From IMG/VR virus record IMGVR_UViG_3300030116_006045, positions 1-63,605 of that record: a stretch of 63,605 bases of DNA. One strand, 5' to 3'. Shown in pieces: positions 1 to 63,605 of this stretch (its first letter is position 1; every line of letters begins with the position of its first letter). This DNA comes from a virus. The translations under genes were made by a program, and so were the position numbers. The notes below the pieces were generated by a model. The model was not told where the DNA came from and did not search any database. It was given only the letters and a program-made list of their open reading frames with translations.

Positions 1-984
1 TTAGGAACGGTTCGCGGTGGTTCAGCTCAAGCAAAAGTCCAAGCAACAAATATGGAAAAGGGTGCTTTGAGTGCATTGATGCCGTTCCTGAGTAGTGAAT
101 TAACTCTTGAGCAACAGCTGGCAATAGCAAGGCAGGTGAATACAGGTAAGACAAAGCAGAAATCTCTTGTAATCATGGAAGCAGCTAATGTTACTCATCA
201 CAATGTAAAGGCTACACAAATGGATGGCAGGGCAACGATGGAAGCTGCATTCGCTTATGCCGCAGCCCAAGCACCAATCAAAAACCTAACAGCCGCAAAG
301 AAAGGACTGACCATGACCACTACCAGGTTGACTGGTGTGCTTGCTCTAAGCTCGATGGCTTTGATGTTCTTCCCTGAAAACGAAGACGCTATGCAAGCAA
401 GTATGATTCTGATGACCCTTTCAATGGTTCCAATGATTGTCTCAATGATGTCGTTCAAGACCACTACCGACGGTGCTACTGTGTCTTTACTTAGCTTCCA
501 ATCTGTTGCGTCTGGAGGACTCGCGCTTGGTATTGGTGTTGCTGCGATACTCGGTGCTATGGCCGTTGCTACTATGTTGATGGACAACAGTATGGGTGAT
601 TTATCCGACAGTACTGATCAATTAGCAAGTGATTTGAACGGAATACAGGATGAGTTTAGTGATTTTACCTTCGCTTTGGATAACCCAACGACAGGTGCTA
701 TTCCTACAATGCAAGCCTTTGGTGATGCTACTGCTGATTCAATGAACAAAGCACAATCCTCTGTCAAGGATTTCATGAGTGCGCGGCAAGAATTGTTCTA
801 TGGATTTAGTGCTTCTCGAATGCAGCAGTCCTTGTTCAAAGAATTGGTGAACCAGGGTGTCGGTGAACTTTACTATCGATCTGAAATCACTGTGAACAAC
901 AATTTCTTCGGACTAACCGCCGATGAAATGGTCGATAAGATTACTACTTCTGTGATGAATAATCTCAATACTTCGGTTGGGTGA
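1..984 (+). CDS. Tail tape measure protein, C-terminal part (cut by window start)
   Basis: The reading frame is open from base 1, so this is the downstream part of a longer gene; the first ATG, at 52, is internal. A hydrophobic stretch rich in Met, Ala and Leu (roughly residues 110-195 of the visible part) is typical of tape measure proteins, which span the tail lumen and set tail length. The N-terminal part of the same gene is very likely the frame entering the right end of the window (63098-63605), which follows the tail chaperone as expected. It ends at TGA 982-984, just before or overlapping the giant tail gene. Identity rests on context and composition; no catalytic motif is expected. 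Confidence 0.72.
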   Translation, partial: LGTVRGGSAQAKVQATNMEKGALSALMPFLSSELTLEQQLAIARQVNTGKTKQKSLVIMEAANVTHHNVKATQMDGRATMEAAFAYAAAQAPIKNLTAAKKGLTMTTTRLTGVLALSSMALMFFPENEDAMQASMILMTLSMVPMIVSMMSFKTTTDGATVSLLSFQSVASGGLALGIGVAAILGAMAVATMLMDNSMGDLSDSTDQLASDLNGIQDEFSDFTFALDNPTTGAIPTMQAFGDATADSMNKAQSSVKDFMSARQELFYGFSASRMQQSLFKELVNQGVGELYYRSEITVNNNFFGLTADEMVDKITTSVMNNLNTSVG

Positions 985-988
985 TCAA

Positions 989-3900
989 GTGCGCGATGTG
1001 TCTCTTAAGTTTCCTGTATGGCTGGCTGGTTACTATGAAGACATGAACACCCTTCGTGGTGTGTATGAGGGTCAAGATTACGCAAGTTCAACCACTTACG
1101 ATAACCGACTTAACTCTCACTTTGGTAATCCTAACTCAATATCAACCATGATTGGTTCTGCTAGATCCAATGCGCGATTTAACTTTGTAGCAACAGATAG
1201 AAGCAACAGCCCAGATCACAACGAAGCACCCGCTGATTGGCTTACCTTCAACCCATATTCGTTACTTCCTAACTTCTACGAAGGACGCGCTCAAATGGTG
1301 CTACCAGATAGCATAGGAGACATAGCTTCAGGAGCTTTCTTAGCACAGCCTGTCAGAGCTGACTACGTTAGATATGCTTCCGGTCATAACACAAAGGACA
1401 CATATTGGTCAAGAGCTAATAATAACCACGATGTCGATATAGCCGAAGCTGGTTCACCGCAAGCGAAGAACATATCGAGTTATCATCAAACAAACATCGC
1501 TGGTGTGATGACTGGTGAAACACCTCGCGCTGGTGGTGCTGGGCCGATCTATGTGCCATACGCTTATCTTAGTCATATCACCTCACCATCAGGACAGCCT
1601 TTTTTCATTCATAGATTCAATCGACGAGTAGATGATTGGGTGGAGTTTGCCTCTATCGCCAACGATGGATCTGGAAAGAAGAAATACACAATAGCTACCG
1701 CGGCTCATGTTAATGGCGAAGGGCTTCACTCAAGCGACGAGTGGTATATTTTCAATGTGCAAACAGTTACTAAAACCTCGATTACTGTAAGTTTTACATC
1801 TGGTGCTACCTTTGTAGATATCCCAAACGGTGATCTCGACAATCTACTACCACTTGACCCAGGTGTGGCTATGACGAATCCAAACACAACAACAGCAACA
1901 GCTGTACACGCAATTGGTATTGGTAGTGATACATACTACTACAAAACACTCGCCGCTGTTAGCGGTGGTTACAGATTTACTTTAGATCCCGCTCGTCATG
2001 GATCTGGGCTTACTCAAAATTACACCAATCCAGCATTACAGGTGTTTTGTGATAAGCAACAGCTAGATCAAAACCAAACAGATGTGTTGCTTTACAATCA
2101 ATCATCAAGTGGAACCCCTTCAGGTTTTCGTGTTTTACCAACACAAGGAACTAGTGCTACATCTGAGCCACCTCTATGTAATCGACTATACATTGATGAT
2201 AATAGTAGTTCAATCAACATGATACGAGGCCCACAGTTTGATGTTGCTTCAAGTACTACAAGTTCTAGCACATCTGGGCCTTCAGGAACCACAGGAACGT
2301 ATTACATTTACACTATCAAAGTTAGAAGCGGTCAGCTGCCGTCTGATGTAACTATACCTAAAATTGGTGATAACCGAGCTGATGGTAATCCGTTTTACAA
2401 CAAAGCACCATTAAGAGATCTCAATGTGAATGATTACATTCAGGTAAAAGACAGTAGTGGATTCCTCACTACCCCAGAAAAAATAACAGCGATAAGCACA
2501 GGCGCACACGCCATGACAATAACTACTGATGCCACATACAGTGCTACAAGCACAGGGTTCCTTCGTTTCAGCACGTATGGGTCTTATGTCTTGAGTAGTG
2601 GTAGGCCAATTGACGGTTTATTTGGGTTTGAATCTGTAATGGTAGGTGATGTCGAGCTTAACGCACAAGGTAGCGATGGGGAGTGTTTTACGATAAGGAT
2701 GGCGACACAATCATTCGATAACGCCACAGGTGCAACACCAGGACACGCTGATCCCGTTTATGTTCTAAATGTAGGTTACAACAGAAACGACACTGACTTT
2801 GATCTGAACGAAAGAGGTAACATGGCTGGTAAGCTCCCAGCTGTTAGTCACAAGTTTAGACCGAAGGACGGTACTGGATTACCTGCAAGTAGAACACGTT
2901 TGTTCCTAGAATGGAATGGGACTACGAACAATAACTACACTCACGATCAAATATGGTTTGATATTGATGTTCAATTCGACTTCACCAATCAAAAATACCA
3001 GATCTTCGTAGATGGTACAGAGGTTGGGGCTGCAACGCCTTTCAATGCTAAAGCAGACGGTTCTAACTGGGCTGCTACTGATATGTACGGATGGAGTTTG
3101 GGTGTTCAAGTGTTTGATTCATTTCACGAAGCAAACAGCGAGTCGTTATACTTAGGCTACCCAGCATCATATAACGATCCAGGCACACACTCTGTCTTTA
3201 CTTTGGTAGAGCGAGCTGGGTGGTGCTACCGTCTTACTAACCGTCTGATTGCTAACGATGCCGCCTTCGCACCTAACGCACCTAACGCTGATTTCTTGAT
3301 CGACAATCTAAACCTAAAGAGTCAGGTTGATTCAATAAGTAGTTTAGAAATTGAGGTTCATGACGACGCTAACGAGCTTGGAATGTCTGCTCTTTTCAGT
3401 AACGCACCAGATTGGAGTATTCTTCTGTTTCGAGAGAATGATCACAGGCCAATCTGGAAGGGTTTGATTAGTGATGCTGACTTCTCTCAATCATCTTCTC
3501 AAAAGACAAAGGACGTTAGGATAAGAGCAAGAGATAGTTTAGCTGAAATGGAGTTTCAATTTCCATATTTCGATCTGGGACAAGAGGAATCAGGACCGTC
3601 CTTACAATCCGTGTATCGACAGTATGAAATCGCATCATACTCAAGGGCGTTTGATTTCGGAACCAGTAGTTTGTTGAATCTAAATTATACTGTTGGTTTC
3701 GATGAAGAAGCTAAAGATAGCAACGACCGCTATCGTGCAAGATATGATCAACGTATGCGTATGTTTTCCGCACACCCTATTCAGATGTACCTAAACGAAG
3801 ATAGTAACGGGCCTAACTTTGTGGAGGACAATTGGGAAGTGTCTCGAAAGATAGATTACATAGCACCAAGCGGCTCTACAAAGACGGAGATTTTCATGAC

Positions 3901-6900
3901 TAGCGATGGCGAAAACGACACAACCTATGCCGATAACGCCGACTTTACTGTGGGTAAAGAAATCAACATAGCAGGTATGTGGAAAAACAAGGGGATCCCT
4001 AACACTGGCGCAAGAAAATCATTACCTCAACTTGACGAAGGCGGTTACTTGTCTGTAACGCATGGGGGTAATAGTGTGGCTACACCACACAACGACTACT
4101 TAGGAGCTATAGCGATAGACAGTACTGGGACTACCGCCAATTCATTCATAATCGACAAAGCCTGGTCCAGATCCTTGAAGCTGGCTAAATTAGAAAACGC
4201 GAGTGGTTATTTGAAAATGAGATTAGAACCTATTAGTTCTAACAGATATGAATACATGGCTGGAACTACTTCTCAAAGAGAACAGGCTATCATAGCTCGT
4301 AATCCAGTATTGAGTTCGGCTAATGGATTAGAAGTAGTTCGGTTCTATGTTCAACCAAATGCGGGAGCGGCTGGTTCTTACGCTGCAGCTGCTAATCTTC
4401 CGTCTGAGGTATATACCTCATCAGCAATTACTTTTGAATCAACAGGCACCAGGGACTATGCTGTTGAGATCACAACAACAAAAACGGTAGCGAGCTTACC
4501 TTCCGCTTTACAGACAGCTTTGGGTAGTGGTGCTGTCGGTGCTGCATTGAAAGATATAGGAGATGTACTTGAAACGGATCTAGGATTTGTACACATAAAG
4601 GACTCGACATCATCATATCGTAACCATCATGTGAGATGGATGAGAGATATACCTCAGTCGCTTTGGTTTCAGAAAATCTTCGGTAAGATCCGACGTTACC
4701 CGTTCGGTTATACAGATACAACTGGGTTTTCTAACTGCGCTCTTACTACTCTTGAAGCTAATTTCAATACAGGTTCAGATACGACGGTTACTGTTGCTGA
4801 TACCTCTAAGTTCCCGACAGCGGGTGTTTGTGAAATATGGACATTAAACCCATACACACTGAATCTATTTGGTAGAACAAACGCTAGATTGCTAACCTCA
4901 TTTGTCTATAACGGTAAGACAGCCGGTAGTAACCGTTTGGACAATGTTAAGTTCGCAGATACTAATCAGGGAATCATAGCCTCAACAGTGGGTGAAGCCA
5001 CTAATCGTTACGTCGTATGTCGAGATATTAGTGGTGATTACAAACACATATGGGTGCTTTGGGCCGACATGAGAAACGATGGGTCAGCTGACGCTGATGG
5101 AGGCACTAGAAAGGAAGATTTCGGTCTTATTTACCCACTAAAACAGAACTACAAAGCAAGTATGGTTTGGGCTGCGACAGGACAAGAGTTTGTTGATCTC
5201 AAAATAGGTGATGAGATAGATATCTGGGCTGTTTCGGCGGATAAAGATCCAGCTACTACTACTGCCTGGTCTGATAATCCGACAGCTCTCATGATTGATT
5301 ATGGACAAAGAGGCACTAACACAATACGTCTTAGAGGCAACAGGTCAGATGATACAGAGACAATTACTTCATATCACAATTGGGAAAACAAGGCTGGTGC
5401 TTTTATCATATGCGACATGAGTAAGTTCTTCAATCTCAACACTGAAGCTAATAATGGTAGAGTCGGTCAGGACGCCGGTGGGCTTCGCACCCTCGATAAG
5501 CTCCTTGTTGAAAGCGAGGGCTTCCCTATGCTCATCGACAACTTTTGGTATCAAGCATCAGCAAATGATGAAACCGCAGGTAATCCTGTTCCAAAGGATC
5601 TAAATCAATACCAATGGCTTACAGCCCAAACAACACTACAACGAGATGTAGTTCAGACAGGTATAGGGGCTGCTACTCTTACTCAGAATCTTGCTGCGTC
5701 AGATACCGAGATGTTCGTATCGACTAACGCCCCATTCTTGAGTTCAGGTTCAGTGGTTATCAACGGAGATACTATCGCGTACACAGGTCGTGGGGGATCA
5801 CTCGCTAGTATTACTTTGGGTAGTAAAGGGGCTGGTTATCCAGCCGCCGGAGGAACCTGGACTACTACTGGTGGTGGTGGTTCAGCTGGTGCTGGCACTT
5901 ACGCTACTGAAATGGAAATTGCTTCTATGGCTATAAGTAACGGAGGTGCTGGGTATGGTGCTTCTAAGACAGGTATTTGGTGGGCAGACACAGGACAAGC
6001 AACAGGAACTTACACGACTAATGGATCTGGAGTGATTACTGCTGTTGCTATAAGTGGATCTGGAACTCGAAATGATTTCTATACATCAGCACCAACAATA
6101 ACTATCGATCCACCAACAGGACAGACACCCACCACTAACGCTGTATTCACTCCTACTTTAGCTACCACAGGTCGTCTAAGTACCGTTGCCATAACTAACG
6201 TCGGTAAAGGTTACGATCAATCAGGAGGTTCTATGATTACTGCGGTATGGAGCGGATCACCTTCAACTTCTGCTAACGCTCGGTTTGTGAATAACTCCGA
6301 CCAGCTTACGGGTGTTACAGGTATCGCAACAGCACATACGTCCGGCGATGCGGTACAATCAGCAAGCACTAATACGACGATGGAAGTATCTGACACATCA
6401 GGGTTCCCTGCGGCTATGGGGGCTAATCTGTTTAGTGCGGCAGGTATTGCTGGTAAAATCGAAGCGGTTACGACAGATGCTCAAGGTAACGAAAGCACAA
6501 CAGAATACGTCTTTACCTACACAGCGAAGACATCTACTTCATTCACAGGTGTAAAATATCGCCAGATCCGCAGCGGTGAAGATATAGATACCGCAGCTTT
6601 GGGCGTTATCAATAATGATGCTTTTACTATGAGTGGCGTTCCAACAATGAACGCCGCCGGAACTGTGATCCGTAGCTCATTAGGGTCTAACTTCCCAATG
6701 GGCTTCATGCTCAAGCTTGAAGGTAAGATAAAAACACCTAACGGTGGCTCATTTTACGAACATGATAAGATTAGAATCTATCAGGTCAGCTCACTCATCA
6801 ATGATTGGTTTAAGCAGTTAATTATGCCAGCTTTGTCTGACTTCAATAACGTACCAATCATGCACGATTTCAACGTCGATGGTAACACATCAGGAGCGGG

Positions 6901-9328
6901 AACTGTTGAGTCGTTTGGATCTGTATTAGATGCAAGGGGTAAGTCGGTATTATCCACTCTTAGAACGGTAGGTGCATCTTCCGGTGTTGGGGATGGAAGC
7001 TCGACGATTACAATGAACTACATGATGGGTCGAGACAATAGAATGGAGCTACGACCTAACTACAATGCTGGGCATAATTTCACTCGCAACAATCTCAAAA
7101 TATCTGATTTGAAAACAGGCAAGTCGAACACCTTTACTCACATTCGAGTGTATTACAACGGTGGTCAGTCCTTCGTGGATCACCCACAACAATCTTACAA
7201 TTCGCGTAATAGAGTCAAAGTGGTGAATGCGATAGAAGTCGCATCGTATGAACAGGCTCTTGCTATTGCGAAGCGTGAGTATCAGACAAGGAAAGATCCA
7301 GCTTTTAGTTTGGAATGTCAGGTTCTTCGGCAGAGTGGGGCGAGTCAAAGGGATGGCCCGATGCTTGCTGATGCTAAGTATGGGTATATCGCTGACCCAT
7401 ACGTTGTGCAAACAGGGCCATATTACGGTCTTAATCAACACGCAAGCGGTGGTGGTGGCACATTAGCCGTTGGATCTAGCGATGCTATCAATCATGCTTT
7501 TGCTACTCAATCAGTAGGTTACGGTGTTCAAGTGGTGCATATACCTCAAGGAATGCCTTCTGTAAGTGAGACAAGTGGAGAGGAACTTCGTATCTTTATT
7601 GCTGATGCTGTCGCATCTTTACCGGCCAGCACCAGGCTTAGTGATGATGCCGTTGATACTAAGAAGTTCAGGATATTTTTAGCGGATTACTCATTCGTAA
7701 ATAGTGCGTCTGGTGGCGGATCACTCGCACCACTGAAAAAAGCTGATCAAGAAGGAATAGAGGAAATAACAGTCAAGGGCAACGGTTTCTTTGAGATAGC
7801 TATACCCGCATCATACTGGTCGGCTGGTAACGCTGCAGGTTACAAGATTGTGCTATCAGTAAATGCTGACTACCTAAACGCAGTTGGAAGACACGCCGGA
7901 GGCACAAATTACGGCGGTAACGCTTTCGCTAATCAAAACTCAAGTTATGTGTCCGTATCAACGGGTAGTTTGCCTACTTTTACGAATGTGAACACAAGCT
8001 CGGCGTTTCCTTTGGGCATTCGAGATTATTCAGATCGAGGTGATCTCTATGTTTTCCGTAGTGTTTTGTACGCCCCACGATTAAGAATAACAGATGATGT
8101 GAATTACACAGTAGGAACTTATGTGACTTATACAGACAATCGTTTAGCGTTATCTAATCAGGTTATGTTTATTCAAAGTGTGGAGTATAGTTATAGTGCT
8201 AAAAGTTTGGATAGAACTACTTTGAGGCTTGAGAAGGAGCTAAATCGTATTCCAAGCGGTATAGCTGGCTATCTTCTACCAAACGTATTCGACGATAGAG
8301 GTGCTGGTGGCGGTGGTACTGGTGGCGGCGGTGGCTCAGGAGGATCTGGAGGGGGAGGATTCCCTGGCGGTGGTTTAGATGGGCCAGGATTCCCAGGAGG
8401 CGGATTGCTACCTCCGCCTGGGTTTGGACCGGACGGAGGTTATCTTGGACCGCAACAGGGAACATATACCGGACAGGGAGGTATTGTGGGTGAGCTTGGT
8501 TCTGTTAAAACACCGTCTTTGGGAGGTAATGTTCAGAGATTGAACAGAGACACAGGAGAACAGCAGTTTGGGCAATTAGGGGCGCATACTTCACCTGAAA
8601 TGGGTTCTAACAACATAACAAAGAACATGACAAACAAAATCAACGATACGATGAGAATGGACTCTTTAGTACCTAACGCAATTCAAGGATTACCAGGTCA
8701 AAAACCTCCTATCAAGATCGATCCGCGTATCAGAGCGATTGAGGGTATCGACACTAAGTTCTTGTCGAGCGAAGGACAAGCATCAGAAACAGCTGACGGA
8801 TGGATGCTACCTGGTGCTTCTCAGCTCGACGACAGTGAGGCTACTACAAATCAAGTGAACTCTCTGTCTGTTCAGGCTACCTTACCTACTGATGTCGCTA
8901 CACCAAATGTCGGTGTTACAGCCACAGTTTCATGTGATCTCGGACCCGCGAGTGATAAGGTCGTAGAACTAACCACTACTGTAACTTGCCCTGATACCGG
9001 AGATACATTAGAGAATGTTGTTGAGATTAGCGTTGCGAGTTCAATAACACGACAGCAAGTAGCACTTCTCCCATTGATGAAGTTCGATGCGGCTAACACA
9101 GCTGGTAGGAGCTTACAGATTACAATCACTCGAAAGCCAGATCAAGGAAACGACACAGCAGATTATTCTGCACTTACCATACATAACATACAGGTTGAAT
9201 CTAAAGCCCACAACAATCAGGGAACAGCGACTAATCAAAAGGTGCAAGCGTTCACTGGAACAGAACAAACAACCGACGACACAGATGAACTAAATCTCGA
9301 CATACGATCCGATGCTAGTCCAATATGA
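989..9328 (+). CDS. Giant tail tip / baseplate hub and host-attachment protein (about 2779 aa)
   Basis: This very long protein directly follows the tape measure, the usual place for tail tip or central fibre proteins (gpJ-like). An upstream TTG at 977 is possible. I prefer GTG 989 because GGTGA lies four bases before it. In order it shows a beta-rich N-terminus; a lectin/LamG-like region (roughly residues 620-740); a hub-like region with a WKGLI motif near residue 830; repeated Gly/Ser/Thr-rich beta segments (about 1560-1850); a second hub-like region (about 1950-2120); a Gly/Pro-rich linker (about 2445-2500); and a beta-rich C-terminus. It acts outside the cell in tail assembly and receptor contact. 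Its last 14 bases overlap the convergent ERCC4 nuclease gene. Domain names are inferred from composition and position. Confidence 0.7.
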   Translation: MRDVSLKFPVWLAGYYEDMNTLRGVYEGQDYASSTTYDNRLNSHFGNPNSISTMIGSARSNARFNFVATDRSNSPDHNEAPADWLTFNPYSLLPNFYEGRAQMVLPDSIGDIASGAFLAQPVRADYVRYASGHNTKDTYWSRANNNHDVDIAEAGSPQAKNISSYHQTNIAGVMTGETPRAGGAGPIYVPYAYLSHITSPSGQPFFIHRFNRRVDDWVEFASIANDGSGKKKYTIATAAHVNGEGLHSSDEWYIFNVQTVTKTSITVSFTSGATFVDIPNGDLDNLLPLDPGVAMTNPNTTTATAVHAIGIGSDTYYYKTLAAVSGGYRFTLDPARHGSGLTQNYTNPALQVFCDKQQLDQNQTDVLLYNQSSSGTPSGFRVLPTQGTSATSEPPLCNRLYIDDNSSSINMIRGPQFDVASSTTSSSTSGPSGTTGTYYIYTIKVRSGQLPSDVTIPKIGDNRADGNPFYNKAPLRDLNVNDYIQVKDSSGFLTTPEKITAISTGAHAMTITTDATYSATSTGFLRFSTYGSYVLSSGRPIDGLFGFESVMVGDVELNAQGSDGECFTIRMATQSFDNATGATPGHADPVYVLNVGYNRNDTDFDLNERGNMAGKLPAVSHKFRPKDGTGLPASRTRLFLEWNGTTNNNYTHDQIWFDIDVQFDFTNQKYQIFVDGTEVGAATPFNAKADGSNWAATDMYGWSLGVQVFDSFHEANSESLYLGYPASYNDPGTHSVFTLVERAGWCYRLTNRLIANDAAFAPNAPNADFLIDNLNLKSQVDSISSLEIEVHDDANELGMSALFSNAPDWSILLFRENDHRPIWKGLISDADFSQSSSQKTKDVRIRARDSLAEMEFQFPYFDLGQEESGPSLQSVYRQYEIASYSRAFDFGTSSLLNLNYTVGFDEEAKDSNDRYRARYDQRMRMFSAHPIQMYLNEDSNGPNFVEDNWEVSRKIDYIAPSGSTKTEIFMTSDGENDTTYADNADFTVGKEINIAGMWKNKGIPNTGARKSLPQLDEGGYLSVTHGGNSVATPHNDYLGAIAIDSTGTTANSFIIDKAWSRSLKLAKLENASGYLKMRLEPISSNRYEYMAGTTSQREQAIIARNPVLSSANGLEVVRFYVQPNAGAAGSYAAAANLPSEVYTSSAITFESTGTRDYAVEITTTKTVASLPSALQTALGSGAVGAALKDIGDVLETDLGFVHIKDSTSSYRNHHVRWMRDIPQSLWFQKIFGKIRRYPFGYTDTTGFSNCALTTLEANFNTGSDTTVTVADTSKFPTAGVCEIWTLNPYTLNLFGRTNARLLTSFVYNGKTAGSNRLDNVKFADTNQGIIASTVGEATNRYVVCRDISGDYKHIWVLWADMRNDGSADADGGTRKEDFGLIYPLKQNYKASMVWAATGQEFVDLKIGDEIDIWAVSADKDPATTTAWSDNPTALMIDYGQRGTNTIRLRGNRSDDTETITSYHNWENKAGAFIICDMSKFFNLNTEANNGRVGQDAGGLRTLDKLLVESEGFPMLIDNFWYQASANDETAGNPVPKDLNQYQWLTAQTTLQRDVVQTGIGAATLTQNLAASDTEMFVSTNAPFLSSGSVVINGDTIAYTGRGGSLASITLGSKGAGYPAAGGTWTTTGGGGSAGAGTYATEMEIASMAISNGGAGYGASKTGIWWADTGQATGTYTTNGSGVITAVAISGSGTRNDFYTSAPTITIDPPTGQTPTTNAVFTPTLATTGRLSTVAITNVGKGYDQSGGSMITAVWSGSPSTSANARFVNNSDQLTGVTGIATAHTSGDAVQSASTNTTMEVSDTSGFPAAMGANLFSAAGIAGKIEAVTTDAQGNESTTEYVFTYTAKTSTSFTGVKYRQIRSGEDIDTAALGVINNDAFTMSGVPTMNAAGTVIRSSLGSNFPMGFMLKLEGKIKTPNGGSFYEHDKIRIYQVSSLINDWFKQLIMPALSDFNNVPIMHDFNVDGNTSGAGTVESFGSVLDARGKSVLSTLRTVGASSGVGDGSSTITMNYMMGRDNRMELRPNYNAGHNFTRNNLKISDLKTGKSNTFTHIRVYYNGGQSFVDHPQQSYNSRNRVKVVNAIEVASYEQALAIAKREYQTRKDPAFSLECQVLRQSGASQRDGPMLADAKYGYIADPYVVQTGPYYGLNQHASGGGGTLAVGSSDAINHAFATQSVGYGVQVVHIPQGMPSVSETSGEELRIFIADAVASLPASTRLSDDAVDTKKFRIFLADYSFVNSASGGGSLAPLKKADQEGIEEITVKGNGFFEIAIPASYWSAGNAAGYKIVLSVNADYLNAVGRHAGGTNYGGNAFANQNSSYVSVSTGSLPTFTNVNTSSAFPLGIRDYSDRGDLYVFRSVLYAPRLRITDDVNYTVGTYVTYTDNRLALSNQVMFIQSVEYSYSAKSLDRTTLRLEKELNRIPSGIAGYLLPNVFDDRGAGGGGTGGGGGSGGSGGGGFPGGGLDGPGFPGGGLLPPPGFGPDGGYLGPQQGTYTGQGGIVGELGSVKTPSLGGNVQRLNRDTGEQQFGQLGAHTSPEMGSNNITKNMTNKINDTMRMDSLVPNAIQGLPGQKPPIKIDPRIRAIEGIDTKFLSSEGQASETADGWMLPGASQLDDSEATTNQVNSLSVQATLPTDVATPNVGVTATVSCDLGPASDKVVELTTTVTCPDTGDTLENVVEISVASSITRQQVALLPLMKFDAANTAGRSLQITITRKPDQGNDTADYSALTIHNIQVESKAHNNQGTATNQKVQAFTGTEQTTDDTDELNLDIRSDASPI

Positions 9329-10031
9329 ACTCATCGCGTAGATTTAGAATACGACGAGCTACTGTGCGACTAACACCGCTGGTTTCCATCAATTGTTTTT
9401 GAGTAGTGGATGCTTTCATTACATTTTTCAAGCTCCCTAAGCGAACTAATATGTCCATAGCTATACGCTCGCTAACACCAGGGACACCTGAAAGTGCAAG
9501 GATCTGGGGGTTGGTAGATGCCTTCGGTGTCTTACGAACAGCGCGAGCCGTAGTAAGTCGTTGTGATATTTCTTGTTGCTTGTGAACTCGACATACCCAC
9601 TCGACGAAGTGATCCATTGTGTCCACTTGCATGAATTGAATCTGGGGGAAGCGAAGATACAGTTCTTGCTTGAACTGTTTAATGACAGCATGAGCGCGAG
9701 CTATGTCGTCCTGTGGGCGACTGCGCCTATTTTTAGATGGGTTATACACCTTAATCTTAGAACCATACACAACAAGCATAGGTCGCTCAAAAGCTTCTAC
9801 CAGATCCGCAAGCTGGGCGTTGATTGTTCGAGAACGACCGATACCGAGAATAGATCTCCATAAGTCGTTTATTTCCTTAGCCTCGATGCCTATATCCCCA
9901 ACGATATAGTCAGCTGACTGCAGCCTTCTAACCTCAGCCTTACCGTTTGGATCGTGTTCCTTATCACCCAAAGCTATCAAGAACTTCGTGATTACCTTTT
10001 CATTTTCTCGATCATCAATTATCAGTGTCAT
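9315..10031 (-). CDS. ERCC4/XPF-type structure-specific endonuclease with helix-hairpin-helix domain
   Basis: This 238-residue protein begins with the nuclease signature DDREN and continues with GDIGIEAKEINDLWRSI, matching the acidic and Lys-containing core of the ERCC4 fold. The C-terminal third carries two helix-hairpin-helix-like segments (LSGVPGVSERIA and TSGVSRTVARRI), which bind branched DNA. Archaeal XPF/Mus81-type enzymes cut flaps, forks and recombination intermediates. Here it probably resolves replication or recombination structures before packaging. It is the last gene of the leftward array, and its start overlaps the stop of a small zinc-ribbon gene (ATGA). Confidence 0.85.
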   Translation of the reverse strand: MTLIIDDRENEKVITKFLIALGDKEHDPNGKAEVRRLQSADYIVGDIGIEAKEINDLWRSILGIGRSRTINAQLADLVEAFERPMLVVYGSKIKVYNPSKNRRSRPQDDIARAHAVIKQFKQELYLRFPQIQFMQVDTMDHFVEWVCRVHKQQEISQRLTTARAVRKTPKASTNPQILALSGVPGVSERIAMDILVRLGSLKNVMKASTTQKQLMETSGVSRTVARRILNLRDEFILD

Positions 10032-10189
10032 TTTTCTTCGTCCTCCGCCTGTATAAATAGTGCTTCAGCACCACATTCTGAACATTGTAAATTAGTAACA
10101 AGACCTTCACCTCTCATACAATAATCTTCGCGGGTGTGATCCCCACCCCAAATCAATTTGCCACCACAAAACCAACAAGTAGCGACCAT
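10028..10189 (-). CDS. Small zinc-ribbon protein (53 aa)
   Basis: It starts at ATG 10189 and ends in an ATGA overlap with the nuclease gene. Two Cys pairs, CWFC near the N-terminus and CSEC about 35 residues later, make a likely zinc ribbon; the tail is acidic (QAEDEEK). No family recognised. It lies between the primase and the ERCC4 nuclease and may be an adaptor for nucleic acid or protein binding, but that is inference. Confidence 0.6.
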   Translation of the reverse strand: MVATCWFCGGKLIWGGDHTREDYCMRGEGLVTNLQCSECGAEALFIQAEDEEK

Positions 10190-10230
10190 AATGCTACTGG
10201 ATCGAGGTTTTGAACTTGAATGCTTGCCCT

Positions 10231-11226
10231 TTACAGCTGGACTGTGCCATCATATCGCCAGCATTTACCTTTGCACATACCTTTACCTGCGAACCATCTG
10301 CAAGAAGGCGTAGTTTTCATTTCGATAATAGAAGCTAAATGAGTACGTGTGGTCTGTTCTCGAAAGTCACGCCAATTGAGATCCTTGATGTAACCAACAG
10401 CAGCGTCTATCACCGCTTCTTTTTCATCCCCACTCATTTGAGCTGGGTCTGAGAAGTTTCGTAAGTTTTCGACAAGGTGTTGCCCAAAAGCTACCCTGAC
10501 AAAGTGTTGTGGGTTTTCAGTGTGTATAGCGTCTAAGCAAGGCATCATAGGTATTTGATCTGCGCTTACTACGTCGCCAAGCATAGTTTCGCCTATCTCG
10601 GTGTTGTTTGTTTCAGGTGGATTATCTGCGACCCATCTAACTAAGCTGAATGATGAGGTTTGTTTCTTGAATGGGTTTAGGTGCGATAGAGTTCGATCTG
10701 GTGTTTTGGGTATCTCATAACCAAGCGGGTCAGCTGCAAACCGTTCAGGGTCTATCACAACAGCCCATCGTCCTCTCTTTGGGTTGAGTGTGTTAGGTAC
10801 TCGACATAATCTATCGACAGTGCCTATACAATCAAGTGTGCTTAGATCTTGAGCCATTTCTCTTTCATATCGTGTAAGCTCAGAAGGCCATCTGTCGCCA
10901 ATCACAGGTTCTCTAAGGATCTGGTGAACGTGAAATCCACGACCTGTCGCTACCGCGAGAACTGTGCCATCTAATCTCTTGATTAGCTCCGCAGCGTCCC
11001 TCTTCACCTGTGGGTCATCATCACCATCAAAATCCCACCAGGCTCGGTCGATTACAGCGGAATTGTGATCGTAGGTCATCTTGTAGCCATTCCACTTCAT
11101 ATCGTTAAATGAGTATAAGCTGGTGTAGCAAGCCGACTTATCTCTAAGTGTGTTAATGATACGGTTGAAGTCGTCTTTGCTTTCGCACTTAGACCTCTTG
11201 AGGCCCACCTCTCTTGGAAATCGCAT
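10231..11226 (-). CDS. Archaeo-eukaryotic primase (AEP / PriS-like)
   Basis: The protein shows the three AEP motifs in order: a DxD metal site in WWDFDGDDD (about residue 65), the GRGFHVHQ motif (about 97), and TVDRLCRVPNTLNPKRG (about 137), which carries the third acidic residue and the basic nucleotide-binding strand. AEPs synthesise RNA or DNA primers for the polymerase. The C-terminal end has Cys residues (CRWFAGKGMCKGKC) that could bind zinc or an Fe-S cluster. Start ATG 11226 overlaps the upstream stop (TGATG); GTG 11229 is an alternative. It sits with a nuclease and a RecB/Cas4-like protein in the replication cluster. Confidence 0.85.
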   Translation of the reverse strand: MRFPREVGLKRSKCESKDDFNRIINTLRDKSACYTSLYSFNDMKWNGYKMTYDHNSAVIDRAWWDFDGDDDPQVKRDAAELIKRLDGTVLAVATGRGFHVHQILREPVIGDRWPSELTRYEREMAQDLSTLDCIGTVDRLCRVPNTLNPKRGRWAVVIDPERFAADPLGYEIPKTPDRTLSHLNPFKKQTSSFSLVRWVADNPPETNNTEIGETMLGDVVSADQIPMMPCLDAIHTENPQHFVRVAFGQHLVENLRNFSDPAQMSGDEKEAVIDAAVGYIKDLNWRDFREQTTRTHLASIIEMKTTPSCRWFAGKGMCKGKCWRYDGTVQL

Positions 11227-11372
11227 CACGACACCATCTGAACGTGATCACAAGACGCACAGGTAGCAAATACTTCGAGGTAAGCGTCATGCCCCTCTTC
11301 TCCTTGCACCACCATTCTTTGATGATGATCTAGCCATTCAGGGTTTTGGTCGCCACATTTCATACATTTCAT
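11226..11372 (-). CDS. Small zinc-ribbon protein (48 aa)
   Basis: The protein begins MKCMKCGDQ and has a second pair, CASC, near the C-terminus, giving a CxxC...CxxC ribbon. Its start overlaps the stop of the preceding gene and its stop overlaps the primase start, so it is probably translated by coupling. Function unknown; the primase neighbour suggests a replication accessory, but this is inference. Confidence 0.6.
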   Translation of the reverse strand: MKCMKCGDQNPEWLDHHQRMVVQGEEGHDAYLEVFATCASCDHVQMVS

Positions 11373-11623
11373 TCTTCTTCGCCCCCACGATTTACAAACG
11401 CTCCATGTTCCGGTAAAACATTGTCGTATTTAGCAATTTTTTCTTTCGTTTCTTTACTTAACGATGTCTTATGCCCACATAAAGGGCAGTTAGTAACAAG
11501 GAAAAACCCTTCTTTGTCAGAGCCAAATCCTATCCAAAACCCAGTAACAGGACAAGATCGAACTCTACATCGAGCTTCAGCACCCCATATGAAAATCATA
11601 CGTTGTGGATCATATTTCCTCAT
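11369..11623 (-). CDS. Small zinc-binding protein (84 aa)
   Basis: Cys residues occur as CRVRSC and, 27 residues on, CPLCGHKT, followed by a Lys-rich helix and an acidic GGEEE tail. The gene overlaps its upstream and downstream neighbours by four bases each. The arrangement suggests a zinc ribbon that binds nucleic acid. No family recognised. Confidence 0.55.
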   Translation of the reverse strand: MRKYDPQRMIFIWGAEARCRVRSCPVTGFWIGFGSDKEGFFLVTNCPLCGHKTSLSKETKEKIAKYDNVLPEHGAFVNRGGEEE

Positions 11624-12450
11624 ATCGAGCTAACTCCTGTCATCAGTTCGGTATCACAGCTAACGGTGTAATCGCACCACTGAGTACAGAAGTATTCATT
11701 CCAATTGATAGGCCAATCATGATTCTTGATACCATCCACAGAAGCATGGAGATCTCTTTCCATACCTGATATACTTCTATTCGTAACAGGCTCTACAATA
11801 GCGGCCCCCTGGATCTGGCCCAAATACACATCGCGGGTCTGTCGCTTTTGATTGAGTAAAGAAGTAACGAACTTAGCATCGACGCAATCAGGAGCTATCA
11901 CAGCATAATGTGTTATTTCTTCGGTAGCGTAGTCAGGGTGCAGTAAAAGCATTCTACGATAGAAGGCCAGTTCTTTACGGAACCGGCTCATCTTAGAAGA
12001 TGTGAGGTTGCCTGTCTTGAGTTCTACTAAGATAAGACCGCCTTCAGGATGACGCCAAATACCGTCGATAATACCACGAAGCTCGCAAGCAAGCTCGTCG
12101 TCCCAAACCGAAAACTTCTGTTCCACACCCACGATTTCAATACCGTCCGGCCCCATATCTTCTTCAATAAAATCCATGAGTTCGCCCAGGGCAACAATAC
12201 CTTCGTCTGCTGTGATTGGTAATCGAGAGAGGTATGTGCCTGGCGTATCATCTTTCATTACGTCTTCAAGAAGCTGATGTATCTCAGTTCCTCTTGCAGC
12301 TGCAGGGCTTTTGGGCTTTTCCAGATCATACAATGCGATATAGTCCATGTAATACTGACGAGGGCATCTAAGATACGTCGTAAAAGACGATTTTGAAACA
12401 CGCAGATTAGCGTTTTCAACAGCTGGATCGTAACTACTCTTGAACGTCAT
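11620..12450 (-). CDS. PD-(D/E)XK nuclease, RecB/Cas4-like
   Basis: The N-terminal segment SKSSFTTYLRCPRQYY is typical of the PDDEXK_1 (RecB/Cas4) family. It is followed by RGTEIHQLLE with its conserved His, then GIIDGIW and LVELKTG, which provide the catalytic Asp and the ExK motif. Cys residues near the C-terminus (CTQWCDYTVSC) match the Fe-S cluster cysteines of Cas4/AddB-like exonucleases. It probably resects DNA ends during recombination-dependent replication. There is no cas1 or CRISPR array nearby, so a role in spacer acquisition is not supported. Confidence 0.82.
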   Translation of the reverse strand: MTFKSSYDPAVENANLRVSKSSFTTYLRCPRQYYMDYIALYDLEKPKSPAAARGTEIHQLLEDVMKDDTPGTYLSRLPITADEGIVALGELMDFIEEDMGPDGIEIVGVEQKFSVWDDELACELRGIIDGIWRHPEGGLILVELKTGNLTSSKMSRFRKELAFYRRMLLLHPDYATEEITHYAVIAPDCVDAKFVTSLLNQKRQTRDVYLGQIQGAAIVEPVTNRSISGMERDLHASVDGIKNHDWPINWNEYFCTQWCDYTVSCDTELMTGVSSI

Positions 12451-12673
12451 CCTTCTTCTTCCCCTTCGTCTTCTTTGGGGCAGGGGTAGTTAAATCGATG
12501 ACTTCATCCCAATCAGCATACTTCTTGGCTTCTGCTAAGGACATTCCTGTTAGAGATCTACCTTCAAAGCCTGGGCATCGGCATCCCGCTAAGAATACCT
12601 CCGCATCATCGGACTTTTCAGCCAGCCATTCTTCGACCAGCTTACGTTCGGTACACCATAACAGAACTGCCAT
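12434..12673 (-). CDS. Hypothetical protein with Lys-rich tail (79 aa)
   Basis: It starts at ATG 12673, overlapping the upstream stop (TGATG). There is a WCTERKLVEEWL helix, a CRCPGFEGRSLTG loop and a highly charged tail (PKKTKGKKKDD). No family recognised. It overlaps the nuclease start by 17 bases and may be a basic DNA-binding partner of it. Confidence 0.5.
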   Translation of the reverse strand: MAVLLWCTERKLVEEWLAEKSDDAEVFLAGCRCPGFEGRSLTGMSLAEAKKYADWDEVIDLTTPAPKKTKGKKKDDVQE

Positions 12674-12909
12674 CACTCTTCACTATCCCCGCCTGACTCT
12701 TCAATGTGTGTGTCTTGAGTAGGTGGCGGCACAAACTCAACACCTGTCGCATTACATAGGTCTTGTAGCATTCCTTCATGACGAATCGCATCATTGTGAG
12801 ATCCGGCCCATAATAGGCGTAGTATCTCTTGGATTTCGCCAACAGCTCCCTCTAAGTGTTCTAACTTTGTCTGAACTTCCTTCATAGTCAGCTTACGGCT
12901 GCGCGACAT
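12673..12909 (-). CDS. Hypothetical coiled-coil protein (78 aa)
   Basis: A heptad-like helix (residues about 8-35, containing LEHLEGAVGEIQEILRLLW) is followed by a Pro-rich, acidic tail. It is the first gene of a transcription block: a TATA-like box (TTGATATAC, minus strand) lies about 25 bases upstream of ATG 12909. ATG 12915 is an alternative start. Function unknown. Confidence 0.5.
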   Translation of the reverse strand: MSRSRKLTMKEVQTKLEHLEGAVGEIQEILRLLWAGSHNDAIRHEGMLQDLCNATGVEFVPPPTQDTHIEESGGDSEE

Positions 12910-12928
12910 GAACATACGAAATCATTCA

Positions 12929-12938
12929 AGTATATCAA
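12929..12938 (-). promoter_or_regulatory. Archaeal TATA-like promoter box
   Basis: On the minus strand the box reads TTGATATACTT and lies about 25 bases before ATG 12909, as expected for a nearly leaderless archaeal transcript. The same TTGATATAC word lies upstream of the first gene of the whole leftward array (about 42250), supporting a shared promoter class. Confidence 0.45.
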
Positions 12939-13108
12939 CCCTGTTTATTTTTATCCTTATTTACACTAATATCGCGTGGCGGAGAGTAATCTCTATCAGC
13001 TACTCGAAATACGCCACAGTGCATATTGCCGTTGATTTTATGATTATTGTAACCACACACTCGCTTTATCCCACAATTAGAACAGACGCGCAAGCACTTT
13101 CGCGGCAT
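12935..13108 (-). CDS. Small Cys-rich zinc protein (57 aa)
   Basis: It begins MPRKCLRVCSNCGIKRVCGY and has a further Cys at MHCG, giving a four-to-five Cys zinc knuckle with a basic, Lys/Asn-rich C-terminus. ATG 13108 overlaps the methyltransferase stop (TGATG). Such proteins recur along this array; function unknown. Confidence 0.55.
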   Translation of the reverse strand: MPRKCLRVCSNCGIKRVCGYNNHKINGNMHCGVFRVADRDYSPPRDISVNKDKNKQG

Positions 13109-14322
13109 CAAACCCACTCCATATCTTCGATTTTTTCATTGACTTTGGATATAGAACGAATACGATCTGGAATAAACTCGGCGTATTCAGGATTAAGCTC
13201 GCACAGAATAGCTTCTCGACCATGAAGTAAGGCTACACCAGCTGTTGTCCCAGATCCACCGAACGGATCTAGGACTACTGAAGGAACGATAGGATGCTCA
13301 TCAAGAGGGAGATCACTATGATAGACCAACATTGTTCTAACCTTTTCTTTGGTGGCTGACTCAATCATCCTTCGTTTTACGTCGCTTGCGCCTTGAGCCA
13401 TAGCTGATTCGTAATCTTTCAAGTTAGATCCGCCGTAATTACCTTTTGAGTCAGCACCCCACCCAGTTTCAAGAAGTTCCTTTTGACTCATCTTAGGGGG
13501 TATAACCACTTCTTCTCTTACGAGCTTACCATGACACTCACAGTTAGGACGCCAGGTATCTAAGTTCTTGCCGGTGCTTGAAATGAACTGATCTGTACCA
13601 GCTCTGACCCAGGGTTCTCCGCAATCAGCACAGCATCCTTTAGCACTACTACCAGCTAACACGCATGGTTCTATCAGTTCCGGCGGATATACAGCAAAAT
13701 GCGCCTTTGGGAAGGATTGGGGGTTTATGTGCCAAACATCACGCTTATTCCTGTTGTTTTCACCTTCTTTGATAGCCTCATGATCGTAGAAGTAATGCTT
13801 GTTCTTAGTTAGCATAAAGATAAACTCATGCGATCTGGTGCATCTGTCTTTAACAGGCTCCGGCATACACTTCGGCTTCGCCCAAATAATATCCTGTCGA
13901 AGATACCATCCATCGGCTTGAAGTGCAAAAGCTACACGCCAGGGGATGCCAATGAGATCCTTCGGCTTGAAGTTATTACCTGTCTTACGCTTGAACGACT
14001 TGCCCCCATCCTCATGATAGTTATTGAGATGAGGTCGAAATCGTGAGTTTGTCTGATGACCTCCATTTGAACCGGCGTAAGAGTCGCCCAAGTTAAGCCA
14101 TAGAGTGCCTGTTGGTTTGAGGACACGCCACACTTCTTGAAATACTTGAACCATGTTTTCAATGAAAGCTTCGGGTGTTTCTTCTAACCCGATTTGATCG
14201 TCGTTTCCATAATCTCGAAGGCCGAAGTAAGGCGGTGATGTAACACAACAATCTACTGATTCATCAGGTAGCTCGGAGAGAGTTTCACGGCAGTCGCCTA
14301 AGAGGATCTTAACACCCTTCAT
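13108..14322 (-). CDS. Site-specific DNA methyltransferase (N4-cytosine / N6-adenine, beta-type order)
   Basis: The catalytic motif TSPPYFGLRDYG (about residue 29) comes before the SAM-binding motif DPFGGSGTT near the C-terminus, which is the permuted order of beta-class amino-methyltransferases. Between them is a Cys-rich insert (CCADCGEPW ... CECHG), probably a zinc loop used in target recognition. No restriction endonuclease is adjacent, so it probably protects viral DNA or marks it. S/TPPY motifs occur in both m4C and m6A enzymes, so the modified base cannot be assigned. Confidence 0.88.
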   Translation of the reverse strand: MKGVKILLGDCRETLSELPDESVDCCVTSPPYFGLRDYGNDDQIGLEETPEAFIENMVQVFQEVWRVLKPTGTLWLNLGDSYAGSNGGHQTNSRFRPHLNNYHEDGGKSFKRKTGNNFKPKDLIGIPWRVAFALQADGWYLRQDIIWAKPKCMPEPVKDRCTRSHEFIFMLTKNKHYFYDHEAIKEGENNRNKRDVWHINPQSFPKAHFAVYPPELIEPCVLAGSSAKGCCADCGEPWVRAGTDQFISSTGKNLDTWRPNCECHGKLVREEVVIPPKMSQKELLETGWGADSKGNYGGSNLKDYESAMAQGASDVKRRMIESATKEKVRTMLVYHSDLPLDEHPIVPSVVLDPFGGSGTTAGVALLHGREAILCELNPEYAEFIPDRIRSISKVNEKIEDMEWV

Positions 14323-14465
14323 TCCTCTTCACCTTCCCATGAATATGTTTTCTTAGAGTAAGCAGCTGCATAACCCTCTCTCCATTTTTCGTAGCATTTC
14401 TCACACCAACCATGAATCGACATCATCATAACTTCATTGTCGCATCCTTCTGTCATGCATTTCAT
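14319..14465 (-). CDS. Small zinc-ribbon protein (48 aa)
   Basis: The ends are MKCMTEGC and, 16 residues on, WCEKC, so a CxxxxC...CxxC zinc site is likely. The C-terminus is aromatic then acidic (YSWEGEEE). The stop overlaps the methyltransferase start by ATGA. It lies between two methyltransferase genes. Confidence 0.55.
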   Translation of the reverse strand: MKCMTEGCDNEVMMMSIHGWCEKCYEKWREGYAAAYSKKTYSWEGEEE

Positions 14466-14482
14466 TATAACACGAAATGATC

Positions 14483-15826
14483 TCATAACCACTCAGCTAC
14501 TCCTTTCTTACCTATACCTTCAAACTCCAGATCCTCAACAGCCTGTATTCTTTCTCCAAGCCATCTCATAAGAGGCACAGCCATACTGTTACCCATAGCC
14601 TTGAAACGATGTCCATCTGGACAATCCTCTCTCGCCTTTCCTTTCCATTCAATTAGAGTATAGTTATCAGGAAATCCCTGGAGCCTTTCACACTCAATAG
14701 GTGTGAGGCGTCTAACTCTCATGGTAGATTCGATCATAGCTGTGTTTGTGCGTACATCACTCGCGGTCATATCGTGTGCTGTTAATGTACCAACGGCATC
14801 AGCTTCTCCCCAGGTTTCGTGATCGGTTTCCGATTGGGGTCTTCTTATTTTTCTAAATGGTATAGTTTCACCAGCTTGAGCTACAAACGGTTTCATACGA
14901 CTACCGGCTGACGCCATCAGACCCTTGACTTCTTCATTGAGAGAGATAACCTCATCTCGCTGATTAGCAAAGAACGACAGGACACGGGGTTCAGCCACAG
15001 CTGGTGAGGTCGGTACAGCTCCGTTAGCTTTCAACGTAGGAGCCACTTCTTCGTATATCCCATAGTTCTGTCCAAAAGTATGATCGAATGCGACCAGATC
15101 AGTGCCGTCTTTGTAATCCCTTGCTTTCAAAGTGCTAGCTGTCTCATCACAGGCGTAGTCACCAAAAGCACGTAATCTCGCACCTACTCCTTTTGCTGAG
15201 ACAAGTTCGCTTGATTGTCCAACGCCATTTGTAGTAGGTGGGGCAGTGTCTTGCCTCGACGGGACGCTCGGCGCAGAATCCCCCGACAAGCTCGTTCGCT
15301 CAAATAGTACCGCTGCGGGACGTCGCCAATCTCCAGAAGCGTGTCCGACAACAAACAAACGTCGGCGTCTTTGGGCCACTCCGAAGTAGCGAGCGTCCAA
15401 GATTCTCCAGGCGCAAGAATACCCGATCCGCTCCACTTCTGCGAGGAAGGTTCCAAAATCCCGTCCTTCGTCTGATGACAAGAGACCAGGGACGTTTTCA
15501 AAGAGAAACCACTCCGGTCGAATATCTCGAACAATGCCGAGATAGTGGAGGGCCAAGTTCCCACGCGGGTCATCCAATCCAAGTCGTTGTCCCGCGACTG
15601 AGAAGGATTGGCATGGTGATCCCCCGACGACGAGATCGAGCTGTCCGGCGTATTGTTTCCAGTCATGCTTAGTCACATCTCCCACATTCGGAACTGTCGG
15701 GTAGTGGTGAGCAAGGACTTCTGATGGAAACTCGTCGAACTCTGCGAAGATTTGAGGCTTCCAGCCGAGAGGTTCCCAAGCGACTGTTGCCGCTTCGACT
15801 CCGCTGAATAGGCTTGCGTATCGCAC
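14483..15826 (-). CDS. dcm: DNA (cytosine-5) methyltransferase, Dcm family
   Basis: It has the C5-methyltransferase motifs in order: RYASLFSGVEAA (SAM binding), GGSPCQSFSVAGQR with the catalytic Cys, FENVPGLL, RRRRLFVVG, and a C-terminal GFPDNYT / MGNSMAVP segment. I chose GTG 15826 rather than ATG 15847: it gives the family's usual start (MRYASLFSG), and a TATA-like box lies 26-27 bases upstream, as for a leaderless message. The enzyme methylates cytosine in viral DNA. It is the middle of three methyltransferases in a 4.3-kb stretch with no restriction enzyme. Confidence 0.93.
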   Translation of the reverse strand: MRYASLFSGVEAATVAWEPLGWKPQIFAEFDEFPSEVLAHHYPTVPNVGDVTKHDWKQYAGQLDLVVGGSPCQSFSVAGQRLGLDDPRGNLALHYLGIVRDIRPEWFLFENVPGLLSSDEGRDFGTFLAEVERIGYSCAWRILDARYFGVAQRRRRLFVVGHASGDWRRPAAVLFERTSLSGDSAPSVPSRQDTAPPTTNGVGQSSELVSAKGVGARLRAFGDYACDETASTLKARDYKDGTDLVAFDHTFGQNYGIYEEVAPTLKANGAVPTSPAVAEPRVLSFFANQRDEVISLNEEVKGLMASAGSRMKPFVAQAGETIPFRKIRRPQSETDHETWGEADAVGTLTAHDMTASDVRTNTAMIESTMRVRRLTPIECERLQGFPDNYTLIEWKGKAREDCPDGHRFKAMGNSMAVPLMRWLGERIQAVEDLEFEGIGKKGVAEWL

Positions 15827-15848
15827 AAACAAACCCACTGGGACCATC

Positions 15849-15856
15849 CATATAAA
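15849..15856 (-). promoter_or_regulatory. TATA-like box upstream of the C5 methyltransferase
   Basis: The minus strand reads TTTATATG, centred 26-27 bases before GTG 15826. This position fits an archaeal TATA box serving a leaderless transcript and decides the start of the methyltransferase gene. Confidence 0.45.
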
Positions 15857-15868
15857 TCATCTGTATAA

Positions 15869-17389
15869 TCAAAGCCACTCAGCCTCCGGTGGGAGTTCTA
15901 AGCTGGTTCCCATATCTGTTTCAACGAGATCAGCTTCGCTCCAATGGGCCATTCTTGCGGTAGCTATATCGGCATACTCTTGAGATATTTCACAGCCGAT
16001 AAAGTCGAATCCTTCAAGCAAAGCCGCAATACCTGTTGTTCCAGATCCTAAGAACGGATCGAGAATCTTACCTCCTGGTGGCGTTACTAACCTACACAAA
16101 TACCGCATCAGTGCGACAGGTTTCACAGTGGGGTGTATGTTCTTTCTAAGCTTATTACCTCGGTTACGTGGGTTATCTGAACCAACACCTGTCGTATCTT
16201 TTCTATCAGTAACTTGAGCTGATTCAAAATCTTCTAAACCAGCTTCTCTTTCTTTTCTTGAAGCCTTAGCACAATAAAAGAATCTTGCAGCTGACGTATC
16301 GACATCATCAAACCCTGGGTGTGCGCCCCCACCCATACCCTCTCCGTACACTTCGTTCTTATTGTTGGGTATGTATTCTTCGTGGTGCATATTCACAGCC
16401 GATGAGTGTTTGGTATCAGGGAACTCGTCTCGAACTTCATCACTACCATCATGGATCACATTCGCAGGGTATCTACCTGAAGGTGATCCTGTCTTTACAT
16501 TCAAAAAGAATCGAGATGCACCTCCTTGATCGTTAAACCCATGTGTTTCAGAACCTCCCTCCCCATGTATCTTACCTACCATCGTTAATTTCTCGCCTTC
16601 TTGCTTATTTTTTCGCACCGCATCACTACTTCTACTCGTACCACTTTGTTCATCAAGCATCTCACCAGCTTCTCCATCAAGAATAACATTAGCTGGAAAG
16701 CGACCATTTTCATGAGCTTCAGTTTCAGTTCCTTCTGATTCGCCCCAATGACCTTTCACTGATTTACGATTAGTATTCTTTGCATGATCCTCGCCCGCCT
16801 TTATTCTGCAATCGTCGATATTGATTGCGCCCGTATCATGTTTGAGGACATTGTTGGGTATATTATTTTCAGATATGGGCTTACGAGCTAACACGCATGG
16901 CTCATGAGCTGGTTTGAGAGCTGTTCCCCAACCTTCCCACTTCTTAGCGTCATCAGTAGCGGGTGCTGTAATCCTTGAGTCGTTACCTTTACCATTGAAA
17001 TCAATAGCACTGTTCTGTTCTCTATCGTTAGGGTTTGGGCCGAGATCTACTCTTTCAGCCCCTGCAGCTTTGTCTATTGCTTTTGATATATTGAGCGACT
17101 TAGGAAAACCAGATCCGTAAATCCACATAATTTGATCACGAATCTCAAAACCCGCATCTTCCACGTTGATAGCTAAACGATGATATGTTCGAGAACCAGC
17201 GAAAGCGATTAGATGACCACCAGGTTTGAGAACACGTAAGCACTGCGCCCAAAGCTCGCGTGAGGGAACATCGTAGTCCCATTTCTTACCCATAAAAGAA
17301 AGACCATACGGAGGATCTGTGACTATACTATCTACGCTGTTCTCTGGTAGCTCCTTAAGTCGCTCTAAAGAATCTCCAACCATTATCAT
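15869..17389 (-). CDS. Site-specific DNA methyltransferase (DNA-N6/N4 amino-methyltransferase)
   Basis: The catalytic motif TDPPYGLSFMGKKWD (about residue 28) and the SAM motif DPFLGSGTTGIAAL near the C-terminus mark a second permuted amino-methyltransferase of about 506 residues. The large middle part, with repeated RFPANVI / RYPANVI segments, is a long target-recognition region. HPTVKPVALMRYL just before the SAM motif is typical of DNA adenine/cytosine-N4 methyltransferases. ATG 17389 overlaps the polymerase stop (ATGA). Confidence 0.9.
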   Translation of the reverse strand: MIMVGDSLERLKELPENSVDSIVTDPPYGLSFMGKKWDYDVPSRELWAQCLRVLKPGGHLIAFAGSRTYHRLAINVEDAGFEIRDQIMWIYGSGFPKSLNISKAIDKAAGAERVDLGPNPNDREQNSAIDFNGKGNDSRITAPATDDAKKWEGWGTALKPAHEPCVLARKPISENNIPNNVLKHDTGAINIDDCRIKAGEDHAKNTNRKSVKGHWGESEGTETEAHENGRFPANVILDGEAGEMLDEQSGTSRSSDAVRKNKQEGEKLTMVGKIHGEGGSETHGFNDQGGASRFFLNVKTGSPSGRYPANVIHDGSDEVRDEFPDTKHSSAVNMHHEEYIPNNKNEVYGEGMGGGAHPGFDDVDTSAARFFYCAKASRKEREAGLEDFESAQVTDRKDTTGVGSDNPRNRGNKLRKNIHPTVKPVALMRYLCRLVTPPGGKILDPFLGSGTTGIAALLEGFDFIGCEISQEYADIATARMAHWSEADLVETDMGTSLELPPEAEWL

Positions 17390-19614
17390 AACCATTGTGT
17401 ATCACTTACTCCGTTCATCGCATTTATTATTGGCTGCATCGACCATCCGACCACTGAATAAAGTGGCTCTACTTTTTTTACTACAAATCTTTCAACCATG
17501 ATACGCCATCCTATTTCGGCTATACCTTCTATTTCTTTGGGATCATCGAAAGCTATGTAGTCGCCTTGATTACTGATAGCTACCTTGAAGAAGTCGCCTT
17601 CTTTGTAGCCCTTACCGAGATGCCTGTTAGCCCAGGCTGCAGCCGCAGATGGACCGGATAGTGTTTCGTACTTGTCGAGATTCTTCTTGAGTTTGCCTTT
17701 CATCAGAACCTCACTTGGGTCCAGATCGCCACCCAATACATTCTCTATCAGCTGGCATAGCCTATCATCGACTAAGGACTGTTTCTCACCTTCAAGGATA
17801 GCATCAAGTGTAGTTTTCATAGATTTCTTCATTACGGGGGGCATACGTGCCTGTATAAGCTCGATACCCTTCACATACGTCTGTGGGTCATGGAACGCCC
17901 CATCTGTCCATAAAACGCGAGCAGCGTATCTATTCTTAGCATTGATGAAGAATGAATCGCACCACTTCTCGAACTCTACTACGATTGGGGCCATATCCTC
18001 GTTCAAGTCGGCACAAAGCTGGACACCGGCATCAGGTGTAGCCACATCAACCATAACAGAATCAGTGTGTCCATAGCGAACTTTATGGCCGCGAGCTTCG
18101 CATAGATCACGAAGAAGAAACAAAGTTTGTCTTGATGTAAAGGTGATTGCAGCTGCAATCTCAGGGTGATACAGACCATATCTACTGTCACCACATACAC
18201 CATACAGAGAAGCGACGAGAGTTTTGGTAGCGTGTTGCATAGCATCCCACCTGTGCTTGTTGTCAGGATCTGACTTCATCTTCGCCTTGTATTCATTACG
18301 AAGGTCAGTTAGTCGATCCATAGTGCGTACTAACAACCCCTTCTTCTCCTTACTGAATCGTGTTCCATTACCTATGTCGTCGCCATCTTCGCTAAGGGTG
18401 TCCCAGGATATATTGTGTAGTGCCGCGTTGCTATGATACATCGCCTTGATGTCCATAATACCGATGTGTCGATACACACCTGGTTCGGGTTCTTGAATAT
18501 CAGCACCTTCGTAGTCCACCTTATCGAACTGTGGTTTAGATGGGATTCTTTGTTTGAAATCGGGATCCCGTAAGAAAAGCTGAGTAGCCATCTTGGTAAT
18601 ATGAGGGGTGTCTCTGAAACGGATCTGGGTAAGGAACGACAGTGTAATGTAATGTTCGCTTACATTGAGATATTCGTCCAGCTTAGGCATCAGACGCACA
18701 TCTTGTCGATTGTAGTCCACATAGGTAGCAAAGTCAGTGTAGTAAGTATCGTGGCCGTCCGGTAGCTCCGTCTTGCGTTCTTTTAGTGCCTCCCACGCTA
18801 CATCGTCGAGCTTCTTTGAAGCAAGCTGACCATGCTTTAGCACCCACAGTTTCTCGAAACCAACCATAAGATCGAAGCAAAGACGACCAGGGATGGGTTG
18901 ATCCCAATCCCCATAGGAATAAACGTGTTTCTTGAGCGGCGATAGTGTTCTTGGATCTAGCCCAACCACCTTCATCCTCTTAGCTAACTGAGAAATATCA
19001 GCTCCTTGTAGATACCAACCAATCAACATATCTGGGTCACATCTACTCATATGATTTACGAAATGTTCGATCATGTCTCTTTCGTTATCGAAGGCTAATA
19101 AAACGGGGTACATCTCAATAAACTGATGACCTTCAGGGTGTTTCTTACAACCGAGTGACTCATGCTTCCCTGCAGGAAGTTCATCAGATATGGCCCATGT
19201 GAACATAGCTTCCTCGTAGGAATCCCATACTGATATGATAGTGATCTCACCACTCTCGGTTTTCCACTCCATATCAAGATACCACTTACGATACTGATAG
19301 TAAGGGAAGGGATTGACCCTATCAGCAAGAACACGATTCACCCAGGGTATGTTTGCTTCCCATGTCTGTACTTGTTTCTTAAGCTGGTGTGGCTCGTCGG
19401 TATCACCGAATGTGAGCTTTACCAGATCCTCACCATACACACCTTCGTAACCATCCCTTTTTCTTATGGCTTTGAAAGGCATTCGGGATAAGTCCTTTTT
19501 CTGTACGAAACAGTAAGGGTGATGATCGTTGATGTGTGTTTCTATTCTCGACAATGTGTCTGGGTTGCGATGGCGCACTATTACAGAACGTCCTCTTGTG
19601 CGGTCGGCAATCAT
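17386..19614 (-). CDS. polB: Family B DNA polymerase
   Basis: The N-terminal 3'-5' exonuclease motifs are visible: DMEW (Exo I), GWYLQGADI (Exo II region) and YNRQDVRLM (Exo III). The polymerase domain has motif A as DIKAMYHS, motif B within KTLVASLYG, and motif C as YGHTDSV, where family members normally have YGDTDS. The first motif C Asp is thus His (about residue 516), but the second Asp, the one generally considered essential, is kept. At 742 residues it is about the usual archaeal PolB length. It is the replicative enzyme and lies close to the clamp, clamp loader and SSB-like genes. Confidence 0.93.
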   Translation of the reverse strand: MIADRTRGRSVIVRHRNPDTLSRIETHINDHHPYCFVQKKDLSRMPFKAIRKRDGYEGVYGEDLVKLTFGDTDEPHQLKKQVQTWEANIPWVNRVLADRVNPFPYYQYRKWYLDMEWKTESGEITIISVWDSYEEAMFTWAISDELPAGKHESLGCKKHPEGHQFIEMYPVLLAFDNERDMIEHFVNHMSRCDPDMLIGWYLQGADISQLAKRMKVVGLDPRTLSPLKKHVYSYGDWDQPIPGRLCFDLMVGFEKLWVLKHGQLASKKLDDVAWEALKERKTELPDGHDTYYTDFATYVDYNRQDVRLMPKLDEYLNVSEHYITLSFLTQIRFRDTPHITKMATQLFLRDPDFKQRIPSKPQFDKVDYEGADIQEPEPGVYRHIGIMDIKAMYHSNAALHNISWDTLSEDGDDIGNGTRFSKEKKGLLVRTMDRLTDLRNEYKAKMKSDPDNKHRWDAMQHATKTLVASLYGVCGDSRYGLYHPEIAAAITFTSRQTLFLLRDLCEARGHKVRYGHTDSVMVDVATPDAGVQLCADLNEDMAPIVVEFEKWCDSFFINAKNRYAARVLWTDGAFHDPQTYVKGIELIQARMPPVMKKSMKTTLDAILEGEKQSLVDDRLCQLIENVLGGDLDPSEVLMKGKLKKNLDKYETLSGPSAAAAWANRHLGKGYKEGDFFKVAISNQGDYIAFDDPKEIEGIAEIGWRIMVERFVVKKVEPLYSVVGWSMQPIINAMNGVSDTQWL

Positions 19615-19617
19615 AAT

Positions 19618-19788
19618 TTACGCATTGTAAAGTTTGTTATAAGGATTGCTTCTATTCAAGAAACAACCCTTACACATTACGATTGGGAACTCATCACAGT
19701 CGATAACCACCAAAGCACCGAGGGGGATAGGGTCAAAGCAAATCTCACACGACCAGGAGCCATCAGAAATCTGCTTGTCAGTCGTCAC
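19618..19788 (-). CDS. Small zinc-ribbon protein (56 aa)
   Basis: The start is GTG 19788, inside the end of the upstream gene. Cys pairs CEIC and CKGC, about 25 residues apart, form a likely zinc ribbon. It sits immediately upstream of the polymerase gene (3-base gap). Function unknown. Confidence 0.55.
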   Translation of the reverse strand: MTTDKQISDGSWSCEICFDPIPLGALVVIDCDEFPIVMCKGCFLNRSNPYNKLYNA

Positions 19789-20092
19789 TTCTTCTGCCTC
19801 TCTTACGACGGGGGATATTGTGTTTATCCACCCAATACTGAATCGTCATAGCACTTACACCAAACACCAATGCAAGCTCGGCCATCGTTTTGTTCTTTGT
19901 AACATAATGCTCGAATAACCAAGCTGGTTCTTGATATCTAGGTTGATTCGGTTGTTCACCGAACTTAGCTAAAAGGAATACATCTGAGCCACATCTGTCA
20001 CAGTGCTGTACGATCCGTGACTCCTGTTCAGGGATCTCAAGCTGTTTTTCAAAGAAAACGTGCGCCCCACAGTTCGGACAAGCGACTCTCAT
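19778..20092 (-). CDS. Zinc-ribbon plus helix-turn-helix regulator (104 aa)
   Basis: The N-terminal half has a ribbon, CPNCG...CDRCG. The C-terminal half has a helix-turn-helix (TMAELALVFGVSAMTIQYWV) with a basic end (PRRKRGRR). This layout suits a transcription regulator or DNA-binding initiator. ATG 20092 is preceded by AGGTGGG. It may control the replication block that contains it. Confidence 0.65.
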   Translation of the reverse strand: MRVACPNCGAHVFFEKQLEIPEQESRIVQHCDRCGSDVFLLAKFGEQPNQPRYQEPAWLFEHYVTKNKTMAELALVFGVSAMTIQYWVDKHNIPRRKRGRRSDD

Positions 20093-20140
20093 CAGACCCA
20101 CCTATACAGTATCTCTTTTATTAAAGAACGCCCTTTGGGT

Positions 20141-20311
20141 TCACGCTGGCTCAAGAGCCTTTTCACCACATCTGGGGCATATTCTCTTGATAGCTTTAGC
20201 GCGAAGCATACGCTGAGTAGCCCAACCACAGGCTCTACACCTTGCAGCTTCCCACTCAAGACCCAATGGATCACCGTAACAACGAAGCCTGAAAGACCCA
20301 TCCAGATCCAC
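20141..20311 (-). CDS. Small zinc-ribbon protein (56 aa)
   Basis: It starts at GTG 20311 inside the 3' end of the clamp gene (41-base overlap). It reads MDLDGSFRLRCYGDP, then CRACG and CPRCG, a classical zinc ribbon, with basic residues between. I prefer this frame to the longer open frame on the same strand, which lacks any recognisable pattern. Confidence 0.5.
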   Translation of the reverse strand: MDLDGSFRLRCYGDPLGLEWEAARCRACGWATQRMLRAKAIKRICPRCGEKALEPA

Positions 20312-21074
20312 CACAGTCGATTATCAAACGGACACCCTGTTCCTCAGCTCGGAAATCAATGAAATGCAAATCAACATTACCTGTCATTTCCTTGAGAACA
20401 GAATCCAACCCACCCTCGAACACTACTTCTATCACGGGGAAATCTGTTTCTTCGTTTTCCCACTCTGTTGTAGTGTGTCCTTTGAGTTCATCACCCACCG
20501 ATAGGGTGATTTTACCTTCGCCCAGGCTAAAGGTGTAGCGATTTAGCTTCTGTCCATTCATGGTATCGCAACGTAGGGCTTCAAACAGCTCCGTTGCATC
20601 TACTGTCCAAGACAGCATAGCCTCACGCTTATCTCCAGATCGTAGTGTGTACGACCCTTTGGGATCAATCTGTTCAGCCAGCTGAACACTCTTACCTTCC
20701 CACTCACCAATAGTATCAGTGCTATGTGGAAAGGCCAAACCACCGAGATCAGATAGTAGCGTCGTCTGTTTAGAGCCGGACTTGACTCGCAGCTTACTAC
20801 CATCCAGGGAGAGTGTAACACTCGATCCGTGAAACTTCAAGACACCTAACAACCGATCAATATCAGGAATGGGTATCTCCCCAGTTCCATGAGCGGGAAC
20901 TCGGAAGTGAGATAGGCTCGTCTTACCATCTCGCACCAAGCTCGTCGTAGTGCATGAGTCGTTCTCAAACCTTAGAATTGTAGCAAGCACCTGGTCTTGA
21001 GGCTTACCAGCTACAACCTGCGGTCGCTTAGTCAAATTAAGTAGTCGTTGTAACGATGCGTTATTTATGTTCAT
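20271..21074 (-). CDS. Sliding clamp, PCNA-like
   Basis: At 267 residues it is close to archaeal PCNA (about 245-260). The beta-alpha-beta pattern of two repeated halves is recognisable: an N-terminal FRVPAHGTGEIPIPDIDRLLGVL-type region, a central linker, and a C-terminal sheet region. It encircles DNA and holds the polymerase and nucleases. The sequence is divergent, so the call leans on length, pattern and the nearby PolB and RFC genes. The start has a good ribosome binding site, CAGGTGA, five bases before ATG. Confidence 0.66.
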   Translation of the reverse strand: MNINNASLQRLLNLTKRPQVVAGKPQDQVLATILRFENDSCTTTSLVRDGKTSLSHFRVPAHGTGEIPIPDIDRLLGVLKFHGSSVTLSLDGSKLRVKSGSKQTTLLSDLGGLAFPHSTDTIGEWEGKSVQLAEQIDPKGSYTLRSGDKREAMLSWTVDATELFEALRCDTMNGQKLNRYTFSLGEGKITLSVGDELKGHTTTEWENEETDFPVIEVVFEGGLDSVLKEMTGNVDLHFIDFRAEEQGVRLIIDCGGSGWVFQASLLR

Positions 21075-21078
21075 TTTT

Positions 21079-21267
21079 TCACCTGTTCTGTCTAATCTTA
21101 AGACAGGATTTACAATTTACGTGCGATCCATCATGGATCACAACATTATCATACAGACGGGCCAAGCCCCTGCAGTCGAGAATGTACACGGAACCGAAGC
21201 GTTTCACGCGATGCCTAACATCACTTGAGCCAAGTGAAGCCACCTGACACTTCGCTGGTAAGCTCAC
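21079..21267 (-). CDS. Small Cys-containing hypothetical protein (62 aa)
   Basis: The GTG start overlaps the upstream stop (GTGA). A Cys near the N-terminus, a DCRGL segment and a C-terminal CKSCLKIRQ pair suggest weak zinc binding; the protein is basic. It lies five bases upstream of the clamp gene and is probably co-translated with it. Confidence 0.5.
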   Translation of the reverse strand: MSLPAKCQVASLGSSDVRHRVKRFGSVYILDCRGLARLYDNVVIHDGSHVNCKSCLKIRQNR

Positions 21268-21488
21268 CCACTCACCTCAAACTCAGCGACGTTATCACGC
21301 TTGGCGACATAACGAATAATAGATTCAAACTGGGCCTGAAGCTGACAGACATCCATCATTTCCTTAGATAGTAGCTCCATTTCACCCTCGAATGTGGCGA
21401 CGGAATCTTCCAGATCCTTTACGGTTTTAGTTAGGGCCTCAAGCATCTGTGTTAGTGAGTCGATTAGATCTAATGTAGCATCTCCCAC
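21264..21488 (-). CDS. Coiled-coil protein (74 aa)
   Basis: Almost the whole length is a heptad-like acidic helix (for example LTQMLEALTKTVKDLEDSV), predicting a coiled coil. GTG 21488 is preceded by GGTGATC. It lies between the RecA-like ATPase and the clamp and may oligomerise as a replication accessory. Confidence 0.55.
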   Translation of the reverse strand: MGDATLDLIDSLTQMLEALTKTVKDLEDSVATFEGEMELLSKEMMDVCQLQAQFESIIRYVAKRDNVAEFEVSG

Positions 21489-21492
21489 GTGA

Positions 21493-22467
21493 TCACCATC
21501 GTAGTTCAGGTAGCCCTTTGAAGTCCACTTTACCGTTCTTAACAGATAGAATAACTCGATCTTGACCTACCAAATCCATACCCTTACCCTTGATTTCTTC
21601 GATGCGAGCTTTGATGACCCACTCATCGGCATCCAGGGAGCTGTCGGCATACACACCAGCTGAACTGTCGCCCTTCTTCTGATAGCGACCCATGAAAAGC
21701 TGTTGGCTTACAATACGCTGTGTACCATCAACCCAATCAGGGCGTTCGCCAACCTTCATCAGACCCTTAGACCCGTTTCCTAGATCCGCGTATTGTTTAT
21801 CGTCTTTGAGATGGAATGTGAAATACACCTTATCCACAGGTAGCCCGTGAAGTCGTGTGATAGTGTCTCTGAATAGCTGGTTCCTGGTGCGCCACTCCTT
21901 CTGATTGAAAGAGTCGCCTTCTTCCTTGATCACACCGCGAGATAGTAAAACATCAGTCATGGCGAACTCACACCACTTCATGTAAGTAGAACCACCATCG
22001 AAGATTACAGCTGCGTAATCATCAGGGTTAGCTGTTATTTCCTCAGCCATTAGATTCACGAAGATTCTCGTCTTATCGATCAAAGCTTTCCAATTGACAC
22101 TCATATCTTCATGGAAGATAGAATCGTCTGTCTCATCGAATATGTTTAGAATCATGATATTGGGATCATCTCCGTACACATGAAACACGGTCTGAGAAGC
22201 ACTGTTGTCGAAGTCGAAGATGATTACCTTACGACCCTTCTCAATGTCGTCGTCGTTGCGAGCTAAGTGTAGAGCAAGACCCGTCTTGAGTGTGTTTTCA
22301 CGACCAACAAGAGCCATACGTTGCTGTGGCTTTGCCGTGTGCTTCTTCTCGAATAGTCCACGATAGTAATCAATACCATAGCTGGTAGATACCTCTTCGC
22401 CTTTGGTCTGTCCAGATCCTGCAGCCTTGCCGCCGGAACCCCCCCAGGGCGAACTCAAGCGTCCCAC
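21493..22467 (-). CDS. RecA/RadA-superfamily ATPase (Sak4-like)
   Basis: A P-loop is visible as LVGRENTLKTGLAL, followed by IIFDFDNSA and AAVIFDGGST, the Walker B-type strand. The size (324 residues) and the phage-style GxxxxxKTG loop resemble Sak4/RadA-like single-strand annealing or strand-exchange ATPases. It overlaps the SSB-like gene by 13 bases, the usual pairing of a recombinase with its ssDNA-binding partner. It probably drives recombination-dependent replication or repair. Confidence 0.72.
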   Translation of the reverse strand: MGRLSSPWGGSGGKAAGSGQTKGEEVSTSYGIDYYRGLFEKKHTAKPQQRMALVGRENTLKTGLALHLARNDDDIEKGRKVIIFDFDNSASQTVFHVYGDDPNIMILNIFDETDDSIFHEDMSVNWKALIDKTRIFVNLMAEEITANPDDYAAVIFDGGSTYMKWCEFAMTDVLLSRGVIKEEGDSFNQKEWRTRNQLFRDTITRLHGLPVDKVYFTFHLKDDKQYADLGNGSKGLMKVGERPDWVDGTQRIVSQQLFMGRYQKKGDSSAGVYADSSLDADEWVIKARIEEIKGKGMDLVGQDRVILSVKNGKVDFKGLPELRW

Positions 22468-23687
22468 CCACCATTGTCTCCATCAGAGGTAGGGAGATCG
22501 GAAGCGATAGCATCACAGATGAACCAACCTGTGCAGTCCAAACGAGGCTCGTTGTCCCGACTCATCCAAGCGCGACCTACAAGAGCTATTTCGGAACCAA
22601 CGCCGAAATTGATCAGGTCTTCTTGTTCACCTGGAACATACACATCAACAGCTGGTGCGGTAGATGTAATGTCGAGATCACCGACAGTAATGATGTAGCC
22701 GCCCTTCTCACGCGGATCAATGTGTACAACCTCACCATGAACAGCACACAGCTTATCCCAACGCTCATCGGTATCAGCCCACTTAGCGATATGCTCAGGA
22801 AGCAAATCGAAAGAAGGCAAGAAATCACCGTCAGGCCATGTGCCATCAACGAGCTTCGGAATCAAACCAGCAGGGCCGTTCTCACCAATAACGAGTGGAG
22901 ATACAGCAAAGATAGAAGCAACAGCATCGTCAGCTGTGAACTTAGTAACACCAACCTTACCATAACCCACACCGTTACGACCCATACGAACAGGGATGCG
23001 ACCAGGCACGAAGGTAGGATAGATTGTCTCCGCCAAATCACCCTCGGTCTTGACGGTGATTAGCTGAACATCATCATCACCATTCTTGCGTCCGAGGAAT
23101 AAAGATTCACGGCTTGGTTCAGACAAACGGCGAGCGCGACCGAAACGAGGATTGGGATCTCCCGAAGGATAGACAGGTGTTGTGTTGTTCTCGATGATCT
23201 GGAACCATGTAGTATCGTCCAGCTGTTCACAGAACTTAGGGAGTTCACTGATAGTAAGTTCAGCGTTGTCCTCAGAAAAAGCCCCTGTCTTGAAAGATGG
23301 ATTAACAGTATGAGTGTAAGATCCATCGAGATTGTCTTGAATCAAAGTGATACGACCCTGGGACACCAAAGCAACACGCGCATCATCCGATAGTGGTGTA
23401 AGAGTGTCTTTCATCTTCCTGTAAGCGAGCTTTGCCCAATCTTTGTAACGTGGAACACTTACGAACATACCTTCAAGGATTTCAGCACCGGAGCGCGAAA
23501 GCTTCTGAGCCTCGGCCTTAAGCTGGCGTCCGGCTACTCTTATTGCGAGTACGTCGCATTCGTCTTTCGTCTTACCGGAAGCTACCCACGCATTCTGATT
23601 TTCCGCGAGGACTGCATCCACGCGATCTTTCAGCTGGTCGGTCGAGATTCCTATGTTCTTTGCTACTGTGTTCATTAGGTCGGTCAT
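22455..23687 (-). CDS. RPA/SSB-like single-stranded DNA-binding protein
   Basis: The 410-residue protein has a helical N-terminal third and a beta-rich remainder with OB-fold-like stretches. One of these (about residues 320-395: VHGEVVHIDPREKGGYIITV ... DVYVPGE ... VGRAWMSRDNEPRLDCTGW) looks like an archaeal RPA OB domain. The acidic, aromatic tail (DGDNGGWDA) resembles the protein-interaction tail of SSBs. Adjacency to a RecA-like ATPase supports the role. The assignment is inferred from fold pattern, not a diagnostic motif. Confidence 0.55.
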   Translation of the reverse strand: MTDLMNTVAKNIGISTDQLKDRVDAVLAENQNAWVASGKTKDECDVLAIRVAGRQLKAEAQKLSRSGAEILEGMFVSVPRYKDWAKLAYRKMKDTLTPLSDDARVALVSQGRITLIQDNLDGSYTHTVNPSFKTGAFSEDNAELTISELPKFCEQLDDTTWFQIIENNTTPVYPSGDPNPRFGRARRLSEPSRESLFLGRKNGDDDVQLITVKTEGDLAETIYPTFVPGRIPVRMGRNGVGYGKVGVTKFTADDAVASIFAVSPLVIGENGPAGLIPKLVDGTWPDGDFLPSFDLLPEHIAKWADTDERWDKLCAVHGEVVHIDPREKGGYIITVGDLDITSTAPAVDVYVPGEQEDLINFGVGSEIALVGRAWMSRDNEPRLDCTGWFICDAIASDLPTSDGDNGGWDA

Positions 23688-23744
23688 TGTTGATACCCAT
23701 CTGTCGCACAGACCACACCCATATAAGTGTTCTGATAAAACAAA

Positions 23745-24017
23745 TCAAGGCGTATATGACGGCGATTCGTCGCCCCCTTCTATCTGTCCGTGTAGCAAAG
23801 CATGAGCCATTGAGCTGTCGTATGCGACAGAACCAGGACCGCAACACACCCACTCACATTCATCACAAGCAGCTATGATCACCATCTCATTGAATAGGGT
23901 AACACCAGGCAACCTAAGAATAGGTATGCACTCACCAGGTAGCCACTCATTCCCTTCAGGATCAATATAAGACATAGCAAAGGTTTCTTCCTCGAACATC
24001 AAATCAATTATATCCAT
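23745..24017 (-). CDS. Hypothetical protein, paralogue of the gene at 34563-34859 (90 aa)
   Basis: It shares with the 34563-34859 product an opening YIDPxxNxW...IPxL pattern, a TLFNEMVI / TFYNERVI segment, paired Cys and a CGP motif near the middle. The central Cys residues (CDECEWVCCGP) could bind metal. It overlaps the DpdA-like gene by 10 bases. Function unknown; duplication within the virus suggests a useful, perhaps host-directed, small protein. Confidence 0.55.
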   Translation of the reverse strand: MDIIDLMFEEETFAMSYIDPEGNEWLPGECIPILRLPGVTLFNEMVIIAACDECEWVCCGPGSVAYDSSMAHALLHGQIEGGDESPSYTP

Positions 24018-24796
24018 TTGACTCTTGATTCTTTTTCCGACTTGAGTAATTTATGTCGTTGCGCCCACTCGATAGCATAAGTCATACAATTATTACACGC
24101 TAAGGGGGGATCTTCTCTTTTTTCACATAACGAGCATTTTTTCCCCGTTTTATGTGCTAGATATCGGGCTTCTACACTCCATGCAAATGAATCGGCACTG
24201 TGAAGGAATCTACCGTACTTATCTAACCCACGAATCTTTACCCCAAAACCATGCAGCTTCAGTCCCTTTCGATAGAACCTTTCTACAATATCAGCTATTT
24301 CATCTTTCGATTGTCTCCTACAAACCGAACCCAACCCTACCAGATCCTCCTTTACTAAATCCACACCAGCTTTAGCATACATATCAAAACAATTCTCGTA
24401 ATCCTCCAAAGACCAACCTTGAAGAACAGGGATAAATGGGAGATCAGGAGCTGTTGAACGCAAGTAAAGAAAATTATCTACTGTTCGACGTTGATGTTCT
24501 TCGACGGATAAACCGGTCTTTTCTATGATCCAGGGTTCAACCATCCAATCTTGAGGTGCAGCCCACTGAAGACCACCCCATGACTGATACCGCCTAACAG
24601 ATTCTATGTACGAATCAGCATCTATTGTCCATGTGCCATGTAAGTTCAGCTCGGTGAAACCGCCTGAATCCAAAGCCCATGTGCTTATTGCGTTACGTTC
24701 TTTCTTTGTGGTCATCAAGGTTCGATGACTAATGAATAAAGGATGCTTTGTTCTTTCAAGCCAAACAGCTTTGTGGCATCCAATGAAAAACCGCAT
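24008..24796 (-). CDS. dpdA: TGT-like DNA deazaguanine transglycosylase (DpdA-type)
   Basis: The protein carries LDSGGF (about residue 43), the hallmark of tRNA-guanine transglycosylases. It also has the pattern common in viral DpdA-type homologues: APQDWM, EEHQRRTVDNF, PVLQGW, LVGLGSVCRRQ, LHGFGVK and a C-terminal CSLC...CNNC zinc site. DpdA enzymes swap guanine for 7-deazaguanine bases in DNA. No preQ0 synthesis genes (folE, queC, queD, queE) are present, so the base would have to come from the host. The Mom-like gene is directly upstream (1-base gap), which strongly suggests DNA hypermodification. Confidence 0.78.
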   Translation of the reverse strand: MRFFIGCHKAVWLERTKHPLFISHRTLMTTKKERNAISTWALDSGGFTELNLHGTWTIDADSYIESVRRYQSWGGLQWAAPQDWMVEPWIIEKTGLSVEEHQRRTVDNFLYLRSTAPDLPFIPVLQGWSLEDYENCFDMYAKAGVDLVKEDLVGLGSVCRRQSKDEIADIVERFYRKGLKLHGFGVKIRGLDKYGRFLHSADSFAWSVEARYLAHKTGKKCSLCEKREDPPLACNNCMTYAIEWAQRHKLLKSEKESRVKWI

Positions 24797-24797
24797 A

Positions 24798-25415
24798 CTA
24801 TCGATCTCCTAAGTGATATACTTCTTCTCGAATTAGCTTCATTCGTTTTCTTTTTTCAGAAGGACTACCCAAAATAAAAATAAAACGATGTTTTGATTCT
24901 CTCCTTACAGGTTTCCAACCAAACGATCTAGCTTGCTCCTTTGTGATATTTTCACCACACTGTCGAGGATGTCTTAAACGAACACCGTCATAATAGAACG
25001 TGGTTTTAGAGGTCATGCCGGAATAAATAGCATTTGAAGCGCGATAGATCGTCCCATTGTGACCTTCGGTCGAATCCGCATAACTGACCAACCCCCAAAT
25101 ATCCGGTCTTACAACACGACACAATTTGAAACATCTTGAAATAAACCACGATTCCGTATTCTTAGGTGTGTCGTCGATCAACACTAAACGATGTAGTTCT
25201 TTTACGTGATCCTTAAGCTCAGGTCCGAAGATATATGAGCGTACGGCTTCTGAACCAGGAGTAGCTATTAGCATAGCACCAATCAACCTCCCATCATCGT
25301 AAAGACCGAAGCATGGGTTAGGGCTTCTCATCGCTCCGTGTGAGTAATGATGCTTAATTACGAACTCTTTACCAACCTTAGCTGAAATATGCCTTACTTC
25401 GTAGGTTTCTTTCAT
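24798..25415 (-). CDS. Mom-like DNA modification protein (GNAT-fold)
   Basis: The 205-residue protein matches the phage Mom-like pattern: HHYSHG near residue 22, the sheet FGLYDDGRLIGAMLI, ELHRLVLIDDTPKNTESWFI, and SYADSTEGHNGTIYRASN. Mom of phage Mu converts adenine to a carbamoylmethylated form that blocks many restriction enzymes. Here it probably modifies a DNA base, possibly with the adjacent DpdA-like enzyme. The exact product cannot be told from sequence. Confidence 0.7.
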   Translation of the reverse strand: MKETYEVRHISAKVGKEFVIKHHYSHGAMRSPNPCFGLYDDGRLIGAMLIATPGSEAVRSYIFGPELKDHVKELHRLVLIDDTPKNTESWFISRCFKLCRVVRPDIWGLVSYADSTEGHNGTIYRASNAIYSGMTSKTTFYYDGVRLRHPRQCGENITKEQARSFGWKPVRRESKHRFIFILGSPSEKRKRMKLIREEVYHLGDR

Positions 25416-25416
25416 G

Positions 25417-26325
25417 CTACTGACCTTTCAATAATCTACAAAAGTTCCATGTCACGATCTGGGAATCAACACCATCAATGAGATCCCTTTCAGATTGAAT
25501 CGCTGCGTCAATCACACGTAACTTAGATTTCGATCCGGCTGGTGTATTTACAGCGTAAGCAAACACAGCATGAATACGCTCGCGTACAACCCCACCGTTT
25601 TTCATCAGTTCATCAATAGCATCCTCGATAGCTCCTTCGGTGAAGGCCAGCTTGAGAACGCGCTCAGGTGAGAAGTCAGGGGCTTCAAGCCCATGAATAA
25701 AACGACGACGTTCATTCTCACCCAAATGAGCTGCTGTCTGCAAAGCACCGATAGCATTCCGTAGATCACCTTTGTGCTTACCGGCTATTACTCGAATAGC
25801 GTGGTCGTCCACTTCAACACCTTCCAACGCCGCAATCTTAGCCAAGCGAATCTCAGCGATTTCAGCTGGGATAGGTTTGAATGTGCGTAAGGCGCATCGT
25901 GATTGAATCCAGGGAGATACCCTGGAGAGATCATTACAAGTTAGTATGAAGTAACCTTGAGCATCCTCGATAACACCTTTCAAGGCATCCTGAGCTTGAG
26001 GCGTTAATCGATCTGCCTCGTCGAGAAGAAACATAGTTTCCCATATTCCTATTCGAGACATAGGAGCTACGTCCTCTTCTATGAACTCAATACCTCTCTG
26101 TCTCTTCGATGAAGCATTGAACTTATGCAATTGTAGATTCAGCTTTTCAGCTAATATGTACGCGAGAGTCGTCTTACCTGTGCCTGGTTCGGGCGAGTAG
26201 AACAGATAGTGTTGCATCGGGGCATCACCCTCGATGATTGAACGGAACTCTTCGATGATTCCGTCCTGTCCGACAACATCATCCAGATCCGTTGGCCTGT
26301 GCTTTTCCCACCAAATCTCCTTCAT
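25417..26325 (-). CDS. rfcS: Replication factor C small subunit (clamp loader AAA+ ATPase)
   Basis: I chose ATG 26325, giving MKEIWWEKHRPTDLDDVVGQ, the usual RFC start; an upstream in-frame extension overlaps another gene. The P-loop is PEPGTGKTT, Walker B is LLDEAD, sensor 1 is LTCNDLSRV, and the SRC motif supplies the arginine finger. The C-terminal collar is shorter than usual (302 residues in all). It opens and loads the PCNA-like clamp. No recognisable large subunit is nearby; see the gene at 27546-28217. Confidence 0.93.
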   Translation of the reverse strand: MKEIWWEKHRPTDLDDVVGQDGIIEEFRSIIEGDAPMQHYLFYSPEPGTGKTTLAYILAEKLNLQLHKFNASSKRQRGIEFIEEDVAPMSRIGIWETMFLLDEADRLTPQAQDALKGVIEDAQGYFILTCNDLSRVSPWIQSRCALRTFKPIPAEIAEIRLAKIAALEGVEVDDHAIRVIAGKHKGDLRNAIGALQTAAHLGENERRRFIHGLEAPDFSPERVLKLAFTEGAIEDAIDELMKNGGVVRERIHAVFAYAVNTPAGSKSKLRVIDAAIQSERDLIDGVDSQIVTWNFCRLLKGQ

Positions 26326-26329
26326 CGAA

Positions 26330-26578
26330 TCAATCCCTATCGTAATAAATAGAACGACGCATAGCTCGTTGGTCGTCTGCTTCAGCACAACATTCCCAAC
26401 AGATACGGTCATCATTTAGTTCACTTCTGTAATCTGAATACTCTTCACAAATGCGGCACTTCAACCAGGCACAGTCGAGGCAAGAAGGACCGCCGGTTAG
26501 CGGATTAACAGCTTGATCACAATCAGGATGAGCGCAGACATAATCTTCGGCTGAATAGCCATGTTCGCATTCACTCAT
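26330..26578 (-). CDS. Cys-rich zinc protein (82 aa)
   Basis: It has about ten Cys residues in pairs (CEHGY, CAHPDC, CLDC, CRIC, CWECC), predicting two zinc sites, and acidic ends. ATG 26578 overlaps the upstream stop. It directly precedes the clamp loader. Function unknown; a scaffold or protein-interaction role is plausible. Confidence 0.6.
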   Translation of the reverse strand: MSECEHGYSAEDYVCAHPDCDQAVNPLTGGPSCLDCAWLKCRICEEYSDYRSELNDDRICWECCAEADDQRAMRRSIYYDRD

Positions 26579-26792
26579 CTTCATCAGCTGGCCTTTGTGC
26601 TTCTTCTACCATTAGTTCCTGGAACTCTTTGTTTTCTTTTTCTATCATCTTCACGACGTCCAGGCAATTATCCATCTTCCTGTAAAGCAGCCAAGCCTGA
26701 TCCTTCAATTCCTTGATGCTTTCCAGATCCATAGTGATTAGCTGAACAGTAGGCAAGTTCATGCAATTCGATAGTGTCGGTTTATATCCCAT
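26571..26792 (-). CDS. Hypothetical helical protein (73 aa)
   Basis: The start is ATG 26792, just after the previous stop. The protein is largely helical and charged (LESIKELKDQAWLLYRK ... IEKENKEFQELMVEEAQ), suggesting a coiled coil. It is coupled to the Cys-rich gene downstream. Confidence 0.5.
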   Translation of the reverse strand: MGYKPTLSNCMNLPTVQLITMDLESIKELKDQAWLLYRKMDNCLDVVKMIEKENKEFQELMVEEAQRPADEDE

Positions 26793-26794
26793 AC

Positions 26795-27064
26795 TCAGAC
26801 CCCCATGTAGTATTCTTCCCAACGAAGCTGGCTGATGTAAGCGTGTGTGTCGGCTTCCATCTGATTGTTGTATTGGCAAGGCTCACACATATCATCAATC
26901 TCTAACTTCATCATCCCTCGGACACGCTCAATCGTCTGAGCTGTCTTACTGGTAATCGGCTGGCGGTCATCACCAATGGGTAGTTCACAATCTACGCATC
27001 GGATAGTCGGTCTTGTAATGAAACGAATTACACTTCGCTTCTTGGTTGTCGGTCGGAGTCCCAT
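26795..27064 (-). CDS. Small zinc-ribbon protein (89 aa)
   Basis: ATG 27064 is chosen because a TATA box lies about 27 bases upstream and the longer reading frame would run through that promoter. It starts MGLRPTTKKRS with a basic segment, then CVDC and CEPC about 43 residues apart. The gene opens a transcription unit that includes the clamp loader and modification genes downstream. Function unknown. Confidence 0.5.
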   Translation of the reverse strand: MGLRPTTKKRSVIRFITRPTIRCVDCELPIGDDRQPITSKTAQTIERVRGMMKLEIDDMCEPCQYNNQMEADTHAYISQLRWEEYYMGV

Positions 27065-27074
27065 AAATAAAGGT

Positions 27075-27095
27075 AGGGAAGTTCCCTTATTTATA
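27075..27095 (-). promoter_or_regulatory. TATA box with adjacent palindromic operator
   Basis: On the minus strand TATAAATA (27095-27088) is followed at once by the 13-base palindrome AGGGAACTTCCCT (27087-27075), 11 bases before ATG 27064. A dimeric repressor bound there would sit between the TATA box and the transcription start. The position predicts a leaderless message. Confidence 0.5.
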
Positions 27096-27098
27096 CCC

Positions 27099-27503
27099 TT
27101 ACATTGTTCTAATTCCGCGTTCACAGAATAAACAGTGATCTATTTCAGGTGGGATTAAACGACGCATACCACACGCTGTACACTGAGTCATTTTCCTACA
27201 TACAGATTTAGGTTGATGAGCTGCAGGTGTTGTAAAGTAAATGTCTCCTTCTCCCAGGATGAGATTTCTATTTACATCATAGAGGGTTTGCTGTTCCCAT
27301 CCTCGATGAGTTTGCACTTTTGTTTTACCGACATCCTCGAATTGTTTGGATCTGGAAAGTAAAGAAACGATGCGAGTGTGGGAAGCTTGGTTTCTAGGGT
27401 TGGCTGTTTGAAGACGATCCCGTAATTGATCGACAGTCATGGGTCCATTAACAAAAAGTTCCTTTATGGCTGCTTGCCTAACTCTTGTATTGTGGCTGCC
27501 CAC
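27099..27503 (-). CDS. Winged-helix protein with C-terminal zinc ribbon (134 aa)
   Basis: The N-terminal part (VRQAAIKELFVNGPMTVDQL...RIVSLLSRSKQF) looks like a winged helix-turn-helix, and the C-terminus has CTACGMRR ... CLFC. This is a typical small archaeal DNA-binding regulator layout. It ends just upstream of the palindromic promoter and could be its regulator. GTG 27503 is used as the start. Confidence 0.6.
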   Translation of the reverse strand: MGSHNTRVRQAAIKELFVNGPMTVDQLRDRLQTANPRNQASHTRIVSLLSRSKQFEDVGKTKVQTHRGWEQQTLYDVNRNLILGEGDIYFTTPAAHQPKSVCRKMTQCTACGMRRLIPPEIDHCLFCERGIRTM

Positions 27504-27545
27504 GCCAAGTGATCGTGTGCAGTAGATAAATCAAGGTTCGTCCTT

Positions 27546-28217
27546 TTACAACCATTCAGTTAGGGATTCTTTACGCTTCTTTACCCCCTTCGGCAACCCT
27601 CCTGGGTCCACTGATCTCAAATGATTAGCCACATCAGGAGCTAATCGAATTAGTTCTTCGGTGTAATAATCAGATCGACGGAAACCATGTGGTTGTTCAT
27701 CGTTATCTTTGTCCAGCTTACCTCTAACTGGTCTTTCAGGGCTGGACTTTACAGAAAATGCAAAGATAGCGTGAATGAAATCATCCGAAAGCTGGAAGGA
27801 CGATTTAGCTATGCGACGAGCTGTTTCTATGTCGTCGGGGCGATTCATTCTCCATATCGACAGTGAAAGCGGAATCGGCAATTTAGCGATTTCATTGTGC
27901 GCCCTGTTTCGATCATCCCACCGGAGAAGTGCTTCTATCGGTCGTCTAAAATCCTCACCGCCACGCGGTAAGCTCCGGTGTTCAATTACCAGATCGCGTG
28001 ACTTATCTGTAAGCTTAGGTGCTTTCTTGAGGATTACAACCAAACGATATGATACGATAGGCGACCATTCTATGATGTCCTTTTCTGTGAACTTAGATGT
28101 ATGTAAGATGTATGTTGTCTTAGGTGCTGTCGGGGGGCTGGTCAGCTGACTGTGCATAACTATGTAATCACCCTGTCGAAACTCAGAATCGTCGCCAGCT
28201 AAAATTATCACACCCAT
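27546..28217 (-). CDS. Hypothetical protein, possible clamp-loader partner (223 aa)
   Basis: No P-loop is visible. The C-terminal half contains DFIHAIFAFSVKSSPERPVRG, which resembles the collar of this virus's own RFC small subunit (RERIHAVFAYAVNTPAGSK). The N-terminal half has alternating strands (IILAGDDSEF, YIVMH, TYILHTSK, RLVVILKK), as in delta-type or AAA-like subunits that lost ATPase activity. T4 likewise pairs an ATPase loader (gp44) with a small non-ATPase subunit (gp62). The role is inference from this one similarity and from proximity to RFC. Confidence 0.4.
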   Translation of the reverse strand: MGVIILAGDDSEFRQGDYIVMHSQLTSPPTAPKTTYILHTSKFTEKDIIEWSPIVSYRLVVILKKAPKLTDKSRDLVIEHRSLPRGGEDFRRPIEALLRWDDRNRAHNEIAKLPIPLSLSIWRMNRPDDIETARRIAKSSFQLSDDFIHAIFAFSVKSSPERPVRGKLDKDNDEQPHGFRRSDYYTEELIRLAPDVANHLRSVDPGGLPKGVKKRKESLTEWL

Positions 28218-28480
28218 CAATTAGCCTCCCAGGGGTTGTTCTCGTAAATGTAAGCCATGATTCTTCGGAATTGGTGATCCGTAAAACCCCACGCTTCCCG
28301 AACGACTCTTGCTTTGACTCGGTAGCGACCGGAATACCACTCGACACCACTTGATAGTATGAAACAGGATAGGTCATCTTCGCGCATCATTTCGATAAGG
28401 CCAGGTATTTCATCAGCTCGAATAGGTCGAGTTACTACCATACTGTCGTGTGGTCGCCACTTCATACGCTCAGGCTTCAT
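28217..28480 (-). CDS. Hypothetical protein (87 aa)
   Basis: It begins MKPERMKWRPHDSMVV and has mixed alpha/beta character with an aromatic C-terminus (FRRIMAYIYENNPWE). It overlaps the wHTH gene upstream and the gene downstream (TGATG). No family recognised. Confidence 0.5.
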   Translation of the reverse strand: MKPERMKWRPHDSMVVTRPIRADEIPGLIEMMREDDLSCFILSSGVEWYSGRYRVKARVVREAWGFTDHQFRRIMAYIYENNPWEAN

Positions 28481-28799
28481 CCTTATCACCCTTCTTTGGC
28501 TTCCATCTTTTACCAGTTGCGTTCATAACCAGCTCATCATAATTGAATCCTGGTGCGATTGTCCAAACGGTAGGAAAACGGATGCCCCTACCACCTTCCT
28601 CATATTTACTGAAAATGTGAGGGGTCTTGTTTAGTATGTTAGCCAACGCTTGCTTAGTCGGTACATACCGATACCTATTATCGATCATATGTCCTATGAT
28701 CTGGTTTGTCGTGCATGGTCCGTATTTCATTAGTATTCTAACAGCTTGAAGTCGCTTCTTAGCTCCTTTGCCGACTGTCTTGTGTATTGTGTGTTTCAT
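28470..28799 (-). CDS. Winged helix-turn-helix protein (109 aa)
   Basis: A basic start (KKRLQAVRILMKYGPCTTNQIIGHM) and the following QALANILNKTPHIFSKYE segment form a winged-helix pattern. The C-terminus is Lys-rich. It is probably a DNA-binding regulator or replication accessory. It is distantly like the wHTH protein at 27099-27503. Confidence 0.6.
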   Translation of the reverse strand: MKHTIHKTVGKGAKKRLQAVRILMKYGPCTTNQIIGHMIDNRYRYVPTKQALANILNKTPHIFSKYEEGGRGIRFPTVWTIAPGFNYDELVMNATGKRWKPKKGDKDEA

Positions 28800-29008
28800 T
28801 CATTCACCCCTGTATCAAAGTCAGGATATTGATCACCATCAATTAGGCAAGCATTACACACAACCAAACTGGGAAGGATATAGATTCTCATTGTTTTGGT
28901 ATCGCCACATACATTACAATGCCCTGGAAACGAAGGATGATTTAGATTAGCCATGTTCATTTTTGGACTAAGCCGATTACGAAAGTATGGGGGGTAATAC
29001 TCATTCAT
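28796..29008 (-). CDS. Small zinc-ribbon protein (70 aa)
   Basis: CNVCGDTK and CNACL, about 20 residues apart, make a zinc ribbon; the N-terminus is Pro/Tyr/Asn-rich. An internal ATG (MANLNHPSF) is a possible alternative start. It is coupled on both sides by ATGA overlaps. Confidence 0.6.
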   Translation of the reverse strand: MNEYYPPYFRNRLSPKMNMANLNHPSFPGHCNVCGDTKTMRIYILPSLVVCNACLIDGDQYPDFDTGVNE

Positions 29009-29556
29009 TCCAGATCCACCTCAAAGTCAACATCTTGAATATTACTTGGGCTTTTCAGAGCAGCGAATCGTAGCTCGATTTGATCGAGAAGGTGAGGTTT
29101 GTCTGATAGAACTTCAATGAGAATAGAGGACAACATATTCATACGTTGATCAGCTAAGAATAACTGCGAATCAACACCGATTTCTTTCTTGAGCTGGCCC
29201 ACAAGCTTGAGCGAAGATGTGGTTTGCCCTACGAGTTTCGTTGCTGTTGCTACCCATTCAGCGGTCATGCCTTCTCGGTCCTTGAGATCTTCAAGCTCGT
29301 CGAGCCATCCAACCATACGCTGCAGTATTGATTCAGCCGTGTTGAGAGTGTCGATACTCTCGGTTCTCATTTCTTCAACTAAGCGTTCTTCTTCTGGAGT
29401 GTAGTCAATGTGATCCCTCATGTGAGTGGACGCTGTACCAACAGGCCACCCATACTTCGCATCTACCCAAGCGTAAGTGTGTTCACCTCGATGCAATTTG
29501 ATCTCAAGCTGACGGCGTACTGTTTGTGGTAATTTACAAAATGGGCATTCATTCAT
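29005..29556 (-). CDS. Zinc-finger / HTH-like and coiled-coil protein (183 aa)
   Basis: It begins MNECPFCKLPQTVRRQLEI, then a segment ending STHMRDHI, a pattern seen in phage DNA-binding proteins with a Cys/His finger and helix-turn-helix. The rest is helical with long acidic coiled coils. Candidate roles are a small terminase subunit or a replication regulator. It sits directly downstream of the MCM-like helicase. The call is tentative. Confidence 0.5.
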   Translation of the reverse strand: MNECPFCKLPQTVRRQLEIKLHRGEHTYAWVDAKYGWPVGTASTHMRDHIDYTPEEERLVEEMRTESIDTLNTAESILQRMVGWLDELEDLKDREGMTAEWVATATKLVGQTTSSLKLVGQLKKEIGVDSQLFLADQRMNMLSSILIEVLSDKPHLLDQIELRFAALKSPSNIQDVDFEVDLE

Positions 29557-30865
29557 TGGTTTCACCCCAGGGTAATTTCTGTTCTTCTTTAGGATTGAAA
29601 GCTCCTATACGACATAGTGTTCCTCTCCTTCCTCTACCTGTTTTCTCAGGTCTGAACTCGATGAACCAATCTTGATCTGACAGATTCTCATCCATCCATC
29701 GCTTTGCGGATTGGTAATCTCCTTGAGTAATCATCTTGGCTATTTCTTTTAGTAGAGTGGACTTGGATATGTCTTGACCCCAATAGGTTTCACGGATAAG
29801 GCGCACATCAGCATCCATTACTGTCCGGCGCATTTGTAAGCATCGATCTAACATTTGTGCTAAATCATCGGTGTATTTCACGATGAGAACACCACCATGC
29901 CATATCGGTTGCATCATTGAATAGCCAATAGCGAGGCGACGGAATAGATCACTCTCAAAGTTTCTAACAGCTGGTTGCTCTAACCAGGTGTTGAAATCCT
30001 CATCGAAGATAACACCCGTTAGAGGTGTTTCTTGAACGTCTTTGATTCTTTGTTGAAACCATTCTCGAATATCATACGCTAGATCCGCAAGCCCGACTCT
30101 CTCTTCATTAGTCATGCGAGCTTGAGCTGCTTGGGCCTTTTTGTATGCTAACTCTTTATCTTTGGACATCACGATCTGAATGATAAAGAAACGCCGGTCA
30201 AGACCGGACTCAAGCTCAAGACGAGCTGGTTGAGTGCCTCCCCATACTGTATAGCGTGTAGTATAGCGAACCCATCCGGCTCGCATTCCTTTATTCACTC
30301 GACCTGAATCCAACGATGTAAGAAGCTGATTCACCATATCGCTACTGTGATCCTTTTTGTTACTAATCCACAAGGAGCTTATTTCTTCAAAGGCTAAGAA
30401 GCCACCACACATTTCACGGGCTAACGGACGACCTAGAATATCACCATCTTCATTTACAGAACCAAACATACCAGCTTCGGTGATTGAACCTGGACCCATC
30501 ATAATGTTCAGACCCTCACCTTTAGCAGCGTTTTCAGAGTATAGTAGTCCTGTTCCTTCAGCTAAAAACAGATCGATGAGGGCGTTCTTCCCAGATCCTT
30601 TTTCACCTTCCATCAGTATGTGTACTCTCGTATCTGGTAGATGAGACATAGGAGTGTAGATTGGGTGTCGCTTGTGTCTCAGTGGGCAGAAGTCCAAAGT
30701 AAATGCAGCGTCACCGTCTTCGGGATCAAAGTCACATCGAGAACACTTGTTCGACGTATTGAACAGGTGTGCGCCAATAGAACAGATGAACACAGGGATT
30801 TTATCTTCAACATCAACGTAGTGATTGCCTTGAGCAAAGCTGACTACACTCTCGAAAATATCCAT
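29549..30865 (-). CDS. MCM-like AAA+ replicative helicase
   Basis: A short N-terminal part holds a Cys-based zinc site (CSRCDF ... CPLRHKRH). The ATPase domain has Walker A GEKGSGKN (about residue 87), the MCM-like run GSITEAGMFGSV, Walker B FLAFEEISS (about 156), sensor GGTQPARLELESG and an RRFF arginine. The C-terminal part is winged-helix-like. At 438 residues it is shorter than cellular MCM (600 or more), as in viral and plasmid versions. It is the likely fork helicase working with the primase and PolB. Confidence 0.78.
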   Translation of the reverse strand: MDIFESVVSFAQGNHYVDVEDKIPVFICSIGAHLFNTSNKCSRCDFDPEDGDAAFTLDFCPLRHKRHPIYTPMSHLPDTRVHILMEGEKGSGKNALIDLFLAEGTGLLYSENAAKGEGLNIMMGPGSITEAGMFGSVNEDGDILGRPLAREMCGGFLAFEEISSLWISNKKDHSSDMVNQLLTSLDSGRVNKGMRAGWVRYTTRYTVWGGTQPARLELESGLDRRFFIIQIVMSKDKELAYKKAQAAQARMTNEERVGLADLAYDIREWFQQRIKDVQETPLTGVIFDEDFNTWLEQPAVRNFESDLFRRLAIGYSMMQPIWHGGVLIVKYTDDLAQMLDRCLQMRRTVMDADVRLIRETYWGQDISKSTLLKEIAKMITQGDYQSAKRWMDENLSDQDWFIEFRPEKTGRGRRGTLCRIGAFNPKEEQKLPWGETNE

Positions 30866-30898
30866 GTTCTCCCCCTTTCAAGCCCACAGGCATCCCCC

Positions 30899-31303
30899 TT
30901 ATGAATGCTCCTTAAGCAAAGCTAATTTCGCCTTGCGTTTGAAATGAGATGGTATATTTTTAGTGAAGCCTCTACCTGAATTGATGTGATCTATTATGGC
31001 ATCCTCATCTAAAGGCAACCAAAGATAACCCTTCCTGGTTGGATCCCAAGCGTGTTTCTTGTACTTCTTGAATATAGGTGAGCGAGCGAATGCCATACCA
31101 AGCTCAATGGGCGTTGGCAACGTCTGATAATACTCGTTGGCTACTAACCAATCTAAGATCTGAACAGCCGTCAAAGCTCCTTCTTGTTCTTCCATACATT
31201 GATTCAAACTTCCCAGATCGTAGCCATCAACCGGCCTAAACAGATTTTCAGATTGACCAGCTAACACTTTCCATGCGAATAACAACACTCTTTTGTTTCC
31301 CAT
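30899..31303 (-). CDS. Hypothetical protein (134 aa) with a full-length ribosome binding site
   Basis: The gene is preceded by AAAGGAGGTGA nine bases before ATG, the strongest ribosome binding site seen here, so it is probably highly translated. The protein is basic and helical, with FARSPIFKKYKKHAWDP and a Lys-rich end. No family recognised. It lies between a repeat-rich upstream region and the helicase gene; helicase loader or initiator roles are possible but unproven. Confidence 0.6.
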   Translation of the reverse strand: MGNKRVLLFAWKVLAGQSENLFRPVDGYDLGSLNQCMEEQEGALTAVQILDWLVANEYYQTLPTPIELGMAFARSPIFKKYKKHAWDPTRKGYLWLPLDEDAIIDHINSGRGFTKNIPSHFKRKAKLALLKEHS

Positions 31304-31312
31304 AGTCGGCTG

Positions 31313-31580
31313 TCACCTCCTTTGTTGATAAGTCAAACGGAACAATGCTGTGATGCTCGAAAGAGCGACTGAAAGGAACCTGTTAATTCTTTCAGTAATT
31401 TCAGTAGTCACTGAAAGAAATAATTGCGTATCAGCACATCGTTTCTGCACTATTCTTTTATTTCGTCTATAAGTGTAGAACATTACTAGTATAGATAGAT
31501 AGTAGGGAGGATTTTCAAATCCTTTATGACGAAATAAAATAATTGATGAGATCACTAAGACGCCCCCCGATTTTATTTTT
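31313..31580. promoter_or_regulatory. Control region with four ACTGAAAG sites and an inverted repeat
   Basis: This 268-bp stretch without a convincing gene lies upstream of the gene ending at 30899. The word ACTGAAAG or its complement occurs at 31368-31375, 31389-31396 and 31410-31417, in alternating orientation, with a fourth copy at 31590-31597. A perfect inverted repeat, AGGATTT-TC-AAATCCT, lies at 31508-31523. An open minus-strand frame crosses the region but its composition looks non-coding. An operator array or attenuator is likely. Confidence 0.45.
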
Positions 31581-32414
31581 TCAGCTCGCACTGAAAGAAT
31601 TAGAAACAATAGAACCTGTGAACCATCGCTTATGTTCAATCTCTGCAGCTTCAGTGCTGTACATAATATCTAGTTGTTGCTTCGGCATGAAAGAAGCTTT
31701 GAACATCATAGAATCGCATGATCTCAAAACCTCCTTGTGTCTTTCCATGCGTGTCTTGAGCTTGAGCATCCAATTCAGATCCTTCTTCATAGATTCTATC
31801 GGTAGTGGTCTAATCGTAGTTCCCATACTATCAGTATGAATACCACCTACAACCAGCTTACTTCCTAGATCGCCGATATGGATAGCTCCACCTTCTGCTT
31901 TTACTACAACACATGGGATTAGATGTGTACCGTTTCTATCTCTCCACATACCAGGTATTACATCACCATCGAGATAATCAGCTATCTCAATACAATCAGC
32001 CGCTTTGAGTCCTGGTGAGCTGGTGATTAGCGTAGCTGCAGAACCATCCCACAAACGCCCACTGTAAGAGGTCGGGTCGGTGATCTCATGGTCCGATGGA
32101 GCGTAGATAGAAATGATTGCTGTTTCTGTCTCCAAGAGCATCAATCGTAAATCGTCCATAAATAGCCCAGGAGCTTGCTGTATGGCCTCATTTACAGGCT
32201 GGCGGGGTAAAGGGTCAAACGGAAACAAAGCGTCCAATAGACCCCATAGAACTTCATTTTTAGAAATCAAAATCTCAGTCGTTCCGATCTGAATTGTTAG
32301 CCAGGGCTGCTTGAGTCGCTTCTTCGAGCGCGTAGATGGTTGAGTCGCATGGAGATCAATCAGATGAATATCTTTTGGCTCGGCATGAATCCAAGATCCC
32401 ACTTGAACATTCAT
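31581..32414 (-). CDS. Hypothetical protein (277 aa)
   Basis: ATG 32414 overlaps the upstream stop (TGATG). The protein alternates strands and helices: a beta-rich centre (HLIPCVVVKAEGGAIHIGDL) and a helical, Met/Lys-rich C-terminus. No catalytic motif or known family recognised. It is the largest product in the downstream half of the small-gene region, and its 3' end borders the control region. Confidence 0.55.
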   Translation of the reverse strand: MNVQVGSWIHAEPKDIHLIDLHATQPSTRSKKRLKQPWLTIQIGTTEILISKNEVLWGLLDALFPFDPLPRQPVNEAIQQAPGLFMDDLRLMLLETETAIISIYAPSDHEITDPTSYSGRLWDGSAATLITSSPGLKAADCIEIADYLDGDVIPGMWRDRNGTHLIPCVVVKAEGGAIHIGDLGSKLVVGGIHTDSMGTTIRPLPIESMKKDLNWMLKLKTRMERHKEVLRSCDSMMFKASFMPKQQLDIMYSTEAAEIEHKRWFTGSIVSNSFSAS

Positions 32415-32713
32415 CAAGCACCCTCCTGAAACATAGACATAGCTAGTACACCTTCTTCGCTCATGGGTTGAGGATCACCATGACGAGCTATTGCTACGTT
32501 CCATGATCGATGAGTAACACCAACATGGAGGATGAAGAAGAACCAGGCAAAGCTGCCTATCATGAAGCAACCAAGATTACCACTGAACAACGTCGCCACA
32601 GGAACACACAACGCGAGTACAATCTTCTCAACGATTGGATTGTAGTGGGTACGAACGGATGAAGGATGTCCGACCAAAGACGATGGGGGGTCCGTCCGAC
32701 CCAAATCAAACAC
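32414..32713 (-). CDS. Small membrane protein with two transmembrane segments (99 aa)
   Basis: I chose GTG 32713, overlapping the upstream stop by eight bases. Two hydrophobic segments (about residues 30-45, IVLALCVPVATLF, and 50-69, FMIGSFAWFFFILHVGV) form a helical hairpin. The ends are polar. Size and topology resemble holins or other small viral membrane proteins. No lysis enzyme is adjacent, so the role is open. Confidence 0.5.
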   Translation of the reverse strand: MFDLGRTDPPSSLVGHPSSVRTHYNPIVEKIVLALCVPVATLFSGNLGCFMIGSFAWFFFILHVGVTHRSWNVAIARHGDPQPMSEEGVLAMSMFQEGA

Positions 32714-32870
32714 CGCCGTTTGGACTTTCAATATTCGCCCTTTCTTCAAGCTCCAGATCCGTGAATGAGTGACCACACTCAGCACAGACACGACCTACAT
32801 CGCCGGTCCAAATAACCACGCGCATAGGCAAAGGAAACGCATCACAGTTCGGGCATCGGAGATCACTCAT
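32706..32870 (-). CDS. Small zinc-ribbon protein (54 aa)
   Basis: It begins MSDLRCPNCDA and has CAECG 23 residues later, followed by an acidic helix. It overlaps both neighbours by eight bases (ATGAGTGA at its start). Function unknown. Confidence 0.6.
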   Translation of the reverse strand: MSDLRCPNCDAFPLPMRVVIWTGDVGRVCAECGHSFTDLELEERANIESPNGGV

Positions 32871-33222
32871 CGCCGTCATCCCCTGGACTCGAATCCTTAG
32901 CTATTTCTTCGATGTAGTATCTCTTCTCAAATGTAGCATCTTCTCTACAAGCTCGATTGTACACCTGTCTAACTTCTTCGTAGGTATCAAACGGAGCTGG
33001 GTGATCATCCCAGAACTGTCCAGTTGTGTAATTTGTTATGTAGTAATCAATAGATTCACCCATATATGCAGCATAAGCCTTGAGCATGATTTCGTGAGCC
33101 ACGTTCGCCTCGACCTTAGCATACTTCACTTTGTCCAATGCAAGCATCCAGGTAAGTCGAGCTTTAGCGTATTCAGCCCATAGCGGGTCGTTTCTTTCAT
33201 CCTGGGGGTCAGTCGTTTTCAT
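32863..33222 (-). CDS. Hypothetical helical protein (119 aa)
   Basis: ATG 33222 overlaps the upstream stop. The protein is helical and Tyr/Asp-rich, with YAKARLTWMLALDKVKYAK and an acidic tail (SSPGDDGDE). No family recognised. Confidence 0.5.
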   Translation of the reverse strand: MKTTDPQDERNDPLWAEYAKARLTWMLALDKVKYAKVEANVAHEIMLKAYAAYMGESIDYYITNYTTGQFWDDHPAPFDTYEEVRQVYNRACREDATFEKRYYIEEIAKDSSPGDDGDE

Positions 33223-33410
33223 TGATCTCCACTCTCCATCTTTGCTTGAATCTCTCTCATCTGTTCTTCGGTCCATCCGTAGTGAGTCATGTAGCAACAA
33301 TTAGGATTGATACAAGCCAGGTGTCCAGATCCTTTAGGTGCTTCAACGATAGGAAAAAGCTGGCACAGTGGACATTCAAGTATGTCGTCGATTAGCTTCA
33401 CTCTACTCAT
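33219..33410 (-). CDS. Small zinc-ribbon protein (63 aa)
   Basis: CPLC and CINPNC, about 20 residues apart, form a zinc-ribbon pattern with an acidic helix at the C-terminus. It starts MSRVKLIDDI, overlapping the upstream stop by four bases. Confidence 0.6.
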   Translation of the reverse strand: MSRVKLIDDILECPLCQLFPIVEAPKGSGHLACINPNCCYMTHYGWTEEQMREIQAKMESGDQ

Positions 33411-33607
33411 GTTTTCACCTCGATCAATTCTTGAGGAACCCATATAGCCCACCAATTCTGACCATCAACCTGTCCAGCTGTCAGCTTATCGGCTGAACAA
33501 TAGTGATTCCAAACGTCATCCAGGGTGTGAACTATCATCATGCAAACGTATGGATCACCAGCGATGTAGCTCGTAGCTCCTTCTTGTGGGGGGAACGAAG
33601 CTTTCAT
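33407..33607 (-). CDS. Hypothetical protein, paralogue of the gene at 37869-38051 (66 aa)
   Basis: It ends with LTAGQVDGQNWWAIW, matching LTAGRYGQLHWWAVW in the 37869-38051 product; both have a MC(M/I) strand and an Asp-rich loop earlier. A small alpha/beta fold is likely. Function unknown. Confidence 0.55.
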   Translation of the reverse strand: MKASFPPQEGATSYIAGDPYVCMMIVHTLDDVWNHYCSADKLTAGQVDGQNWWAIWVPQELIEVKT

Positions 33608-33750
33608 TCCGCCACCACCGTAATTTCTACATTGTGGATAATATTGTGGTACTCGTCGAGAAGTGCATACATCCCTTCTAAGATTTCCTCGACTTCCTCA
33701 CTATATTCGACGGTATCATCTAATGTGATCAAAACACCATACTTACCCAT
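33604..33750 (-). CDS. Small acidic hypothetical protein (48 aa)
   Basis: It reads MGKYGVLITLDDTVEY then an acidic helix (SEEVEEILEGMYALLDEY) and a final strand, a compact beta-alpha-beta pattern. It overlaps both neighbours. No family recognised. Confidence 0.45.
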   Translation of the reverse strand: MGKYGVLITLDDTVEYSEEVEEILEGMYALLDEYHNIIHNVEITVVAE

Positions 33751-34033
33751 GTATATCACCCCACGTAGAACGTAGGTTTCTTTTGATAGCCTCAATGTAT
33801 TCAGCCATTATCTCGAACTTACTGTCGTCGCAGCCACTGAAAAAGGCCAATCTGTCCTCATTGAAAAGTTTCCACTTGGCTTGTCCGTATGGAGAAATAC
33901 GCACTTCCTCACCCCACCATTCATTAGGGAATAGAAGATCTATGAACTCCTTTGCGTTTAGACGATTCAGATACTTGAAGTCATCAAGCACTTGGCGAAT
34001 TAGTGTGCCGGTCATTTCGTAATGATCACTCAT
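33743..34033 (-). CDS. Hypothetical protein (96 aa)
   Basis: The start is ATG 34033, overlapping the upstream stop. It is helical with a Trp-rich centre (FPNEWWGEE) and a FSGCDDSKFEIM segment. No family recognised. Confidence 0.5.
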   Translation of the reverse strand: MSDHYEMTGTLIRQVLDDFKYLNRLNAKEFIDLLFPNEWWGEEVRISPYGQAKWKLFNEDRLAFFSGCDDSKFEIMAEYIEAIKRNLRSTWGDIHG

Positions 34034-34233
34034 CCCACCACCTCCAGATCCATATTCAGATTCACAGCTGACGACAGACACACCAAATCACCCAATAACT
34101 TAGCTAACTCAGGACTGTCGAATAATGTGACTTTGATTGAATTGGGGATCTCATCCCATCTATCAACCAGGGTCTTAGCGAAATTGAGAATGAGCCTTCG
34201 TCGGACCTCTTCTTTCATCTCAAGATCGGTCAT
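34030..34233 (-). CDS. Hypothetical helical protein (67 aa)
   Basis: It begins MTDLEMKEEVRRRLILNFAK and continues helical with an LLGDLVCLSSAVNL segment. It is coupled to both neighbours. No family recognised. Confidence 0.45.
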   Translation of the reverse strand: MTDLEMKEEVRRRLILNFAKTLVDRWDEIPNSIKVTLFDSPELAKLLGDLVCLSSAVNLNMDLEVVG

Positions 34234-34514
34234 CATTCTACATCAACCCCTTCATGAGCTGGAAAATCAACGCCTCTTAGTGGTGAGACAGGATATTCCT
34301 CCTGTACCTCTTGCCAGCTTTCAGCGTGTAGCAAATCAACCATAGCCTTCACAGACCCTGCCAATGATCTCATCTCGGCATACATTCGCTCGCTTTCTTC
34401 TTCAGAGTCATGCGATGCACCATCAGCGAGAGAGTCAATCCAATCGTAAAGCTGCGAAGCTCGTTCTTTCAGTTCTTGTTCAAGTAGTGTTCTTTGTCGG
34501 GTCATATCCTTCAT
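34233..34514 (-). CDS. Acidic coiled-coil protein (93 aa)
   Basis: A long helix (LLEQELKERASQLYDWIDSL ... ESERMYAEMRSLAGSVKAMV) predicts a coiled coil. ATG 34514 lies about 38 bases downstream of a TATA-like CTATATAG, so it probably opens a transcript. ATG 34505 is an alternative start. Confidence 0.5.
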   Translation of the reverse strand: MKDMTRQRTLLEQELKERASQLYDWIDSLADGASHDSEEESERMYAEMRSLAGSVKAMVDLLHAESWQEVQEEYPVSPLRGVDFPAHEGVDVE

Positions 34515-34536
34515 ATCTCCATAGGGGGGTTTTCTT

Positions 34537-34558
34537 ATAAGGGTTTTCTATATAGATT
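34537..34558 (-). promoter_or_regulatory. Promoter-like repeat with CTATATAG box, copy 1
   Basis: This 22-base sequence, containing CTATATAG and AACCCTTAT on the minus strand, is identical to 37460-37481 and similar to 39954-39980. Each copy lies 35-60 bases upstream of a minus-strand gene start with a purine-rich ribosome binding site, consistent with a shared TATA-type promoter. Confidence 0.5.
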
Positions 34559-34562
34559 ATTT

Positions 34563-34859
34563 TTACTCCATATCTAGTAAATTGATCTGCTGAACGGCTC
34601 GGCTCTTCAGGTTCTCCCTTCGAGCAAACCAAACAGACCAGGCTCTTGTCTCAGGCCCACAGAAGGCCCAGCTTTCATCAGGCTCGAATCCATCGTGGAG
34701 CTTTTCATGATTCTCATCGAAGATAGGAGGACAACCAGGACAGGTGACTACAATCACTCTTTCGTTGTAGAACGTGCCGTCCTTGAGTACGAGCTGAGGG
34801 ATCACATCGTTAGCTGACCATACGTTCCTGTTGGGGTCAATATAGATGTAATCAGTCAT
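34563..34859 (-). CDS. Hypothetical protein, paralogue of the gene at 23745-24017 (98 aa)
   Basis: It opens with YIDPNRNVWS and carries TFYNERVIVVTCPGCPP and later FCGPETRAW, matching YIDPEGNEW, TLFNEMVII and CCGPGSVAY in the other copy. The Cys residues may hold zinc. Function unknown. Confidence 0.55.
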   Translation of the reverse strand: MTDYIYIDPNRNVWSANDVIPQLVLKDGTFYNERVIVVTCPGCPPIFDENHEKLHDGFEPDESWAFCGPETRAWSVWFARRENLKSRAVQQINLLDME

Positions 34860-35035
34860 TCCAGATCCACCTCATCGGGCCGCCTAACATAAACGATTGA
34901 TTCGATAGCCTCGGTAATTTCTCGCCTCAGATCATCATCAAAAAAGCTAGATTGTGAGTCCATGTAAAGGGTTTCAATCATGAGATTCCAGGCATCCGCA
35001 GGGAGACACACGACTACGTGACCTGCCTCCTTCAT
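34856..35035 (-). CDS. Small acidic hypothetical protein (59 aa)
   Basis: ATG 35035 overlaps the upstream stop. It has a strand (HVVVCLPADAW), a helix and an acidic tail (RRPDEVDLE). No family recognised. Confidence 0.45.
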   Translation of the reverse strand: MKEAGHVVVCLPADAWNLMIETLYMDSQSSFFDDDLRREITEAIESIVYVRRPDEVDLE

Positions 35036-35526
35036 TGGATTACCCCTGTGTAACAACGGAACTCAACATCATAGCAACAGAAGTAACCGTTCTCCCATGT
35101 GTCCTTAGCTAATAGCTCTTCATTATGATCACTCTCAACATTTTCCCAATCAGTACAATTCTTCTCATAACCTAAGATGGTCTGCCTAACCATGTCGAGC
35201 ATATACTCCTTCGCATCCTCTTCATTGATGAACGTCATGAGATCATCAGGAATACCCTGGTCGATAATAAGAACGTGATGAACATTCAACCTCGTCGCAG
35301 GCCAAACCATACTTGTTCCTATATCCACGATTTGTTCTGCGATAAGCTGGGCTTCATTAACAGCCCCCCAAAATCTTGTTTGGTTTTCCTTGTGGCTTAG
35401 GCCAGGGTCGTCCTCGAACTCATCGAAGACGGTTTCAGCATGGTCTTCAAAAGCGAGTTCTTTGGCCCAGCTTAGACCATCAAGGGCCATCTCTACGAGC
35501 TTTTTCCTACTAATATCGTGATCCAT
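35032..35526 (-). CDS. Acidic hypothetical protein (164 aa)
   Basis: A helical N-terminal half is followed by HHVLIIDQGIPDDLM and an acidic region with many Asp/Glu; Cys and Tyr residues cluster at the end (YFCCYDVEFRCYTG). The strong negative charge is common among its neighbours. No family recognised. Confidence 0.5.
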   Translation of the reverse strand: MDHDISRKKLVEMALDGLSWAKELAFEDHAETVFDEFEDDPGLSHKENQTRFWGAVNEAQLIAEQIVDIGTSMVWPATRLNVHHVLIIDQGIPDDLMTFINEEDAKEYMLDMVRQTILGYEKNCTDWENVESDHNEELLAKDTWENGYFCCYDVEFRCYTGVIQ

Positions 35527-35766
35527 TCAGTCCATCTCCTGTACTATCTCTTCAATCCACTCTAACTGCTTATCTAAATCAGCATCATATATTCTCTCTA
35601 AATCAGCATGATATATTCTCTGATAGAACTCAAAGAAGTCATGTACAGTATTCTCTCCGAACTCATGAATCATGTATTCGATGTCTTCTCTGTCCATCTT
35701 TGTTACATCAACTGCAAAATGCCAGCAAACATGAACCGCAAGTGCTTTCATATCGTGTAAGCTCAT
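35527..35766 (-). CDS. Acidic hypothetical protein with an internal 8-residue duplication (79 aa)
   Basis: It is helical and acidic. Near the C-terminus RIYHADLE is followed directly by RIYDADLD, encoded by a 24-base tandem repeat. No family recognised. Confidence 0.5.
   Translation of the reverse strand: MSLHDMKALAVHVCWHFAVDVTKMDREDIEYMIHEFGENTVHDFFEFYQRIYHADLERIYDADLDKQLEWIEEIVQEMD
35573..35620. repeat. 24-bp tandem duplication inside a coding region
   Basis: Two 24-base units (35573-35596 and 35597-35620) differ at a single position (TCATAT versus TGATAT). The frame is kept, so the encoded protein gains eight residues. The near identity indicates a recent slippage or duplication event. 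Confidence 0.85.
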
Positions 35767-35973
35767 TCAGGCATCACCTCGCTCGATGTACCCATTCTCT
35801 ACCAGATCCTCGTAGTTATCCATCCACTTCAAGAGGACATCCCTGGCCTCTCTCTGGTCAAGATCAAATGCGTCAGCTAAATACGGGGATGCGCCAAACA
35901 TATTGACGACGCCCGATTGCCGCAGCATTTCAAGCCATTCAAACATTTCAAGTTCTTCTTCTGTATATTTCAC
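35767..35973 (-). CDS. Small acidic helical protein (68 aa)
   Basis: It begins at GTG 35973 with KYTEEELEMFEWLEMLRQSG, then ASPYLADAFDLDQREARDVL, which could be a helix-turn-helix, and ends acidic. No family recognised. Confidence 0.45.
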   Translation of the reverse strand: MKYTEEELEMFEWLEMLRQSGVVNMFGASPYLADAFDLDQREARDVLLKWMDNYEDLVENGYIERGDA

Positions 35974-36101
35974 TTCTTCACTTCCTTTAGTATATCACCA
36001 ATAACCGCCGCGAGAGTTTCTTCTTCGATGGCAACCAGGCAGCTAACGCCGCACATCATTTCGTTGATTGAAGCTTCAATAGCTCCGTCTGTCCATCTCA
36101 T
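35970..36101 (-). CDS. Very small hypothetical protein (43 aa)
   Basis: The start is ATG 36101, overlapping the upstream stop (ATGA). It reads MRWTDGAIEASINEMMCGVS then an acidic helix ending KEVKK. No family recognised. Confidence 0.4.
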   Translation of the reverse strand: MRWTDGAIEASINEMMCGVSCLVAIEEETLAAVIGDILKEVKK

Positions 36102-36577
36102 TGAGATCCCTCCCACTGTTCGATATCTGGTGAGTTTTCTTTGGCGTATAGGTACAAAATGTTGGCGAGCAAACACTCCCAATCATCTAACTGTTGGGGG
36201 AACTCTCCGGTTTCTCCCTCTATCTTCAATCCCAGGATGAGATTTCGCATGAGCCTCAAGAACATCGGCCCATGATCTGACTCAGCGACCAGCTTCAACA
36301 GCTCGTAGTCAGCTTCGTATTGAGTATCTTTAGGCGTCTTCATCACTTCATCATATGCTATTCGAGTTAGTCGGTCGTATGGCATACTTGGTTCGGTTAG
36401 AGTCACCTCCGGCGGGAACTGTGCATAATAAGCAAAGCAATCCCCAGGGCGCAGCACTTCACAGTCGCTGCAGGTAAGTAATCCTTGAAGCACTAAATCG
36501 TCATCGATCTCAACCTCTTGGCAGATGGCGCAGAAGCATGGTCCGTTGGATCTGGAATCATAAGAATCGTAACTCAT
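36098..36577 (-). CDS. Zinc-binding acidic protein (159 aa)
   Basis: A Cys cluster at the N-terminus (CFCAIC ... CSDC) suggests a zinc finger. A long acidic helical region follows. ATG 36577 overlaps the upstream stop. Function unknown. Confidence 0.55.
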   Translation of the reverse strand: MSYDSYDSRSNGPCFCAICQEVEIDDDLVLQGLLTCSDCEVLRPGDCFAYYAQFPPEVTLTEPSMPYDRLTRIAYDEVMKTPKDTQYEADYELLKLVAESDHGPMFLRLMRNLILGLKIEGETGEFPQQLDDWECLLANILYLYAKENSPDIEQWEGSQ

Positions 36578-36900
36578 GTCCACACCTCCAAAGCAACCCA
36601 TTCAATCATTCCATCATATCCGTAGAAATCTTTGATGTCCTCAAGCGTATCTAAATCACAACCTATGAAGATTGGAATATTCTCTTCTTTTTCTTCATCC
36701 CATTCCCAACAATTGTTTTCCCAATCAGGAATATGAGCCATGATCTCCCAATTATCATCACGGCTGATAGCTCCGGTCATCAGATCGATAGCTACGCCCC
36801 AAGTGATTTTCTCACCTAAGCCGTCCGGTAGCTCGTATTTTTCAGACGAGCGATGATACCAGGGTAGCCCCTGATAGTTCTCACCATATCCTTCGCTCAT
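36574..36900 (-). CDS. Acidic hypothetical protein (108 aa)
   Basis: Rich in Trp, Asp and Glu (PDWENNCWEWDEEKEENIP) with a beta/alpha pattern. The strong acidity could suit a DNA mimic, but no specific family is recognised. Confidence 0.5.
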   Translation of the reverse strand: MSEGYGENYQGLPWYHRSSEKYELPDGLGEKITWGVAIDLMTGAISRDDNWEIMAHIPDWENNCWEWDEEKEENIPIFIGCDLDTLEDIKDFYGYDGMIEWVALEVWT

Positions 36901-37415
36901 AGCCTCACCTCATCAACAGGATTGCCGTTTTGGTCTTTCCAACCAACGATATCACCATTATCACCCCATATAGGGAATGGCCCATAGATATGTTGAGCAT
37001 CTTCCTCAAATACAGCGGCCATTTTCAAACCGAGTAAAGCGTTCACGGCTGAATCAAAGATAGCCATCGGCCATTCACCGGACCCATATTCTTGAAAACC
37101 AGCTGAGGCGGTAAGAGCATCAACCATATTCATGTTAGGTGTCCACCCTACGAAGTCGTTACCATCATCGCAATAGAACCCCAGGTGTGTAGGTGTCTCT
37201 TCATGGACATCCACCACATCGCAGTCGGTATCGGTAATCCACGCCATCCATCCATTAGGCATGGTGATTTCGTAGGCGAAGCATCCTCCGCCGGTATGGA
37301 TCACCTCTCCGGTAGCACCTTCAGGTAAGAAAAGTCGGTATTCTTCGGTCAGCTGTATGAGCTGGCGGTATCGTTCTAAGTAGGTTGGTCTATATCCGTC
37401 GTCTATAATCGTCAT
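36897..37415 (-). CDS. Acidic hypothetical protein (172 aa)
   Basis: A helical N-terminus (YLERYRQLIQLTEEYRLFL) is followed by a beta-rich region (GCFAYEITMPNGWMAWITDT ... DCDVVDVHEE) and a Trp-containing C-terminus. ATG 37415 has GGAGG upstream and lies downstream of the CTATATAG repeat. No family recognised. Confidence 0.5.
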   Translation of the reverse strand: MTIIDDGYRPTYLERYRQLIQLTEEYRLFLPEGATGEVIHTGGGCFAYEITMPNGWMAWITDTDCDVVDVHEETPTHLGFYCDDGNDFVGWTPNMNMVDALTASAGFQEYGSGEWPMAIFDSAVNALLGLKMAAVFEEDAQHIYGPFPIWGDNGDIVGWKDQNGNPVDEVRL

Positions 37416-37591
37416 TCTTCGGCCTCCTTTCGGCTATTTACCCATAAACGAACTACATCATAAGGGTTTTCTATATAGATTCTATAGTCGGAGATCCCGT
37501 GAAAATCCTGCAGGATCTGACGATTAGCTACCATCTGTACCGATATGGTCAAATCTAGTGCTGCTTGAAGTGGCGTCATCTTCTCGTTCAT
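37412..37591 (-). CDS. Small hypothetical protein (59 aa)
   Basis: ATG 37591 has GGTGA five bases upstream. The protein is helical (LQAALDLTISVQMVANRQIL) then YRIYIENPYDVV; the latter is encoded by the repeated TATA-like element, so coding and promoter functions may overlap. It is coupled by ATGA to both neighbours. Confidence 0.5.
   Translation of the reverse strand: MNEKMTPLQAALDLTISVQMVANRQILQDFHGISDYRIYIENPYDVVRLWVNSRKEAEE
37460..37481 (-). promoter_or_regulatory. Promoter-like repeat with CTATATAG box, copy 2
   Basis: Identical over 22 bases to 34537-34558. The CTATATAG box lies about 60 bases before ATG 37415. It lies inside a small gene, so the promoter would be internal to the array. 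Confidence 0.4.
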
Positions 37592-37872
37592 TTAATCACC
37601 TCGTAGGTGTACACATACCACTTTGTTGAATCGTCCATGAAATCTTTGAGCAGATTGATTCCCGCGCATGAGTCGGGATGTCTGGTATTTTCAGCTAAAA
37701 TGTCCTCTTTTACACGTTTAATGTCGATACCAGGTATTCGGTCTTCAAGTAGCTCCATCATCTCGTCGAGGATGGCTTCAAAGGAACCCTCCCACTCAAG
37801 CGGTTTTCTATCATACCAGGAAAGTTGACCTTCCCAGATTTTTAAGAAATGCTCGCGGAATATAATTTTCAA
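37588..37872 (-). CDS. Hypothetical protein (94 aa)
   Basis: I chose TTG 37872 because it overlaps the upstream stop (TTGA) like the other coupled starts. It is mixed alpha/beta with an acidic helix (FEAILDEMMELLEDRIP). No family recognised. Confidence 0.45.
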   Translation of the reverse strand: MKIIFREHFLKIWEGQLSWYDRKPLEWEGSFEAILDEMMELLEDRIPGIDIKRVKEDILAENTRHPDSCAGINLLKDFMDDSTKWYVYTYEVIK

Positions 37873-38051
37873 CGGATCACCTCCCAAACGGCCCACCAAT
37901 GTAGCTGACCATATCGACCAGCTGTCAGAAATAGGTCATCGAGCTGTGAGGGTGAGAATCCCAGATCCTCCGGCGAGTTTGCTACTCGAATGCACATCCT
38001 TGATTTTCCATGAAGATCCCTCACGGACCCCAGTTTAGGCGGCGCACTCAT
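37869..38051 (-). CDS. Hypothetical protein, paralogue of the gene at 33407-33607 (60 aa)
   Basis: It ends in LTAGRYGQLHWWAVW, like the LTAGQVDGQNWWAIW end of the other copy, with a matching MCIRV strand and Asp-Asp-Leu loop. Function unknown. Confidence 0.5.
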   Translation of the reverse strand: MSAPPKLGSVRDLHGKSRMCIRVANSPEDLGFSPSQLDDLFLTAGRYGQLHWWAVWEVIR

Positions 38052-38293
38052 TCAACCACCTCGTAACCCCAGGGGAAAGAACCCCACATATGAGGACCGA
38101 GGAAATGACCGGCGTGTTCTCCACATTCGGGGCATTTTGTCGGCAGTTCCAGATTGCACCAATATTCATCATGAATATTCATCGTGTCTTCATCGGCGGT
38201 CCATCCACAACAAGGGCAGAGCGCGTAAGGCATTTCATCTTCGGTGATGGTCAGGATTTGACCATTTACCTCGGCGCATAATTTTTCAGTCAT
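38048..38293 (-). CDS. Zinc-ribbon protein (81 aa)
   Basis: CPCCGW and CPECGEHAGH with an intervening WC form a zinc ribbon; the ends are acidic and aromatic. ATGA overlaps on both sides. Function unknown. Confidence 0.6.
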   Translation of the reverse strand: MTEKLCAEVNGQILTITEDEMPYALCPCCGWTADEDTMNIHDEYWCNLELPTKCPECGEHAGHFLGPHMWGSFPWGYEVVE

Positions 38294-38547
38294 TCAACCG
38301 CCTCCTTCAGCAGATCCATGACCAAAAAGGACAATTCATCGACGGCCTCTTCTTTTGTCATGTCTCGGATATTATCAAAGAAGGCGTTCAATATGAGCGT
38401 CTTAATTAGCTGCTCCGGCGCGTTTTTGTATTCTTGAGAAAAGGAGTCATCCCACTCTCGCGGGTCATAGCCTGGTAGCAATTTCTCAAGCTGGCTCAAG
38501 CTCAAATCCTGAAGCTGACCGCATAGGACATTCAGGCCGTGACTCAT
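38290..38547 (-). CDS. Hypothetical helical protein (85 aa)
   Basis: ATG 38547 overlaps the stop of a small zinc-ribbon gene. It is helical (LQDLSLSQLEKLLPG ... AVDELSFLVMDLLKEAV) and acidic. No family recognised. Confidence 0.45.
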   Translation of the reverse strand: MSHGLNVLCGQLQDLSLSQLEKLLPGYDPREWDDSFSQEYKNAPEQLIKTLILNAFFDNIRDMTKEEAVDELSFLVMDLLKEAVE

Positions 38548-38702
38548 ACCTCTGACCCCCATTCGCAGTATTTGCATTGATTGGGATTCGTTGGTTTGAG
38601 CCATACTTCTTGACCCGTTGCCTCGTAGATTTTCAGATCGATGACAGACCAGGAGAAGTCATTTTGATTTCTACTTTCGCCACAGGTGGGGCATTCCTTC
38701 AT
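38544..38702 (-). CDS. Small zinc-ribbon protein (52 aa)
   Basis: It begins MKECPTCGES and has CKYCEWG near the C-terminus, a clear CxxC...CxxC ribbon. It is coupled to both neighbours by ATGA overlaps. Confidence 0.6.
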   Translation of the reverse strand: MKECPTCGESRNQNDFSWSVIDLKIYEATGQEVWLKPTNPNQCKYCEWGSEV

Positions 38703-38932
38703 TCGTCATCACCTCTTAGGGAATCAATTATCTCGATGGCACAGATGCCTCGGTTTAGAATCAAGCGCATAATTTCAGGGATGACGTCAATGATCTCCCC
38801 GTCTTTTGTTTCGATTTCTGAATCTGGATAGCAGCCGAACGAGACATCAATAAAAGCGCGGATGTCTATAACGGCCTGCTCGAACTGTTCTTCATTGAAG
38901 AAAACGCCTTCGGGTAATTGATAATCAGTCAT
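38699..38932 (-). CDS. Acidic hypothetical protein (77 aa)
   Basis: It begins MTDYQLPEGVFFNEEQF and is helical and acidic with an LNRGICAIEII strand. No family recognised. Confidence 0.45.
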   Translation of the reverse strand: MTDYQLPEGVFFNEEQFEQAVIDIRAFIDVSFGCYPDSEIETKDGEIIDVIPEIMRLILNRGICAIEIIDSLRGDDE

Positions 38933-39465
38933 CAAGCCACCCCCTCGATATCTGGGACGTAAATGATTTCCCAGTTTTCATCGTGTGCCAGGGTGCAACC
39001 CTCCGAGCAAATCAAATAGCTCCCCTCAGCGTCGATTGAGAAACCGTCACATTCAGGATTCGGGCAGGAGTCGATATATGCGGCGTGATGATAGCACCAC
39101 TCATGAACAGAGGGGCCAGATGAAGCCGGTCGGCACATATCGCAACCGCAGACATATTCCGCACCGCATGAAAGCATCTCACCGTGACGAGCCTCTGAAA
39201 CGATTCTCAAGAATTGGGTATTCTCTAGATAACAGACATCCGACATACCTTGAAGTTCGTGGCGTTCCATCTCGATGAGATGGGTTCGGATGATGTAAGG
39301 GTGTTCAGTGTCGCATCCTTGTGGGGTTTCTTCGATTGTACCGAGGATGTCATGCCCCAGGGGATAGACAGAATATCGGACGGAATCGCCGACCGTCAGA
39401 TCTATTAGACGGACTGATGAGTTTTCAAACATCAATGGCCTCAATGAAGGTAATTGATCACTCAT
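38932..39465 (-). CDS. Cys-rich hypothetical protein (177 aa)
   Basis: The N-terminal half is beta-rich (SVRLIDLTVGDSVRYSVY). The C-terminal half has about nine Cys and several His residues (CGCDMCRP, EWCYHHAAY, CPNPECDGF, CSEGC), predicting two or more zinc sites. ATG 39465 overlaps the upstream stop by eight bases. Function unknown. Confidence 0.55.
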   Translation of the reverse strand: MSDQLPSLRPLMFENSSVRLIDLTVGDSVRYSVYPLGHDILGTIEETPQGCDTEHPYIIRTHLIEMERHELQGMSDVCYLENTQFLRIVSEARHGEMLSCGAEYVCGCDMCRPASSGPSVHEWCYHHAAYIDSCPNPECDGFSIDAEGSYLICSEGCTLAHDENWEIIYVPDIEGVA

Positions 39466-39910
39466 GGTCTTCATCTCCTAGATATCGGTCAAACCAGGCA
39501 TCAAAGTCGAAATCTCTGACGTGATACTCTGCCCATTGTGTCAGATTGTCGCAGTATGCTATACCGAGGAAATGTTCAACGGTTTCGCGGTCATCTCTGT
39601 ATAGTGTGATTTCTTCAAACTCGCCCCAATCCATGAAAACAAAGGAGGCCGAGCCATCGGAATAGAAACGGAACTCTTCAGAAGGACCGCCCCAGGATAT
39701 TTGAAAACGGATAAACGGGCATTGATTTTCAAAAGTTCCCGCTTCTACCATGTCGATAGATAGTCCATATTCGTTCGGTTCGCCCATCTCGTCGGGGTCG
39801 TAGTTGTTACTATTGAAAGCGTGAAGGTCTTCAAGCCTTGAATACATCAAGGAATAAGCCCGCTCTCTGGGTGTCGGTCGTGTGTCGTTCTGTTCAAGTT
39901 CTGTGTTCAT
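39458..39910 (-). CDS. Acidic hypothetical protein (150 aa)
   Basis: The centre FIRFQISWGGPSEEFRFY-DGSASFVFMDWGEFE is a beta-sheet pattern with many acidic residues. Similar short acidic proteins occur on phages and plasmids, some as DNA mimics or antirestriction factors, but I cannot assign one. ATG 39910 has GGAGGCGA upstream and the CTATATAG box about 58 bases away. Confidence 0.5.
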   Translation of the reverse strand: MNTELEQNDTRPTPRERAYSLMYSRLEDLHAFNSNNYDPDEMGEPNEYGLSIDMVEAGTFENQCPFIRFQISWGGPSEEFRFYSDGSASFVFMDWGEFEEITLYRDDRETVEHFLGIAYCDNLTQWAEYHVRDFDFDAWFDRYLGDEDHE

Positions 39911-40107
39911 ATTTTTGTCGCCTCCGCGTTAATTAGGAATAGAAGTTCAAGTAAATAAAGGTCATCTATATAGATTATTGAGGGGTTTTTTTGAGATCTT
40001 TGGGGGGATTTTGGGGATCTGGGATTTTTAGCTATTTCAGCTGCTCCGAGGTTTTTGAAATTAGGATTTCTTAAATCTGTCAACTTTGAACTCCGAGCTT
40101 TTTTCAT
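39907..40107 (-). CDS. Possible small basic protein (66 aa)
   Basis: ATG 40107 is preceded by GGTGAG and its stop overlaps the next start (ATGA). The product is Lys/Arg/Ser-rich at the N-terminus and hydrophobic at the end. Part of it is encoded by repeats and a promoter-like element, so coding is uncertain. Confidence 0.3.
   Translation of the reverse strand: MKKARSSKLTDLRNPNFKNLGAAEIAKNPRSPKSPQRSQKNPSIIYIDDLYLLELLFLINAEATKI
39954..39980 (-). promoter_or_regulatory. Promoter-like repeat with CTATATAG box, copy 3
   Basis: It shares the AATCTATATAGA core with the copies at 34537 and 37460 and lies about 58 bases upstream of ATG 39910, which has GGAGG before it. Likely a TATA-type promoter. 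Confidence 0.4.
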
Positions 40108-40340
40108 TTTTCTCACCGTCAAAATAGCTCCGTCAGATCATCGGGATTTTTAGCTATTCCGAGCTTTTACTTGACCAGCTGGTCAACCGGTCAAAATAAC
40201 ACCTGAAGCTGACCCCGTAGTTTGACGGGTCAAAAACAGTTATAGTCAAAATAGCTCCGGTTGAAAAATCCTAGATCCGCCACCCCCAAATCAAAATTAT
40301 GAATTGATCTCATCGAGTCAGGATCTGCACTTTTCAGGAA
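40021..40340. promoter_or_regulatory. Repeat-rich control region with a 16-bp palindrome
   Basis: A region with little or no coding signal. It holds a perfect 16-base palindrome, TTGACCAGCTGGTCAA (40171-40186), two copies of GGGATTTTTAGCTATT (40021-40036 and 40143-40158), two copies of GTCAAAATAGCTCCG (40118-40132 and 40245-40259) and further GGTCAAAA half-sites. The spacing of direct repeats around a palindrome suits a regulator-binding or initiation site. Confidence 0.5.
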
Positions 40341-40529
40341 TCAGGAATTGCCGAACATCGCGGCGAACGCCTGAATCTTGGCGGTTTTGTCTGAATCTGG
40401 ATAGTGTCGGCATTTGCACCGATTACACCACACGCCCAGGGCGTGAGTTCGGCGATGGATGATGACCCCTCGCTTCATTCGGATATCGGCGGCTTCCGCG
40501 TTGATTGTGGATTGAATCGGACAGTTCAT
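40341..40529 (-). CDS. Small zinc protein (62 aa)
   Basis: CNRCKCRHYP with a Cys near the N-terminus suggests a zinc knuckle; the protein is basic and His/Arg-rich, and may bind nucleic acid. ATG 40529 overlaps the upstream stop. Confidence 0.5.
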   Translation of the reverse strand: MNCPIQSTINAEAADIRMKRGVIIHRRTHALGVWCNRCKCRHYPDSDKTAKIQAFAAMFGNS

Positions 40530-40684
40530 TGACCCACCTTCTTCAACGGCTTCAAGAGGTATCGACGGCGTTCCCTATGGGTTTTCAATGTGTAAATCCT
40601 CTCAGGAGGTTGGCAATTGCACACAGGGCGACACCAACCGCATCGATATTCATACTCTTGACCCTGAATCACGATGACGGTCAT
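40526..40684 (-). CDS. Small basic Cys protein (52 aa)
   Basis: CGWCRPVCNC near the middle is followed by a strongly basic end (THRERRRYLLKPLKK). It probably binds nucleic acid. Overlaps both neighbours. Confidence 0.5.
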   Translation of the reverse strand: MTVIVIQGQEYEYRCGWCRPVCNCQPPERIYTLKTHRERRRYLLKPLKKVGQ

Positions 40685-41019
40685 TCTTCTTCACCATCCC
40701 AGGTCATTGACCATCCTTCGCGTTCCGCTCGTTCTGCAGGAGTACTGAGGCAGTGGGTGCATCTTCCGCTCATGTCGGTTGTTATGCACTCGCATTCATC
40801 TTCAATTCCTAACTCATCAAGGGCATCATCAACAGCGTTTGAAATGTTTCCAGATATCAAAGGTCGTTCAACCGGATTATAGACGTCGTATTCGTATTGC
40901 TGGCCTCTCATGATTCTGACGAATCTCTCCGCTTCCTCAAGTTTCTCGAATGTGTAAGTGTAGGATATCATCGGGTCATCTTGATTCTCGATGAGGACGG
41001 TGAAAATCTGAGAAGTCAT
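40681..41019 (-). CDS. Acidic zinc protein (112 aa)
   Basis: ATG 41019 follows the previous stop by one base. A beta/alpha N-terminus (IFTVLIENQDDPMISYTY) is followed by CECITTDMSGRCTHC and an acidic end. The longer open frame upstream overlaps a better gene and was discarded. Confidence 0.55.
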   Translation of the reverse strand: MTSQIFTVLIENQDDPMISYTYTFEKLEEAERFVRIMRGQQYEYDVYNPVERPLISGNISNAVDDALDELGIEDECECITTDMSGRCTHCLSTPAERAEREGWSMTWDGEEE

Positions 41020-41020
41020 C

Positions 41021-41461
41021 TCAAAACCACTCTCCTTCACAATCTTCACAAAGCCAAGAAGCGGAACCTTCACCAGGGAAAACACCGATAGCGGGCTTAT
41101 CACAATCGGAGCAATCGCAGAGGCGGTCGCCTTCATCATTCCATCCACCTTCGCCATGAGAATAAGCAACGTCTGAGCATTTTTCGCAGACACAGTTAGG
41201 GCCGATATCTTGGAGCATATCGCAAACCTCGACACCGCACAGATAAACCGGTTTTGAACCACCGTCGCCATCTGAGACATATCCGAAAGGCTTGATATCT
41301 GGGTCGCCCTCGATTTCCACCGAGGCCAATTCTCGGACGAGTTCAACAGCGTCGAGGATTGGACTTGATGCCTCCATGTTGAGGTCGATGCAGTCACCGT
41401 CCTCATCAACAGCCATCAAAGCCCGCGCCCACTCGACGTATTCCTTGAGTCCGTAGGTCAT
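41021..41461 (-). CDS. Cys-rich acidic protein (146 aa)
   Basis: About eleven Cys residues, in pairs at the C-terminal half (CVCEKC, CDCSDC, CEDC), predict two zinc sites. The N-terminal half is acidic and helical. TGATG overlap with the gene upstream. Function unknown. Confidence 0.6.
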   Translation of the reverse strand: MTYGLKEYVEWARALMAVDEDGDCIDLNMEASSPILDAVELVRELASVEIEGDPDIKPFGYVSDGDGGSKPVYLCGVEVCDMLQDIGPNCVCEKCSDVAYSHGEGGWNDEGDRLCDCSDCDKPAIGVFPGEGSASWLCEDCEGEWF

Positions 41462-42225
41462 CAGTAATCACCTCTGATACAGTGAATGCACTCATCGCCC
41501 AGGTAGTCATATTCCTCGTCGGTGCAAATCTCACCACAACCGGCACAAGGCATCACATGAGACAGGTGCGCCCTACTGTGAAGAATCGACTTCACCAAAG
41601 TAGATTGATCTGCGGCCAATTTTCGGATGAGTACGGTGGCTTCTTCTGATGCTTCCCTCGCCAATGGAACATAATGCGCCTTCGCCAATTCGTCGATATC
41701 CGGAAATGAATCCAGAACTGGCCAGACATTGTTGATGAATAGGGTATCAATTCCGAGATAGGAATCAACCCAGGGGGAAACGGTCAAACTCATCAAATCA
41801 ACACAGTCGCCCGATTCAGGCTTGATGATTTGCATCTTGAGGGTGTGGTTCGCTTTGGTCGGTTGGTTGCCCTCGATGGTTGAAAGTCGGCACTGATAGC
41901 CGAATGCAAGTTCACACTTGAGGAAATTGCCGGTTTCGTAGGATGAGGGTGCTTCCCACTTCCATCCGTTTCCGTTGATGAAGTCGAGGTATTCGTCCTC
42001 GTCCTTGTTCTCGTTGTGGATTGCTTCAATTGAATCTTGTCCGGTGATGGTTCCACATGGTCCGTCTTCACAGTCGGCCCAAATGTAGGGTTGCCCATCG
42101 CATCGGGTTGATTCGTCCTCAATCCATGCGGGTACAATCGTTCCACAGTCGGCGCATTTCACCTCCTTAATTGCCGATACGTCGTTCATTTGTCGTTCAC
42201 TTGGGTTCACGTGGTCGTCCTCCAT
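41461..42225 (-). CDS. Zinc-binding acidic protein, first gene of the leftward array (254 aa)
   Basis: Zinc pairs lie at both ends: CADC near the N-terminus and CAGCGEIC...CIHC at the C-terminus. The middle is acidic with helices. A TATA-like box (TTGATATAC) lies 27-28 bases before ATG 42225, so the message may be leaderless. GTG 42210, with GGAGG upstream, is an alternative. As the first gene of the array it is probably expressed early. Confidence 0.55.
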   Translation of the reverse strand: MEDDHVNPSERQMNDVSAIKEVKCADCGTIVPAWIEDESTRCDGQPYIWADCEDGPCGTITGQDSIEAIHNENKDEDEYLDFINGNGWKWEAPSSYETGNFLKCELAFGYQCRLSTIEGNQPTKANHTLKMQIIKPESGDCVDLMSLTVSPWVDSYLGIDTLFINNVWPVLDSFPDIDELAKAHYVPLAREASEEATVLIRKLAADQSTLVKSILHSRAHLSHVMPCAGCGEICTDEEYDYLGDECIHCIRGDY

Positions 42226-42247
42226 ATGATACCTGAGAGGGGGGTGG

Positions 42248-42256
42248 AGTATATCA
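42248..42256 (-). promoter_or_regulatory. TATA-like box of the leftward array
   Basis: On the minus strand TTGATATAC, centred 27-28 bases before ATG 42225. The same word precedes the operon starting at 12909, and CTTGATATG precedes the divergent gene at 42980. Confidence 0.45.
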
Positions 42257-42520
42257 AGAGTAGGTTTGAAAGGGGTTCAGTCGTGCGATTTGCTCAATCT
42301 GTGGTCAATTCCAGGTTATCGGCTAATCGTGGGCGGTGGCCTTGATTGGTGGGTGGGTGGTGGTGGATTGGTTGCCGATGCTGCAGATATCGAGCATGTG
42401 GCCCCACTCGGAGCATCAGAAGACGGACCCACTGCTAAGACGTCTGCGGCTTTTGGAGATCCAATAGCTAAAAACCGGTAGACGTAGCCTGAGCTGCCGT
42501 ATTTGCTAGCTAGGATCGCG

Positions 42521-42582
42521 CTGTGACGCGTTGACGGGTGCAGTGGTAGGTCGGGACCCAGGAGCTATTTGACGCGTCACAG
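42521..42582. repeat. 11-bp inverted repeat with palindromic TGACGCGTCA
   Basis: Left arm CTGTGACGCGT (42521-42531) and right arm ACGCGTCACAG (42572-42582) are perfect complements, separated by 40 bases. The right arm includes the 10-base palindrome TGACGCGTCA. It could bind an initiator or repressor dimer pair. Confidence 0.7.
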
Positions 42583-42714
42583 ACCCCCTTAAAACGCAAA
42601 ATAAGGGCATATTCTCAGGTTGGTCACGGGTAGTCGATTTGACCCCAAAATATCGGATATCCTGAAATCTGTAAAGAAAAGGGGTGTTCAAAATATCACC
42701 TCAAAAATTAACAC

Positions 42715-42824
42715 TGCAGAAATTGTGATGACTGCAGAAATTGAAGCAGGTGCAGAAATTACACCGCCCAGATATCTGCGTCAAAATCCGGTGTAGATTT
42801 GGGAGCAGGTGCAGAAAATACACC
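42715..42824. repeat. Iteron-like direct repeats (TGCAGAAATT)
   Basis: TGCAGAAATT occurs at 42715, 42733 and 42751, spaced 18 bases apart, with a variant at 42810. The last two lie inside a longer unit, GCAGGTGCAGAAATTACACC (42746-42765) and its one-mismatch copy (42805-42824), whose GGTG and CACC ends are complementary. Spaced repeats of this sort are typical of initiator-binding iterons. Confidence 0.6.
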
Positions 42825-42948
42825 ACTTCCAAAACCCAAAATTGACGAAGGGATCGCCCTCGGCTACCACCCCGCGATTTTTTCAATAATTTTTTCATTT
42901 TCGATTTTTTATTTTTCTTCCTGATTTATCATGGTTCGGCCTTCAACC

Positions 42949-42957
42949 TTGATATGT
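42949..42957 (+). promoter_or_regulatory. TATA-like box of the rightward structural gene
   Basis: TTGATATGT is centred 26-27 bases before ATG 42980, the spacing expected for a leaderless archaeal transcript. It resembles the divergent box at 42248. Confidence 0.4.
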
Positions 42958-42979
42958 CGCAAGGTGCAAACGACCCTTC

Positions 42980-43498
42980 ATGCCTCGCAACCGCCAGCTG
43001 AATAACATCATCCGGTCTGAACACCTACGTCCCGATGCGGTCGTTGAATCTGACGTCAAGGATCTGGCGGTTACTACAGCAAAGATCGCTAACGATGCGG
43101 TCACTAACGACAAGCTCGGCCCTCATCAGAAGAAACACCTTACTTTTACAGCTGATGTTTCATCTCAAGGAGTCGGCGTGTTCACAATGACAAGCGCGGC
43201 TGGTGCAGCTCAAACAATTCCCGACAATGCAATCATCACAGCGGTCATTTACGAAAAGTCCATTGGTCTTGGATCATCTGGTTCCCCAACCGTCAAGCTC
43301 GGTGTTACAGGAAACGATGACGCTTTTATTGGCGCAACAGCTTTCGACAACGCAGCTTTCACAGCTGACGTCACCGCACTTACTAACGAAATCCCACTCA
43401 AGCTCGATGGTGCAAAGTCCGTTATCGGTACTGTCGCAACCGCAGCACTAACTGCTGGTATTTTCTTTATTAGAGTAGAATACTACGAAGGTGCTTGA
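42980..43498 (+). CDS. Virion structural protein with fibre-type repeat (172 aa)
   Basis: The N-terminus has DLAVTTAKIANDAVTNDKLG, a repeat typical of phage fibres, followed by a beta-rich domain (FTADVSSQGVGVFTM ... FFIRVEYY). It is a likely decoration or fibre protein. It stands alone on the plus strand between the control region and a convergent phosphoesterase gene (4-base gap). Confidence 0.6.
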   Translation: MPRNRQLNNIIRSEHLRPDAVVESDVKDLAVTTAKIANDAVTNDKLGPHQKKHLTFTADVSSQGVGVFTMTSAAGAAQTIPDNAIITAVIYEKSIGLGSSGSPTVKLGVTGNDDAFIGATAFDNAAFTADVTALTNEIPLKLDGAKSVIGTVATAALTAGIFFIRVEYYEGA

Positions 43499-43502
43499 TT
43501 AC

Positions 43503-45011
43503 TCACTCTGAGTGAACCACCGGACTGAATAGGCTACCCACGATTCCGTGATCCCTATCAACGAAGTGCGCCATCAAGCCAGCTCGTGCCAGGACATACC
43601 CCTTATGCGCGTGATACCTATCGTGTCCAGCTAAGCTTGGTAGCTGTATCATAAGCGCACCTCCAGCTTCTTTCACTTGCTGATGATGAAGATGTCCGGT
43701 GAACCAAACCTTGTGTTGGCATTGACCCCACTCGACTCTTTTCTCACCTGCCATGATTGAAGGCAATTGATCCATCTTCGCACCATCTCCATGAGTGAAC
43801 CCTATCAATGTCTGCCCATAGACCCTGTATTGACGATCTGCCGGTGAGATAAACACCTCTACGTCCTCCACAGCCTCGTAAGCCGCATTAAGATACAGCA
43901 TCAGTGTAAGAGCTGAATGTCTATCGTGATTACCAGGCATAAACACCACTTCCACAGGAGCTACCTGTCGAAGCATCTCAATGTGCTTTCGAGCCAGCTC
44001 ACAACCACTCATTAGGATCTGGGCCGGACTACCTTGCATATCTTGGGGAGTTCCTTTCGTTGTTCCCCCTTGATAGTTATCCACATGGAACCAATCTGAT
44101 CCAGTACTGATCACAATCTTTTCAGGACGACCAGGCAAACGACCTAACAACTCAGTCGTCGTGCTAACCAATCTTCGCTCGGCTTCCTCGAAACCAAAGT
44201 CCTCACCAACCTCATCCTTCCATCCGAACTTACCCCAATGAAAATCAGTAGGACTCATTACTAACGCATAAGGTCGTTTAGCACTCTCTATTTCGATTTT
44301 AGCTACTTCTGATGGGGCCATAACTAAATTACCGCGAATATCATTCAACACTGACTCATTGAAGTCACGCCATTTTTGAGCTTCCTTCTCGGTGTCTTTC
44401 CATTTTCTCTTTTCGTATCGAACGTGTAAAGCTTGACGACGCTTTAGAACCAGATCCTCGACTAACTCATCAACAGTGCTTTCTGTCATTTCCTCATCAG
44501 TAAAGGGATCCATGTCGTGTGTCCAATGATGCCTTCTTCGATACTCATCAAACCAAATACGAGGAAACTGAAAGTCCCTGGCTATTTGATTCATAGAAGC
44601 TGGCTGACCATCCCAATTAGAATATGCCTGACGCATGGCCCTGTGGGTTTCACCAGGAACAGAAATAGATTCACCTGCAGCTCGAAGGTATGTAATGTAA
44701 ATGTCGTGTTCGGCATCATAATGATATTCAGCACTTGCCCAAAGTTCTCGTACGTCAGATCCAACCTCTTCTTCGTTCATTTCCATATAGATTTGAAGAA
44801 TCTCGGCCCATCGTTCCCTACCAGATCCTTTCTTCCACCTACGAAGTGCTATGTTCCAAGCTCCAGCTGATCTTTCGGGATGCACCCTATGTATTTCTTC
44901 AGCCCATCGCTTCATCGAGCCATCAAATAAATGAACACATTCTTCTATAATTTTATCACGCGCAATAATATTAGAAGCTAATTTCTTTTTCGGCTTTGGT
45001 TCTTCGCTCAT
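43503..45011 (-). CDS. Calcineurin-like metallophosphoesterase with N-terminal DNA-binding-like domain
   Basis: The C-terminal half has the metallophosphoesterase motifs: DFHWGKFGW, STGSDWFHVDNY, MPGNHDRH, FTHGDGAKM and WFTGHLHHQ, with the Asp, Asn and His metal ligands. The N-terminal 200 residues are helical, with an HTH-like SMNQIARDFQFPRIW segment and basic stretches. Such proteins hydrolyse phosphodiesters or nucleotides; the DNA-binding domain suggests a DNA nuclease or end-processing role. It lies downstream of the terminase, so a link with packaging or DNA end processing is possible. Confidence 0.82.
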   Translation of the reverse strand: MSEEPKPKKKLASNIIARDKIIEECVHLFDGSMKRWAEEIHRVHPERSAGAWNIALRRWKKGSGRERWAEILQIYMEMNEEEVGSDVRELWASAEYHYDAEHDIYITYLRAAGESISVPGETHRAMRQAYSNWDGQPASMNQIARDFQFPRIWFDEYRRRHHWTHDMDPFTDEEMTESTVDELVEDLVLKRRQALHVRYEKRKWKDTEKEAQKWRDFNESVLNDIRGNLVMAPSEVAKIEIESAKRPYALVMSPTDFHWGKFGWKDEVGEDFGFEEAERRLVSTTTELLGRLPGRPEKIVISTGSDWFHVDNYQGGTTKGTPQDMQGSPAQILMSGCELARKHIEMLRQVAPVEVVFMPGNHDRHSALTLMLYLNAAYEAVEDVEVFISPADRQYRVYGQTLIGFTHGDGAKMDQLPSIMAGEKRVEWGQCQHKVWFTGHLHHQQVKEAGGALMIQLPSLAGHDRYHAHKGYVLARAGLMAHFVDRDHGIVGSLFSPVVHSE

Positions 45012-45058
45012 GCCGTTCCCTAAACCGTCCCACTACCCTGCCACTTAAGAAGAATCGG

Positions 45059-46546
45059 TCAAAAGAAGCTTACGAAACGGGTATTCCTCGGTCTACCCCT
45101 TGCTTTTTCTTTACCACCTGACCATTCACCCGCCTGAATCTTACCTGTGATCACCGGAGTTTGACGAGAAGCCCCCACTGAGAATTGATCAACAGCATGA
45201 GCTAACGCCATCACACAATCGTTGTGTTTTCCTAGATCCACAATGTCTCCACCTTTCCACACATGGGTTTCAAGCTCGTCGAGTAAAATGTTCACTGCTT
45301 GGCGCGTATGATGCTCACCATAAGGAAAAACCATTTTTTCTTGCTCAAACCACACCCTCAAACGGTTCAAAAGACCCTGTTTTAGTCCTTTGTTGCTAAC
45401 TTTTGACGGTTGATAGTCGATTGTAGCCCCCATTTGGTTGATCAAAGCTTGGTAAAGCTGCTGAAAACCGACTACTTCCGCTGAAACAGTCGCATTTCCG
45501 TATATTTTAGCTAATTCTACTAATTTTTCTGCTTGACGGGCTGGTGGGAAGTCATTTCGCCTCCAAATGTTCACCAAATGCAGATTTCCGTCAGCTGCCT
45601 GTCTCATCACGACCATTACGCTGTAATCTTGCCCCAAACCATGCGAAGGGTCGAATCCAATCACATATCTCCCTTGATGATGCTTCTCGAACTCTAATCT
45701 TGACTCCATATCGAGATTTTTACGTGTGTGTTGCCTCGGATAAGCCGCTGAATCGTCATCTACCACTTTACAGAGGTATTCTTGGGTAAAAGCCAGATCG
45801 CCCATAGCTCCACGCTGTTCCATAATGAACGCCAAGCTTCTTTGTTGAGGCCAAAGAACCTGAAGCTCGACATTTGGATCTGCCCGATGTTCATCCCAAT
45901 TAGGTATAGCACTCCAAACACCGCATTTCCAAGCATCATTAGGCAACATTTCGGTATGATAGAGATCAACGGCACTCATGGGCGTACCAACACAAAACAG
46001 ATTTGTCCCAGGACTAAGCATAGGGGTCACTACCTTTCGTAACCAATCACGTACTACGTCCATAGGAGTATCACCCATATCTGTTAGAATATCATCAAGA
46101 GCGATACAAGCTGGGTGTTCACCACGCATAGCGGCCCCCATACCAGTTGCCTTTATCCAAGACCCATTCGTTAAGCGTAACTCAAACTTTCCACCACGTT
46201 TTTCATCAATATATTGCCTAAGCTCAGGGTGGCGTTTCAAATCTTCACGTATTTCTGTTAGCCTATTGCTTGCTGTATCTTTACTTGCTGAAAACAACCA
46301 GCACGTAAAGGGTTTATTTCGCCACTTACTGAACAACATATGATGCAAAAGGCACACTCTGAGCGTTGTGGACTTAGAATGGTCCCTGGGCGCAATAATA
46401 CACACCCGATGCACCTCAGCACCTTTTCTATCTGCATACAGATCTAACCATTCGTGAATGTGATCCCCAAGCTCATAACCCAACCAACGGTAAAAGTAAG
46501 CCACATCGTTTTCAGATCGCTTCATTGAGAAGCCGGTTAAACTCAT
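45059..46546 (-). CDS. terL: Large terminase subunit (packaging ATPase/nuclease)
   Basis: The ATPase domain has the variant Walker A PRDHSKST (about residue 53) and Walker B CIALDD (about 147-152). The RNase H-like nuclease domain has GFDPSHGLGQD (about 298), a VSAEVVGFQQ strand, and GKHNDCVMALAHA. It cuts and pumps viral DNA into the prohead through the portal. At 495 residues the length is usual. It lies on the opposite strand to the portal, with a control gap at 47021-47113. Confidence 0.93.
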   Translation of the reverse strand: MSLTGFSMKRSENDVAYFYRWLGYELGDHIHEWLDLYADRKGAEVHRVCIIAPRDHSKSTTLRVCLLHHMLFSKWRNKPFTCWLFSASKDTASNRLTEIREDLKRHPELRQYIDEKRGGKFELRLTNGSWIKATGMGAAMRGEHPACIALDDILTDMGDTPMDVVRDWLRKVVTPMLSPGTNLFCVGTPMSAVDLYHTEMLPNDAWKCGVWSAIPNWDEHRADPNVELQVLWPQQRSLAFIMEQRGAMGDLAFTQEYLCKVVDDDSAAYPRQHTRKNLDMESRLEFEKHHQGRYVIGFDPSHGLGQDYSVMVVMRQAADGNLHLVNIWRRNDFPPARQAEKLVELAKIYGNATVSAEVVGFQQLYQALINQMGATIDYQPSKVSNKGLKQGLLNRLRVWFEQEKMVFPYGEHHTRQAVNILLDELETHVWKGGDIVDLGKHNDCVMALAHAVDQFSVGASRQTPVITGKIQAGEWSGGKEKARGRPRNTRFVSFF

Positions 46547-46707
46547 CGTGGACCCTCACTCAAGAACATTTCAAGAGTTCGGATTAACAATTGTCTATCT
46601 ATGTCTCCAGATCCACGACGTAATCCAGATAAATATACTTCTAACCTGTGTTGTAGATGCCCACAGCGAACTTGAGGCAATTCAATATGTGCCACAGGTC
46701 TTTTCAT
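46543..46707 (-). CDS. Small protein upstream of the large terminase (54 aa)
   Basis: ATG 46707 overlaps the preceding stop and its stop overlaps the terminase start (ATGA). It reads MKRPVAHIELPQVRCGHLQH then a helical GSGDIDRQLLIRTLEMFL. The place upstream of terL is where a small terminase or its remnant often lies, but 54 residues is short. No family recognised. Confidence 0.5.
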   Translation of the reverse strand: MKRPVAHIELPQVRCGHLQHRLEVYLSGLRRGSGDIDRQLLIRTLEMFLSEGPR

Positions 46708-46904
46708 ATCTCATCACCCATATCTGTTTTTGTCCACCACGCTTCTGCGCCACAGTGTTCGTTACTACATATTAGCACAGTAACTAAACCATCCATGCCC
46801 ATTCGAGAACCATCAGCTTCTCCAACATACACCATGCGATGACGACAGTACCAACAGGCGAGATTGGTGCTAATCTCTGTTATTTGTATGTTGGGCGACC
46901 CCAT
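46704..46904 (-). CDS. Small zinc-ribbon protein (66 aa)
   Basis: CWYCRHRM and CSNEHCG, about 27 residues apart, form a zinc ribbon of the type seen repeatedly here. It overlaps the gene upstream by 25 bases. Function unknown; it belongs to the terminase transcript. Confidence 0.6.
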   Translation of the reverse strand: MGSPNIQITEISTNLACWYCRHRMVYVGEADGSRMGMDGLVTVLICSNEHCGAEAWWTKTDMGDEI

Positions 46905-47020
46905 CTGACTCTACACTCCTGACAATACGCCCTATTTCTCATGGCTTCTTGTTTGTGGCAGATGACACAGATACATGAAACATTGGGTAAAAATACCCGT
47001 GAACCACCTAACCGCGCCAT
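46880..47020 (-). CDS. Small Cys protein (46 aa)
   Basis: ATG 47020 is preceded by GGAGG. CICVICHK and CQEC form a zinc site. Its first ten residues, MARLGGSRVF, are nearly the same as the start of the tape measure (MARVGGSRVF). It is the first gene of the terminase transcript. Confidence 0.55.
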   Translation of the reverse strand: MARLGGSRVFLPNVSCICVICHKQEAMRNRAYCQECRVRWGRPTYK

Positions 47021-47113
47021 CAGCCTCCAATATCCTGTTGATGGTTAAATTATTTCGGTCAAAACCAAATAGATAGCGAACATTCATCAGTCATAGCATT
47101 CGTCCGAGCTATT

Positions 47114-48526
47114 GTGGGAGTGTGGTCTGATCTTGTTGGGCGTGTGCGTCCGACCAAAAGTGCCGTGACAGCGGATATTCCTCCTACCCCAGCTGTTCTT
47201 ACACCAATTGGGACGCCTCCCACATTTGCTGCTATCGCCGGACTGACCGACATTTTAAAGGACACAAACAAGTTACGCACCGATACTAACTACGATAACG
47301 AGTTTGATGTGTTTGATGCGATGGTTCGGCTAGATCCTGAGCTAAACGGTGCTGTTCGTTCCGTGTCTCTTACAGGAAATAACTACCACATTCACTACGA
47401 TAAGGCCAAAAACACACAGATTCGAGAAGCAATTAGAGATCTCGTAGAGGATCTGGATTTTGATGACCTTCTTATCTCCGCTATGCGCGACTTGATGGTA
47501 TATGGTAACTGTATCAATAAGCTCGTCGGTCGAGCTGGAGAAGGTATAACAAAGGTTCAGTCGCTACCTGTAAAGCAAATTACCATTCTTGATGAGCGTG
47601 ACCCTTACACAGTACACAAAAGCGGTATCGCAGCTACAAAAGACGACCCTATCATGGAAGCTGTCTTCTATCGTTTCCGCGAACAGGGCATAGATGAGAT
47701 GATTTTTCCAGCTGATGAAATACTACACTTCCGTATCGACTACCGTTCTAATTGGTATCAGGATTACTTGGGACGTCAAACATACGGTGTATGGGGCGAA
47801 TCTCGTTTTACTTCGCTAAAACAGGCGATTAGAGCCAAGTATAACACAATTAACAACAGAATAGCTCTTGAGGACAGCCTTACCAAGCAATACGTCCGAA
47901 TAGGAAAGGAAGCAATAGAAGGCATTCCAGATCCTGAAGAGGCCAAAGATAGGCTAACTTACATTATGGACCAGGTAGGAACCTTACTTGAAGGACTTCG
48001 GGGAGATCAAATACCCATCTTACCTCATTACGTCGAGCTTAACCATATGGATATGAACAACGCTATCCCCGATAACAGCAATTTCCTTGATAGCATCAAC
48101 GCAGACATCAGTGCTGTGCTTAACGTACCGCGTGTGGCGGCAGGTCAAGAGAAGGGTAGCACCTTCGCAGCAACCTACAATGCTAACCTATGGAGTATCA
48201 TGTCGATTGAACGCCTACAAAGCGTGGTAGCAGAACGCATTCATGATCTATTCTCAAAGCACCTGGAGCTATTAGGCATACCTCACCGCAAGCGTGATCT
48301 CCCTGAACTTACTTTCCATCCTGTTGATCAGGAATCCCCACTACATAGAATGCAAAGAGCGCAAATCGGTATCAATTCGGGAGTGATAACTGTGAATGAA
48401 GCGCGTGATATTGTCGGCCTTAGAGACATAGCTAATGGTGATGAGCGTGAGCCTAAGCAAACAACACGCCCATCGCAAGCGTTACCTCGTCAGAATGAAC
48501 AGGATGGAGCTTCAGATGTCCGTTGA
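47114..48526 (+). CDS. Portal protein
   Basis: A 470-residue protein with the portal pattern: an N-terminal helical crown side, DELNGAVRSVSLTG-like stem region, PVKQITILDERDPYT, DEILHFRIDYRSNWYQDYLG, and a long C-terminal helical region with FLDSINADISAVLNVP. It forms the ring through which DNA enters and leaves. It is the first gene of the rightward virion operon. Start GTG 47114 is likely but GTG 47120 is possible. The 93-bp gap before it holds A/T-rich candidate promoter sequence. Confidence 0.85.
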   Translation: MGVWSDLVGRVRPTKSAVTADIPPTPAVLTPIGTPPTFAAIAGLTDILKDTNKLRTDTNYDNEFDVFDAMVRLDPELNGAVRSVSLTGNNYHIHYDKAKNTQIREAIRDLVEDLDFDDLLISAMRDLMVYGNCINKLVGRAGEGITKVQSLPVKQITILDERDPYTVHKSGIAATKDDPIMEAVFYRFREQGIDEMIFPADEILHFRIDYRSNWYQDYLGRQTYGVWGESRFTSLKQAIRAKYNTINNRIALEDSLTKQYVRIGKEAIEGIPDPEEAKDRLTYIMDQVGTLLEGLRGDQIPILPHYVELNHMDMNNAIPDNSNFLDSINADISAVLNVPRVAAGQEKGSTFAATYNANLWSIMSIERLQSVVAERIHDLFSKHLELLGIPHRKRDLPELTFHPVDQESPLHRMQRAQIGINSGVITVNEARDIVGLRDIANGDEREPKQTTRPSQALPRQNEQDGASDVR

Positions 48527-48583
48527 TAAGTCGTGTGGGTGTCAGACAAGCTGCATGACTTGTCTATGGTGGAGGTTTTGGTG

Positions 48584-48931
48584 ATGGCTGATGATAAATC
48601 GTTTAACGACCGGATGGTTTCAAGAACAGTCCTTCCCGTTATTTATCTCTGGATGCTTGCCTCCGGCGCGGTCGTGGCTATGGGTATCTATGCTCCTGAT
48701 GTGGTTCTCACTAATCTGGACGGCTTCATCGCACTAATCGCTATTATTGGCGGTGTGGCGGCTCCAGCTTTCAATACGCTACTTCGTATGTGGGAACAAG
48801 AACAATCAGCCGAAGGAGATGAAATACCTACTAACGCACAACATGAGCGTGACCGTGAATCCGCAGAACATGAACACGTAATGCACATGGAAAAAACACT
48901 TGAGAAGGTATGGGGTGAAAAGGATGAGTGA
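48584..48931 (+). CDS. Membrane protein with two transmembrane segments, holin-like (115 aa)
   Basis: ATG 48584 has GGAGG eight bases upstream, so I reject the longer frame from 48533. Two hydrophobic helices (about residues 14-36, including LPVIYLWMLASGAVVAMGIY, and 45-62, FIALIAIIGGVAAPAF) are followed by an acidic, charged tail with a coiled coil. A holin or membrane anchor is possible. Confidence 0.6.
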   Translation: MADDKSFNDRMVSRTVLPVIYLWMLASGAVVAMGIYAPDVVLTNLDGFIALIAIIGGVAAPAFNTLLRMWEQEQSAEGDEIPTNAQHERDRESAEHEHVMHMEKTLEKVWGEKDE

Positions 48932-49244
48932 TTCTTTTAAGCCAGTCGTGGACCCACTAACAGAAAGATTCGGTAATCCAGTTCAAGACGCACATTTTCA
49001 ATGGACCCAAGCTATTCACCGCGATCTGGTTAATCTTCGAGATAATCACTTAGCACACATAGCTCAGGATCTCAACGGCATAAAGTCCGATGTTAAAGAT
49101 TTGAGAACTGATGTGGATGAATTAAAAGATCTAAAAGATGAGGCTATGTCCATTGTCTCTAAGTTCGGGTGGAAGATTTTACTTATCGTGATTGCCGGTC
49201 TTGGGGGTTCAGCTGGACTTCCTATAATGATGGAGGGAATGTGA
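48924..49244 (+). CDS. Coiled-coil protein with C-terminal membrane segment (106 aa)
   Basis: The centre is a heptad helix (LNGIKSDVKDLRTDVDELK), and the end is a hydrophobic helix, ILLIVIAGLGGSAGLPIM. It overlaps the holin-like gene by eight bases; the pair may act in lysis or membrane anchoring. Confidence 0.6.
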   Translation: MSDSFKPVVDPLTERFGNPVQDAHFQWTQAIHRDLVNLRDNHLAHIAQDLNGIKSDVKDLRTDVDELKDLKDEAMSIVSKFGWKILLIVIAGLGGSAGLPIMMEGM

Positions 49245-49333
49245 TGACTTCTGATGAAGATTTAGACGCTGAGTTTTGGGCTTGGTGGGACTCTTTAACA
49301 GATTATGATCGAGAAATGTTGAGGGGTGTGTAA
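49244..49333 (+). CDS. Tiny acidic peptide (29 aa)
   Basis: It overlaps the previous stop (TGATG) and its TAA overlaps the next ATG (TAATG). It is acidic and Trp-rich (EFWAWWDSL). The double overlap supports translation; function unknown. Confidence 0.4.
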   Translation: MTSDEDLDAEFWAWWDSLTDYDREMLRGV

Positions 49334-50883
49334 TGGAAGACCTTGATGAAATCAAAGAAAGGGCAAAAGTTCTCGCTGAGGCAACAGGTCGTTCAGAAGA
49401 AGACGTTCTTGCTGACCTTCTTGATGACGGTGTGCTTAACGAATCCAACAAAGAAAGCAAGGATCTGGTTTCCCAGCTCAAAGAAGCAGCTGCACTGATC
49501 ACTACCGTTCAGTCGATCAACAAGGAGGTTTCTGAAAACAAAGTGTTGAATGGTGGCGACAACAAAACAGAAGTCGCTATCGAAACCACACTTGAAGGCG
49601 ACATAGTAGATCGAGCTATCGAATCGGCACAGCGAAAAGCTGAGAATATAAAAAAACTGGTGGCGACTTTACTCCCTTTAGTGTTACTCGTCGGGGGCGG
49701 TGGTTCCCTCGAAATGTTCGGCGTAACCGACTTCGTAGGTTCAGAAGACGATGGTGAATACTACGACGATACTTATGTTGAGATTTGGGGCTGTACTGAT
49801 TGGAACGCAGATAATTATGATGAGTATGCAAACATGGATGATGGGTCTTGCTCTTACCCTGTTTATGGATGCACTAACGACGCTGCACCAAATTACAATT
49901 CCGATGCGACAGTAGATGATGGGTCGTGTGAACCTAACCCACCTCCACCTCGACCTGGCTGTACAGACCCCGAAGCTGATAACTACGATGAAGAAGCACA
50001 GCAAGATGATGGTTCGTGCGAATACCCTCCAGATCCAATACTAGGATGCACCGATTCTGAAGCTGACAATTATGACGATGAGGCCACAGAGGACGATGGA
50101 TCTTGCGAATACCCACCTGAACCCGTTTATGGCTGCACAGATGATTCAGCTAATAACTACAATCCTGAAGCAACCGAAGACGACGAATCGTGTGAATACG
50201 ACCCTGAACCTGAATGTGAGGTTGAAATCCATAATCACTACCGAGGACACGTAGCAGACGATGATGAACAGGATGCTATCTTAGTAGCCTTTAGAGTTCA
50301 TCCAATAGATTGTGAAGGGGAGACAATTGAAATTGATATTGATATGCACCCTCCAGGTGAAGATGATGAGGTGGACTACCATCACTACATAACTGTCAGT
50401 GGAGACAATGATACTGTCGTTTCTCATGTTTTTGATCACGTTGCTGTTGGAGTGTGGGTTCCCCGTATCACAGCGATAATTGATGATGAGCAATTAGAGC
50501 GCGTGTGGTTTTGGTCGATAGAGGTTGTAGAGCAAACGTGTGAGATTAACCTATATGGTATCAACATAGGCACTAACAACACATCTGCTGTCGTGTTTTA
50601 TGATCTTGATTGTGGCACAGAACAAAACGATCTCGATGGCTACAATGTGTCTGTACAGTTCCTTGTGTATGCTGTGAACTCAACCGATGACCCCATCGAG
50701 TATAACACCTCTTTACACTATATTGAAGGCTACGAAGATGACACACAGATGCTACGCCTAAGTAATTTTACTGATGGCAATACAACACACTATGATTTCT
50801 ATTGGTATGCCATATGGGAAGATGCAGATGGTGAGCAACAGTTCATCGAGCGGAAGTGGTTGAATAGGGAGCTATCCCCATGA
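49333..50883 (+). CDS. Membrane-anchored protein with five GCTD-DDGSC repeats (516 aa)
   Basis: Residues 1-108 are cytoplasmic-looking and helical, and 109-125 form a transmembrane segment (LVATLLPLVLLVGGGG). Outside come five repeats of about 23 residues (about 153-175, 179-200, 209-231, 238-260 and 267-289) with the pattern GCTDxxAxNYxxxAxxDDGSC. The Asp-rich loops suggest calcium binding, and the two Cys per repeat probably form disulfides. Beta-rich domains follow. Such repeats are common on surface proteins of marine microbes. The protein could be a virion spike or inserted in the host membrane. Confidence 0.7.
   Translation: MEDLDEIKERAKVLAEATGRSEEDVLADLLDDGVLNESNKESKDLVSQLKEAAALITTVQSINKEVSENKVLNGGDNKTEVAIETTLEGDIVDRAIESAQRKAENIKKLVATLLPLVLLVGGGGSLEMFGVTDFVGSEDDGEYYDDTYVEIWGCTDWNADNYDEYANMDDGSCSYPVYGCTNDAAPNYNSDATVDDGSCEPNPPPPRPGCTDPEADNYDEEAQQDDGSCEYPPDPILGCTDSEADNYDDEATEDDGSCEYPPEPVYGCTDDSANNYNPEATEDDESCEYDPEPECEVEIHNHYRGHVADDDEQDAILVAFRVHPIDCEGETIEIDIDMHPPGEDDEVDYHHYITVSGDNDTVVSHVFDHVAVGVWVPRITAIIDDEQLERVWFWSIEVVEQTCEINLYGINIGTNNTSAVVFYDLDCGTEQNDLDGYNVSVQFLVYAVNSTDDPIEYNTSLHYIEGYEDDTQMLRLSNFTDGNTTHYDFYWYAIWEDADGEQQFIERKWLNRELSP
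49789..50199 (+). repeat. Five-copy GCTD...DDGSCEY protein repeat
   Basis: The encoded units are separated by Pro-rich linkers (EYPPDPIL, EYPPEPVY). The third to fifth units are more alike than the first two, which suggests stepwise duplication. Confidence 0.8.
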
Positions 50884-51317
50884 GCCATTATCAGCTCATG
50901 AATGAATCCGAAATCAAAGACAAAGTTAGCTCGTTTCAATGCCCTGTCGATAAGGGCTACCCTCAGCTGGTAACACCACTAACTTACTATACTCGCGTAG
51001 ATGGTGACGAAGTTCTTGCTTACTCATCCTTTTCTGATCTGGGTTCGTTCTATTTTGTAGGCAACACCTACGTTTTACCAAAGAATAGAGGACAGGGTAT
51101 CTATGGGGATCTTCTTACCAATCGCAATAACCACTTGAACGATAAGCCCAAGATTACCATTGTTAATCCCATAGAGGGTACAGACATAGATATTCTGCAC
51201 AGGCAAGTCGCCAAGCAAGGAGGGGTCAAGATTAACCTATATATTCAAGTGGCGGATTTTATGTCGAAGGAGTTATACAAGGAGCTAAGTGATCTCCCCA
51301 TCTATTTTTATCGGTGA
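50880..51317 (+). CDS. GNAT-like N-acetyltransferase (145 aa)
   Basis: The GNAT acetyl-CoA loop is visible as VLPKNRGQGIYGDLL, after a strand FYFVGNTY. Such enzymes acetylate amines or proteins. In a virion operon it may modify a virion or host target. It overlaps the upstream stop (ATGA). Confidence 0.65.
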   Translation: MSHYQLMNESEIKDKVSSFQCPVDKGYPQLVTPLTYYTRVDGDEVLAYSSFSDLGSFYFVGNTYVLPKNRGQGIYGDLLTNRNNHLNDKPKITIVNPIEGTDIDILHRQVAKQGGVKINLYIQVADFMSKELYKELSDLPIYFYR

Positions 51318-51321
51318 TACT

Positions 51322-52410
51322 ATGCCAAATCCAAAACCAGGTGAAGAACGCGACGATTACATGCAACGCTGTATGCGTGATGGTAAGATGAACAAGCAAT
51401 TCCCTGACTCGAAACAACGCTATGCTGTGTGCGTCCGATATTATGATGAATCACCAGAGGCTTCGGAGGAAACAATGGACGCGACTGACTCATTGGGTAT
51501 TGACCCTAATCACGGATATGATTTGGATTACATACGCGAAGCTGAAGCTGACGAGCTTTGGGAATCTATTATTGAAGCATCACATGAAGGCTCAGTGGTT
51601 TTAGATGAGGCTACTGTTGAAGCCCTGCAATACGGACGACCAGGAAAGAATGATCCACGGAAGACACCAGCTAAACCAAGTGAACGTCGCAAGGGGTCTA
51701 AGAAAAACAAACCTGGGTCTGCTAAGAAACCTAACAAATCTATTCAAGTTTCAAAAGGAACAGAATCAAGGCTTCGCAAACTCATGACTGAACACAACGC
51801 GAAAGTCAAGAAGAAAGGTAAAGGATCTAGGGCAGGTATGGGCGCACTCAAGAGTGTGTTTCGTCGCGGTGCTGGTGCTTTCAGCCGTAGCCACGCCCCA
51901 GGCATGGGACGTACAGGTTGGGGAATCGCAAGAGTCAAGGCATTCCTATACCTTCTTCGTAATGGACGACCTTCCAACCCCAATTACAAGCAAGACAATG
52001 ACTTACTTCCTAAAGGACATCCGAGAGCAAAGAAAGCTAACGTAGATGAAGACGAGGAAGTGTCTGACTTTGTTATTCTGTCAGCATCTGCTGTATATCA
52101 AGGTAGAAAGGTCACACTAAATAAACCATTTAGAACTCCTAAAGGTCCGAAGAAGTTTTCTGTTTATGTTAAGAATGAAAAGGGTAATGTCGTAAAGGTG
52201 AACTTTGGTGATCCCAACATGGAAATAAAACGTGATGACCCCGCAAGACGCAAATCATTTCGAGCAAGACACAATTGCGATAACCCTGGCCCAAAGACAA
52301 AAGCTCGTTACTGGAGCTGTAAAATGTGGGAACGATCTAAAAGTGTAAAGGACTACACAAGTTCTGAGGATCTGGAGAATCAAATCGCAGAACTTCTTTC
52401 AGAAGATTGA
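51322..52410 (+). CDS. Multi-domain virion-associated protein (362 aa)
   Basis: ATG 51322 follows the previous stop by four bases. The N-terminal part (KPGEERDDYMQRCMRDGKM ... KQRYAVCVRYY) is a Cys-containing module often next to phage protease genes. The middle is very basic, then GAGAFSRSHAPGMGRTGWG and FLYLLRNGRP. The end carries KSFRARHNCDNPGPKTKARYW. These modules recur on phage structural proteins of unknown function. It lies before the protease, suggesting a prohead role. Confidence 0.55.
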   Translation: MPNPKPGEERDDYMQRCMRDGKMNKQFPDSKQRYAVCVRYYDESPEASEETMDATDSLGIDPNHGYDLDYIREAEADELWESIIEASHEGSVVLDEATVEALQYGRPGKNDPRKTPAKPSERRKGSKKNKPGSAKKPNKSIQVSKGTESRLRKLMTEHNAKVKKKGKGSRAGMGALKSVFRRGAGAFSRSHAPGMGRTGWGIARVKAFLYLLRNGRPSNPNYKQDNDLLPKGHPRAKKANVDEDEEVSDFVILSASAVYQGRKVTLNKPFRTPKGPKKFSVYVKNEKGNVVKVNFGDPNMEIKRDDPARRKSFRARHNCDNPGPKTKARYWSCKMWERSKSVKDYTSSEDLENQIAELLSED

Positions 52411-52437
52411 TGAATCAGATGGTGGCTGACACCGTTC

Positions 52438-53892
52438 ATGTCCGATGACTGTGACTGTGGTTGTGCTGATTGTGATGATAATGTCATAGCAGAAGAAATG
52501 GGTAAAGACATCTTTGATAATCCAGGCGAGGCTATGCGTCGTTCTAAGGAATTAGGATGCGATAAGGTTCACACCATGCGTCGTGACGGACAGACACTTT
52601 TCATGCCTTGTGGCACTCATGATGAATATGATAGAAAAATGTCTGAAGAAGCTGGTTATCATGATGATGATGAAGACGAGGACAAAAAGAAAGCTGAAGA
52701 TGATGATGAAGAGGAATACGACGCATCAGCTAACTGTGAGTCCGGTTATTGTCCTCCTGGTTTTGAGTTTGTAGCTGGAGAATGTATTACTGTAACGTGC
52801 GATCTGGATATTCAAAGTGTTGAGGTTATAGCCGAGGCAAACACAGGTATCAATGTAATCCGAATATCTGGTGTAGCGTTCACAAATGGCTACAATAAGA
52901 ATGGGTGGCGTCTTACTAAAGAAGCTGCAGAAAACACTGTTGAACAAATGGTCGGAGCCGATCTTACTCTAAATCACCCTAAGCAAAAGGGTGTTGGCTT
53001 TTCTCGAAACATGGATGGTGGAGTCGATGAAGCCGTTGTTGGTATTGTTACAGAAGCCAAGATGAACTATGGTGATGAAGACGACGAGAAATACTCTGTT
53101 CGATTCAAGGGTGAGGTGTATAGAGAGGAATTGTTCGCAGCTCTTGAGTCCGGCTTATGGCTTCGTGAGGGCTATGGTGTGTCTATCGGTGGTACTGGAA
53201 TACCTACCGCTACCGAGGAAGATGAGAAGGGTCGAAGGCGCATGACTTTTGGTGGAGATTTTAGCTTTGATCACCTCGCAATCGTTCACAAACCCGCATA
53301 CGCAGACGCTAAGATAGACAAAGTGGAGAAGGTTGAGCTGGAAATGCCCTCAGCCTCCACCTTGATATATCAAACGGGTGATGGCTCAATTCAACCAAAG
53401 GGTGAAGAGAACATGAGTGACGAAATCGAAATGGTCGAAGCATCGGAAGCATCTGATGATCTGGCCGCTATTCAAGAACAATTGGTATTAGCCAATGCAC
53501 GAATCGCTGAGTTTGAAGCTCAGGCTATGGAAGCTGCTGAATCAGAGCGTGTTGCTCTTGTTGAGAAGGCAAGCGAGCTTGGTCTTTCCGGTCACGACGA
53601 CTTTACCACTGAAATGTTAGAGCGCGTGATCTCATCCTGGGAAGCATCCCGACCTGAGCCACGCGAAATGGCTCCGGCTACTCCAGCAGCTCCTGAAGCT
53701 GTTATCGAAGCGAGTGAAGAGGTTCCTGAGAACCGCTCAGTCGTTGCTAACTACCTGAATGGGGAACTTGTTGAGTCCTCACAGGATCTTTACAGTCGCG
53801 CATGGAACGCTTGGGCTTCCGCCTGGAATGGAACTATTTCCGGTGGAGATGAACGCGCTCCAATGTTCGATGAAATCAAGGAAAAGGTGTGA
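52438..53892 (+). CDS. Prohead protease fused to scaffold (484 aa)
   Basis: Residues 1-120 are Cys- and Asp/Glu-rich. The protease part (about 130-290) has a His in TLNHPKQK (H180), GYGVSIGG with a likely nucleophile S249, and FSFDHLAIVHKPAY, the pattern of HK97-type prohead proteases. The C-terminal 160 residues are an acidic coiled coil, suited to a scaffold that is digested during maturation. It precedes the decoration and capsid genes, the usual order. Confidence 0.75.
   Translation: MSDDCDCGCADCDDNVIAEEMGKDIFDNPGEAMRRSKELGCDKVHTMRRDGQTLFMPCGTHDEYDRKMSEEAGYHDDDEDEDKKKAEDDDEEEYDASANCESGYCPPGFEFVAGECITVTCDLDIQSVEVIAEANTGINVIRISGVAFTNGYNKNGWRLTKEAAENTVEQMVGADLTLNHPKQKGVGFSRNMDGGVDEAVVGIVTEAKMNYGDEDDEKYSVRFKGEVYREELFAALESGLWLREGYGVSIGGTGIPTATEEDEKGRRRMTFGGDFSFDHLAIVHKPAYADAKIDKVEKVELEMPSASTLIYQTGDGSIQPKGEENMSDEIEMVEASEASDDLAAIQEQLVLANARIAEFEAQAMEAAESERVALVEKASELGLSGHDDFTTEMLERVISSWEASRPEPREMAPATPAAPEAVIEASEEVPENRSVVANYLNGELVESSQDLYSRAWNAWASAWNGTISGGDERAPMFDEIKEKV
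53413..53892 (+). CDS. Possible nested scaffold protein from an internal start (159 aa)
   Basis: In the same frame as the protease, ATG 53413 is preceded by GGGTGA seven bases away. The product would be only the acidic coiled-coil part (MSDEIEMVEASEA...). A lambda-type nested scaffold arrangement is likely but needs proof. Confidence 0.4.
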   Translation: MSDEIEMVEASEASDDLAAIQEQLVLANARIAEFEAQAMEAAESERVALVEKASELGLSGHDDFTTEMLERVISSWEASRPEPREMAPATPAAPEAVIEASEEVPENRSVVANYLNGELVESSQDLYSRAWNAWASAWNGTISGGDERAPMFDEIKEKV

Positions 53893-53897
53893 TTAAA

Positions 53898-54305
53898 ATG
53901 ACATACGGTGCATCAGACGCAAGAACTTACACAGTGAAAGACGGGGTTTATCCAAAGAAGGGTAGCCTACTAACTATTCAGACCAGCGATGGTAAGGTAG
54001 ATCTCACTACCGCTACCGAGGTATGCCACCTCATAGCTGTTGATGAGTCCTCCAGGGACGCAGACGGCACTCTTGTAGCGGCAAGCGCGACTGTAACAGC
54101 AGTCCCTGTCGGTGGAGTAGCATTCGTACTCATGACAAATGGGCAGACGCTCACAGCTGGCGACGAAATCTTCGTCGGTGCTGATGGTTTGGGAACTGTC
54201 ACAGCTGGTTCAAGCAAGAAGCTCGGTATCAATCTCGGTCCAGCAGCTACCACAGCAACAGGAGTTGTTTATCCGGTAAATACTAATGGAGCGGAACAGA
54301 TCTGA
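53898..54305 (+). CDS. Head decoration-like protein (135 aa)
   Basis: ATG 53898 has GGTGA five bases before it. It is Gly/Ala/Thr/Val-rich and beta-type (GKVDLTTATEVCHLIAVDES ... GTVTAGSSKKLGINLG), of the size and place of capsid decoration proteins between protease and capsid genes. Confidence 0.65.
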   Translation: MTYGASDARTYTVKDGVYPKKGSLLTIQTSDGKVDLTTATEVCHLIAVDESSRDADGTLVAASATVTAVPVGGVAFVLMTNGQTLTAGDEIFVGADGLGTVTAGSSKKLGINLGPAATTATGVVYPVNTNGAEQI

Positions 54306-54340
54306 GGATTTGGAGAATAAAAAATAGGAAGTGATTAAAA

Positions 54341-55252
54341 ATGACGAACTTGAACTTGAAACAGATCTTGAACATCGAAGCAGCTGACGGACCTTTTGGT
54401 AAGGAAGATGCTGTCCTACAACAGACCCTCCGTGATTTCATCCAGCTACAATCTGATGTGATCTCCGTAGGAACAAAGGTTGTTGGAACCCGAACGGTTC
54501 CCTGGATGACCTACAAATACTACACTGGAGCTTCTGGAAGCTTTACTTTCCCAATCGACGAGAACGCAGTCGTAGATGCTACTCACATCGGAACCGAGAA
54601 CTACACGGTTGCTTTGGAGAAGGGTCAGGGACGCACTGTGTTCCTCGACTCCGTTCGCCTACGTGGTGAAACTTTCGAGACATTGGATCGTCAGCAGCTT
54701 GCTATCGTCCGTCGCCGAGCTGAGGTTATCGACAACCACATTCTAAGCAAGCTTCACGGTGGAGCTGGTCAGACAAAGGCTGCAACAGCTGTTTTCAATA
54801 ACGCTTCCGCAGATCCTGAGCAAGACATTCTTGATGCTATGGATCAGATTTTCGACAATGGCCGTGTAACTGGTGATGAGGCATTGGCTCTTATCCTACC
54901 GGCTAACACTCGCTCGATTCTTCTAAACACCAGCTTGTATGGAAACGTCATTGAATCTCTACAAGAACACCTGGGCCGTATCGCAAACTTGAGTATCTAC
55001 TACTCGCGTGATCATGGTTCAAGTTCCGCTCTTGGAACCGACGCTGTTCTTTTGATTCCTGGTGCTGAAACCGCTGAGTTCTTCACCTACAACGGACCTG
55101 GCTACATGGAGACAGAAGTAACTCGAATGGAAGGCGTTGGCTACTCATACCTACTAACCTCCTACATGGGAACTGTGATCCACGAACACCAAGACGGTGC
55201 ATCCTCCGGCACAAGCAACAGAATCTGCAAGATTACAGGCGTTATCTCCTGA
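54341..55252 (+). CDS. Major capsid protein, HK97-fold
   Basis: At 303 residues it is the right size, and follows the protease and decoration genes. The pattern includes an N-terminal helix, the E-loop region (GASGSFTFPIDENAVVD), a long spine-like helix (DRQQLAIVRRRAEVIDNHIL) and a P/A-domain segment with GDEALALILPANTRSIL. The ribosome binding site is GGAAGTGA. It forms the icosahedral head shell. Confidence 0.8.
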   Translation: MTNLNLKQILNIEAADGPFGKEDAVLQQTLRDFIQLQSDVISVGTKVVGTRTVPWMTYKYYTGASGSFTFPIDENAVVDATHIGTENYTVALEKGQGRTVFLDSVRLRGETFETLDRQQLAIVRRRAEVIDNHILSKLHGGAGQTKAATAVFNNASADPEQDILDAMDQIFDNGRVTGDEALALILPANTRSILLNTSLYGNVIESLQEHLGRIANLSIYYSRDHGSSSALGTDAVLLIPGAETAEFFTYNGPGYMETEVTRMEGVGYSYLLTSYMGTVIHEHQDGASSGTSNRICKITGVIS

Positions 55253-55269
55253 TTAGGAGATGGCATCTC

Positions 55270-55485
55270 ATGAGCTGGCTTGAGCGTGTTTATGCCCAGG
55301 AAGGGCTGCAATACGTTGCTGTCCCAGATCCTGAACCTTCTATGGATTATTCGGGTCTAAAGGTAGCTGAACTACGTGATTTATTAGAAGCTCAAGGGCT
55401 TCCTACTAACGGTCGAAAGGCCGATTTGATTGCTCGTCTTGAAGAGAATAGTGAAGTGAGTACAGATGGCGAAGAAGAAGAGTAA
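55270..55485 (+). CDS. SAP-domain-like protein (71 aa)
   Basis: The C-terminal half matches a SAP motif (LKVAELRDLLEAQGLPTNGR...DLIARLEE), a small helical DNA/RNA-binding fold, and the tail is acidic. It may contact DNA in the head or regulate late gene use. Overlaps the next gene by 20 bases. Confidence 0.7.
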   Translation: MSWLERVYAQEGLQYVAVPDPEPSMDYSGLKVAELRDLLEAQGLPTNGRKADLIARLEENSEVSTDGEEEE

Positions 55486-55819
55486 AGCGAAGATTGTTAG
55501 AGAATTACACGATGCAGGTATTCCTGTGGACGCTGATCTCACGATAGCCGATCTTGAACATCGACTCAATCATTGGAAAGGCCCGAAGGGTTGGGTTTTA
55601 CGGCGATTCCGTCCTATTCCTAATAACTACACGCACCCAGCTATGATGCTCAACATCAACGAAACAACATGGGTTCCAGATTCTGACTTCGCCGAGATTA
55701 TTGTTTCATCACAAAAAGTTATGATAGTCGGTAGATGCAACACACCGCCTGAAGGTGTGCGTGTGTTAGACGTACCAAAACATCTCGACTTCTATGGTAG
55801 CCCAGGAGAGGAAGAATAA
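55466..55819 (+). CDS. Head-associated hypothetical protein (117 aa)
   Basis: A basic N-terminus (AKKKSKAKIVRELHDAG) that again resembles a SAP-like helix-loop-helix (ADLTIADLEHRLNHWKG), then a beta-rich domain. It is placed where head completion proteins occur. Function inferred only from position. Confidence 0.55.
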   Translation: MAKKKSKAKIVRELHDAGIPVDADLTIADLEHRLNHWKGPKGWVLRRFRPIPNNYTHPAMMLNINETTWVPDSDFAEIIVSSQKVMIVGRCNTPPEGVRVLDVPKHLDFYGSPGEEE

Positions 55820-56205
55820 TGGCTGTTACCACAACACAGATTCGTGATTTACTTAACAGACCTACGGGACTTGTTGAAGGAACAATCACAGAATACATCA
55901 ACATGAGGGATCGTGAAGCTACTAAGATAGCAAGAACTAGCTCATACAACATAGGAACGGATCACCAAGTCACTACGGATCTAAAAGAAGATTTCATCAA
56001 GGCTGCTGTATGCGTCGATTGTCTTATCGTATTGATTGATACTCTCCCATCGGATCTGGAGCCAAATCAACGCACTGTCAGTGATACACGGTTTCGAGAA
56101 CAATTGAACGCATTCAAAGAGCGCATGGCTACTGCCCGACAGAACATAGCAGAACCTAACGCAGCTGCCTTCGCTACGGATTCAACAGCGACCAGGCAGG
56201 AGTAA
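55819..56205 (+). CDS. Head-tail connector-like protein (128 aa)
   Basis: It is helical (TQIRDLLNRPTG ... EDFIKAAVCVDCLIVLIDTL), of the size of gp6-type connector proteins and in the right position after the capsid gene. The tail is Ala/Thr-rich. No decisive motif. Confidence 0.5.
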   Translation: MAVTTTQIRDLLNRPTGLVEGTITEYINMRDREATKIARTSSYNIGTDHQVTTDLKEDFIKAAVCVDCLIVLIDTLPSDLEPNQRTVSDTRFREQLNAFKERMATARQNIAEPNAAAFATDSTATRQE

Positions 56206-56207
56206 GC

Positions 56208-58124
56208 ATGACTGATTTTTATTGGGTAGCTACCGGCACTACCGCTACTGACGCAGCAGCGGCTGGTGGGTGGAGTACAAGCTCAGGAGGTTCAGCACAG
56301 TCGTCTTGGCCTGGCTCAAGCCCTACAACCACAGATAATTTTTATTTCGATGCTAATTCAAACGCCCCTTGTATATGGGGCATCGCTTCTGTGGAATCCA
56401 TAGTATGTAGCCTTACATCTCTTTTCACAGCTGGTATTCAGCTTAAAGGAAATGTGGCCCTAAAAGGATTACAATTGAACACACCTCTTACTCTCAACAG
56501 TGGAACCGCGTCTTCAACACTCACATTCAGCAGTCCTTTGAGTGGCTTTCGAGATTCAGCATCAAAGGATAGATTTGTTTTGAATGGTCAGAAGGCTAAC
56601 GTCACAGGAGACATTACTTACAAGTTTCAAGGAAACGTGTACTTAGATGACGGCCCATATCAAAAGATAGATCTCAATAGTGGTATCTTACTACCTGGTT
56701 ACAATGTTCCTACAAGCACTGTTCATGACAATGCTGATGACGGCTTTGCTCATGTTAAGGGGGCATTCATAACATCAGGTGGAACAGTGTCCAGATCCAC
56801 AGTAGTTCCTAACCGAGCTTTAGATTCAGCTAAGAAGTTCAAGATCGATACTACCACATTCACTTATGCACATACCAGCTTTGATGCTATGCTGTCCCAA
56901 TGGTGGTTTAGAGGTATTACTTTGCCTGTGTCCGGCTCTACGACATATGGTGGTGGTTCTCCAGCTTTCCAAGCTAAACACCACTCGATTGTAATCTTCG
57001 CAAGCTCGGCTGGTGATAAAGTAACAATTACATCGGGTCTTACTCTCGACTGTTATGATCTGGAGATTCGTGCTGGTGCTAGATTAGTCAGCTCATCAAA
57101 CGGAGATCCCGTAACAATCCGCACACAAAAGCTTCCCACGATTAACGGTGGCTGGTCTTTCGAGCCGGTAGCATCGTTTGAGTTCGTATCTCCCAGGAAC
57201 AACCCTGTCCTTCCTATCGTTCGTGGCGGAACAGGACTGAAGACCATAGGAACAGCTGGGCAGGTATTGAAAGTCAATAGCAGTGCTAACGCTCTTGAAT
57301 ATGGAGCTGTCTCCGGTGGATCTGGAACAGTAACAAGTGTTGCTACCTCAGCCCCAATCACAGGAGGAACAATTACAGCAACAGGTACAATCGGTATCAG
57401 CGCGGCAACGACAAGTGCCGCTGGATCTATGTCTTCGGCTGATAAGACCAAGTTAGACGGTATCGAAGCCTCGGCTGACGTTACCGATGCAACAAACGTG
57501 GCGGCGGCAGGAGCGTTAATGGATTCAGAGCTTACAGATTTAGCTGGCGTCAAAGGTGTAACAATATCTACGCTTCAAGTAAAGCCAAGTGAGGGTGCAT
57601 TCGCAAATGGAGACAAAACTAAACTCGATGGAATAGCTGCTAACGCTACTGCATACGCTGATGCTAACGCACAACAAGCATCTCTTGGTGTGGCACTAAC
57701 AACAGTGACGCTTGGCACAACCGTTAGCGGTTTTACTTCGGGTGCATACACAATCGCACCCTTGAACAACGTCGTGAAAGACGTAACAAGTGCGTGGGAT
57801 GGCTCAGGATATTACTTTACTGCACCCGCCGATGGGATCTATCATGTTACTTTCAATGCCTCTATACAAGGACTTACCACCTTATCACACGTTGCTATCA
57901 CTAGATTATACAAAGACACAGGCAGCGGATTTAACTTCATAGCATCTGGAAGCACCGCCAGACAAAGTGGTGCTGTGGCAGTAGGAAATGTAACTTTAGC
58001 CCTAAATACTGGTGATAAGTTAGCACTATATGTTTATCATGATGGGGGTTCCAGTAAGAATCTTCTTGGTGATAACATAGCACCAAATTACACAATGATG
58101 TCTATTAGGATGGTGGGTCTATGA
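56208..58124 (+). CDS. Tail fibre / adhesin with C1q-like head (638 aa)
   Basis: The N-terminus is beta-rich with repeats; the middle has VRGGTGLKTIGTAGQVL and SSADKTKLDGIEASADVTDA, a sequence type common to many phage tail fibres. The C-terminal 140 residues have the strand pattern of a C1q/TNF-like jelly roll (GYYFTAPADGIYHVTFNASI). It probably binds the host surface. It lies among connector genes, which is unusual for a fibre. Confidence 0.75.
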   Translation: MTDFYWVATGTTATDAAAAGGWSTSSGGSAQSSWPGSSPTTTDNFYFDANSNAPCIWGIASVESIVCSLTSLFTAGIQLKGNVALKGLQLNTPLTLNSGTASSTLTFSSPLSGFRDSASKDRFVLNGQKANVTGDITYKFQGNVYLDDGPYQKIDLNSGILLPGYNVPTSTVHDNADDGFAHVKGAFITSGGTVSRSTVVPNRALDSAKKFKIDTTTFTYAHTSFDAMLSQWWFRGITLPVSGSTTYGGGSPAFQAKHHSIVIFASSAGDKVTITSGLTLDCYDLEIRAGARLVSSSNGDPVTIRTQKLPTINGGWSFEPVASFEFVSPRNNPVLPIVRGGTGLKTIGTAGQVLKVNSSANALEYGAVSGGSGTVTSVATSAPITGGTITATGTIGISAATTSAAGSMSSADKTKLDGIEASADVTDATNVAAAGALMDSELTDLAGVKGVTISTLQVKPSEGAFANGDKTKLDGIAANATAYADANAQQASLGVALTTVTLGTTVSGFTSGAYTIAPLNNVVKDVTSAWDGSGYYFTAPADGIYHVTFNASIQGLTTLSHVAITRLYKDTGSGFNFIASGSTARQSGAVAVGNVTLALNTGDKLALYVYHDGGSSKNLLGDNIAPNYTMMSIRMVGL

Positions 58125-58294
58125 CGAAAACATTAGAACAAGTATTGTTAGAAAACTATCCTAATTACATACCTTACTTTCATGGCTGTGTTCAAGATGA
58201 TGGCGACGGTCCTTACTTTCGCAGGGACATATGGCCGAGTGAGCTTGGAACAGCACCAACAGACGCACAATTAACGGAGTGGATGAATGAATGA
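58121..58294 (+). CDS. Small fibre-associated protein (57 aa)
   Basis: Coupled to the fibre by ATGA. It reads YFRRDIWPSELG then ALTDAQLTEWMN-like ending, a pattern common in small proteins next to phage fibre genes, possibly an assembly chaperone. Confidence 0.55.
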   Translation: MTKTLEQVLLENYPNYIPYFHGCVQDDGDGPYFRRDIWPSELGTAPTDAQLTEWMNE

Positions 58295-58467
58295 GTAAAA
58301 GAGTAGGAAAGATCGTGTACACCCCACCTGAAAGGTGCTTAAATCACGTGATCATAGAAGAGACACCGCATGGCTACAAAATCTATCAACGGGGTCAAGA
58401 TAGACCTTTCAAGGTGCTACCTTTAAGCGTGGTAAAGAGCGTGGATTACAATGAGGGAGAGCGTTAG
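58291..58467 (+). CDS. Small basic hypothetical protein (58 aa)
   Basis: ATG overlaps the previous stop. It is beta-rich (VIIEETPHGYKIYQRGQ) and basic. No family recognised; probably a minor virion or fibre-related protein. Confidence 0.5.
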   Translation: MSKRVGKIVYTPPERCLNHVIIEETPHGYKIYQRGQDRPFKVLPLSVVKSVDYNEGER

Positions 58468-58469
58468 TC

Positions 58470-58667
58470 ATGGACATCGAGCTTTGGTTAGTAGCTGTTT
58501 TAGCTGGTGTTGCTTTCGGACTTTGGGGTTGGGAGAGATGGAAGGCTATTACCGCAGATGGTAAGATCACTCTCGATGAAATCGTCGCCGCCGTAAGGGA
58601 GGCCGCTCCAATGGCGCAAGACGTCAAGGAGAAGGTCGAAGATGCGGTGGACGGTGAGGAAGAGTGA
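58470..58667 (+). CDS. Small membrane-anchored protein (65 aa)
   Basis: An N-terminal hydrophobic helix (LWLVAVLAGVAFGLWGW) is followed by an acidic helix. It may sit in the membrane as a holin-like or virion-associated peptide. The stop overlaps the next GTG. Confidence 0.55.
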   Translation: MDIELWLVAVLAGVAFGLWGWERWKAITADGKITLDEIVAAVREAAPMAQDVKEKVEDAVDGEEE

Positions 58668-59191
58668 CTTACTACTGTTCAACCGCAGACGTAGCTCAAC
58701 GCTTAGGTCTTGATGCAGCTCAACGCACCAGATCCGCAAGTCGATTAGGTAGTGTGATCCGTAGAGCTACTGTTGAAATCGATTCCTGTTTTCGTAACTA
58801 CGGTCGTGATGCACCCTCCCGCGAAACAGCTTCTTCGACGTTAAATGGCGGAGTTAGTGCTGGTGCTACTACTATCACACTCGCAAGCGGAACGGGCTTT
58901 AGCAACGCAGGTAACGGTAACGTCGATGGTGATTCATTCAAGTGGACTGGTAAATCTACTAACGACCTTACAGGTGTTACTGGACTTAGCGCGGATCACG
59001 CCACTGGGGTCACGGTCGAACAGGGTGAGTTCGCTCATGTTATGCGCGAGGTATGTGCTGACATCGCTGCAGGTATGTATCTTCAAGATGAAGCTGCTTT
59101 TTCAACAGAAACAGCTATTCGCGCTCCGATCTATACCCAACGTGGCTACGAACTTCTATATCGAACAGCCAAGCTTGGGACGGTGGATTGA
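58664..59191 (+). CDS. Head-tail connector with inserted beta domain (175 aa)
   Basis: The N- and C-terminal helices (TADVAQRLGLDA ... REVCADIAAGMYLQDEAA) fit gp6-type connectors. Between them a Gly/Thr-rich module (ASGTGFSNAGNGNVDGD) is inserted, a kind also seen in the giant tail protein. GTG 58664 overlaps the previous stop. Confidence 0.6.
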   Translation: MTYYCSTADVAQRLGLDAAQRTRSASRLGSVIRRATVEIDSCFRNYGRDAPSRETASSTLNGGVSAGATTITLASGTGFSNAGNGNVDGDSFKWTGKSTNDLTGVTGLSADHATGVTVEQGEFAHVMREVCADIAAGMYLQDEAAFSTETAIRAPIYTQRGYELLYRTAKLGTVD

Positions 59192-60027
59192 TGGCAAAGC
59201 AACACTATCAAACATTCAAGGCTAAGAACCTCAGTGGAGGATCTAGCAACATAGGAACAAGTAGGCGTCAGGGTCTTCTTCGTTTCACAGTGGACTTCAA
59301 TAGCCGTGAGCTGGAAATGAGCCTCGGACGTATGGCTCAAGAGGGGCAAGATGTCCTTACTCGATTTTCTGTATTGGCTTTGAGAAGGGCCATGAAGGAA
59401 ACACAGGAGCTTTTACTTGAGCAAGAAATAGGCGATGGTCGTACAGCCCGTGATGTTCGTAACGATGCTGTCGCTGGATCGAAAAATATCTATGTTCGTT
59501 TAGCTGAATCTCTTCGTGTAACATCATCGAATAATCGAGCAAGAATCTATTCAGCACCTTATCCTACCGGATATGTCTCTCAATCCCGACCTGGGAAGGT
59601 AAAACTCGCACGTATTCATGCCGGAGGTTTAGATGAGTTCCCGTATTCTGAGAATCTTCCTATGTATGTGAAGTCATCAATAAGATACGCTGCATTTGAT
59701 AGGGCTAATAACCCGACAGCTCGCGGTAGAACACACGCTCAAACAAGCGGAATGAAAATGGCCGAGGAACACCCAGGATTCTCAAAGACAGATTTCTTAG
59801 GTTATGCGGAGCGGGTTTATGCAGACATATTCAACGAGGAACTATTCGACTATATTTTTAACAAAAGTGAGTTTAGACGTATTTTTAGTAGGGTTATTGC
59901 GTCTAAGGGTACTGATGGTAAGATGGATGGCTACCTTCGAGACATTGTTCACAACCCAGGAACAAAGCATGAGTATGTAGAAAAGAAGCAAGCGTTTAGA
60001 ACATATAGAAGAAACAGGAGTCAGTAA
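59191..60027 (+). CDS. HK97 gp10-like tail completion / neck protein (279 aa)
   Basis: Helical (FSVLALRRAMKETQELLLEQ) with a central beta part and a HAGGLDEFPYS segment, then a basic C-terminus. Size and place fit the gp10-like proteins found between connector and tail terminator. ATG 59191 is chosen over an upstream TTG. Confidence 0.55.
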   Translation: MAKQHYQTFKAKNLSGGSSNIGTSRRQGLLRFTVDFNSRELEMSLGRMAQEGQDVLTRFSVLALRRAMKETQELLLEQEIGDGRTARDVRNDAVAGSKNIYVRLAESLRVTSSNNRARIYSAPYPTGYVSQSRPGKVKLARIHAGGLDEFPYSENLPMYVKSSIRYAAFDRANNPTARGRTHAQTSGMKMAEEHPGFSKTDFLGYAERVYADIFNEELFDYIFNKSEFRRIFSRVIASKGTDGKMDGYLRDIVHNPGTKHEYVEKKQAFRTYRRNRSQ

Positions 60028-60029
60028 CA

Positions 60030-61109
60030 ATGGCGGTCGCACCTTTTACTACAATTTGGTCGAGTCGTATAGATGGGGGAGATCCCACAGACCCACCAGG
60101 CTCACAGAACACAGCTTTCACAGGAAGTGCTGGGTCAGCTGACGGTAAGAATTGGAAGATCAATAGTAGCACAGGATCTGGCTACTACTCACTTACACCT
60201 ACTACTACTGCCTACACAATGTTCATCGGCATTTCTTACACTAACGCGAGTGATCTCCCCGCTGATGGGACAGTTCTCGCTGAGTTGGACAACGGCACAA
60301 AGAAGGTTCAGCTTCAGGCTGATGGGACAGCTACCGGACTAAAGCTCGTAGGCGCAACAACACAGTCGTTTGGCGATCTGGATCTAACTCGAACAGAGGT
60401 TGATTCGTTACCTACTTCTGTTCGTATCACTCTTGACGCAGCTGGTAACGCGAAAGCCTATCTGTTTGAGATTATAGAAGGTGATGATGGTAACGATCTG
60501 ACTTTAGCTGTTGCGGGTTCTAGCGGTTCAAGTGCAACAGCAAAGTGGGGCAACAATGACGGAGAGGTAACTTGGCATACCACTTACCTATGTACAGCTG
60601 GAGCGTTCAATCCTGATGAGATTTCTATTGCTGACTATACTACACAAACACTCATCCAAACCGCATTCTCTGTTATCGAGACACTAAAGGATAGTTCACG
60701 ATTTCATCTAAAGTCAGTCGATCCAGGCTCTATCTATTATGGTTATGATCTCAGCTCACAAATGATGACCCGCACAGTGCTACCAGCTATCGTAGTTCTT
60801 GTTGAACGTATAGACAGCCCTGATATGTACGCGCTTGCTGGTGTTGCCGCTGAATACACCTTTAACGTAAGAATCATGGTTGTTACAAAGGGAATCGACT
60901 ACAAGAACGCATATCGTCAAGGTTTGGATCTGGTCGGTGAGATAATGGACGAGCTTTACGCTAAGACAGGACTCAAAGCATCTGTGGACTCTCTTACAGC
61001 GCATCAGACCCGCCTTGATAGTCGAATGGACCCCGATGAACAGATTAGTATTCACGACATATCACTAACATATATGAAAAGAATCGATCTCCATCGTCGC
61101 TCACCTTGA
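60030..61109 (+). CDS. Tail terminator-like protein with N-terminal beta (lectin-like) domain (359 aa)
   Basis: The first 190 residues look like a lectin-type sandwich (GYYSLTPTTTAYTMFIGISY ... KVQLQADGTATGLKLVG). The C-terminal 150 have the mixed fold of tail terminators (VLPAIVVLVERIDSPDM ... GLDLVGEIMDELY). A fused lectin part could display a binding face at the neck. Role from position: before the tail tube. Confidence 0.6.
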   Translation: MAVAPFTTIWSSRIDGGDPTDPPGSQNTAFTGSAGSADGKNWKINSSTGSGYYSLTPTTTAYTMFIGISYTNASDLPADGTVLAELDNGTKKVQLQADGTATGLKLVGATTQSFGDLDLTRTEVDSLPTSVRITLDAAGNAKAYLFEIIEGDDGNDLTLAVAGSSGSSATAKWGNNDGEVTWHTTYLCTAGAFNPDEISIADYTTQTLIQTAFSVIETLKDSSRFHLKSVDPGSIYYGYDLSSQMMTRTVLPAIVVLVERIDSPDMYALAGVAAEYTFNVRIMVVTKGIDYKNAYRQGLDLVGEIMDELYAKTGLKASVDSLTAHQTRLDSRMDPDEQISIHDISLTYMKRIDLHRRSP

Positions 61110-61146
61110 TAAGTCGCCCGAATAGTGATTCGTTATAGGTGAGTCC

Positions 61147-62205
61147 ATGACAAACGTGTTAGCGAGCCGATATGTAGCGTTCATCAAGGAATCGACTTAT
61201 GGTACAGCGGTAGCCGCAAGTTCGAGTTATAAAATTGGTGAAGTGGATGATGAATCATTTACTCAACAGTTCGACGTTCTAAACCGAGCGAGCATGAGCC
61301 ATTACGGAGCTACCGCAGCTACTGAAGGTGTCTTTAGCTCATCCGGTGATATTAACGCGCCTGTAATCCTCGATGATTTTACTTTGATTTGTTTCTTTGA
61401 AGCCTTTGGTGTGGACACTTACAGTGGCGGATCAAAGCAACATCTTCTAAGCGAAACAACCGATGAAGATAATCTAAACTCCTACACTATTCGTGTGGGC
61501 CGTGAAAACAAAGAACACGTTTTCACAGGTATGGTTCTTGATTCTATTTCCCTTAGCGCGAACATCAACGAGTATGCTATGTTCAACGCTTCTTTCGTTG
61601 GATGCGGTGAAGCAGGAACAGCATCTCTTCAAACACCTGGCTCCAGTTTCCCTAACTTTGAGGGATCAGAAGCTTTGCACTTCTCTCGCGCATTCGTTAG
61701 GTTTGGTAACGCGGCTACGGACACACAATTTTCAAAGGCAATCACCAGCTTTGAAGTAACAATCAATTTAGGTCGTGATGTAGAAAACGCCAGATCGCTT
61801 GGAGACAGCACTTACGTCCGAAAGCCAAACCCTACTCTAAGAGAGATTAGTGGTAGCATAGAGTTCAACCGAGCTTTGTATGCTACTTCTCAAGCTGACG
61901 ACCCTGGTGGCACAGCATCTGGTTCTCCAACATACGATGAGTTAAGGCAAGGTCTTGACAGAAACGGAGATAGCGCAGGTCAGGCAGCACTTTCGATTCT
62001 CCTTGAAGAATCAGGTGGCTCTAACTACTTCAGGATGGATCTCTTCAATGTTCATTTCGAGGCTCCTGAAGCTGCAGTAAGTGGTCGTGATGGACAAACT
62101 ATGAGTGTTAGCTTCGTAGGTCTTTATGATTTAGGAGACAGCAACGCTATGGCTCGGTGCTTATTTGAGAAGGACGGCCTCAACGCTAATGCTGCATACA
62201 CATGA
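61147..62205 (+). CDS. Major tail tube protein (352 aa)
   Basis: The opening RYVAFIKESTYGTAVAAS and the beta-rich body (SFEVTINLGRDVENARSL ... EISGSIEFNRALY) are typical of tail tube proteins. It lies between the terminator and the chaperone, the conserved order. It forms the stacked rings through which DNA passes. Confidence 0.75.
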   Translation: MTNVLASRYVAFIKESTYGTAVAASSSYKIGEVDDESFTQQFDVLNRASMSHYGATAATEGVFSSSGDINAPVILDDFTLICFFEAFGVDTYSGGSKQHLLSETTDEDNLNSYTIRVGRENKEHVFTGMVLDSISLSANINEYAMFNASFVGCGEAGTASLQTPGSSFPNFEGSEALHFSRAFVRFGNAATDTQFSKAITSFEVTINLGRDVENARSLGDSTYVRKPNPTLREISGSIEFNRALYATSQADDPGGTASGSPTYDELRQGLDRNGDSAGQAALSILLEESGGSNYFRMDLFNVHFEAPEAAVSGRDGQTMSVSFVGLYDLGDSNAMARCLFEKDGLNANAAYT

Positions 62206-62218
62206 TGAGGTGATTTAG

Positions 62219-62431
62219 GTGGCAGTAGGCGACGGCGGAATCAAGATAGTCGATAAGACAAAGATTACAGTAGCCTCTCTTGCTACTAACTTAGCATCAC
62301 TTCAAACTGATCTCCAAACATTCCTTCGTGGTAGCACTTTTGCTAACAACGATATTATCTATCAAATAATCTACGAGCGCAATAAGAACAATAACGATGT
62401 AATGGTTTATGTCGTATTTGAAGATCAGTAA
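62219..62431 (+). CDS. Small tail protein (70 aa)
   Basis: GTG 62219 has GAGGTGA upstream. A helix (TNLASLQTDLQTFLRG) is followed by strands (YQIIYERNKN, VMVYVVFED). Position suggests a minor tail protein. No family recognised. Confidence 0.5.
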   Translation: MAVGDGGIKIVDKTKITVASLATNLASLQTDLQTFLRGSTFANNDIIYQIIYERNKNNNDVMVYVVFEDQ

Positions 62432-62472
62432 TAGTCGGCCATGAGCCATAAGTAAAAGAAGAAGTGAAAAAA

Positions 62473-62817
62473 ATGCCAGTGAAGAGAAAAGAAGTCGAAC
62501 TAGACGATGGACGCAAGATCTGGGTGCGGCAAGCATCCGGTATGGACAAACTCAAAATCGAGGCCAAGCAGGGGCGAGTACTCCGCAAGGTCCGTCACTT
62601 CGGAGTGGACATGACAGCATGGACCGAAGAACAACAAGATGAGTTCTTGGAACTATGTGATGCGGAAGGCTGTGGCTTTACGGATCAGGTAGAAGCTTGG
62701 GTTCCTAAGTGTGTTCTCGACGATGTTGATACTGACTCCCTGACAAGTGAAGAACTTGTCCGAATCCTAAACGTGATTCGAGGGGAGGACACGGATGATG
62801 TTGTCCCTTTGGCGTAA
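62473..62817 (+). CDS. Tail assembly chaperone (gpG-like, 114 aa)
   Basis: It begins MPVKRKEVELDDGRKIWVRQ, typical of the beta-strand start of gpG-type chaperones; GTG 62464 is an alternative start. The C-terminus is acidic. Its last codons contain CCCTTTG, in phase for -1 slippage into the next frame, giving a longer fusion as in lambda gpG/gpGT. It helps wrap the tape measure during tail assembly. Confidence 0.75.
   Translation: MPVKRKEVELDDGRKIWVRQASGMDKLKIEAKQGRVLRKVRHFGVDMTAWTEEQQDEFLELCDAEGCGFTDQVEAWVPKCVLDDVDTDSLTSEELVRILNVIRGEDTDDVVPLA
62805..62811 (+). other. Programmed -1 frameshift site CCCTTTG
   Basis: In the chaperone frame the heptamer reads C CCT TTG, the X XXY YYZ layout. 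A -1 shift there leads into an open frame that runs to 63098; without it, the stop TAA comes after one more codon (GCG), at 62815-62817. Confidence 0.7.
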
Positions 62818-63098
62818 TCTATCAGGTAGCCCCGATCCTGTGTTCGACGTTCAAGGGGATTCTTCCTTCGGATCTGGTGGACAGATACGATGGGCCGTTA
62901 GGTCGTTGGAAGATGGAGTTAGATGTAGCAGTAGCTGGAGAAATAGCAGACCAATTGAACGAGTCAGCTCAGTCCAACAAGAAAGGAGCCAACCGCAACA
63001 AAGCTCGCGGTGCTGTGGCTCGTCGGAAACAGCGCAGAAAGCTGTATTCGGGAGTCGAAACGAGTGATTCGCTTAAGAGTATGATGGAGGGAGATTGA
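62811..63098 (+). CDS. Tail chaperone frameshift extension (gpT-like), part of a 208-aa fusion
   Basis: Reached by the -1 shift; it continues VIYQVAPILCSTFKGILPSD then LVDRYDGPLGRWKMEL and a Lys/Arg-rich end. It has no good independent start: the open part begins at 62799, inside the chaperone gene. The joined product is 113 plus 95 residues. Its stop overlaps the tape measure ATG (ATGA variant). Confidence 0.65.
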   Translation, partial: GVIYQVAPILCSTFKGILPSDLVDRYDGPLGRWKMELDVAVAGEIADQLNESAQSNKKGANRNKARGAVARRKQRRKLYSGVETSDSLKSMMEGD

Positions 63099-63605
63099 TG
63101 GCACGTGTTGGTGGTTCCCGTGTATTCTTCGACGTTATTGGTGTGATGAACACAGCCAAGATGGTCAAAGATGCTCAGGACTCCGCCACAGTGATTCGTG
63201 CGTTATATCTTGATGCCTTTGAAGGGATCACAGGTTCTTTAGACGGAATATTTGGAGGCGTAACTCAGGCGGTAGAAGCCCTTCGTGATCCCGCTATGGA
63301 GCTTGGGGAATCACAGATTTTCTTCCGTAAGTTCTTCGACTTCGACGATGTTGCTGCTTATGAATCACGTATTATGGATCTAGGAGTGGCCTTTGGGTTC
63401 ACTGCATCCGAAGCACTTGAAGCCGGTGCAAAGATGGCGCAGCTCGGTGGTCAGATTGGTGGTCAAGGAGCTGTTGAAGGTCTAACCGAAGCAAGTATGT
63501 TATTCGGGTTAGTCGGTGGTATGACTACTGAAGATGCGGCAACAAAGCTGGTTTCGTTAGGTCAGCAGACAGGTTTCTTCTACGAAGGGACTACAAGAGA
63601 GGCAC
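63098..63605 (+). CDS. Tail tape measure protein, N-terminal part (cut by window end)
   Basis: ATG 63098 overlaps the chaperone stop. It reads MARVGGSRVFFDVIGVMNT and then a helical region with FFDFDDVAAYESRIMDLGVA and GFTASEALEAGAKMAQLGG, the pattern of phage tape measure (TP901-type) N-termini. The gene runs off the window; the C-terminal part is at 1-984. Confidence 0.75.
   Translation, partial: MARVGGSRVFFDVIGVMNTAKMVKDAQDSATVIRALYLDAFEGITGSLDGIFGGVTQAVEALRDPAMELGESQIFFRKFFDFDDVAAYESRIMDLGVAFGFTASEALEAGAKMAQLGGQIGGQGAVEGLTEASMLFGLVGGMTTEDAATKLVSLGQQTGFFYEGTTREA

Follow-up and report, generated by a model that had tools for sequence, protein, structure and literature searches.

An evenly spaced, non-polar octamer across a viral genome and its possible link to viral DNA modification

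The window analysed here is a stretch of 63,605 nucleotides (positions 1 to 63,605 of the 64,951-bp record IMGVR_UViG_3300030116_006045) from a virus whose host is probably a marine archaeon. Dispersed over it are 52 exact copies of the octamer GGATCTGG, together with three adjacent DNA methyltransferase genes and two adjoining genes for a Mom-like protein and a DpdA family protein, the latter from a family that inserts 7-deazaguanine into DNA (Table 1). The PF00145 match of MTase B covers profile positions 2-323 of 324, as befits a C5 DNA methyltransferase. In alignments with relatives, judged by eye, its catalytic ends are conserved and its long middle consists of swapped module-like stretches, while MTase C shows tandem specificity-like modules. 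Bacillus phages such as SPbeta encode multispecific cytosine methyltransferases, in which one catalytic frame bears several specificity modules in a row. MTase B resembles these in module layout (by eye) but belongs to a different lineage, and, unlike in the SPbeta-type case, the adenine-type MTase C also looks modular. Since the modular methyltransferases vary in many modules, no enzyme was tied to a word. None of the other relatives compared matched the Mom-like protein, which does have homologues in other viral contigs.

Table 1. Candidate DNA modification genes and the copies of GGATCTGG in the window
Feature	Coordinates	Strand	Remark
MTase A, N4/N6 DNA methylase	13108..14322	-	Candidate writer; PF01555 E 9.4e-44; common to word-bearing relatives
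MTase B, cytosine-5 DNA methylase	14483..15847	-	Candidate writer; PF00145 E 1.1e-56
MTase C, N6/N4 DNA methylase	15869..17395	-	Candidate writer; PF01555 E 2.6e-33
DpdA family protein	24008..24796	-	Possible further modifier; PF23859 E 4.4e-74
Mom-like DNA modification protein	24798..25415	-	Possible further modifier; PF25680 E 1.1e-34
Copy 1	1667..1674	+	
Copy 2	2000..2007	+	
Copy 3	4167..4174	-	
Copy 4	6023..6030	+	
Copy 5	6056..6063	+	33 bp from copy 4
Copy 6	6562..6569	-	
Copy 7	8342..8349	+	
Copy 8	9500..9507	+	
Copy 9	9800..9807	-	
Copy 10	10917..10924	+	
Copy 11	11811..11818	+	
Copy 12	13250..13257	-	
Copy 13	14527..14534	-	
Copy 14	16041..16048	-	
Copy 15	17109..17116	-	
Copy 16	18621..18628	+	
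Copy 17	19422..19429	-	
Copy 18	20302..20309	-	
Copy 19	21410..21417	-	
Copy 20	22412..22419	-	
Copy 21	24340..24347	-	
Copy 22	26283..26290	-	
Copy 23	26723..26730	-	Outside chosen ORFs of at least 60 aa
Copy 24	27348..27355	+	
Copy 25	29010..29017	-	
Copy 26	30591..30598	-	
Copy 27	32753..32760	-	
Copy 28	33325..33332	-	Outside chosen ORFs of at least 60 aa
Copy 29	34044..34051	-	
Copy 30	34861..34868	-	
Copy 31	35802..35809	-	
Copy 32	36548..36555	+	
Copy 33	37961..37968	-	
Copy 34	40015..40022	+	Outside ORFs of at least 90 aa; within doubtful 60-90 aa ORF
Copy 35	43060..43067	+	
Copy 36	44015..44022	+	
Copy 37	44450..44457	-	
Copy 38	44821..44828	-	
Copy 39	46607..46614	-	Outside ORFs of at least 90 aa; within doubtful 60-90 aa ORF
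Copy 40	47449..47456	+	
Copy 41	47927..47934	-	
Copy 42	49461..49468	+	
Copy 43	50029..50036	-	
Copy 44	52368..52375	+	
Copy 45	55324..55331	-	
Copy 46	56052..56059	+	
Copy 47	56791..56798	-	
Copy 48	57318..57325	+	
Copy 49	58728..58735	-	
Copy 50	60174..60181	+	
Copy 51	60926..60933	+	
Copy 52	62870..62877	+	

The copies, 22 on the plus and 30 on the minus strand, extend from position 1667 to 62877 with a mean spacing of 1200 bp, and an extra one lies at 64320 in the remainder of the record. A sequence-only reading had reported at least 50 copies every 1.2 kb on average in both orientations, where base composition predicts one or two, and both statements were borne out: the expected number is 1.6 from base composition, 2.2 from dinucleotide shuffles (maximum 7, n=100) and 2.8 under a trinucleotide Markov model. 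The observation was thus confirmed, and proved stronger than claimed. The excess is 13- to 33-fold depending on the model, the opposite of the under-representation expected of a host restriction target. A maximal-order Markov model, which had been proposed as a check, gave a slight excess (52 vs about 42 expected) and is uninformative for a word so dense, since the excess is already present in the 6- and 7-mers that compose it. Neither of the two outcomes named beforehand as refuting the enrichment was seen. Synonymous-codon shuffles (n=300) gave 3.9 copies (maximum 11) against 51 in-ORF placements, with one copy sitting in two overlapping ORFs. Moreover, GGATCTGG is the most frequent 8-mer of the window; the other 8-mers with at least 20 copies all overlap it, and the best unrelated one has 19. 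The claim that several frames and peptides are used, without codon or dipeptide bias, also stood, as six reading contexts were found (GSG 16, xDLx 17, PDP 3, xQIx 7, xRSx 7 and RIWS 1), while the two copies described as intergenic (34 and 39) are so only with respect to the longer ORFs (Table 1). Among one-base deviations, C (14 vs 3.3 expected) and T (9 vs 4.7) at position 1 and A at position 7 (13 vs 2.3) were clearly in excess, and none at position 8 was; in HIP-type words such deviations gather at the ends.

The copies are evenly spaced. The coefficient of variation (CV) of the spacing is 0.56 against 0.97 by chance, none of 20,000 simulations was as even, the largest gap is 3045 bp, and the density stays near one per kilobase across the whole window, as for HIP-type words; copies 4 and 5 are the only pair less than 300 bp apart. 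The encoded proteins permit the word at 114 places, and the use of these possible sites depends on the distance to the nearest other copy: 2 of 32 were used at less than 300 bp, whereas at more than 800 bp 24 of 29 carried the word, as did all 11 of those more than 1.2 kb away. With ORFs of at least 100 aa alone, 2 of 22 sites were used at less than 300 bp (permutation P 0.002) and 23 of 31 at 800 bp or more (P 0.0007). Relative to codon-neutral expectation, use was 2.5, 0, 12, 14, 21 and 32 in classes of rising distance, where the lowest class holds 2 used sites vs 0.8 expected and the top class is that beyond 1.2 kb. A copy is clearly wanted where none lies within about 1 kb and indifferent where one is near. 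Four 7-mer controls, and five 6-mer controls in each of two genomes, showed no distance dependence at P < 0.05; the control GAGATCA, itself a GATC word, tended the same way (P 0.09). In E. coli, where GATC directs mismatch repair, no even spacing was found for GATC (CV 1.00, used/expected ratios of 0.7-1.1 by distance), Dcm or Chi sites (37 Chi copies, CV 1.06).

The two orientations follow each other at random (27 runs vs 26.3 by chance), and possible sites are used alike in sense (34/73) and antisense (17/42; Fisher P 0.56), so that the Chi-like, packaging-direction and replication-polarity roles suggested for the word are not supported. Taken with the site use by distance, this indifference makes GGATCTGG a DNA mark without polarity that is under selection, is required roughly once in each kilobase and is maintained at about one copy every 0.5-1.2 kb. 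Two near-variants that are also enriched, CGATCTGG and GGATCTAG, avoid the surroundings of GGATCTGG (0.10 vs 0.26, P 0.001) and behave like substitutes for it, whereas the AGCT words of the window show no such avoidance and do not; the evenness of the latter is less clear (AGCTGG P 0.006, CCAGCTG 0.12, AAGCTCG 0.12).

As a dense word, GGATCTGG occurs in the window's genome only. The nearest relatives with the same three methyltransferases have an evenly spaced GATC word, GGATCA, in its place, and all 17 further clade stretches have more GGATCA than expected and lack GGATCTGG. Wherever a fragment includes their locus, the three methyltransferases are common to the word-bearing clade; the word changes where their specificity regions differ. 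Words behaving like GGATCTGG have the cores GATC, AGCT, ACGT, TCGA or GTAC; every genome has more than one such even word, independent of the others and built on palindromic tetramers like those that relatives erase, and GATC is erased in most other relatives examined. When every 6-8-mer with at least 24 copies was scanned in 24 genomes, a GATC word was the most evenly spaced in three of them, the window (score 3.7), G001 (4.4) and G084 (5.3), and the remaining 21 scored at most 3.0. Twelve window genes are present in at least two clade records and at most four others, and four of them are MTases A, B, C and DpdA. In the comparison with relatives and host that had been proposed, GGATCTGG itself was dense neither in relatives nor in any of 50 host-group genomes, taken from 67 that a Marine Group II 16S pattern had retrieved and presumed to represent hosts. 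The top count there was 104 in about 1.4 Mb (0.07 per kb vs 0.82 in the window), with some genomes several-fold above a reversed control pattern (104 vs 23, 46 vs 4).

In favour of a tie to modification enzymes, the viruses L049/L050 have evenly spaced TCGA and an m5C methyltransferase, and L056/L057 have ruler-spaced GATC and a diverged N6/N4-type hit that scores under the family cut-off. Other observations count against it. Having an MTase C homologue is not enough for even spacing: in 47 loci around such homologues, 2 of 462 evenness tests passed the threshold, and both came from L141, the same as clade member G085. A homologous m5C enzyme occurs in G090 without even spacing, and G002, with one m5C enzyme, has GATCTGG enriched and weakly even. 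L076 and L045 have even TCGA and no match in the record to the three methyltransferase families searched, and in G003 GATC is moderately even (CV 0.81) with no methyltransferase found.

We tentatively favour the reading that GGATCTGG is a dispersed, orientation-independent selected mark which one of the viral DNA-modification enzymes might prefer for recognition or loading. The candidates would be the three adjacent methyltransferases, two of them apparently modular, and possibly DpdA/Mom. One engaged or modified word might serve about 0.5 kb of flanking DNA, for example if a diffusing enzyme modified neighbouring GATC sites ahead of a host nuclease; a second copy nearby would add nothing and an uncovered kilobase would be costly. 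A tie to the viral methyltransferases, one of the roles suggested earlier, is supported indirectly by the shared palindromic cores, the clade-shared enzymes and the word differing with their specificity regions, but about 12 genes are restricted to the clade, the methyltransferases making up only 3 of them, and the word belongs to one genome. The suggestion of a hypermodification site gained weight from the DpdA and Mom-like genes side by side, but G001 behaves similarly without either. Two results fail to give the loading-site step direct support: GGATCTGG and ordinary GATC in the window show neither attraction nor avoidance, and gap length is unrelated to GATC density (Spearman 0.08, P 0.59). 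For RGATCY density the correlation is 0.22 (P 0.05).

It is unlikely that the word is the binding site of an architectural, packaging or segregation protein, viral or host, which would organise the genome from a seat in roughly every kilobase, unrelated to methylation. Even, non-polar and saturating coverage suits a loop or compaction protein, word positions are not conserved, and a clade-restricted gene at 55270-55485, among the 12, encodes a protein with a SAP DNA-binding domain; against this, several even words per genome would require several unrelated such proteins. A HIP1-like outcome of methylation-directed mismatch repair, in which words build up until every point is within reach, is less probable again. 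The GATC core, about one copy per kilobase and linked methyltransferases recall HIP1 as described in PMC4390886, and use does saturate with distance. However, GATC in E. coli lacks even spacing, words with different cores do not replace each other although one mark type would suffice, and a Pfam scan of 36 window proteins, from 87 chosen ORFs, found no mismatch-repair family.

Slightly less probable still, and on a par with one another, are an exchange signal and pair-dependent restriction. In the former, as with DNA uptake sequences, word-bearing fragments would be favoured in transfer or recombination, so that the word spreads evenly. Uptake sequences recur roughly every one or two kilobases, and GGATCTGG shares their even spacing in both orientations. 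The 50 presumed host-group genomes, however, lack the word at density, although a recipient cell's genome should be enriched in it, and each virus lineage has several words of its own. In the latter, host nucleases needing two nearby sites would deplete close pairs, and spacing would be repulsion only. Close pairs of GATC, TCGA, ACGT and GTAC are indeed depleted within about 0.4 kb, each type separately, and strongly so for depleted palindromes in several relatives. Close GGATCTGG sites, however, are about neutral and isolated ones 12-32 times neutral, and simulated pure repulsion yields 5 copies rather than 50, which mostly refutes this explanation for GGATCTGG; in L057 and L049, and with less clarity in L056, even depleted GATC and TCGA call for some favouring of isolated sites. 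A polar signal (Chi-like recombination hotspot, primase start or transcript-level motif) is very improbable: the dispersed octamer is superficially Chi-like and its orientations seem grouped by eye, but E. coli Chi is not even, and the random orientation, without the bias typical of Chi, refutes it at the available resolution. A compositional or coding artefact has practically no chance, because, although 44% of possible synonymous sites hold GGATCTGG and GSG is the most frequent single peptide, the codon shuffles, the six contexts and the controls refute it.

Among known systems, GGATCTGG is nearest to HIP1 words and bacterial uptake sequences, and matches neither completely. HIP1 and alternate HIP words are likewise genome-wide iterated octamers with a GATC core, found about once in every kilobase; they are tied to DNA methyltransferases and give way to other words in some relatives, according to Elhai (2015, PMC4390886), whose model for cyanobacteria has methylated words direct mismatch repair. 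Unlike HIP1, GGATCTGG is not palindromic, is viral and has spacing shown to be regulated; the terms "evenly" and "spacing" are absent from PMC4390886. The uptake sequences (DUS/USS) of Neisseriaceae and Pasteurellaceae are also short, frequent and without orientation bias, and PMC1939737 cites Karlin et al. for their significantly even spacing and adds that they are less even than a compaction signal would be, which tells against an exchange signal here. In contrast to them, the viral words differ among close relatives, and a single genome has several independent ones. Restriction-site avoidance in prokaryotic viruses (Rusinov et al. 2018, PMC6286503) is alike in that palindromic tetramers, chiefly GATC, are erased in most relatives, whereas here particular words built on such cores are over-represented and even in spacing, which is the opposite pattern.

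The purpose of genome-wide short words such as HIP1 and uptake sequences is still argued. To our knowledge, whether the spacing of iterated words is itself selected had not been tested, and comparing used with possible synonymous sites measures such selection directly. Returning to the favoured reading of GGATCTGG as a modification-linked mark, it is conceivable, if somewhat more speculative, that these archaeal viruses keep a "ruler" of such words, one per specificity, at no less than about one per kilobase yet at little more than that, with a reach of about 0.5 kb, swapped with methyltransferase modules, and that GGATCTGG would be the window's current word. With small genomes, several words each, word-swapped relatives, erased palindromes and named candidate enzymes, these viruses make the role of iterated words testable.

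The sequence-only reading had held that a single eight-letter word, GGATCTGG, is strongly enriched throughout the window, and the enrichment was borne out: 52 copies are present, divided 22 and 30 between the strands, against 1.6 expected from base composition, 2.2 from dinucleotide shuffles, and 2.8 from a trinucleotide model. It also withstood synonymous codon shuffles, which gave 3.9 copies (maximum 11 in 300) against 51 placements within ORFs, and a comparison with unrelated words, all 8-mers with at least 20 copies in the window being GGATCTGG or overlapping with it. Gly-Ser-Gly is written as exactly GGATCTGG in 16 of its 22 codings. Two one-base variants, CGATCTGG (14 copies) and GGATCTAG (13 copies), are clearly in excess as well and behave as substitutes for the word, lying within 300 bp of 10% of word copies against 26% expected (P 0.001).

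The spacing of GGATCTGG in the window is regulated. The gap CV is 0.56 compared with 0.97 under random placement, a regularity not reached in any of 20,000 simulations. No gap exceeds 3045 bp (5432 expected for the longest), and only one is shorter than 250 bp (9.5 expected). Synonymous codons permit the word at 114 places, 50 of which are used, and usage depends on the distance to the nearest other copy: 2/17 below 150 bp, 0/15 at 150–300 bp, 10/27 at 300–500 bp, 14/26 at 500–800 bp, 13/18 at 800–1200 bp, and 11/11 beyond 1200 bp. Relative to a codon-neutral expectation, which assumes independent codons, usage in these six bins was 2.5, 0, 12, 14, 21, and 32. In ORFs of at least 100 aa alone, 2/22 sites under 300 bp and 23/31 beyond 800 bp were used (permutation P 0.002 and 0.0007, respectively). 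A copy near another is therefore almost worthless, while an isolated copy is strongly favoured. No distance dependence at P < 0.05 was found in four control 7-mers or in five 6-mers in each of two genomes, and the control 7-mer leaning that way, GAGATCA (P 0.09), is itself a GATC word. Moreover, GGATCTGG avoids neither AGCT words nor ordinary GATC in the window, so that its reader must distinguish the word from plain GATC. For 16 window copies the surrounding DNA could be aligned to the related genome G001, where none of them has the full word, indicating fast site turnover.

The virus record is 64,951 bp long, and the window (its bases 1-63605) carries genes for a DNA polymerase of family B, a clamp-loader-like ATPase, a terminase, and two nucleases, one ERCC4 and one PD-(D/E)XK. 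By coverage, the nearest named polymerase hits were haloarchaeal tailed viruses (~24% identity), and related polymerases were found at 75 loci of viral metagenome contigs. Judging from gene content, we class the virus as magrovirus-like; magroviruses infect archaea of Marine Group II (Poseidoniales), and these archaea are its inferred host, although no named magrovirus matched it in these comparisons. Among 50 of 67 genomes with the Marine Group II 16S pattern, most of them titled Poseidoniales or related, GGATCTGG never came near the window density, the top count being 104 copies in ~1.4 Mb, or 0.07 per kb where the window has 0.82, and in some of these genomes the word was several-fold above a reversed control pattern. 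The terms methyltransferase, methylase, restriction, DpdA, and queuine are absent from a paper on magrovirus diversity (PMC10160649).

In most relatives examined, GATC has been erased (0–2 seen against 128–290 expected in the GATC-less scanned genomes and G092), and AGCT, ACGT, CTAG, or GTAC are likewise erased in various sets of relatives. Several palindromic tetramers (GATC, AGCT, ACGT, CTAG, GTAC, CGCG) are erased together in loci L008-L076 and genomes G010-G032, often with 0 against ~100–250 expected in 60 kb and in a combination that differs by virus, which records restriction pressure in extreme form. The group nearest the window (polymerase identity at least 62%) retains GATC and AGCT, and the three methyltransferases of the window, MTases A, B, and C, are common to this group wherever a fragment spans that locus. 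Its enriched GATC word is GGATCA (109 against 37 in G001, 139 against 36 in G084, and 35 against 9 in G085), which is neutral in the window (48 against 48.6). In 17 clade stretches, namely those of 49 terminase loci with at least 73% identity, two of which are G001 and G084 again, GGATCA was above expectation and GGATCTGG was zero in 17/17, and AGATCC was zero in 16/17. GGATCA follows the same distance rule, from 0.8 near another copy to 4.3 at 500–800 bp in G001 and from 1.4 to 6.0 in G084, and simulation ruled out pure mutual exclusion for it. RGATCY contexts, one of which is contained in GGATCTGG, are erased in the nearest group (1 against ~73 expected in G001, summed) and allowed in the window. 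In G001, G084, G085, G083, and G006, few or no RGATCY, CGATCG, and TGATCA sites are left although other GATC contexts remain, as if hexamer-specific host enzymes acted atop a neutralised GATC enzyme.

The words tested in relatives were chosen after the data had been seen; an unbiased version is given by a scan of 24 genomes (each 30 kb or longer) for all 6-8-mers with at least 24 copies, in which the most even word was a GATC word in the window, G001, and G084 (scores 3.7, 4.4, and 5.3) and the other 21 genomes reached at most 3.0. These relatives are not independent, since L226 is G084, L141/L222 are G085, L228 is G001, and L365/L399 are G001/G084, and L049, L050, and L076 look closely related.

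Even spacing extends to other words. AGCTGC, CTCGAA, ACGT, and, less surely, AGATCG are evenly spaced in G001, and so are ACGT and CAAGCTC in G084. In the window, GTAC is depleted yet even (98 copies, CV 0.65), and evenness is less clear for the AGCT words AGCTGG (P 0.006), CCAGCTG (0.12), and AAGCTCG (0.12); AGCT itself is doubled there (494 against 238). Where tested, the spacing effect operates within one type of site and reaches ~0.4–0.5 kb. In other relatives, some palindromes that are depleted and not erased are ruler-like: GATC is so in L057 (23 copies, every gap 313–1181 bp), in L056 (27 copies, gaps 262–1482 bp), and in G091/L307, a distant contig with the methyltransferase trio (39 copies, CV 0.49), and the same is true of TCGA in L049 (51 copies, CV 0.39). 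Further depleted but kept palindromes with ruler spacing are TCGA in L050, L076, and L045 and ACGT in G001. The evenly spaced palindromes of the other relatives were picked as extremes from a large number of tests; z fell below -2.6 in 13/219 clade tests against 7/586 at other polymerase loci (methyltransferase-bearing ones included), 2/462 around MTase C homologues, 1/313 at Mom loci, and 0/445 at host-group loci.

In another group of relatives (G013-G015 and G024), TGCGCA words are enriched, yet not evenly spaced where tested, although their usage in G014 climbs to 500–800 bp and then drops. G014 has 135 CTGCGCA in 60 kb (18 expected), and L034, L038, L041, L044, L048, L049, L052, L070, and others are also rich in TGCGCA/CTGCGCA. 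Very frequent words of G017 (L092-L094) and G020 (L123-L125), CCAGTAGG (60 copies against 1.3) and TACTACAA (66 against 2.5), are perhaps repeat arrays, and dense longer repeats were seen in L157 and L229 (GATGTTCC, 42 copies in 15 kb; CAGATTGG, 31 in 14 kb).

The behaviour of the words calls for a site-specific reader whose benefit levels off within half a kilobase, which is indifferent to orientation, and which comes in several specificities in one genome. The best fit is with modification enzymes encoded by the virus, because the words have palindromic cores of the restriction type and their specificities are multiple and can be exchanged. Of the window genes, twelve are present in at least two clade records and at most four others, namely MTases A, B, and C, DpdA, a SAP-domain protein, and seven more; in the Pfam and PHROGs annotation of clade-restricted genes, which covered eight further ORFs, those seven had no Pfam family, and two had weak PHROGs matches of unknown function only.

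Candidate writers and associated genes of the window
Feature	Position	Strand	Remarks
MTase A	13108-14322	-	
MTase B	14483-15847	-	cytosine-5
MTase C	15869-17395	-	N6/N4
DpdA	24008-24796	-	directly adjoins the Mom-like gene (pair 24008-25415)
Mom-like protein	24798-25415	-	
SAP-domain protein	55270-55485		DNA-binding; 71 aa; in G001, G084, and four other records

By eye, the alignment of MTase B shows catalytic ends that are conserved around a long middle of module-like stretches that vary among relatives, and MTase C shows repeated specificity-like modules, one to several by genome; both enzymes seem to bear tandem swappable specificity modules. The switch of word between the window and its relatives coincides with different modules in these two enzymes, but no individual module was matched to a word. 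Multispecific phage methyltransferases are known from Bacillus, and the modular layout of MTases B and C is similar; to our knowledge, no N6/N4 methyltransferase with tandem swappable specificity modules has been described. The adjacency of DpdA and the Mom-like gene suggests a putative two-step hypermodification in the window virus. The Mom-like protein was unmatched in the other relatives compared with the window, and homologues were found at 40 other viral loci, with 51–55% identity in L317-L323. Six of these seven loci lack GGATCTGG, and L322 has 3 copies in 14.8 kb against 0.4 expected; L322 is also rich in AGATCC (34 against 6.6).

A link between even spacing and an encoded enzyme is favoured by L049 and L050, which have the most even TCGA and carry an m5C methyltransferase, and by L056 and L057, in which a divergent N6/N4-type match scores below the cut-off. 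However, L076 and L045 have even TCGA with no methyltransferase match in the record at hand, the moderately even GATC of G003 is accompanied by no methyltransferase in its 32.6-kb fragment, G090 has an m5C enzyme and spacing that is not even, and MTase C homologues elsewhere are not accompanied by even spacing. DpdA or Mom as sole writer was rejected, as G001 lacks both and yet has an even GATC word.

Other causes fared worse. Repulsion alone was rejected, as simulated pure mutual exclusion cannot yield the window word. Methylation-directed mismatch repair was rejected on 150 kb of E. coli K-12, where GATC shows no even spacing (623 copies, CV 1.00) and is flat with distance (ratios 0.7–1.1); Dcm sites (CV 1.07) and Chi (37 copies, CV 1.06) are not even either, so mismatch repair or Chi-type use alone does not make the pattern, and AGCT leans weakly the same way as the viral words (0.7 near; 7/15 against 2.1 expected at 800–1200 bp). 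A Vsr- or conversion-type drive would be independent of the distance between copies, and one-base variants are not drained overall (71 seen against ~60 expected), only three position-3 variants being missing (0 against 5.5). The Chi-like signal proposed from the sequence alone was not upheld: sense and antisense sites are used alike (34/73 and 17/42, Fisher P 0.56), and the orientations of successive copies are random (27 runs against 26.3 expected). This lack of polarity eliminates a Chi-like signal, a primase start, a guide for the direction of translocation, and a signal in the mRNA.

The closest analogue of GGATCTGG is HIP1 (PMC4390886). Uptake sequences are referred to as evenly spaced in PMC1939737, where it is disputed that they are even enough for compaction, and site avoidance by viruses is treated in PMC6286503. 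Among the titles and abstract openings listed for open-access papers, none reported evenly spaced iterated words in viruses.

With virus-encoded modification enzymes as the basis of the word, an engaged copy might load a diffusing enzyme, which would have to modify the sites around it ahead of any attack by host nucleases. The window gaps, whose lengths show no dependence on GATC density, lend this loading version no direct support; alternatively, the word could act as a modified road-block or a self-mark with local reach. In the simulations of mutual exclusion, all of which used repulsion ranges set by hand, L057 and L049 need some preference for isolated sites beyond mutual exclusion, and L056 is borderline. 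Since mutual exclusion is insufficient there and ruler-like palindromes recur, a rule by which isolated sites are favoured and close ones are disfavoured or indifferent may hold more widely among these viruses, GGATCTGG being its extreme case.

What the first reader, a model, noticed from the sequence alone, without database searches (positions are those of the whole stretch)
24008..25415. Adjacent DpdA-like and Mom-like genes: a possible two-step DNA hypermodification module
The DpdA-like enzyme has the transglycosylase LDSGGF and a zinc site, and the neighbour has the Mom pattern. DpdA inserts 7-deazaguanine into DNA; Mom decorates adenine. Finding both side by side in an archaeal-type virus is unusual. 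The window has no preQ0 synthesis genes. Archaea make preQ0 for tRNA archaeosine, so the virus could take the host's precursor. The two enzymes may modify different bases, or the Mom-like protein may act on the deazaguanine.
Basis: partly seen in the sequence, partly recalled or inferred. Interest (0 to 1): 0.8.

Follow-up and report, generated by a model that had tools for sequence, protein, structure and literature searches.

The report
Viral DpdA and Mom DNA-modification genes
A probably archaeal tailed virus carries, side by side in one operon, two intact-looking enzymes that should chemically disguise two different DNA letters (guanine and adenine); each enzyme type is known, but the pair is rare, and comparison with sister viruses shows that the second was slotted in next to the first.

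Summary
The 262-aa gene at 24008-24796(-) is a DpdA-family DNA guanine transglycosylase (Pfam E 4e-74; best structural match the solved preQ0 insertase DpdA, Z 18.7). The 205-aa gene at 24798-25415(-) is a Mom-family enzyme (Pfam E 1e-34; best structural match phage Mu Mom). Catalytic residues are conserved in both; the genes sit one base apart behind the clamp-loader gene.

Sister viruses show three states at this site: empty, DpdA alone, and Mom+DpdA (this window only). The window's DpdA groups with the sisters' DpdAs; its Mom comes from a lineage without DpdA. Of about 60 DpdA-bearing records, 2 others have Mom, not adjacent; of 49 Mom-bearing records none has DpdA. So these are independent, stackable modules that most likely mark different bases (G and A). 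A two-step pathway on one base is not supported.

No preQ0 gene was found; archaea such as Poseidoniales carry folE-queE-queC, so host preQ0 is plausible, but the host is unproven. Caution: the measured phage of this DpdA subgroup (Orion, by inference) showed no modified guanine, in a host lacking preQ0. Known enzymes in a new combination; moderate interest.

The parts
24008..24796 (-). DpdA-family DNA guanine transglycosylase, 262 aa; D43 (LDSGGF), D83, D202; CxxC-x9-CxxC near the C-terminus
   Evidence: PF23859 E 4.4e-74; model pLDDT 93.2; 7ui4 DpdA Z 18.7; invariant Asp residues in 45 relatives
24798..25415 (-). Mom-family DNA modification enzyme, 205 aa, GNAT-like fold; H23, Y24, R76, S89, D114, Y124
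   Evidence: PF25680 E 1.1e-34; model pLDDT 89.4; Mu Mom 8bv8; conserved residues
25417..26415 (-). Replication factor C small subunit, first gene of the conserved neighbourhood; upstream border of the variable site
   Evidence: NF001679 E 9e-47, below that model's equivalog cut-off; 66% identical in sister viruses
23745..24017 (-). 90-aa Cys-containing protein of unknown function, downstream border of the variable site; present with or without DpdA
   Evidence: Conserved in sisters; no family hit
13108..14322 (-). N6/N4 DNA methyltransferase (context: further DNA modification)
   Evidence: PF01555 E 9.4e-44; conserved in sisters
14483..15847 (-). C5 cytosine DNA methyltransferase (context)
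   Evidence: PF00145 E 1.1e-56; conserved in sisters
15869..17395 (-). N6/N4 DNA methyltransferase (context)
   Evidence: PF01555 E 2.6e-33; conserved in sisters

Best explanation
The virus protects its DNA with two independent base hypermodifications, on top of three methyltransferases. DpdA swaps selected guanines in the DNA for a host-made 7-deazaguanine (most likely preQ0 from the archaeal archaeosine pathway) by TGT-like base exchange, with D202 and D43 in the places of the TGT catalytic aspartates. Mom adds a carbamoylmethyl group to the N6 of adenines. The mom gene was inserted between the clamp-loader gene and an older dpdA, so the pair is a stack of anti-restriction functions and not a two-step pathway. 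Shown here: family, fold, conserved catalytic residues, operon layout, insertion history. Inferred: DNA as substrate of this DpdA, host preQ0 as donor, adenine as Mom's target, escape from restriction as the benefit.
For: Family hits far over cut-off; structures match DNA preQ0 insertase DpdA and Mu Mom; catalytic residues conserved; three states of one site in sister viruses with Mom only in the window; trees put DpdA with the sister viruses and Mom with other viruses; each gene normally occurs without the other; purifying selection on DpdA in the closest sister pair, dN 0.013, dS 0.246; conserved cassette of three DNA methyltransferases; FolE-, QueE- and QueC-like genes in a row in Poseidoniales.
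Against: No biochemical evidence. The host is unknown. Orion-type mycobacteriophages, whose DpdA appears to be of this subgroup, had no detectable 7-deazaguanine (PMC6884629), though their host lacks preQ0. Dispensable in some lineages: two sisters lack DpdA and two mycobacteriophages carry what look like broken copies.
Confidence: 0.65

Rival explanations
1. Coupled two-step pathway: DpdA inserts a 7-deazaguanine and the Mom-like enzyme then modifies that base, giving a new doubly modified guanine.
For: One-base gene spacing in the same operon; GNAT-like fold could in principle acylate an amine on a deazaguanine side chain (inference).
Against: Mom's close relatives have no DpdA; sister viruses with DpdA have no Mom; Mom residues match the adenine enzyme Mu Mom; tight packing is general in this gene neighbourhood.
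Confidence: 0.05
2. The DpdA homologue modifies tRNA and not DNA.
For: TGT fold, with TGTs within about 1 Z unit of DpdA; phage relatives are annotated 'queuine tRNA-ribosyltransferase'.
Against: Sequence family is DpdA, with no Pfam TGT hit at E<=1; it lacks the long C-terminal region of the archaeal TGT frames (262 aa against 743-805 aa in L204-L207 and others); several relatives lie close to DNA methyltransferase genes.
Confidence: 0.06
3. One or both enzymes are inactive in this virus, for example DpdA has no usable precursor in the host (as in mycobacteria) or is decaying.
For: Phage Orion, apparently of the same DpdA subgroup, has no modification (PMC6884629); gene absent in some sisters; five of 18 Poseidoniales assemblies gave no full-length QueC match, though these may be incomplete.
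Against: All catalytic residues kept; strong purifying selection in sister viruses; many archaea make preQ0 for tRNA archaeosine (PMC5485725 abstract).
Confidence: 0.2

Closest known systems
Singleton phage DpdA of PF23859 / PHROG 1279 (Mycobacterium phages such as Yuna, and the 68-kb type with gp19/20)
   Same: Same sequence family, 43-49% identity, also without preQ0 genes nearby
   Different: Bacterial host without preQ0 pathway; no Mom in the two tested, Yuna and Paola
Solved DNA preQ0 insertase DpdA (7ui4)
   Same: Best structural match, Z 18.7, 238 residues aligned
   Different: 13% identity; 413 residues against 262
Halogranum tailed virus 1 (HGTV-1) gene 215, Mom-like
   Same: Closest Mom among known viruses, 45% identity over 93%; archaeal virus
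   Different: No PF23859 DpdA in that genome
Phage Mu Mom (8bv8)
   Same: Fold and conserved residues
   Different: 25% identity; no adjacent DpdA in Mu
HRTV-29, haloarchaeal virus with DpdA but no preQ0 genes (PMC8651126)
   Same: Same logic: archaeal virus proposed to use host preQ0
   Different: No Mom reported in that paper; sequence not compared here

Membership tests
DpdA DNA 7-deazaguanine transglycosylase | Family profile above curated cut-off | tested here: met
   PF23859 249.5 bits, cut-off 27
DpdA DNA 7-deazaguanine transglycosylase | TGT-like TIM-barrel fold with catalytic aspartates | tested here: met
   7ui4 Z 18.7 and TGTs; D43, D83, D202 invariant in 45. Assignment to TGT catalytic positions rests on motif and a weak profile alignment
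DpdA DNA 7-deazaguanine transglycosylase | C-terminal zinc site | tested here: inconclusive
   CxxC-x9-CxxC present in the window; only C237 invariant, C234 39/45, C224 27/45
DpdA DNA 7-deazaguanine transglycosylase | Inserts 7-deazaguanine into DNA | not testable with these tools
   Needs LC-MS of nucleosides; phage Orion negative in a preQ0-less host
tRNA-guanine transglycosylase (TGT) | PF01702 TGT profile match | tested here: not met
   No PF01702 hit at E<=1
Mom DNA adenine modification enzyme | Family profile above curated cut-off | tested here: met
   PF25680 120.3 bits, cut-off 27.1
Mom DNA adenine modification enzyme | Mom fold and conserved catalytic residues, including the serine whose mutation inactivates Mu Mom (S124) | tested here: met
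   8bv8 top structural and sequence match; S89 aligns with S124, kept in 27/28; H23, Y24, R76, D114, Y124 invariant
Mom DNA adenine modification enzyme | Makes N6-carbamoylmethyl adenine in DNA | not testable with these tools
   Needs LC-MS

The most novel reading that the evidence does not exclude
The Mom-like enzyme acts on the 7-deazaguanine that DpdA installs, making a new doubly modified guanine. It is not excluded, because no biochemical data exist.
Probability: 0.05. Interest if true: 0.85.

Novelty: new variant of a known kind. Interest (0 to 1): 0.45.

Why it matters
It gives a natural three-state comparison at one locus (no enzyme, DpdA, Mom+DpdA) in relatives that share the same methyltransferase cassette, which suggests that viruses stack unrelated base modifications against successive host defences. 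It places Mom and a singleton DpdA together in an archaeal-type virus whose plausible hosts make preQ0, so the doubtful activity of singleton DpdAs becomes testable. If both work, the DNA would carry hypermodified guanine and hypermodified adenine at once.

Tried and rejected
Two-step pathway: rejected as the lead because each gene occurs without the other in relatives. tRNA TGT: no PF01702 hit. Other paired cases among known phages: genes next to Mom in Proteus phage pPM_01 and Salmonella phage SP-031 are not DpdA, and none of the known-phage Mom records tested has PF23859. Host: an RFC-based scan of genomes found nothing; a 16S probe then gave 66 contigs, nearly all titled Poseidoniales or related, used only to ask whether such hosts make preQ0. 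Records PP497040, OR863078, Rosebush and Orion were not held. The papers on four newer 7-deazaguanines and on Mom chemistry were not held. Salmonella phage 7-11 DpdA does not match this Pfam family, so it is no functional anchor. PCNA and 438-aa ATPase profiles found no solved relative. Profile alignment of DpdA with the archaeal TGT was weak (E 0.07). PADLOC and NCBIfam gave no useful hit for either enzyme.

Full report
CHECK OF THE OBSERVATION. The window is 63,605 of the 64,951 bases of one IMG/VR virus record. On the minus strand the RFC small subunit (26415-25417), Mom (25415-24798), DpdA (24796-24008) and a 90-aa gene (24017-23745) follow each other with one-base gaps or a 10-base overlap. 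Profiles identify DpdA (PF23859, E 4.4e-74) and Mom (PF25680, E 1.1e-34), both far above their cut-offs; PHROGs agree.

STRUCTURE AND ACTIVE SITES. AlphaFold models built on window and virus-locus alignments are confident (pLDDT 93.2 and 89.4). The Foldseek matches of DpdA are led by TGTs. In the second look the top row is 7ui4, the DNA preQ0 insertase DpdA (Z 18.7, rmsd 3.9, 238 residues), with archaeal and bacterial TGTs at Z 17-18: fold alone does not separate DpdA from TGT, the sequence family does. D43 in LDSGGF, D83 and D202 are invariant in 45 relatives. Mom's best match is Mu Mom 8bv8 by sequence profile and by structure. H23, Y24, R76, D114 and Y124 are invariant in 28 relatives. S89 aligns with Mu S124, whose S124A mutant the PDB title calls inactive.

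SISTER VIRUSES AND ORIGIN OF THE PAIR. Syntenic relatives, mostly 60-74% identical in the larger replication-region proteins, were found in IMG/VR. Between RFC and the 90-aa gene they show nothing (L130 on a 64.8-kb contig; L125), DpdA alone (L002-L006, L127), or Mom+DpdA (window only). In the empty state the 90-aa gene begins at the RFC stop codon; in the DpdA-only state dpdA does. Mom is absent from the whole 63.7-kb and 64.8-kb sister contigs, DpdA from the 64.8-kb one. In a midpoint-rooted tree the window's DpdA groups with the sister-virus DpdAs (support 0.96), while its Mom lies in a branch with L082-L088 and HGTV-1 (support 0.91). So DpdA is probably old in this lineage and lost in some members, and Mom was added later. 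DpdA is under strong purifying selection in the closest distinct sister pair (dN 0.013, dS 0.246).

HOW RARE IS THE PAIR. Of about 60 DpdA-bearing records searched for Mom, two others have it (L063, about 3.6 kb away; L068, about 1.4 kb away), plus one match below the cut-off. Of 49 Mom-bearing records searched for DpdA, none has it (the positive control rang). Many records are fragments, so absence is not proof. No paper reporting the pair was found, within an open-access library only.

PRECURSOR AND HOST. The record has no QueC and a motif scan of the window found no other preQ0 gene. The virus looks archaeal: RFC small subunit-like clamp loader, PolB nearest to haloviruses at 24%, an ERCC4-type nuclease, Mom nearest to the haloarchaeal virus HGTV-1. 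Its host is unknown. Poseidoniales are a guess, used as a test case: 13 of 18 genomes have a full QueC match and all 18 a TGT, and the two QueC loci that were read show FolE-, QueE- and QueC-like genes in a row. Host preQ0 is therefore plausible; the same idea was proposed for HRTV-29 (PMC8651126).

MECHANISM. Most likely DpdA swaps guanine for host preQ0 in DNA and Mom independently adds a carbamoylmethyl group to adenine (Mu chemistry from established knowledge; the paper was not held). Three methyltransferases (13108-17395), conserved in the sisters, show that the lineage invests heavily in DNA modification. Against full confidence: Hutinet et al. (PMC6884629) found no 7-deazaguanine in phage Orion. 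Orion itself was not held, but 68-kb mycobacteriophages with the gene at gp19/20 match the window's DpdA, so I infer that Orion belongs to this subgroup. Mycobacteria lack the pathway, so that negative does not test the enzyme. Two mycobacteriophage records with a truncated or split match suggest that it can be dispensable.

VERDICT. A real, correctly identified, rare combination of known enzyme families. The two-step idea is not supported; two independent marks on two bases is the best reading.

Noticed in passing
L089, L092-L106 and L110; also L082: Other viral contigs carry two tandem Mom-like genes (about 36% and 30% identical to the window's Mom; in L082 55% and 30%), in several cases about 2-4 kb from a PolB-like gene. 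Why two Moms is unexplained.
   Followed up: no
13108-17395: Cassette of two N6/N4 and one C5 DNA methyltransferases beside PolB, conserved in sister viruses.
   Followed up: partly
23745-24017 and 34563-34859: 90-aa Cys-containing protein next to DpdA, kept in all sisters even without DpdA, with a roughly 31% identical paralogue elsewhere in the window.
   Followed up: no
L007, L011, L035, L063: Singleton DpdA genes of other environmental viruses lie within a few kb of C5 (and in L035 also N6/N4) DNA methyltransferase-like genes.
   Followed up: no
Mycobacterium phages BlueHusk OR475267 and Scrick OR521069: DpdA matches that look truncated (30% of the query) or split over two genes, suggesting dispensability in a host without preQ0.
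   Followed up: no
L200 283-2601 and L201 229-2643: FolE-, QueE- and QueC-like genes in a row in Poseidoniales genomes; names given from sequence motifs and the QueC profile.
   Followed up: partly
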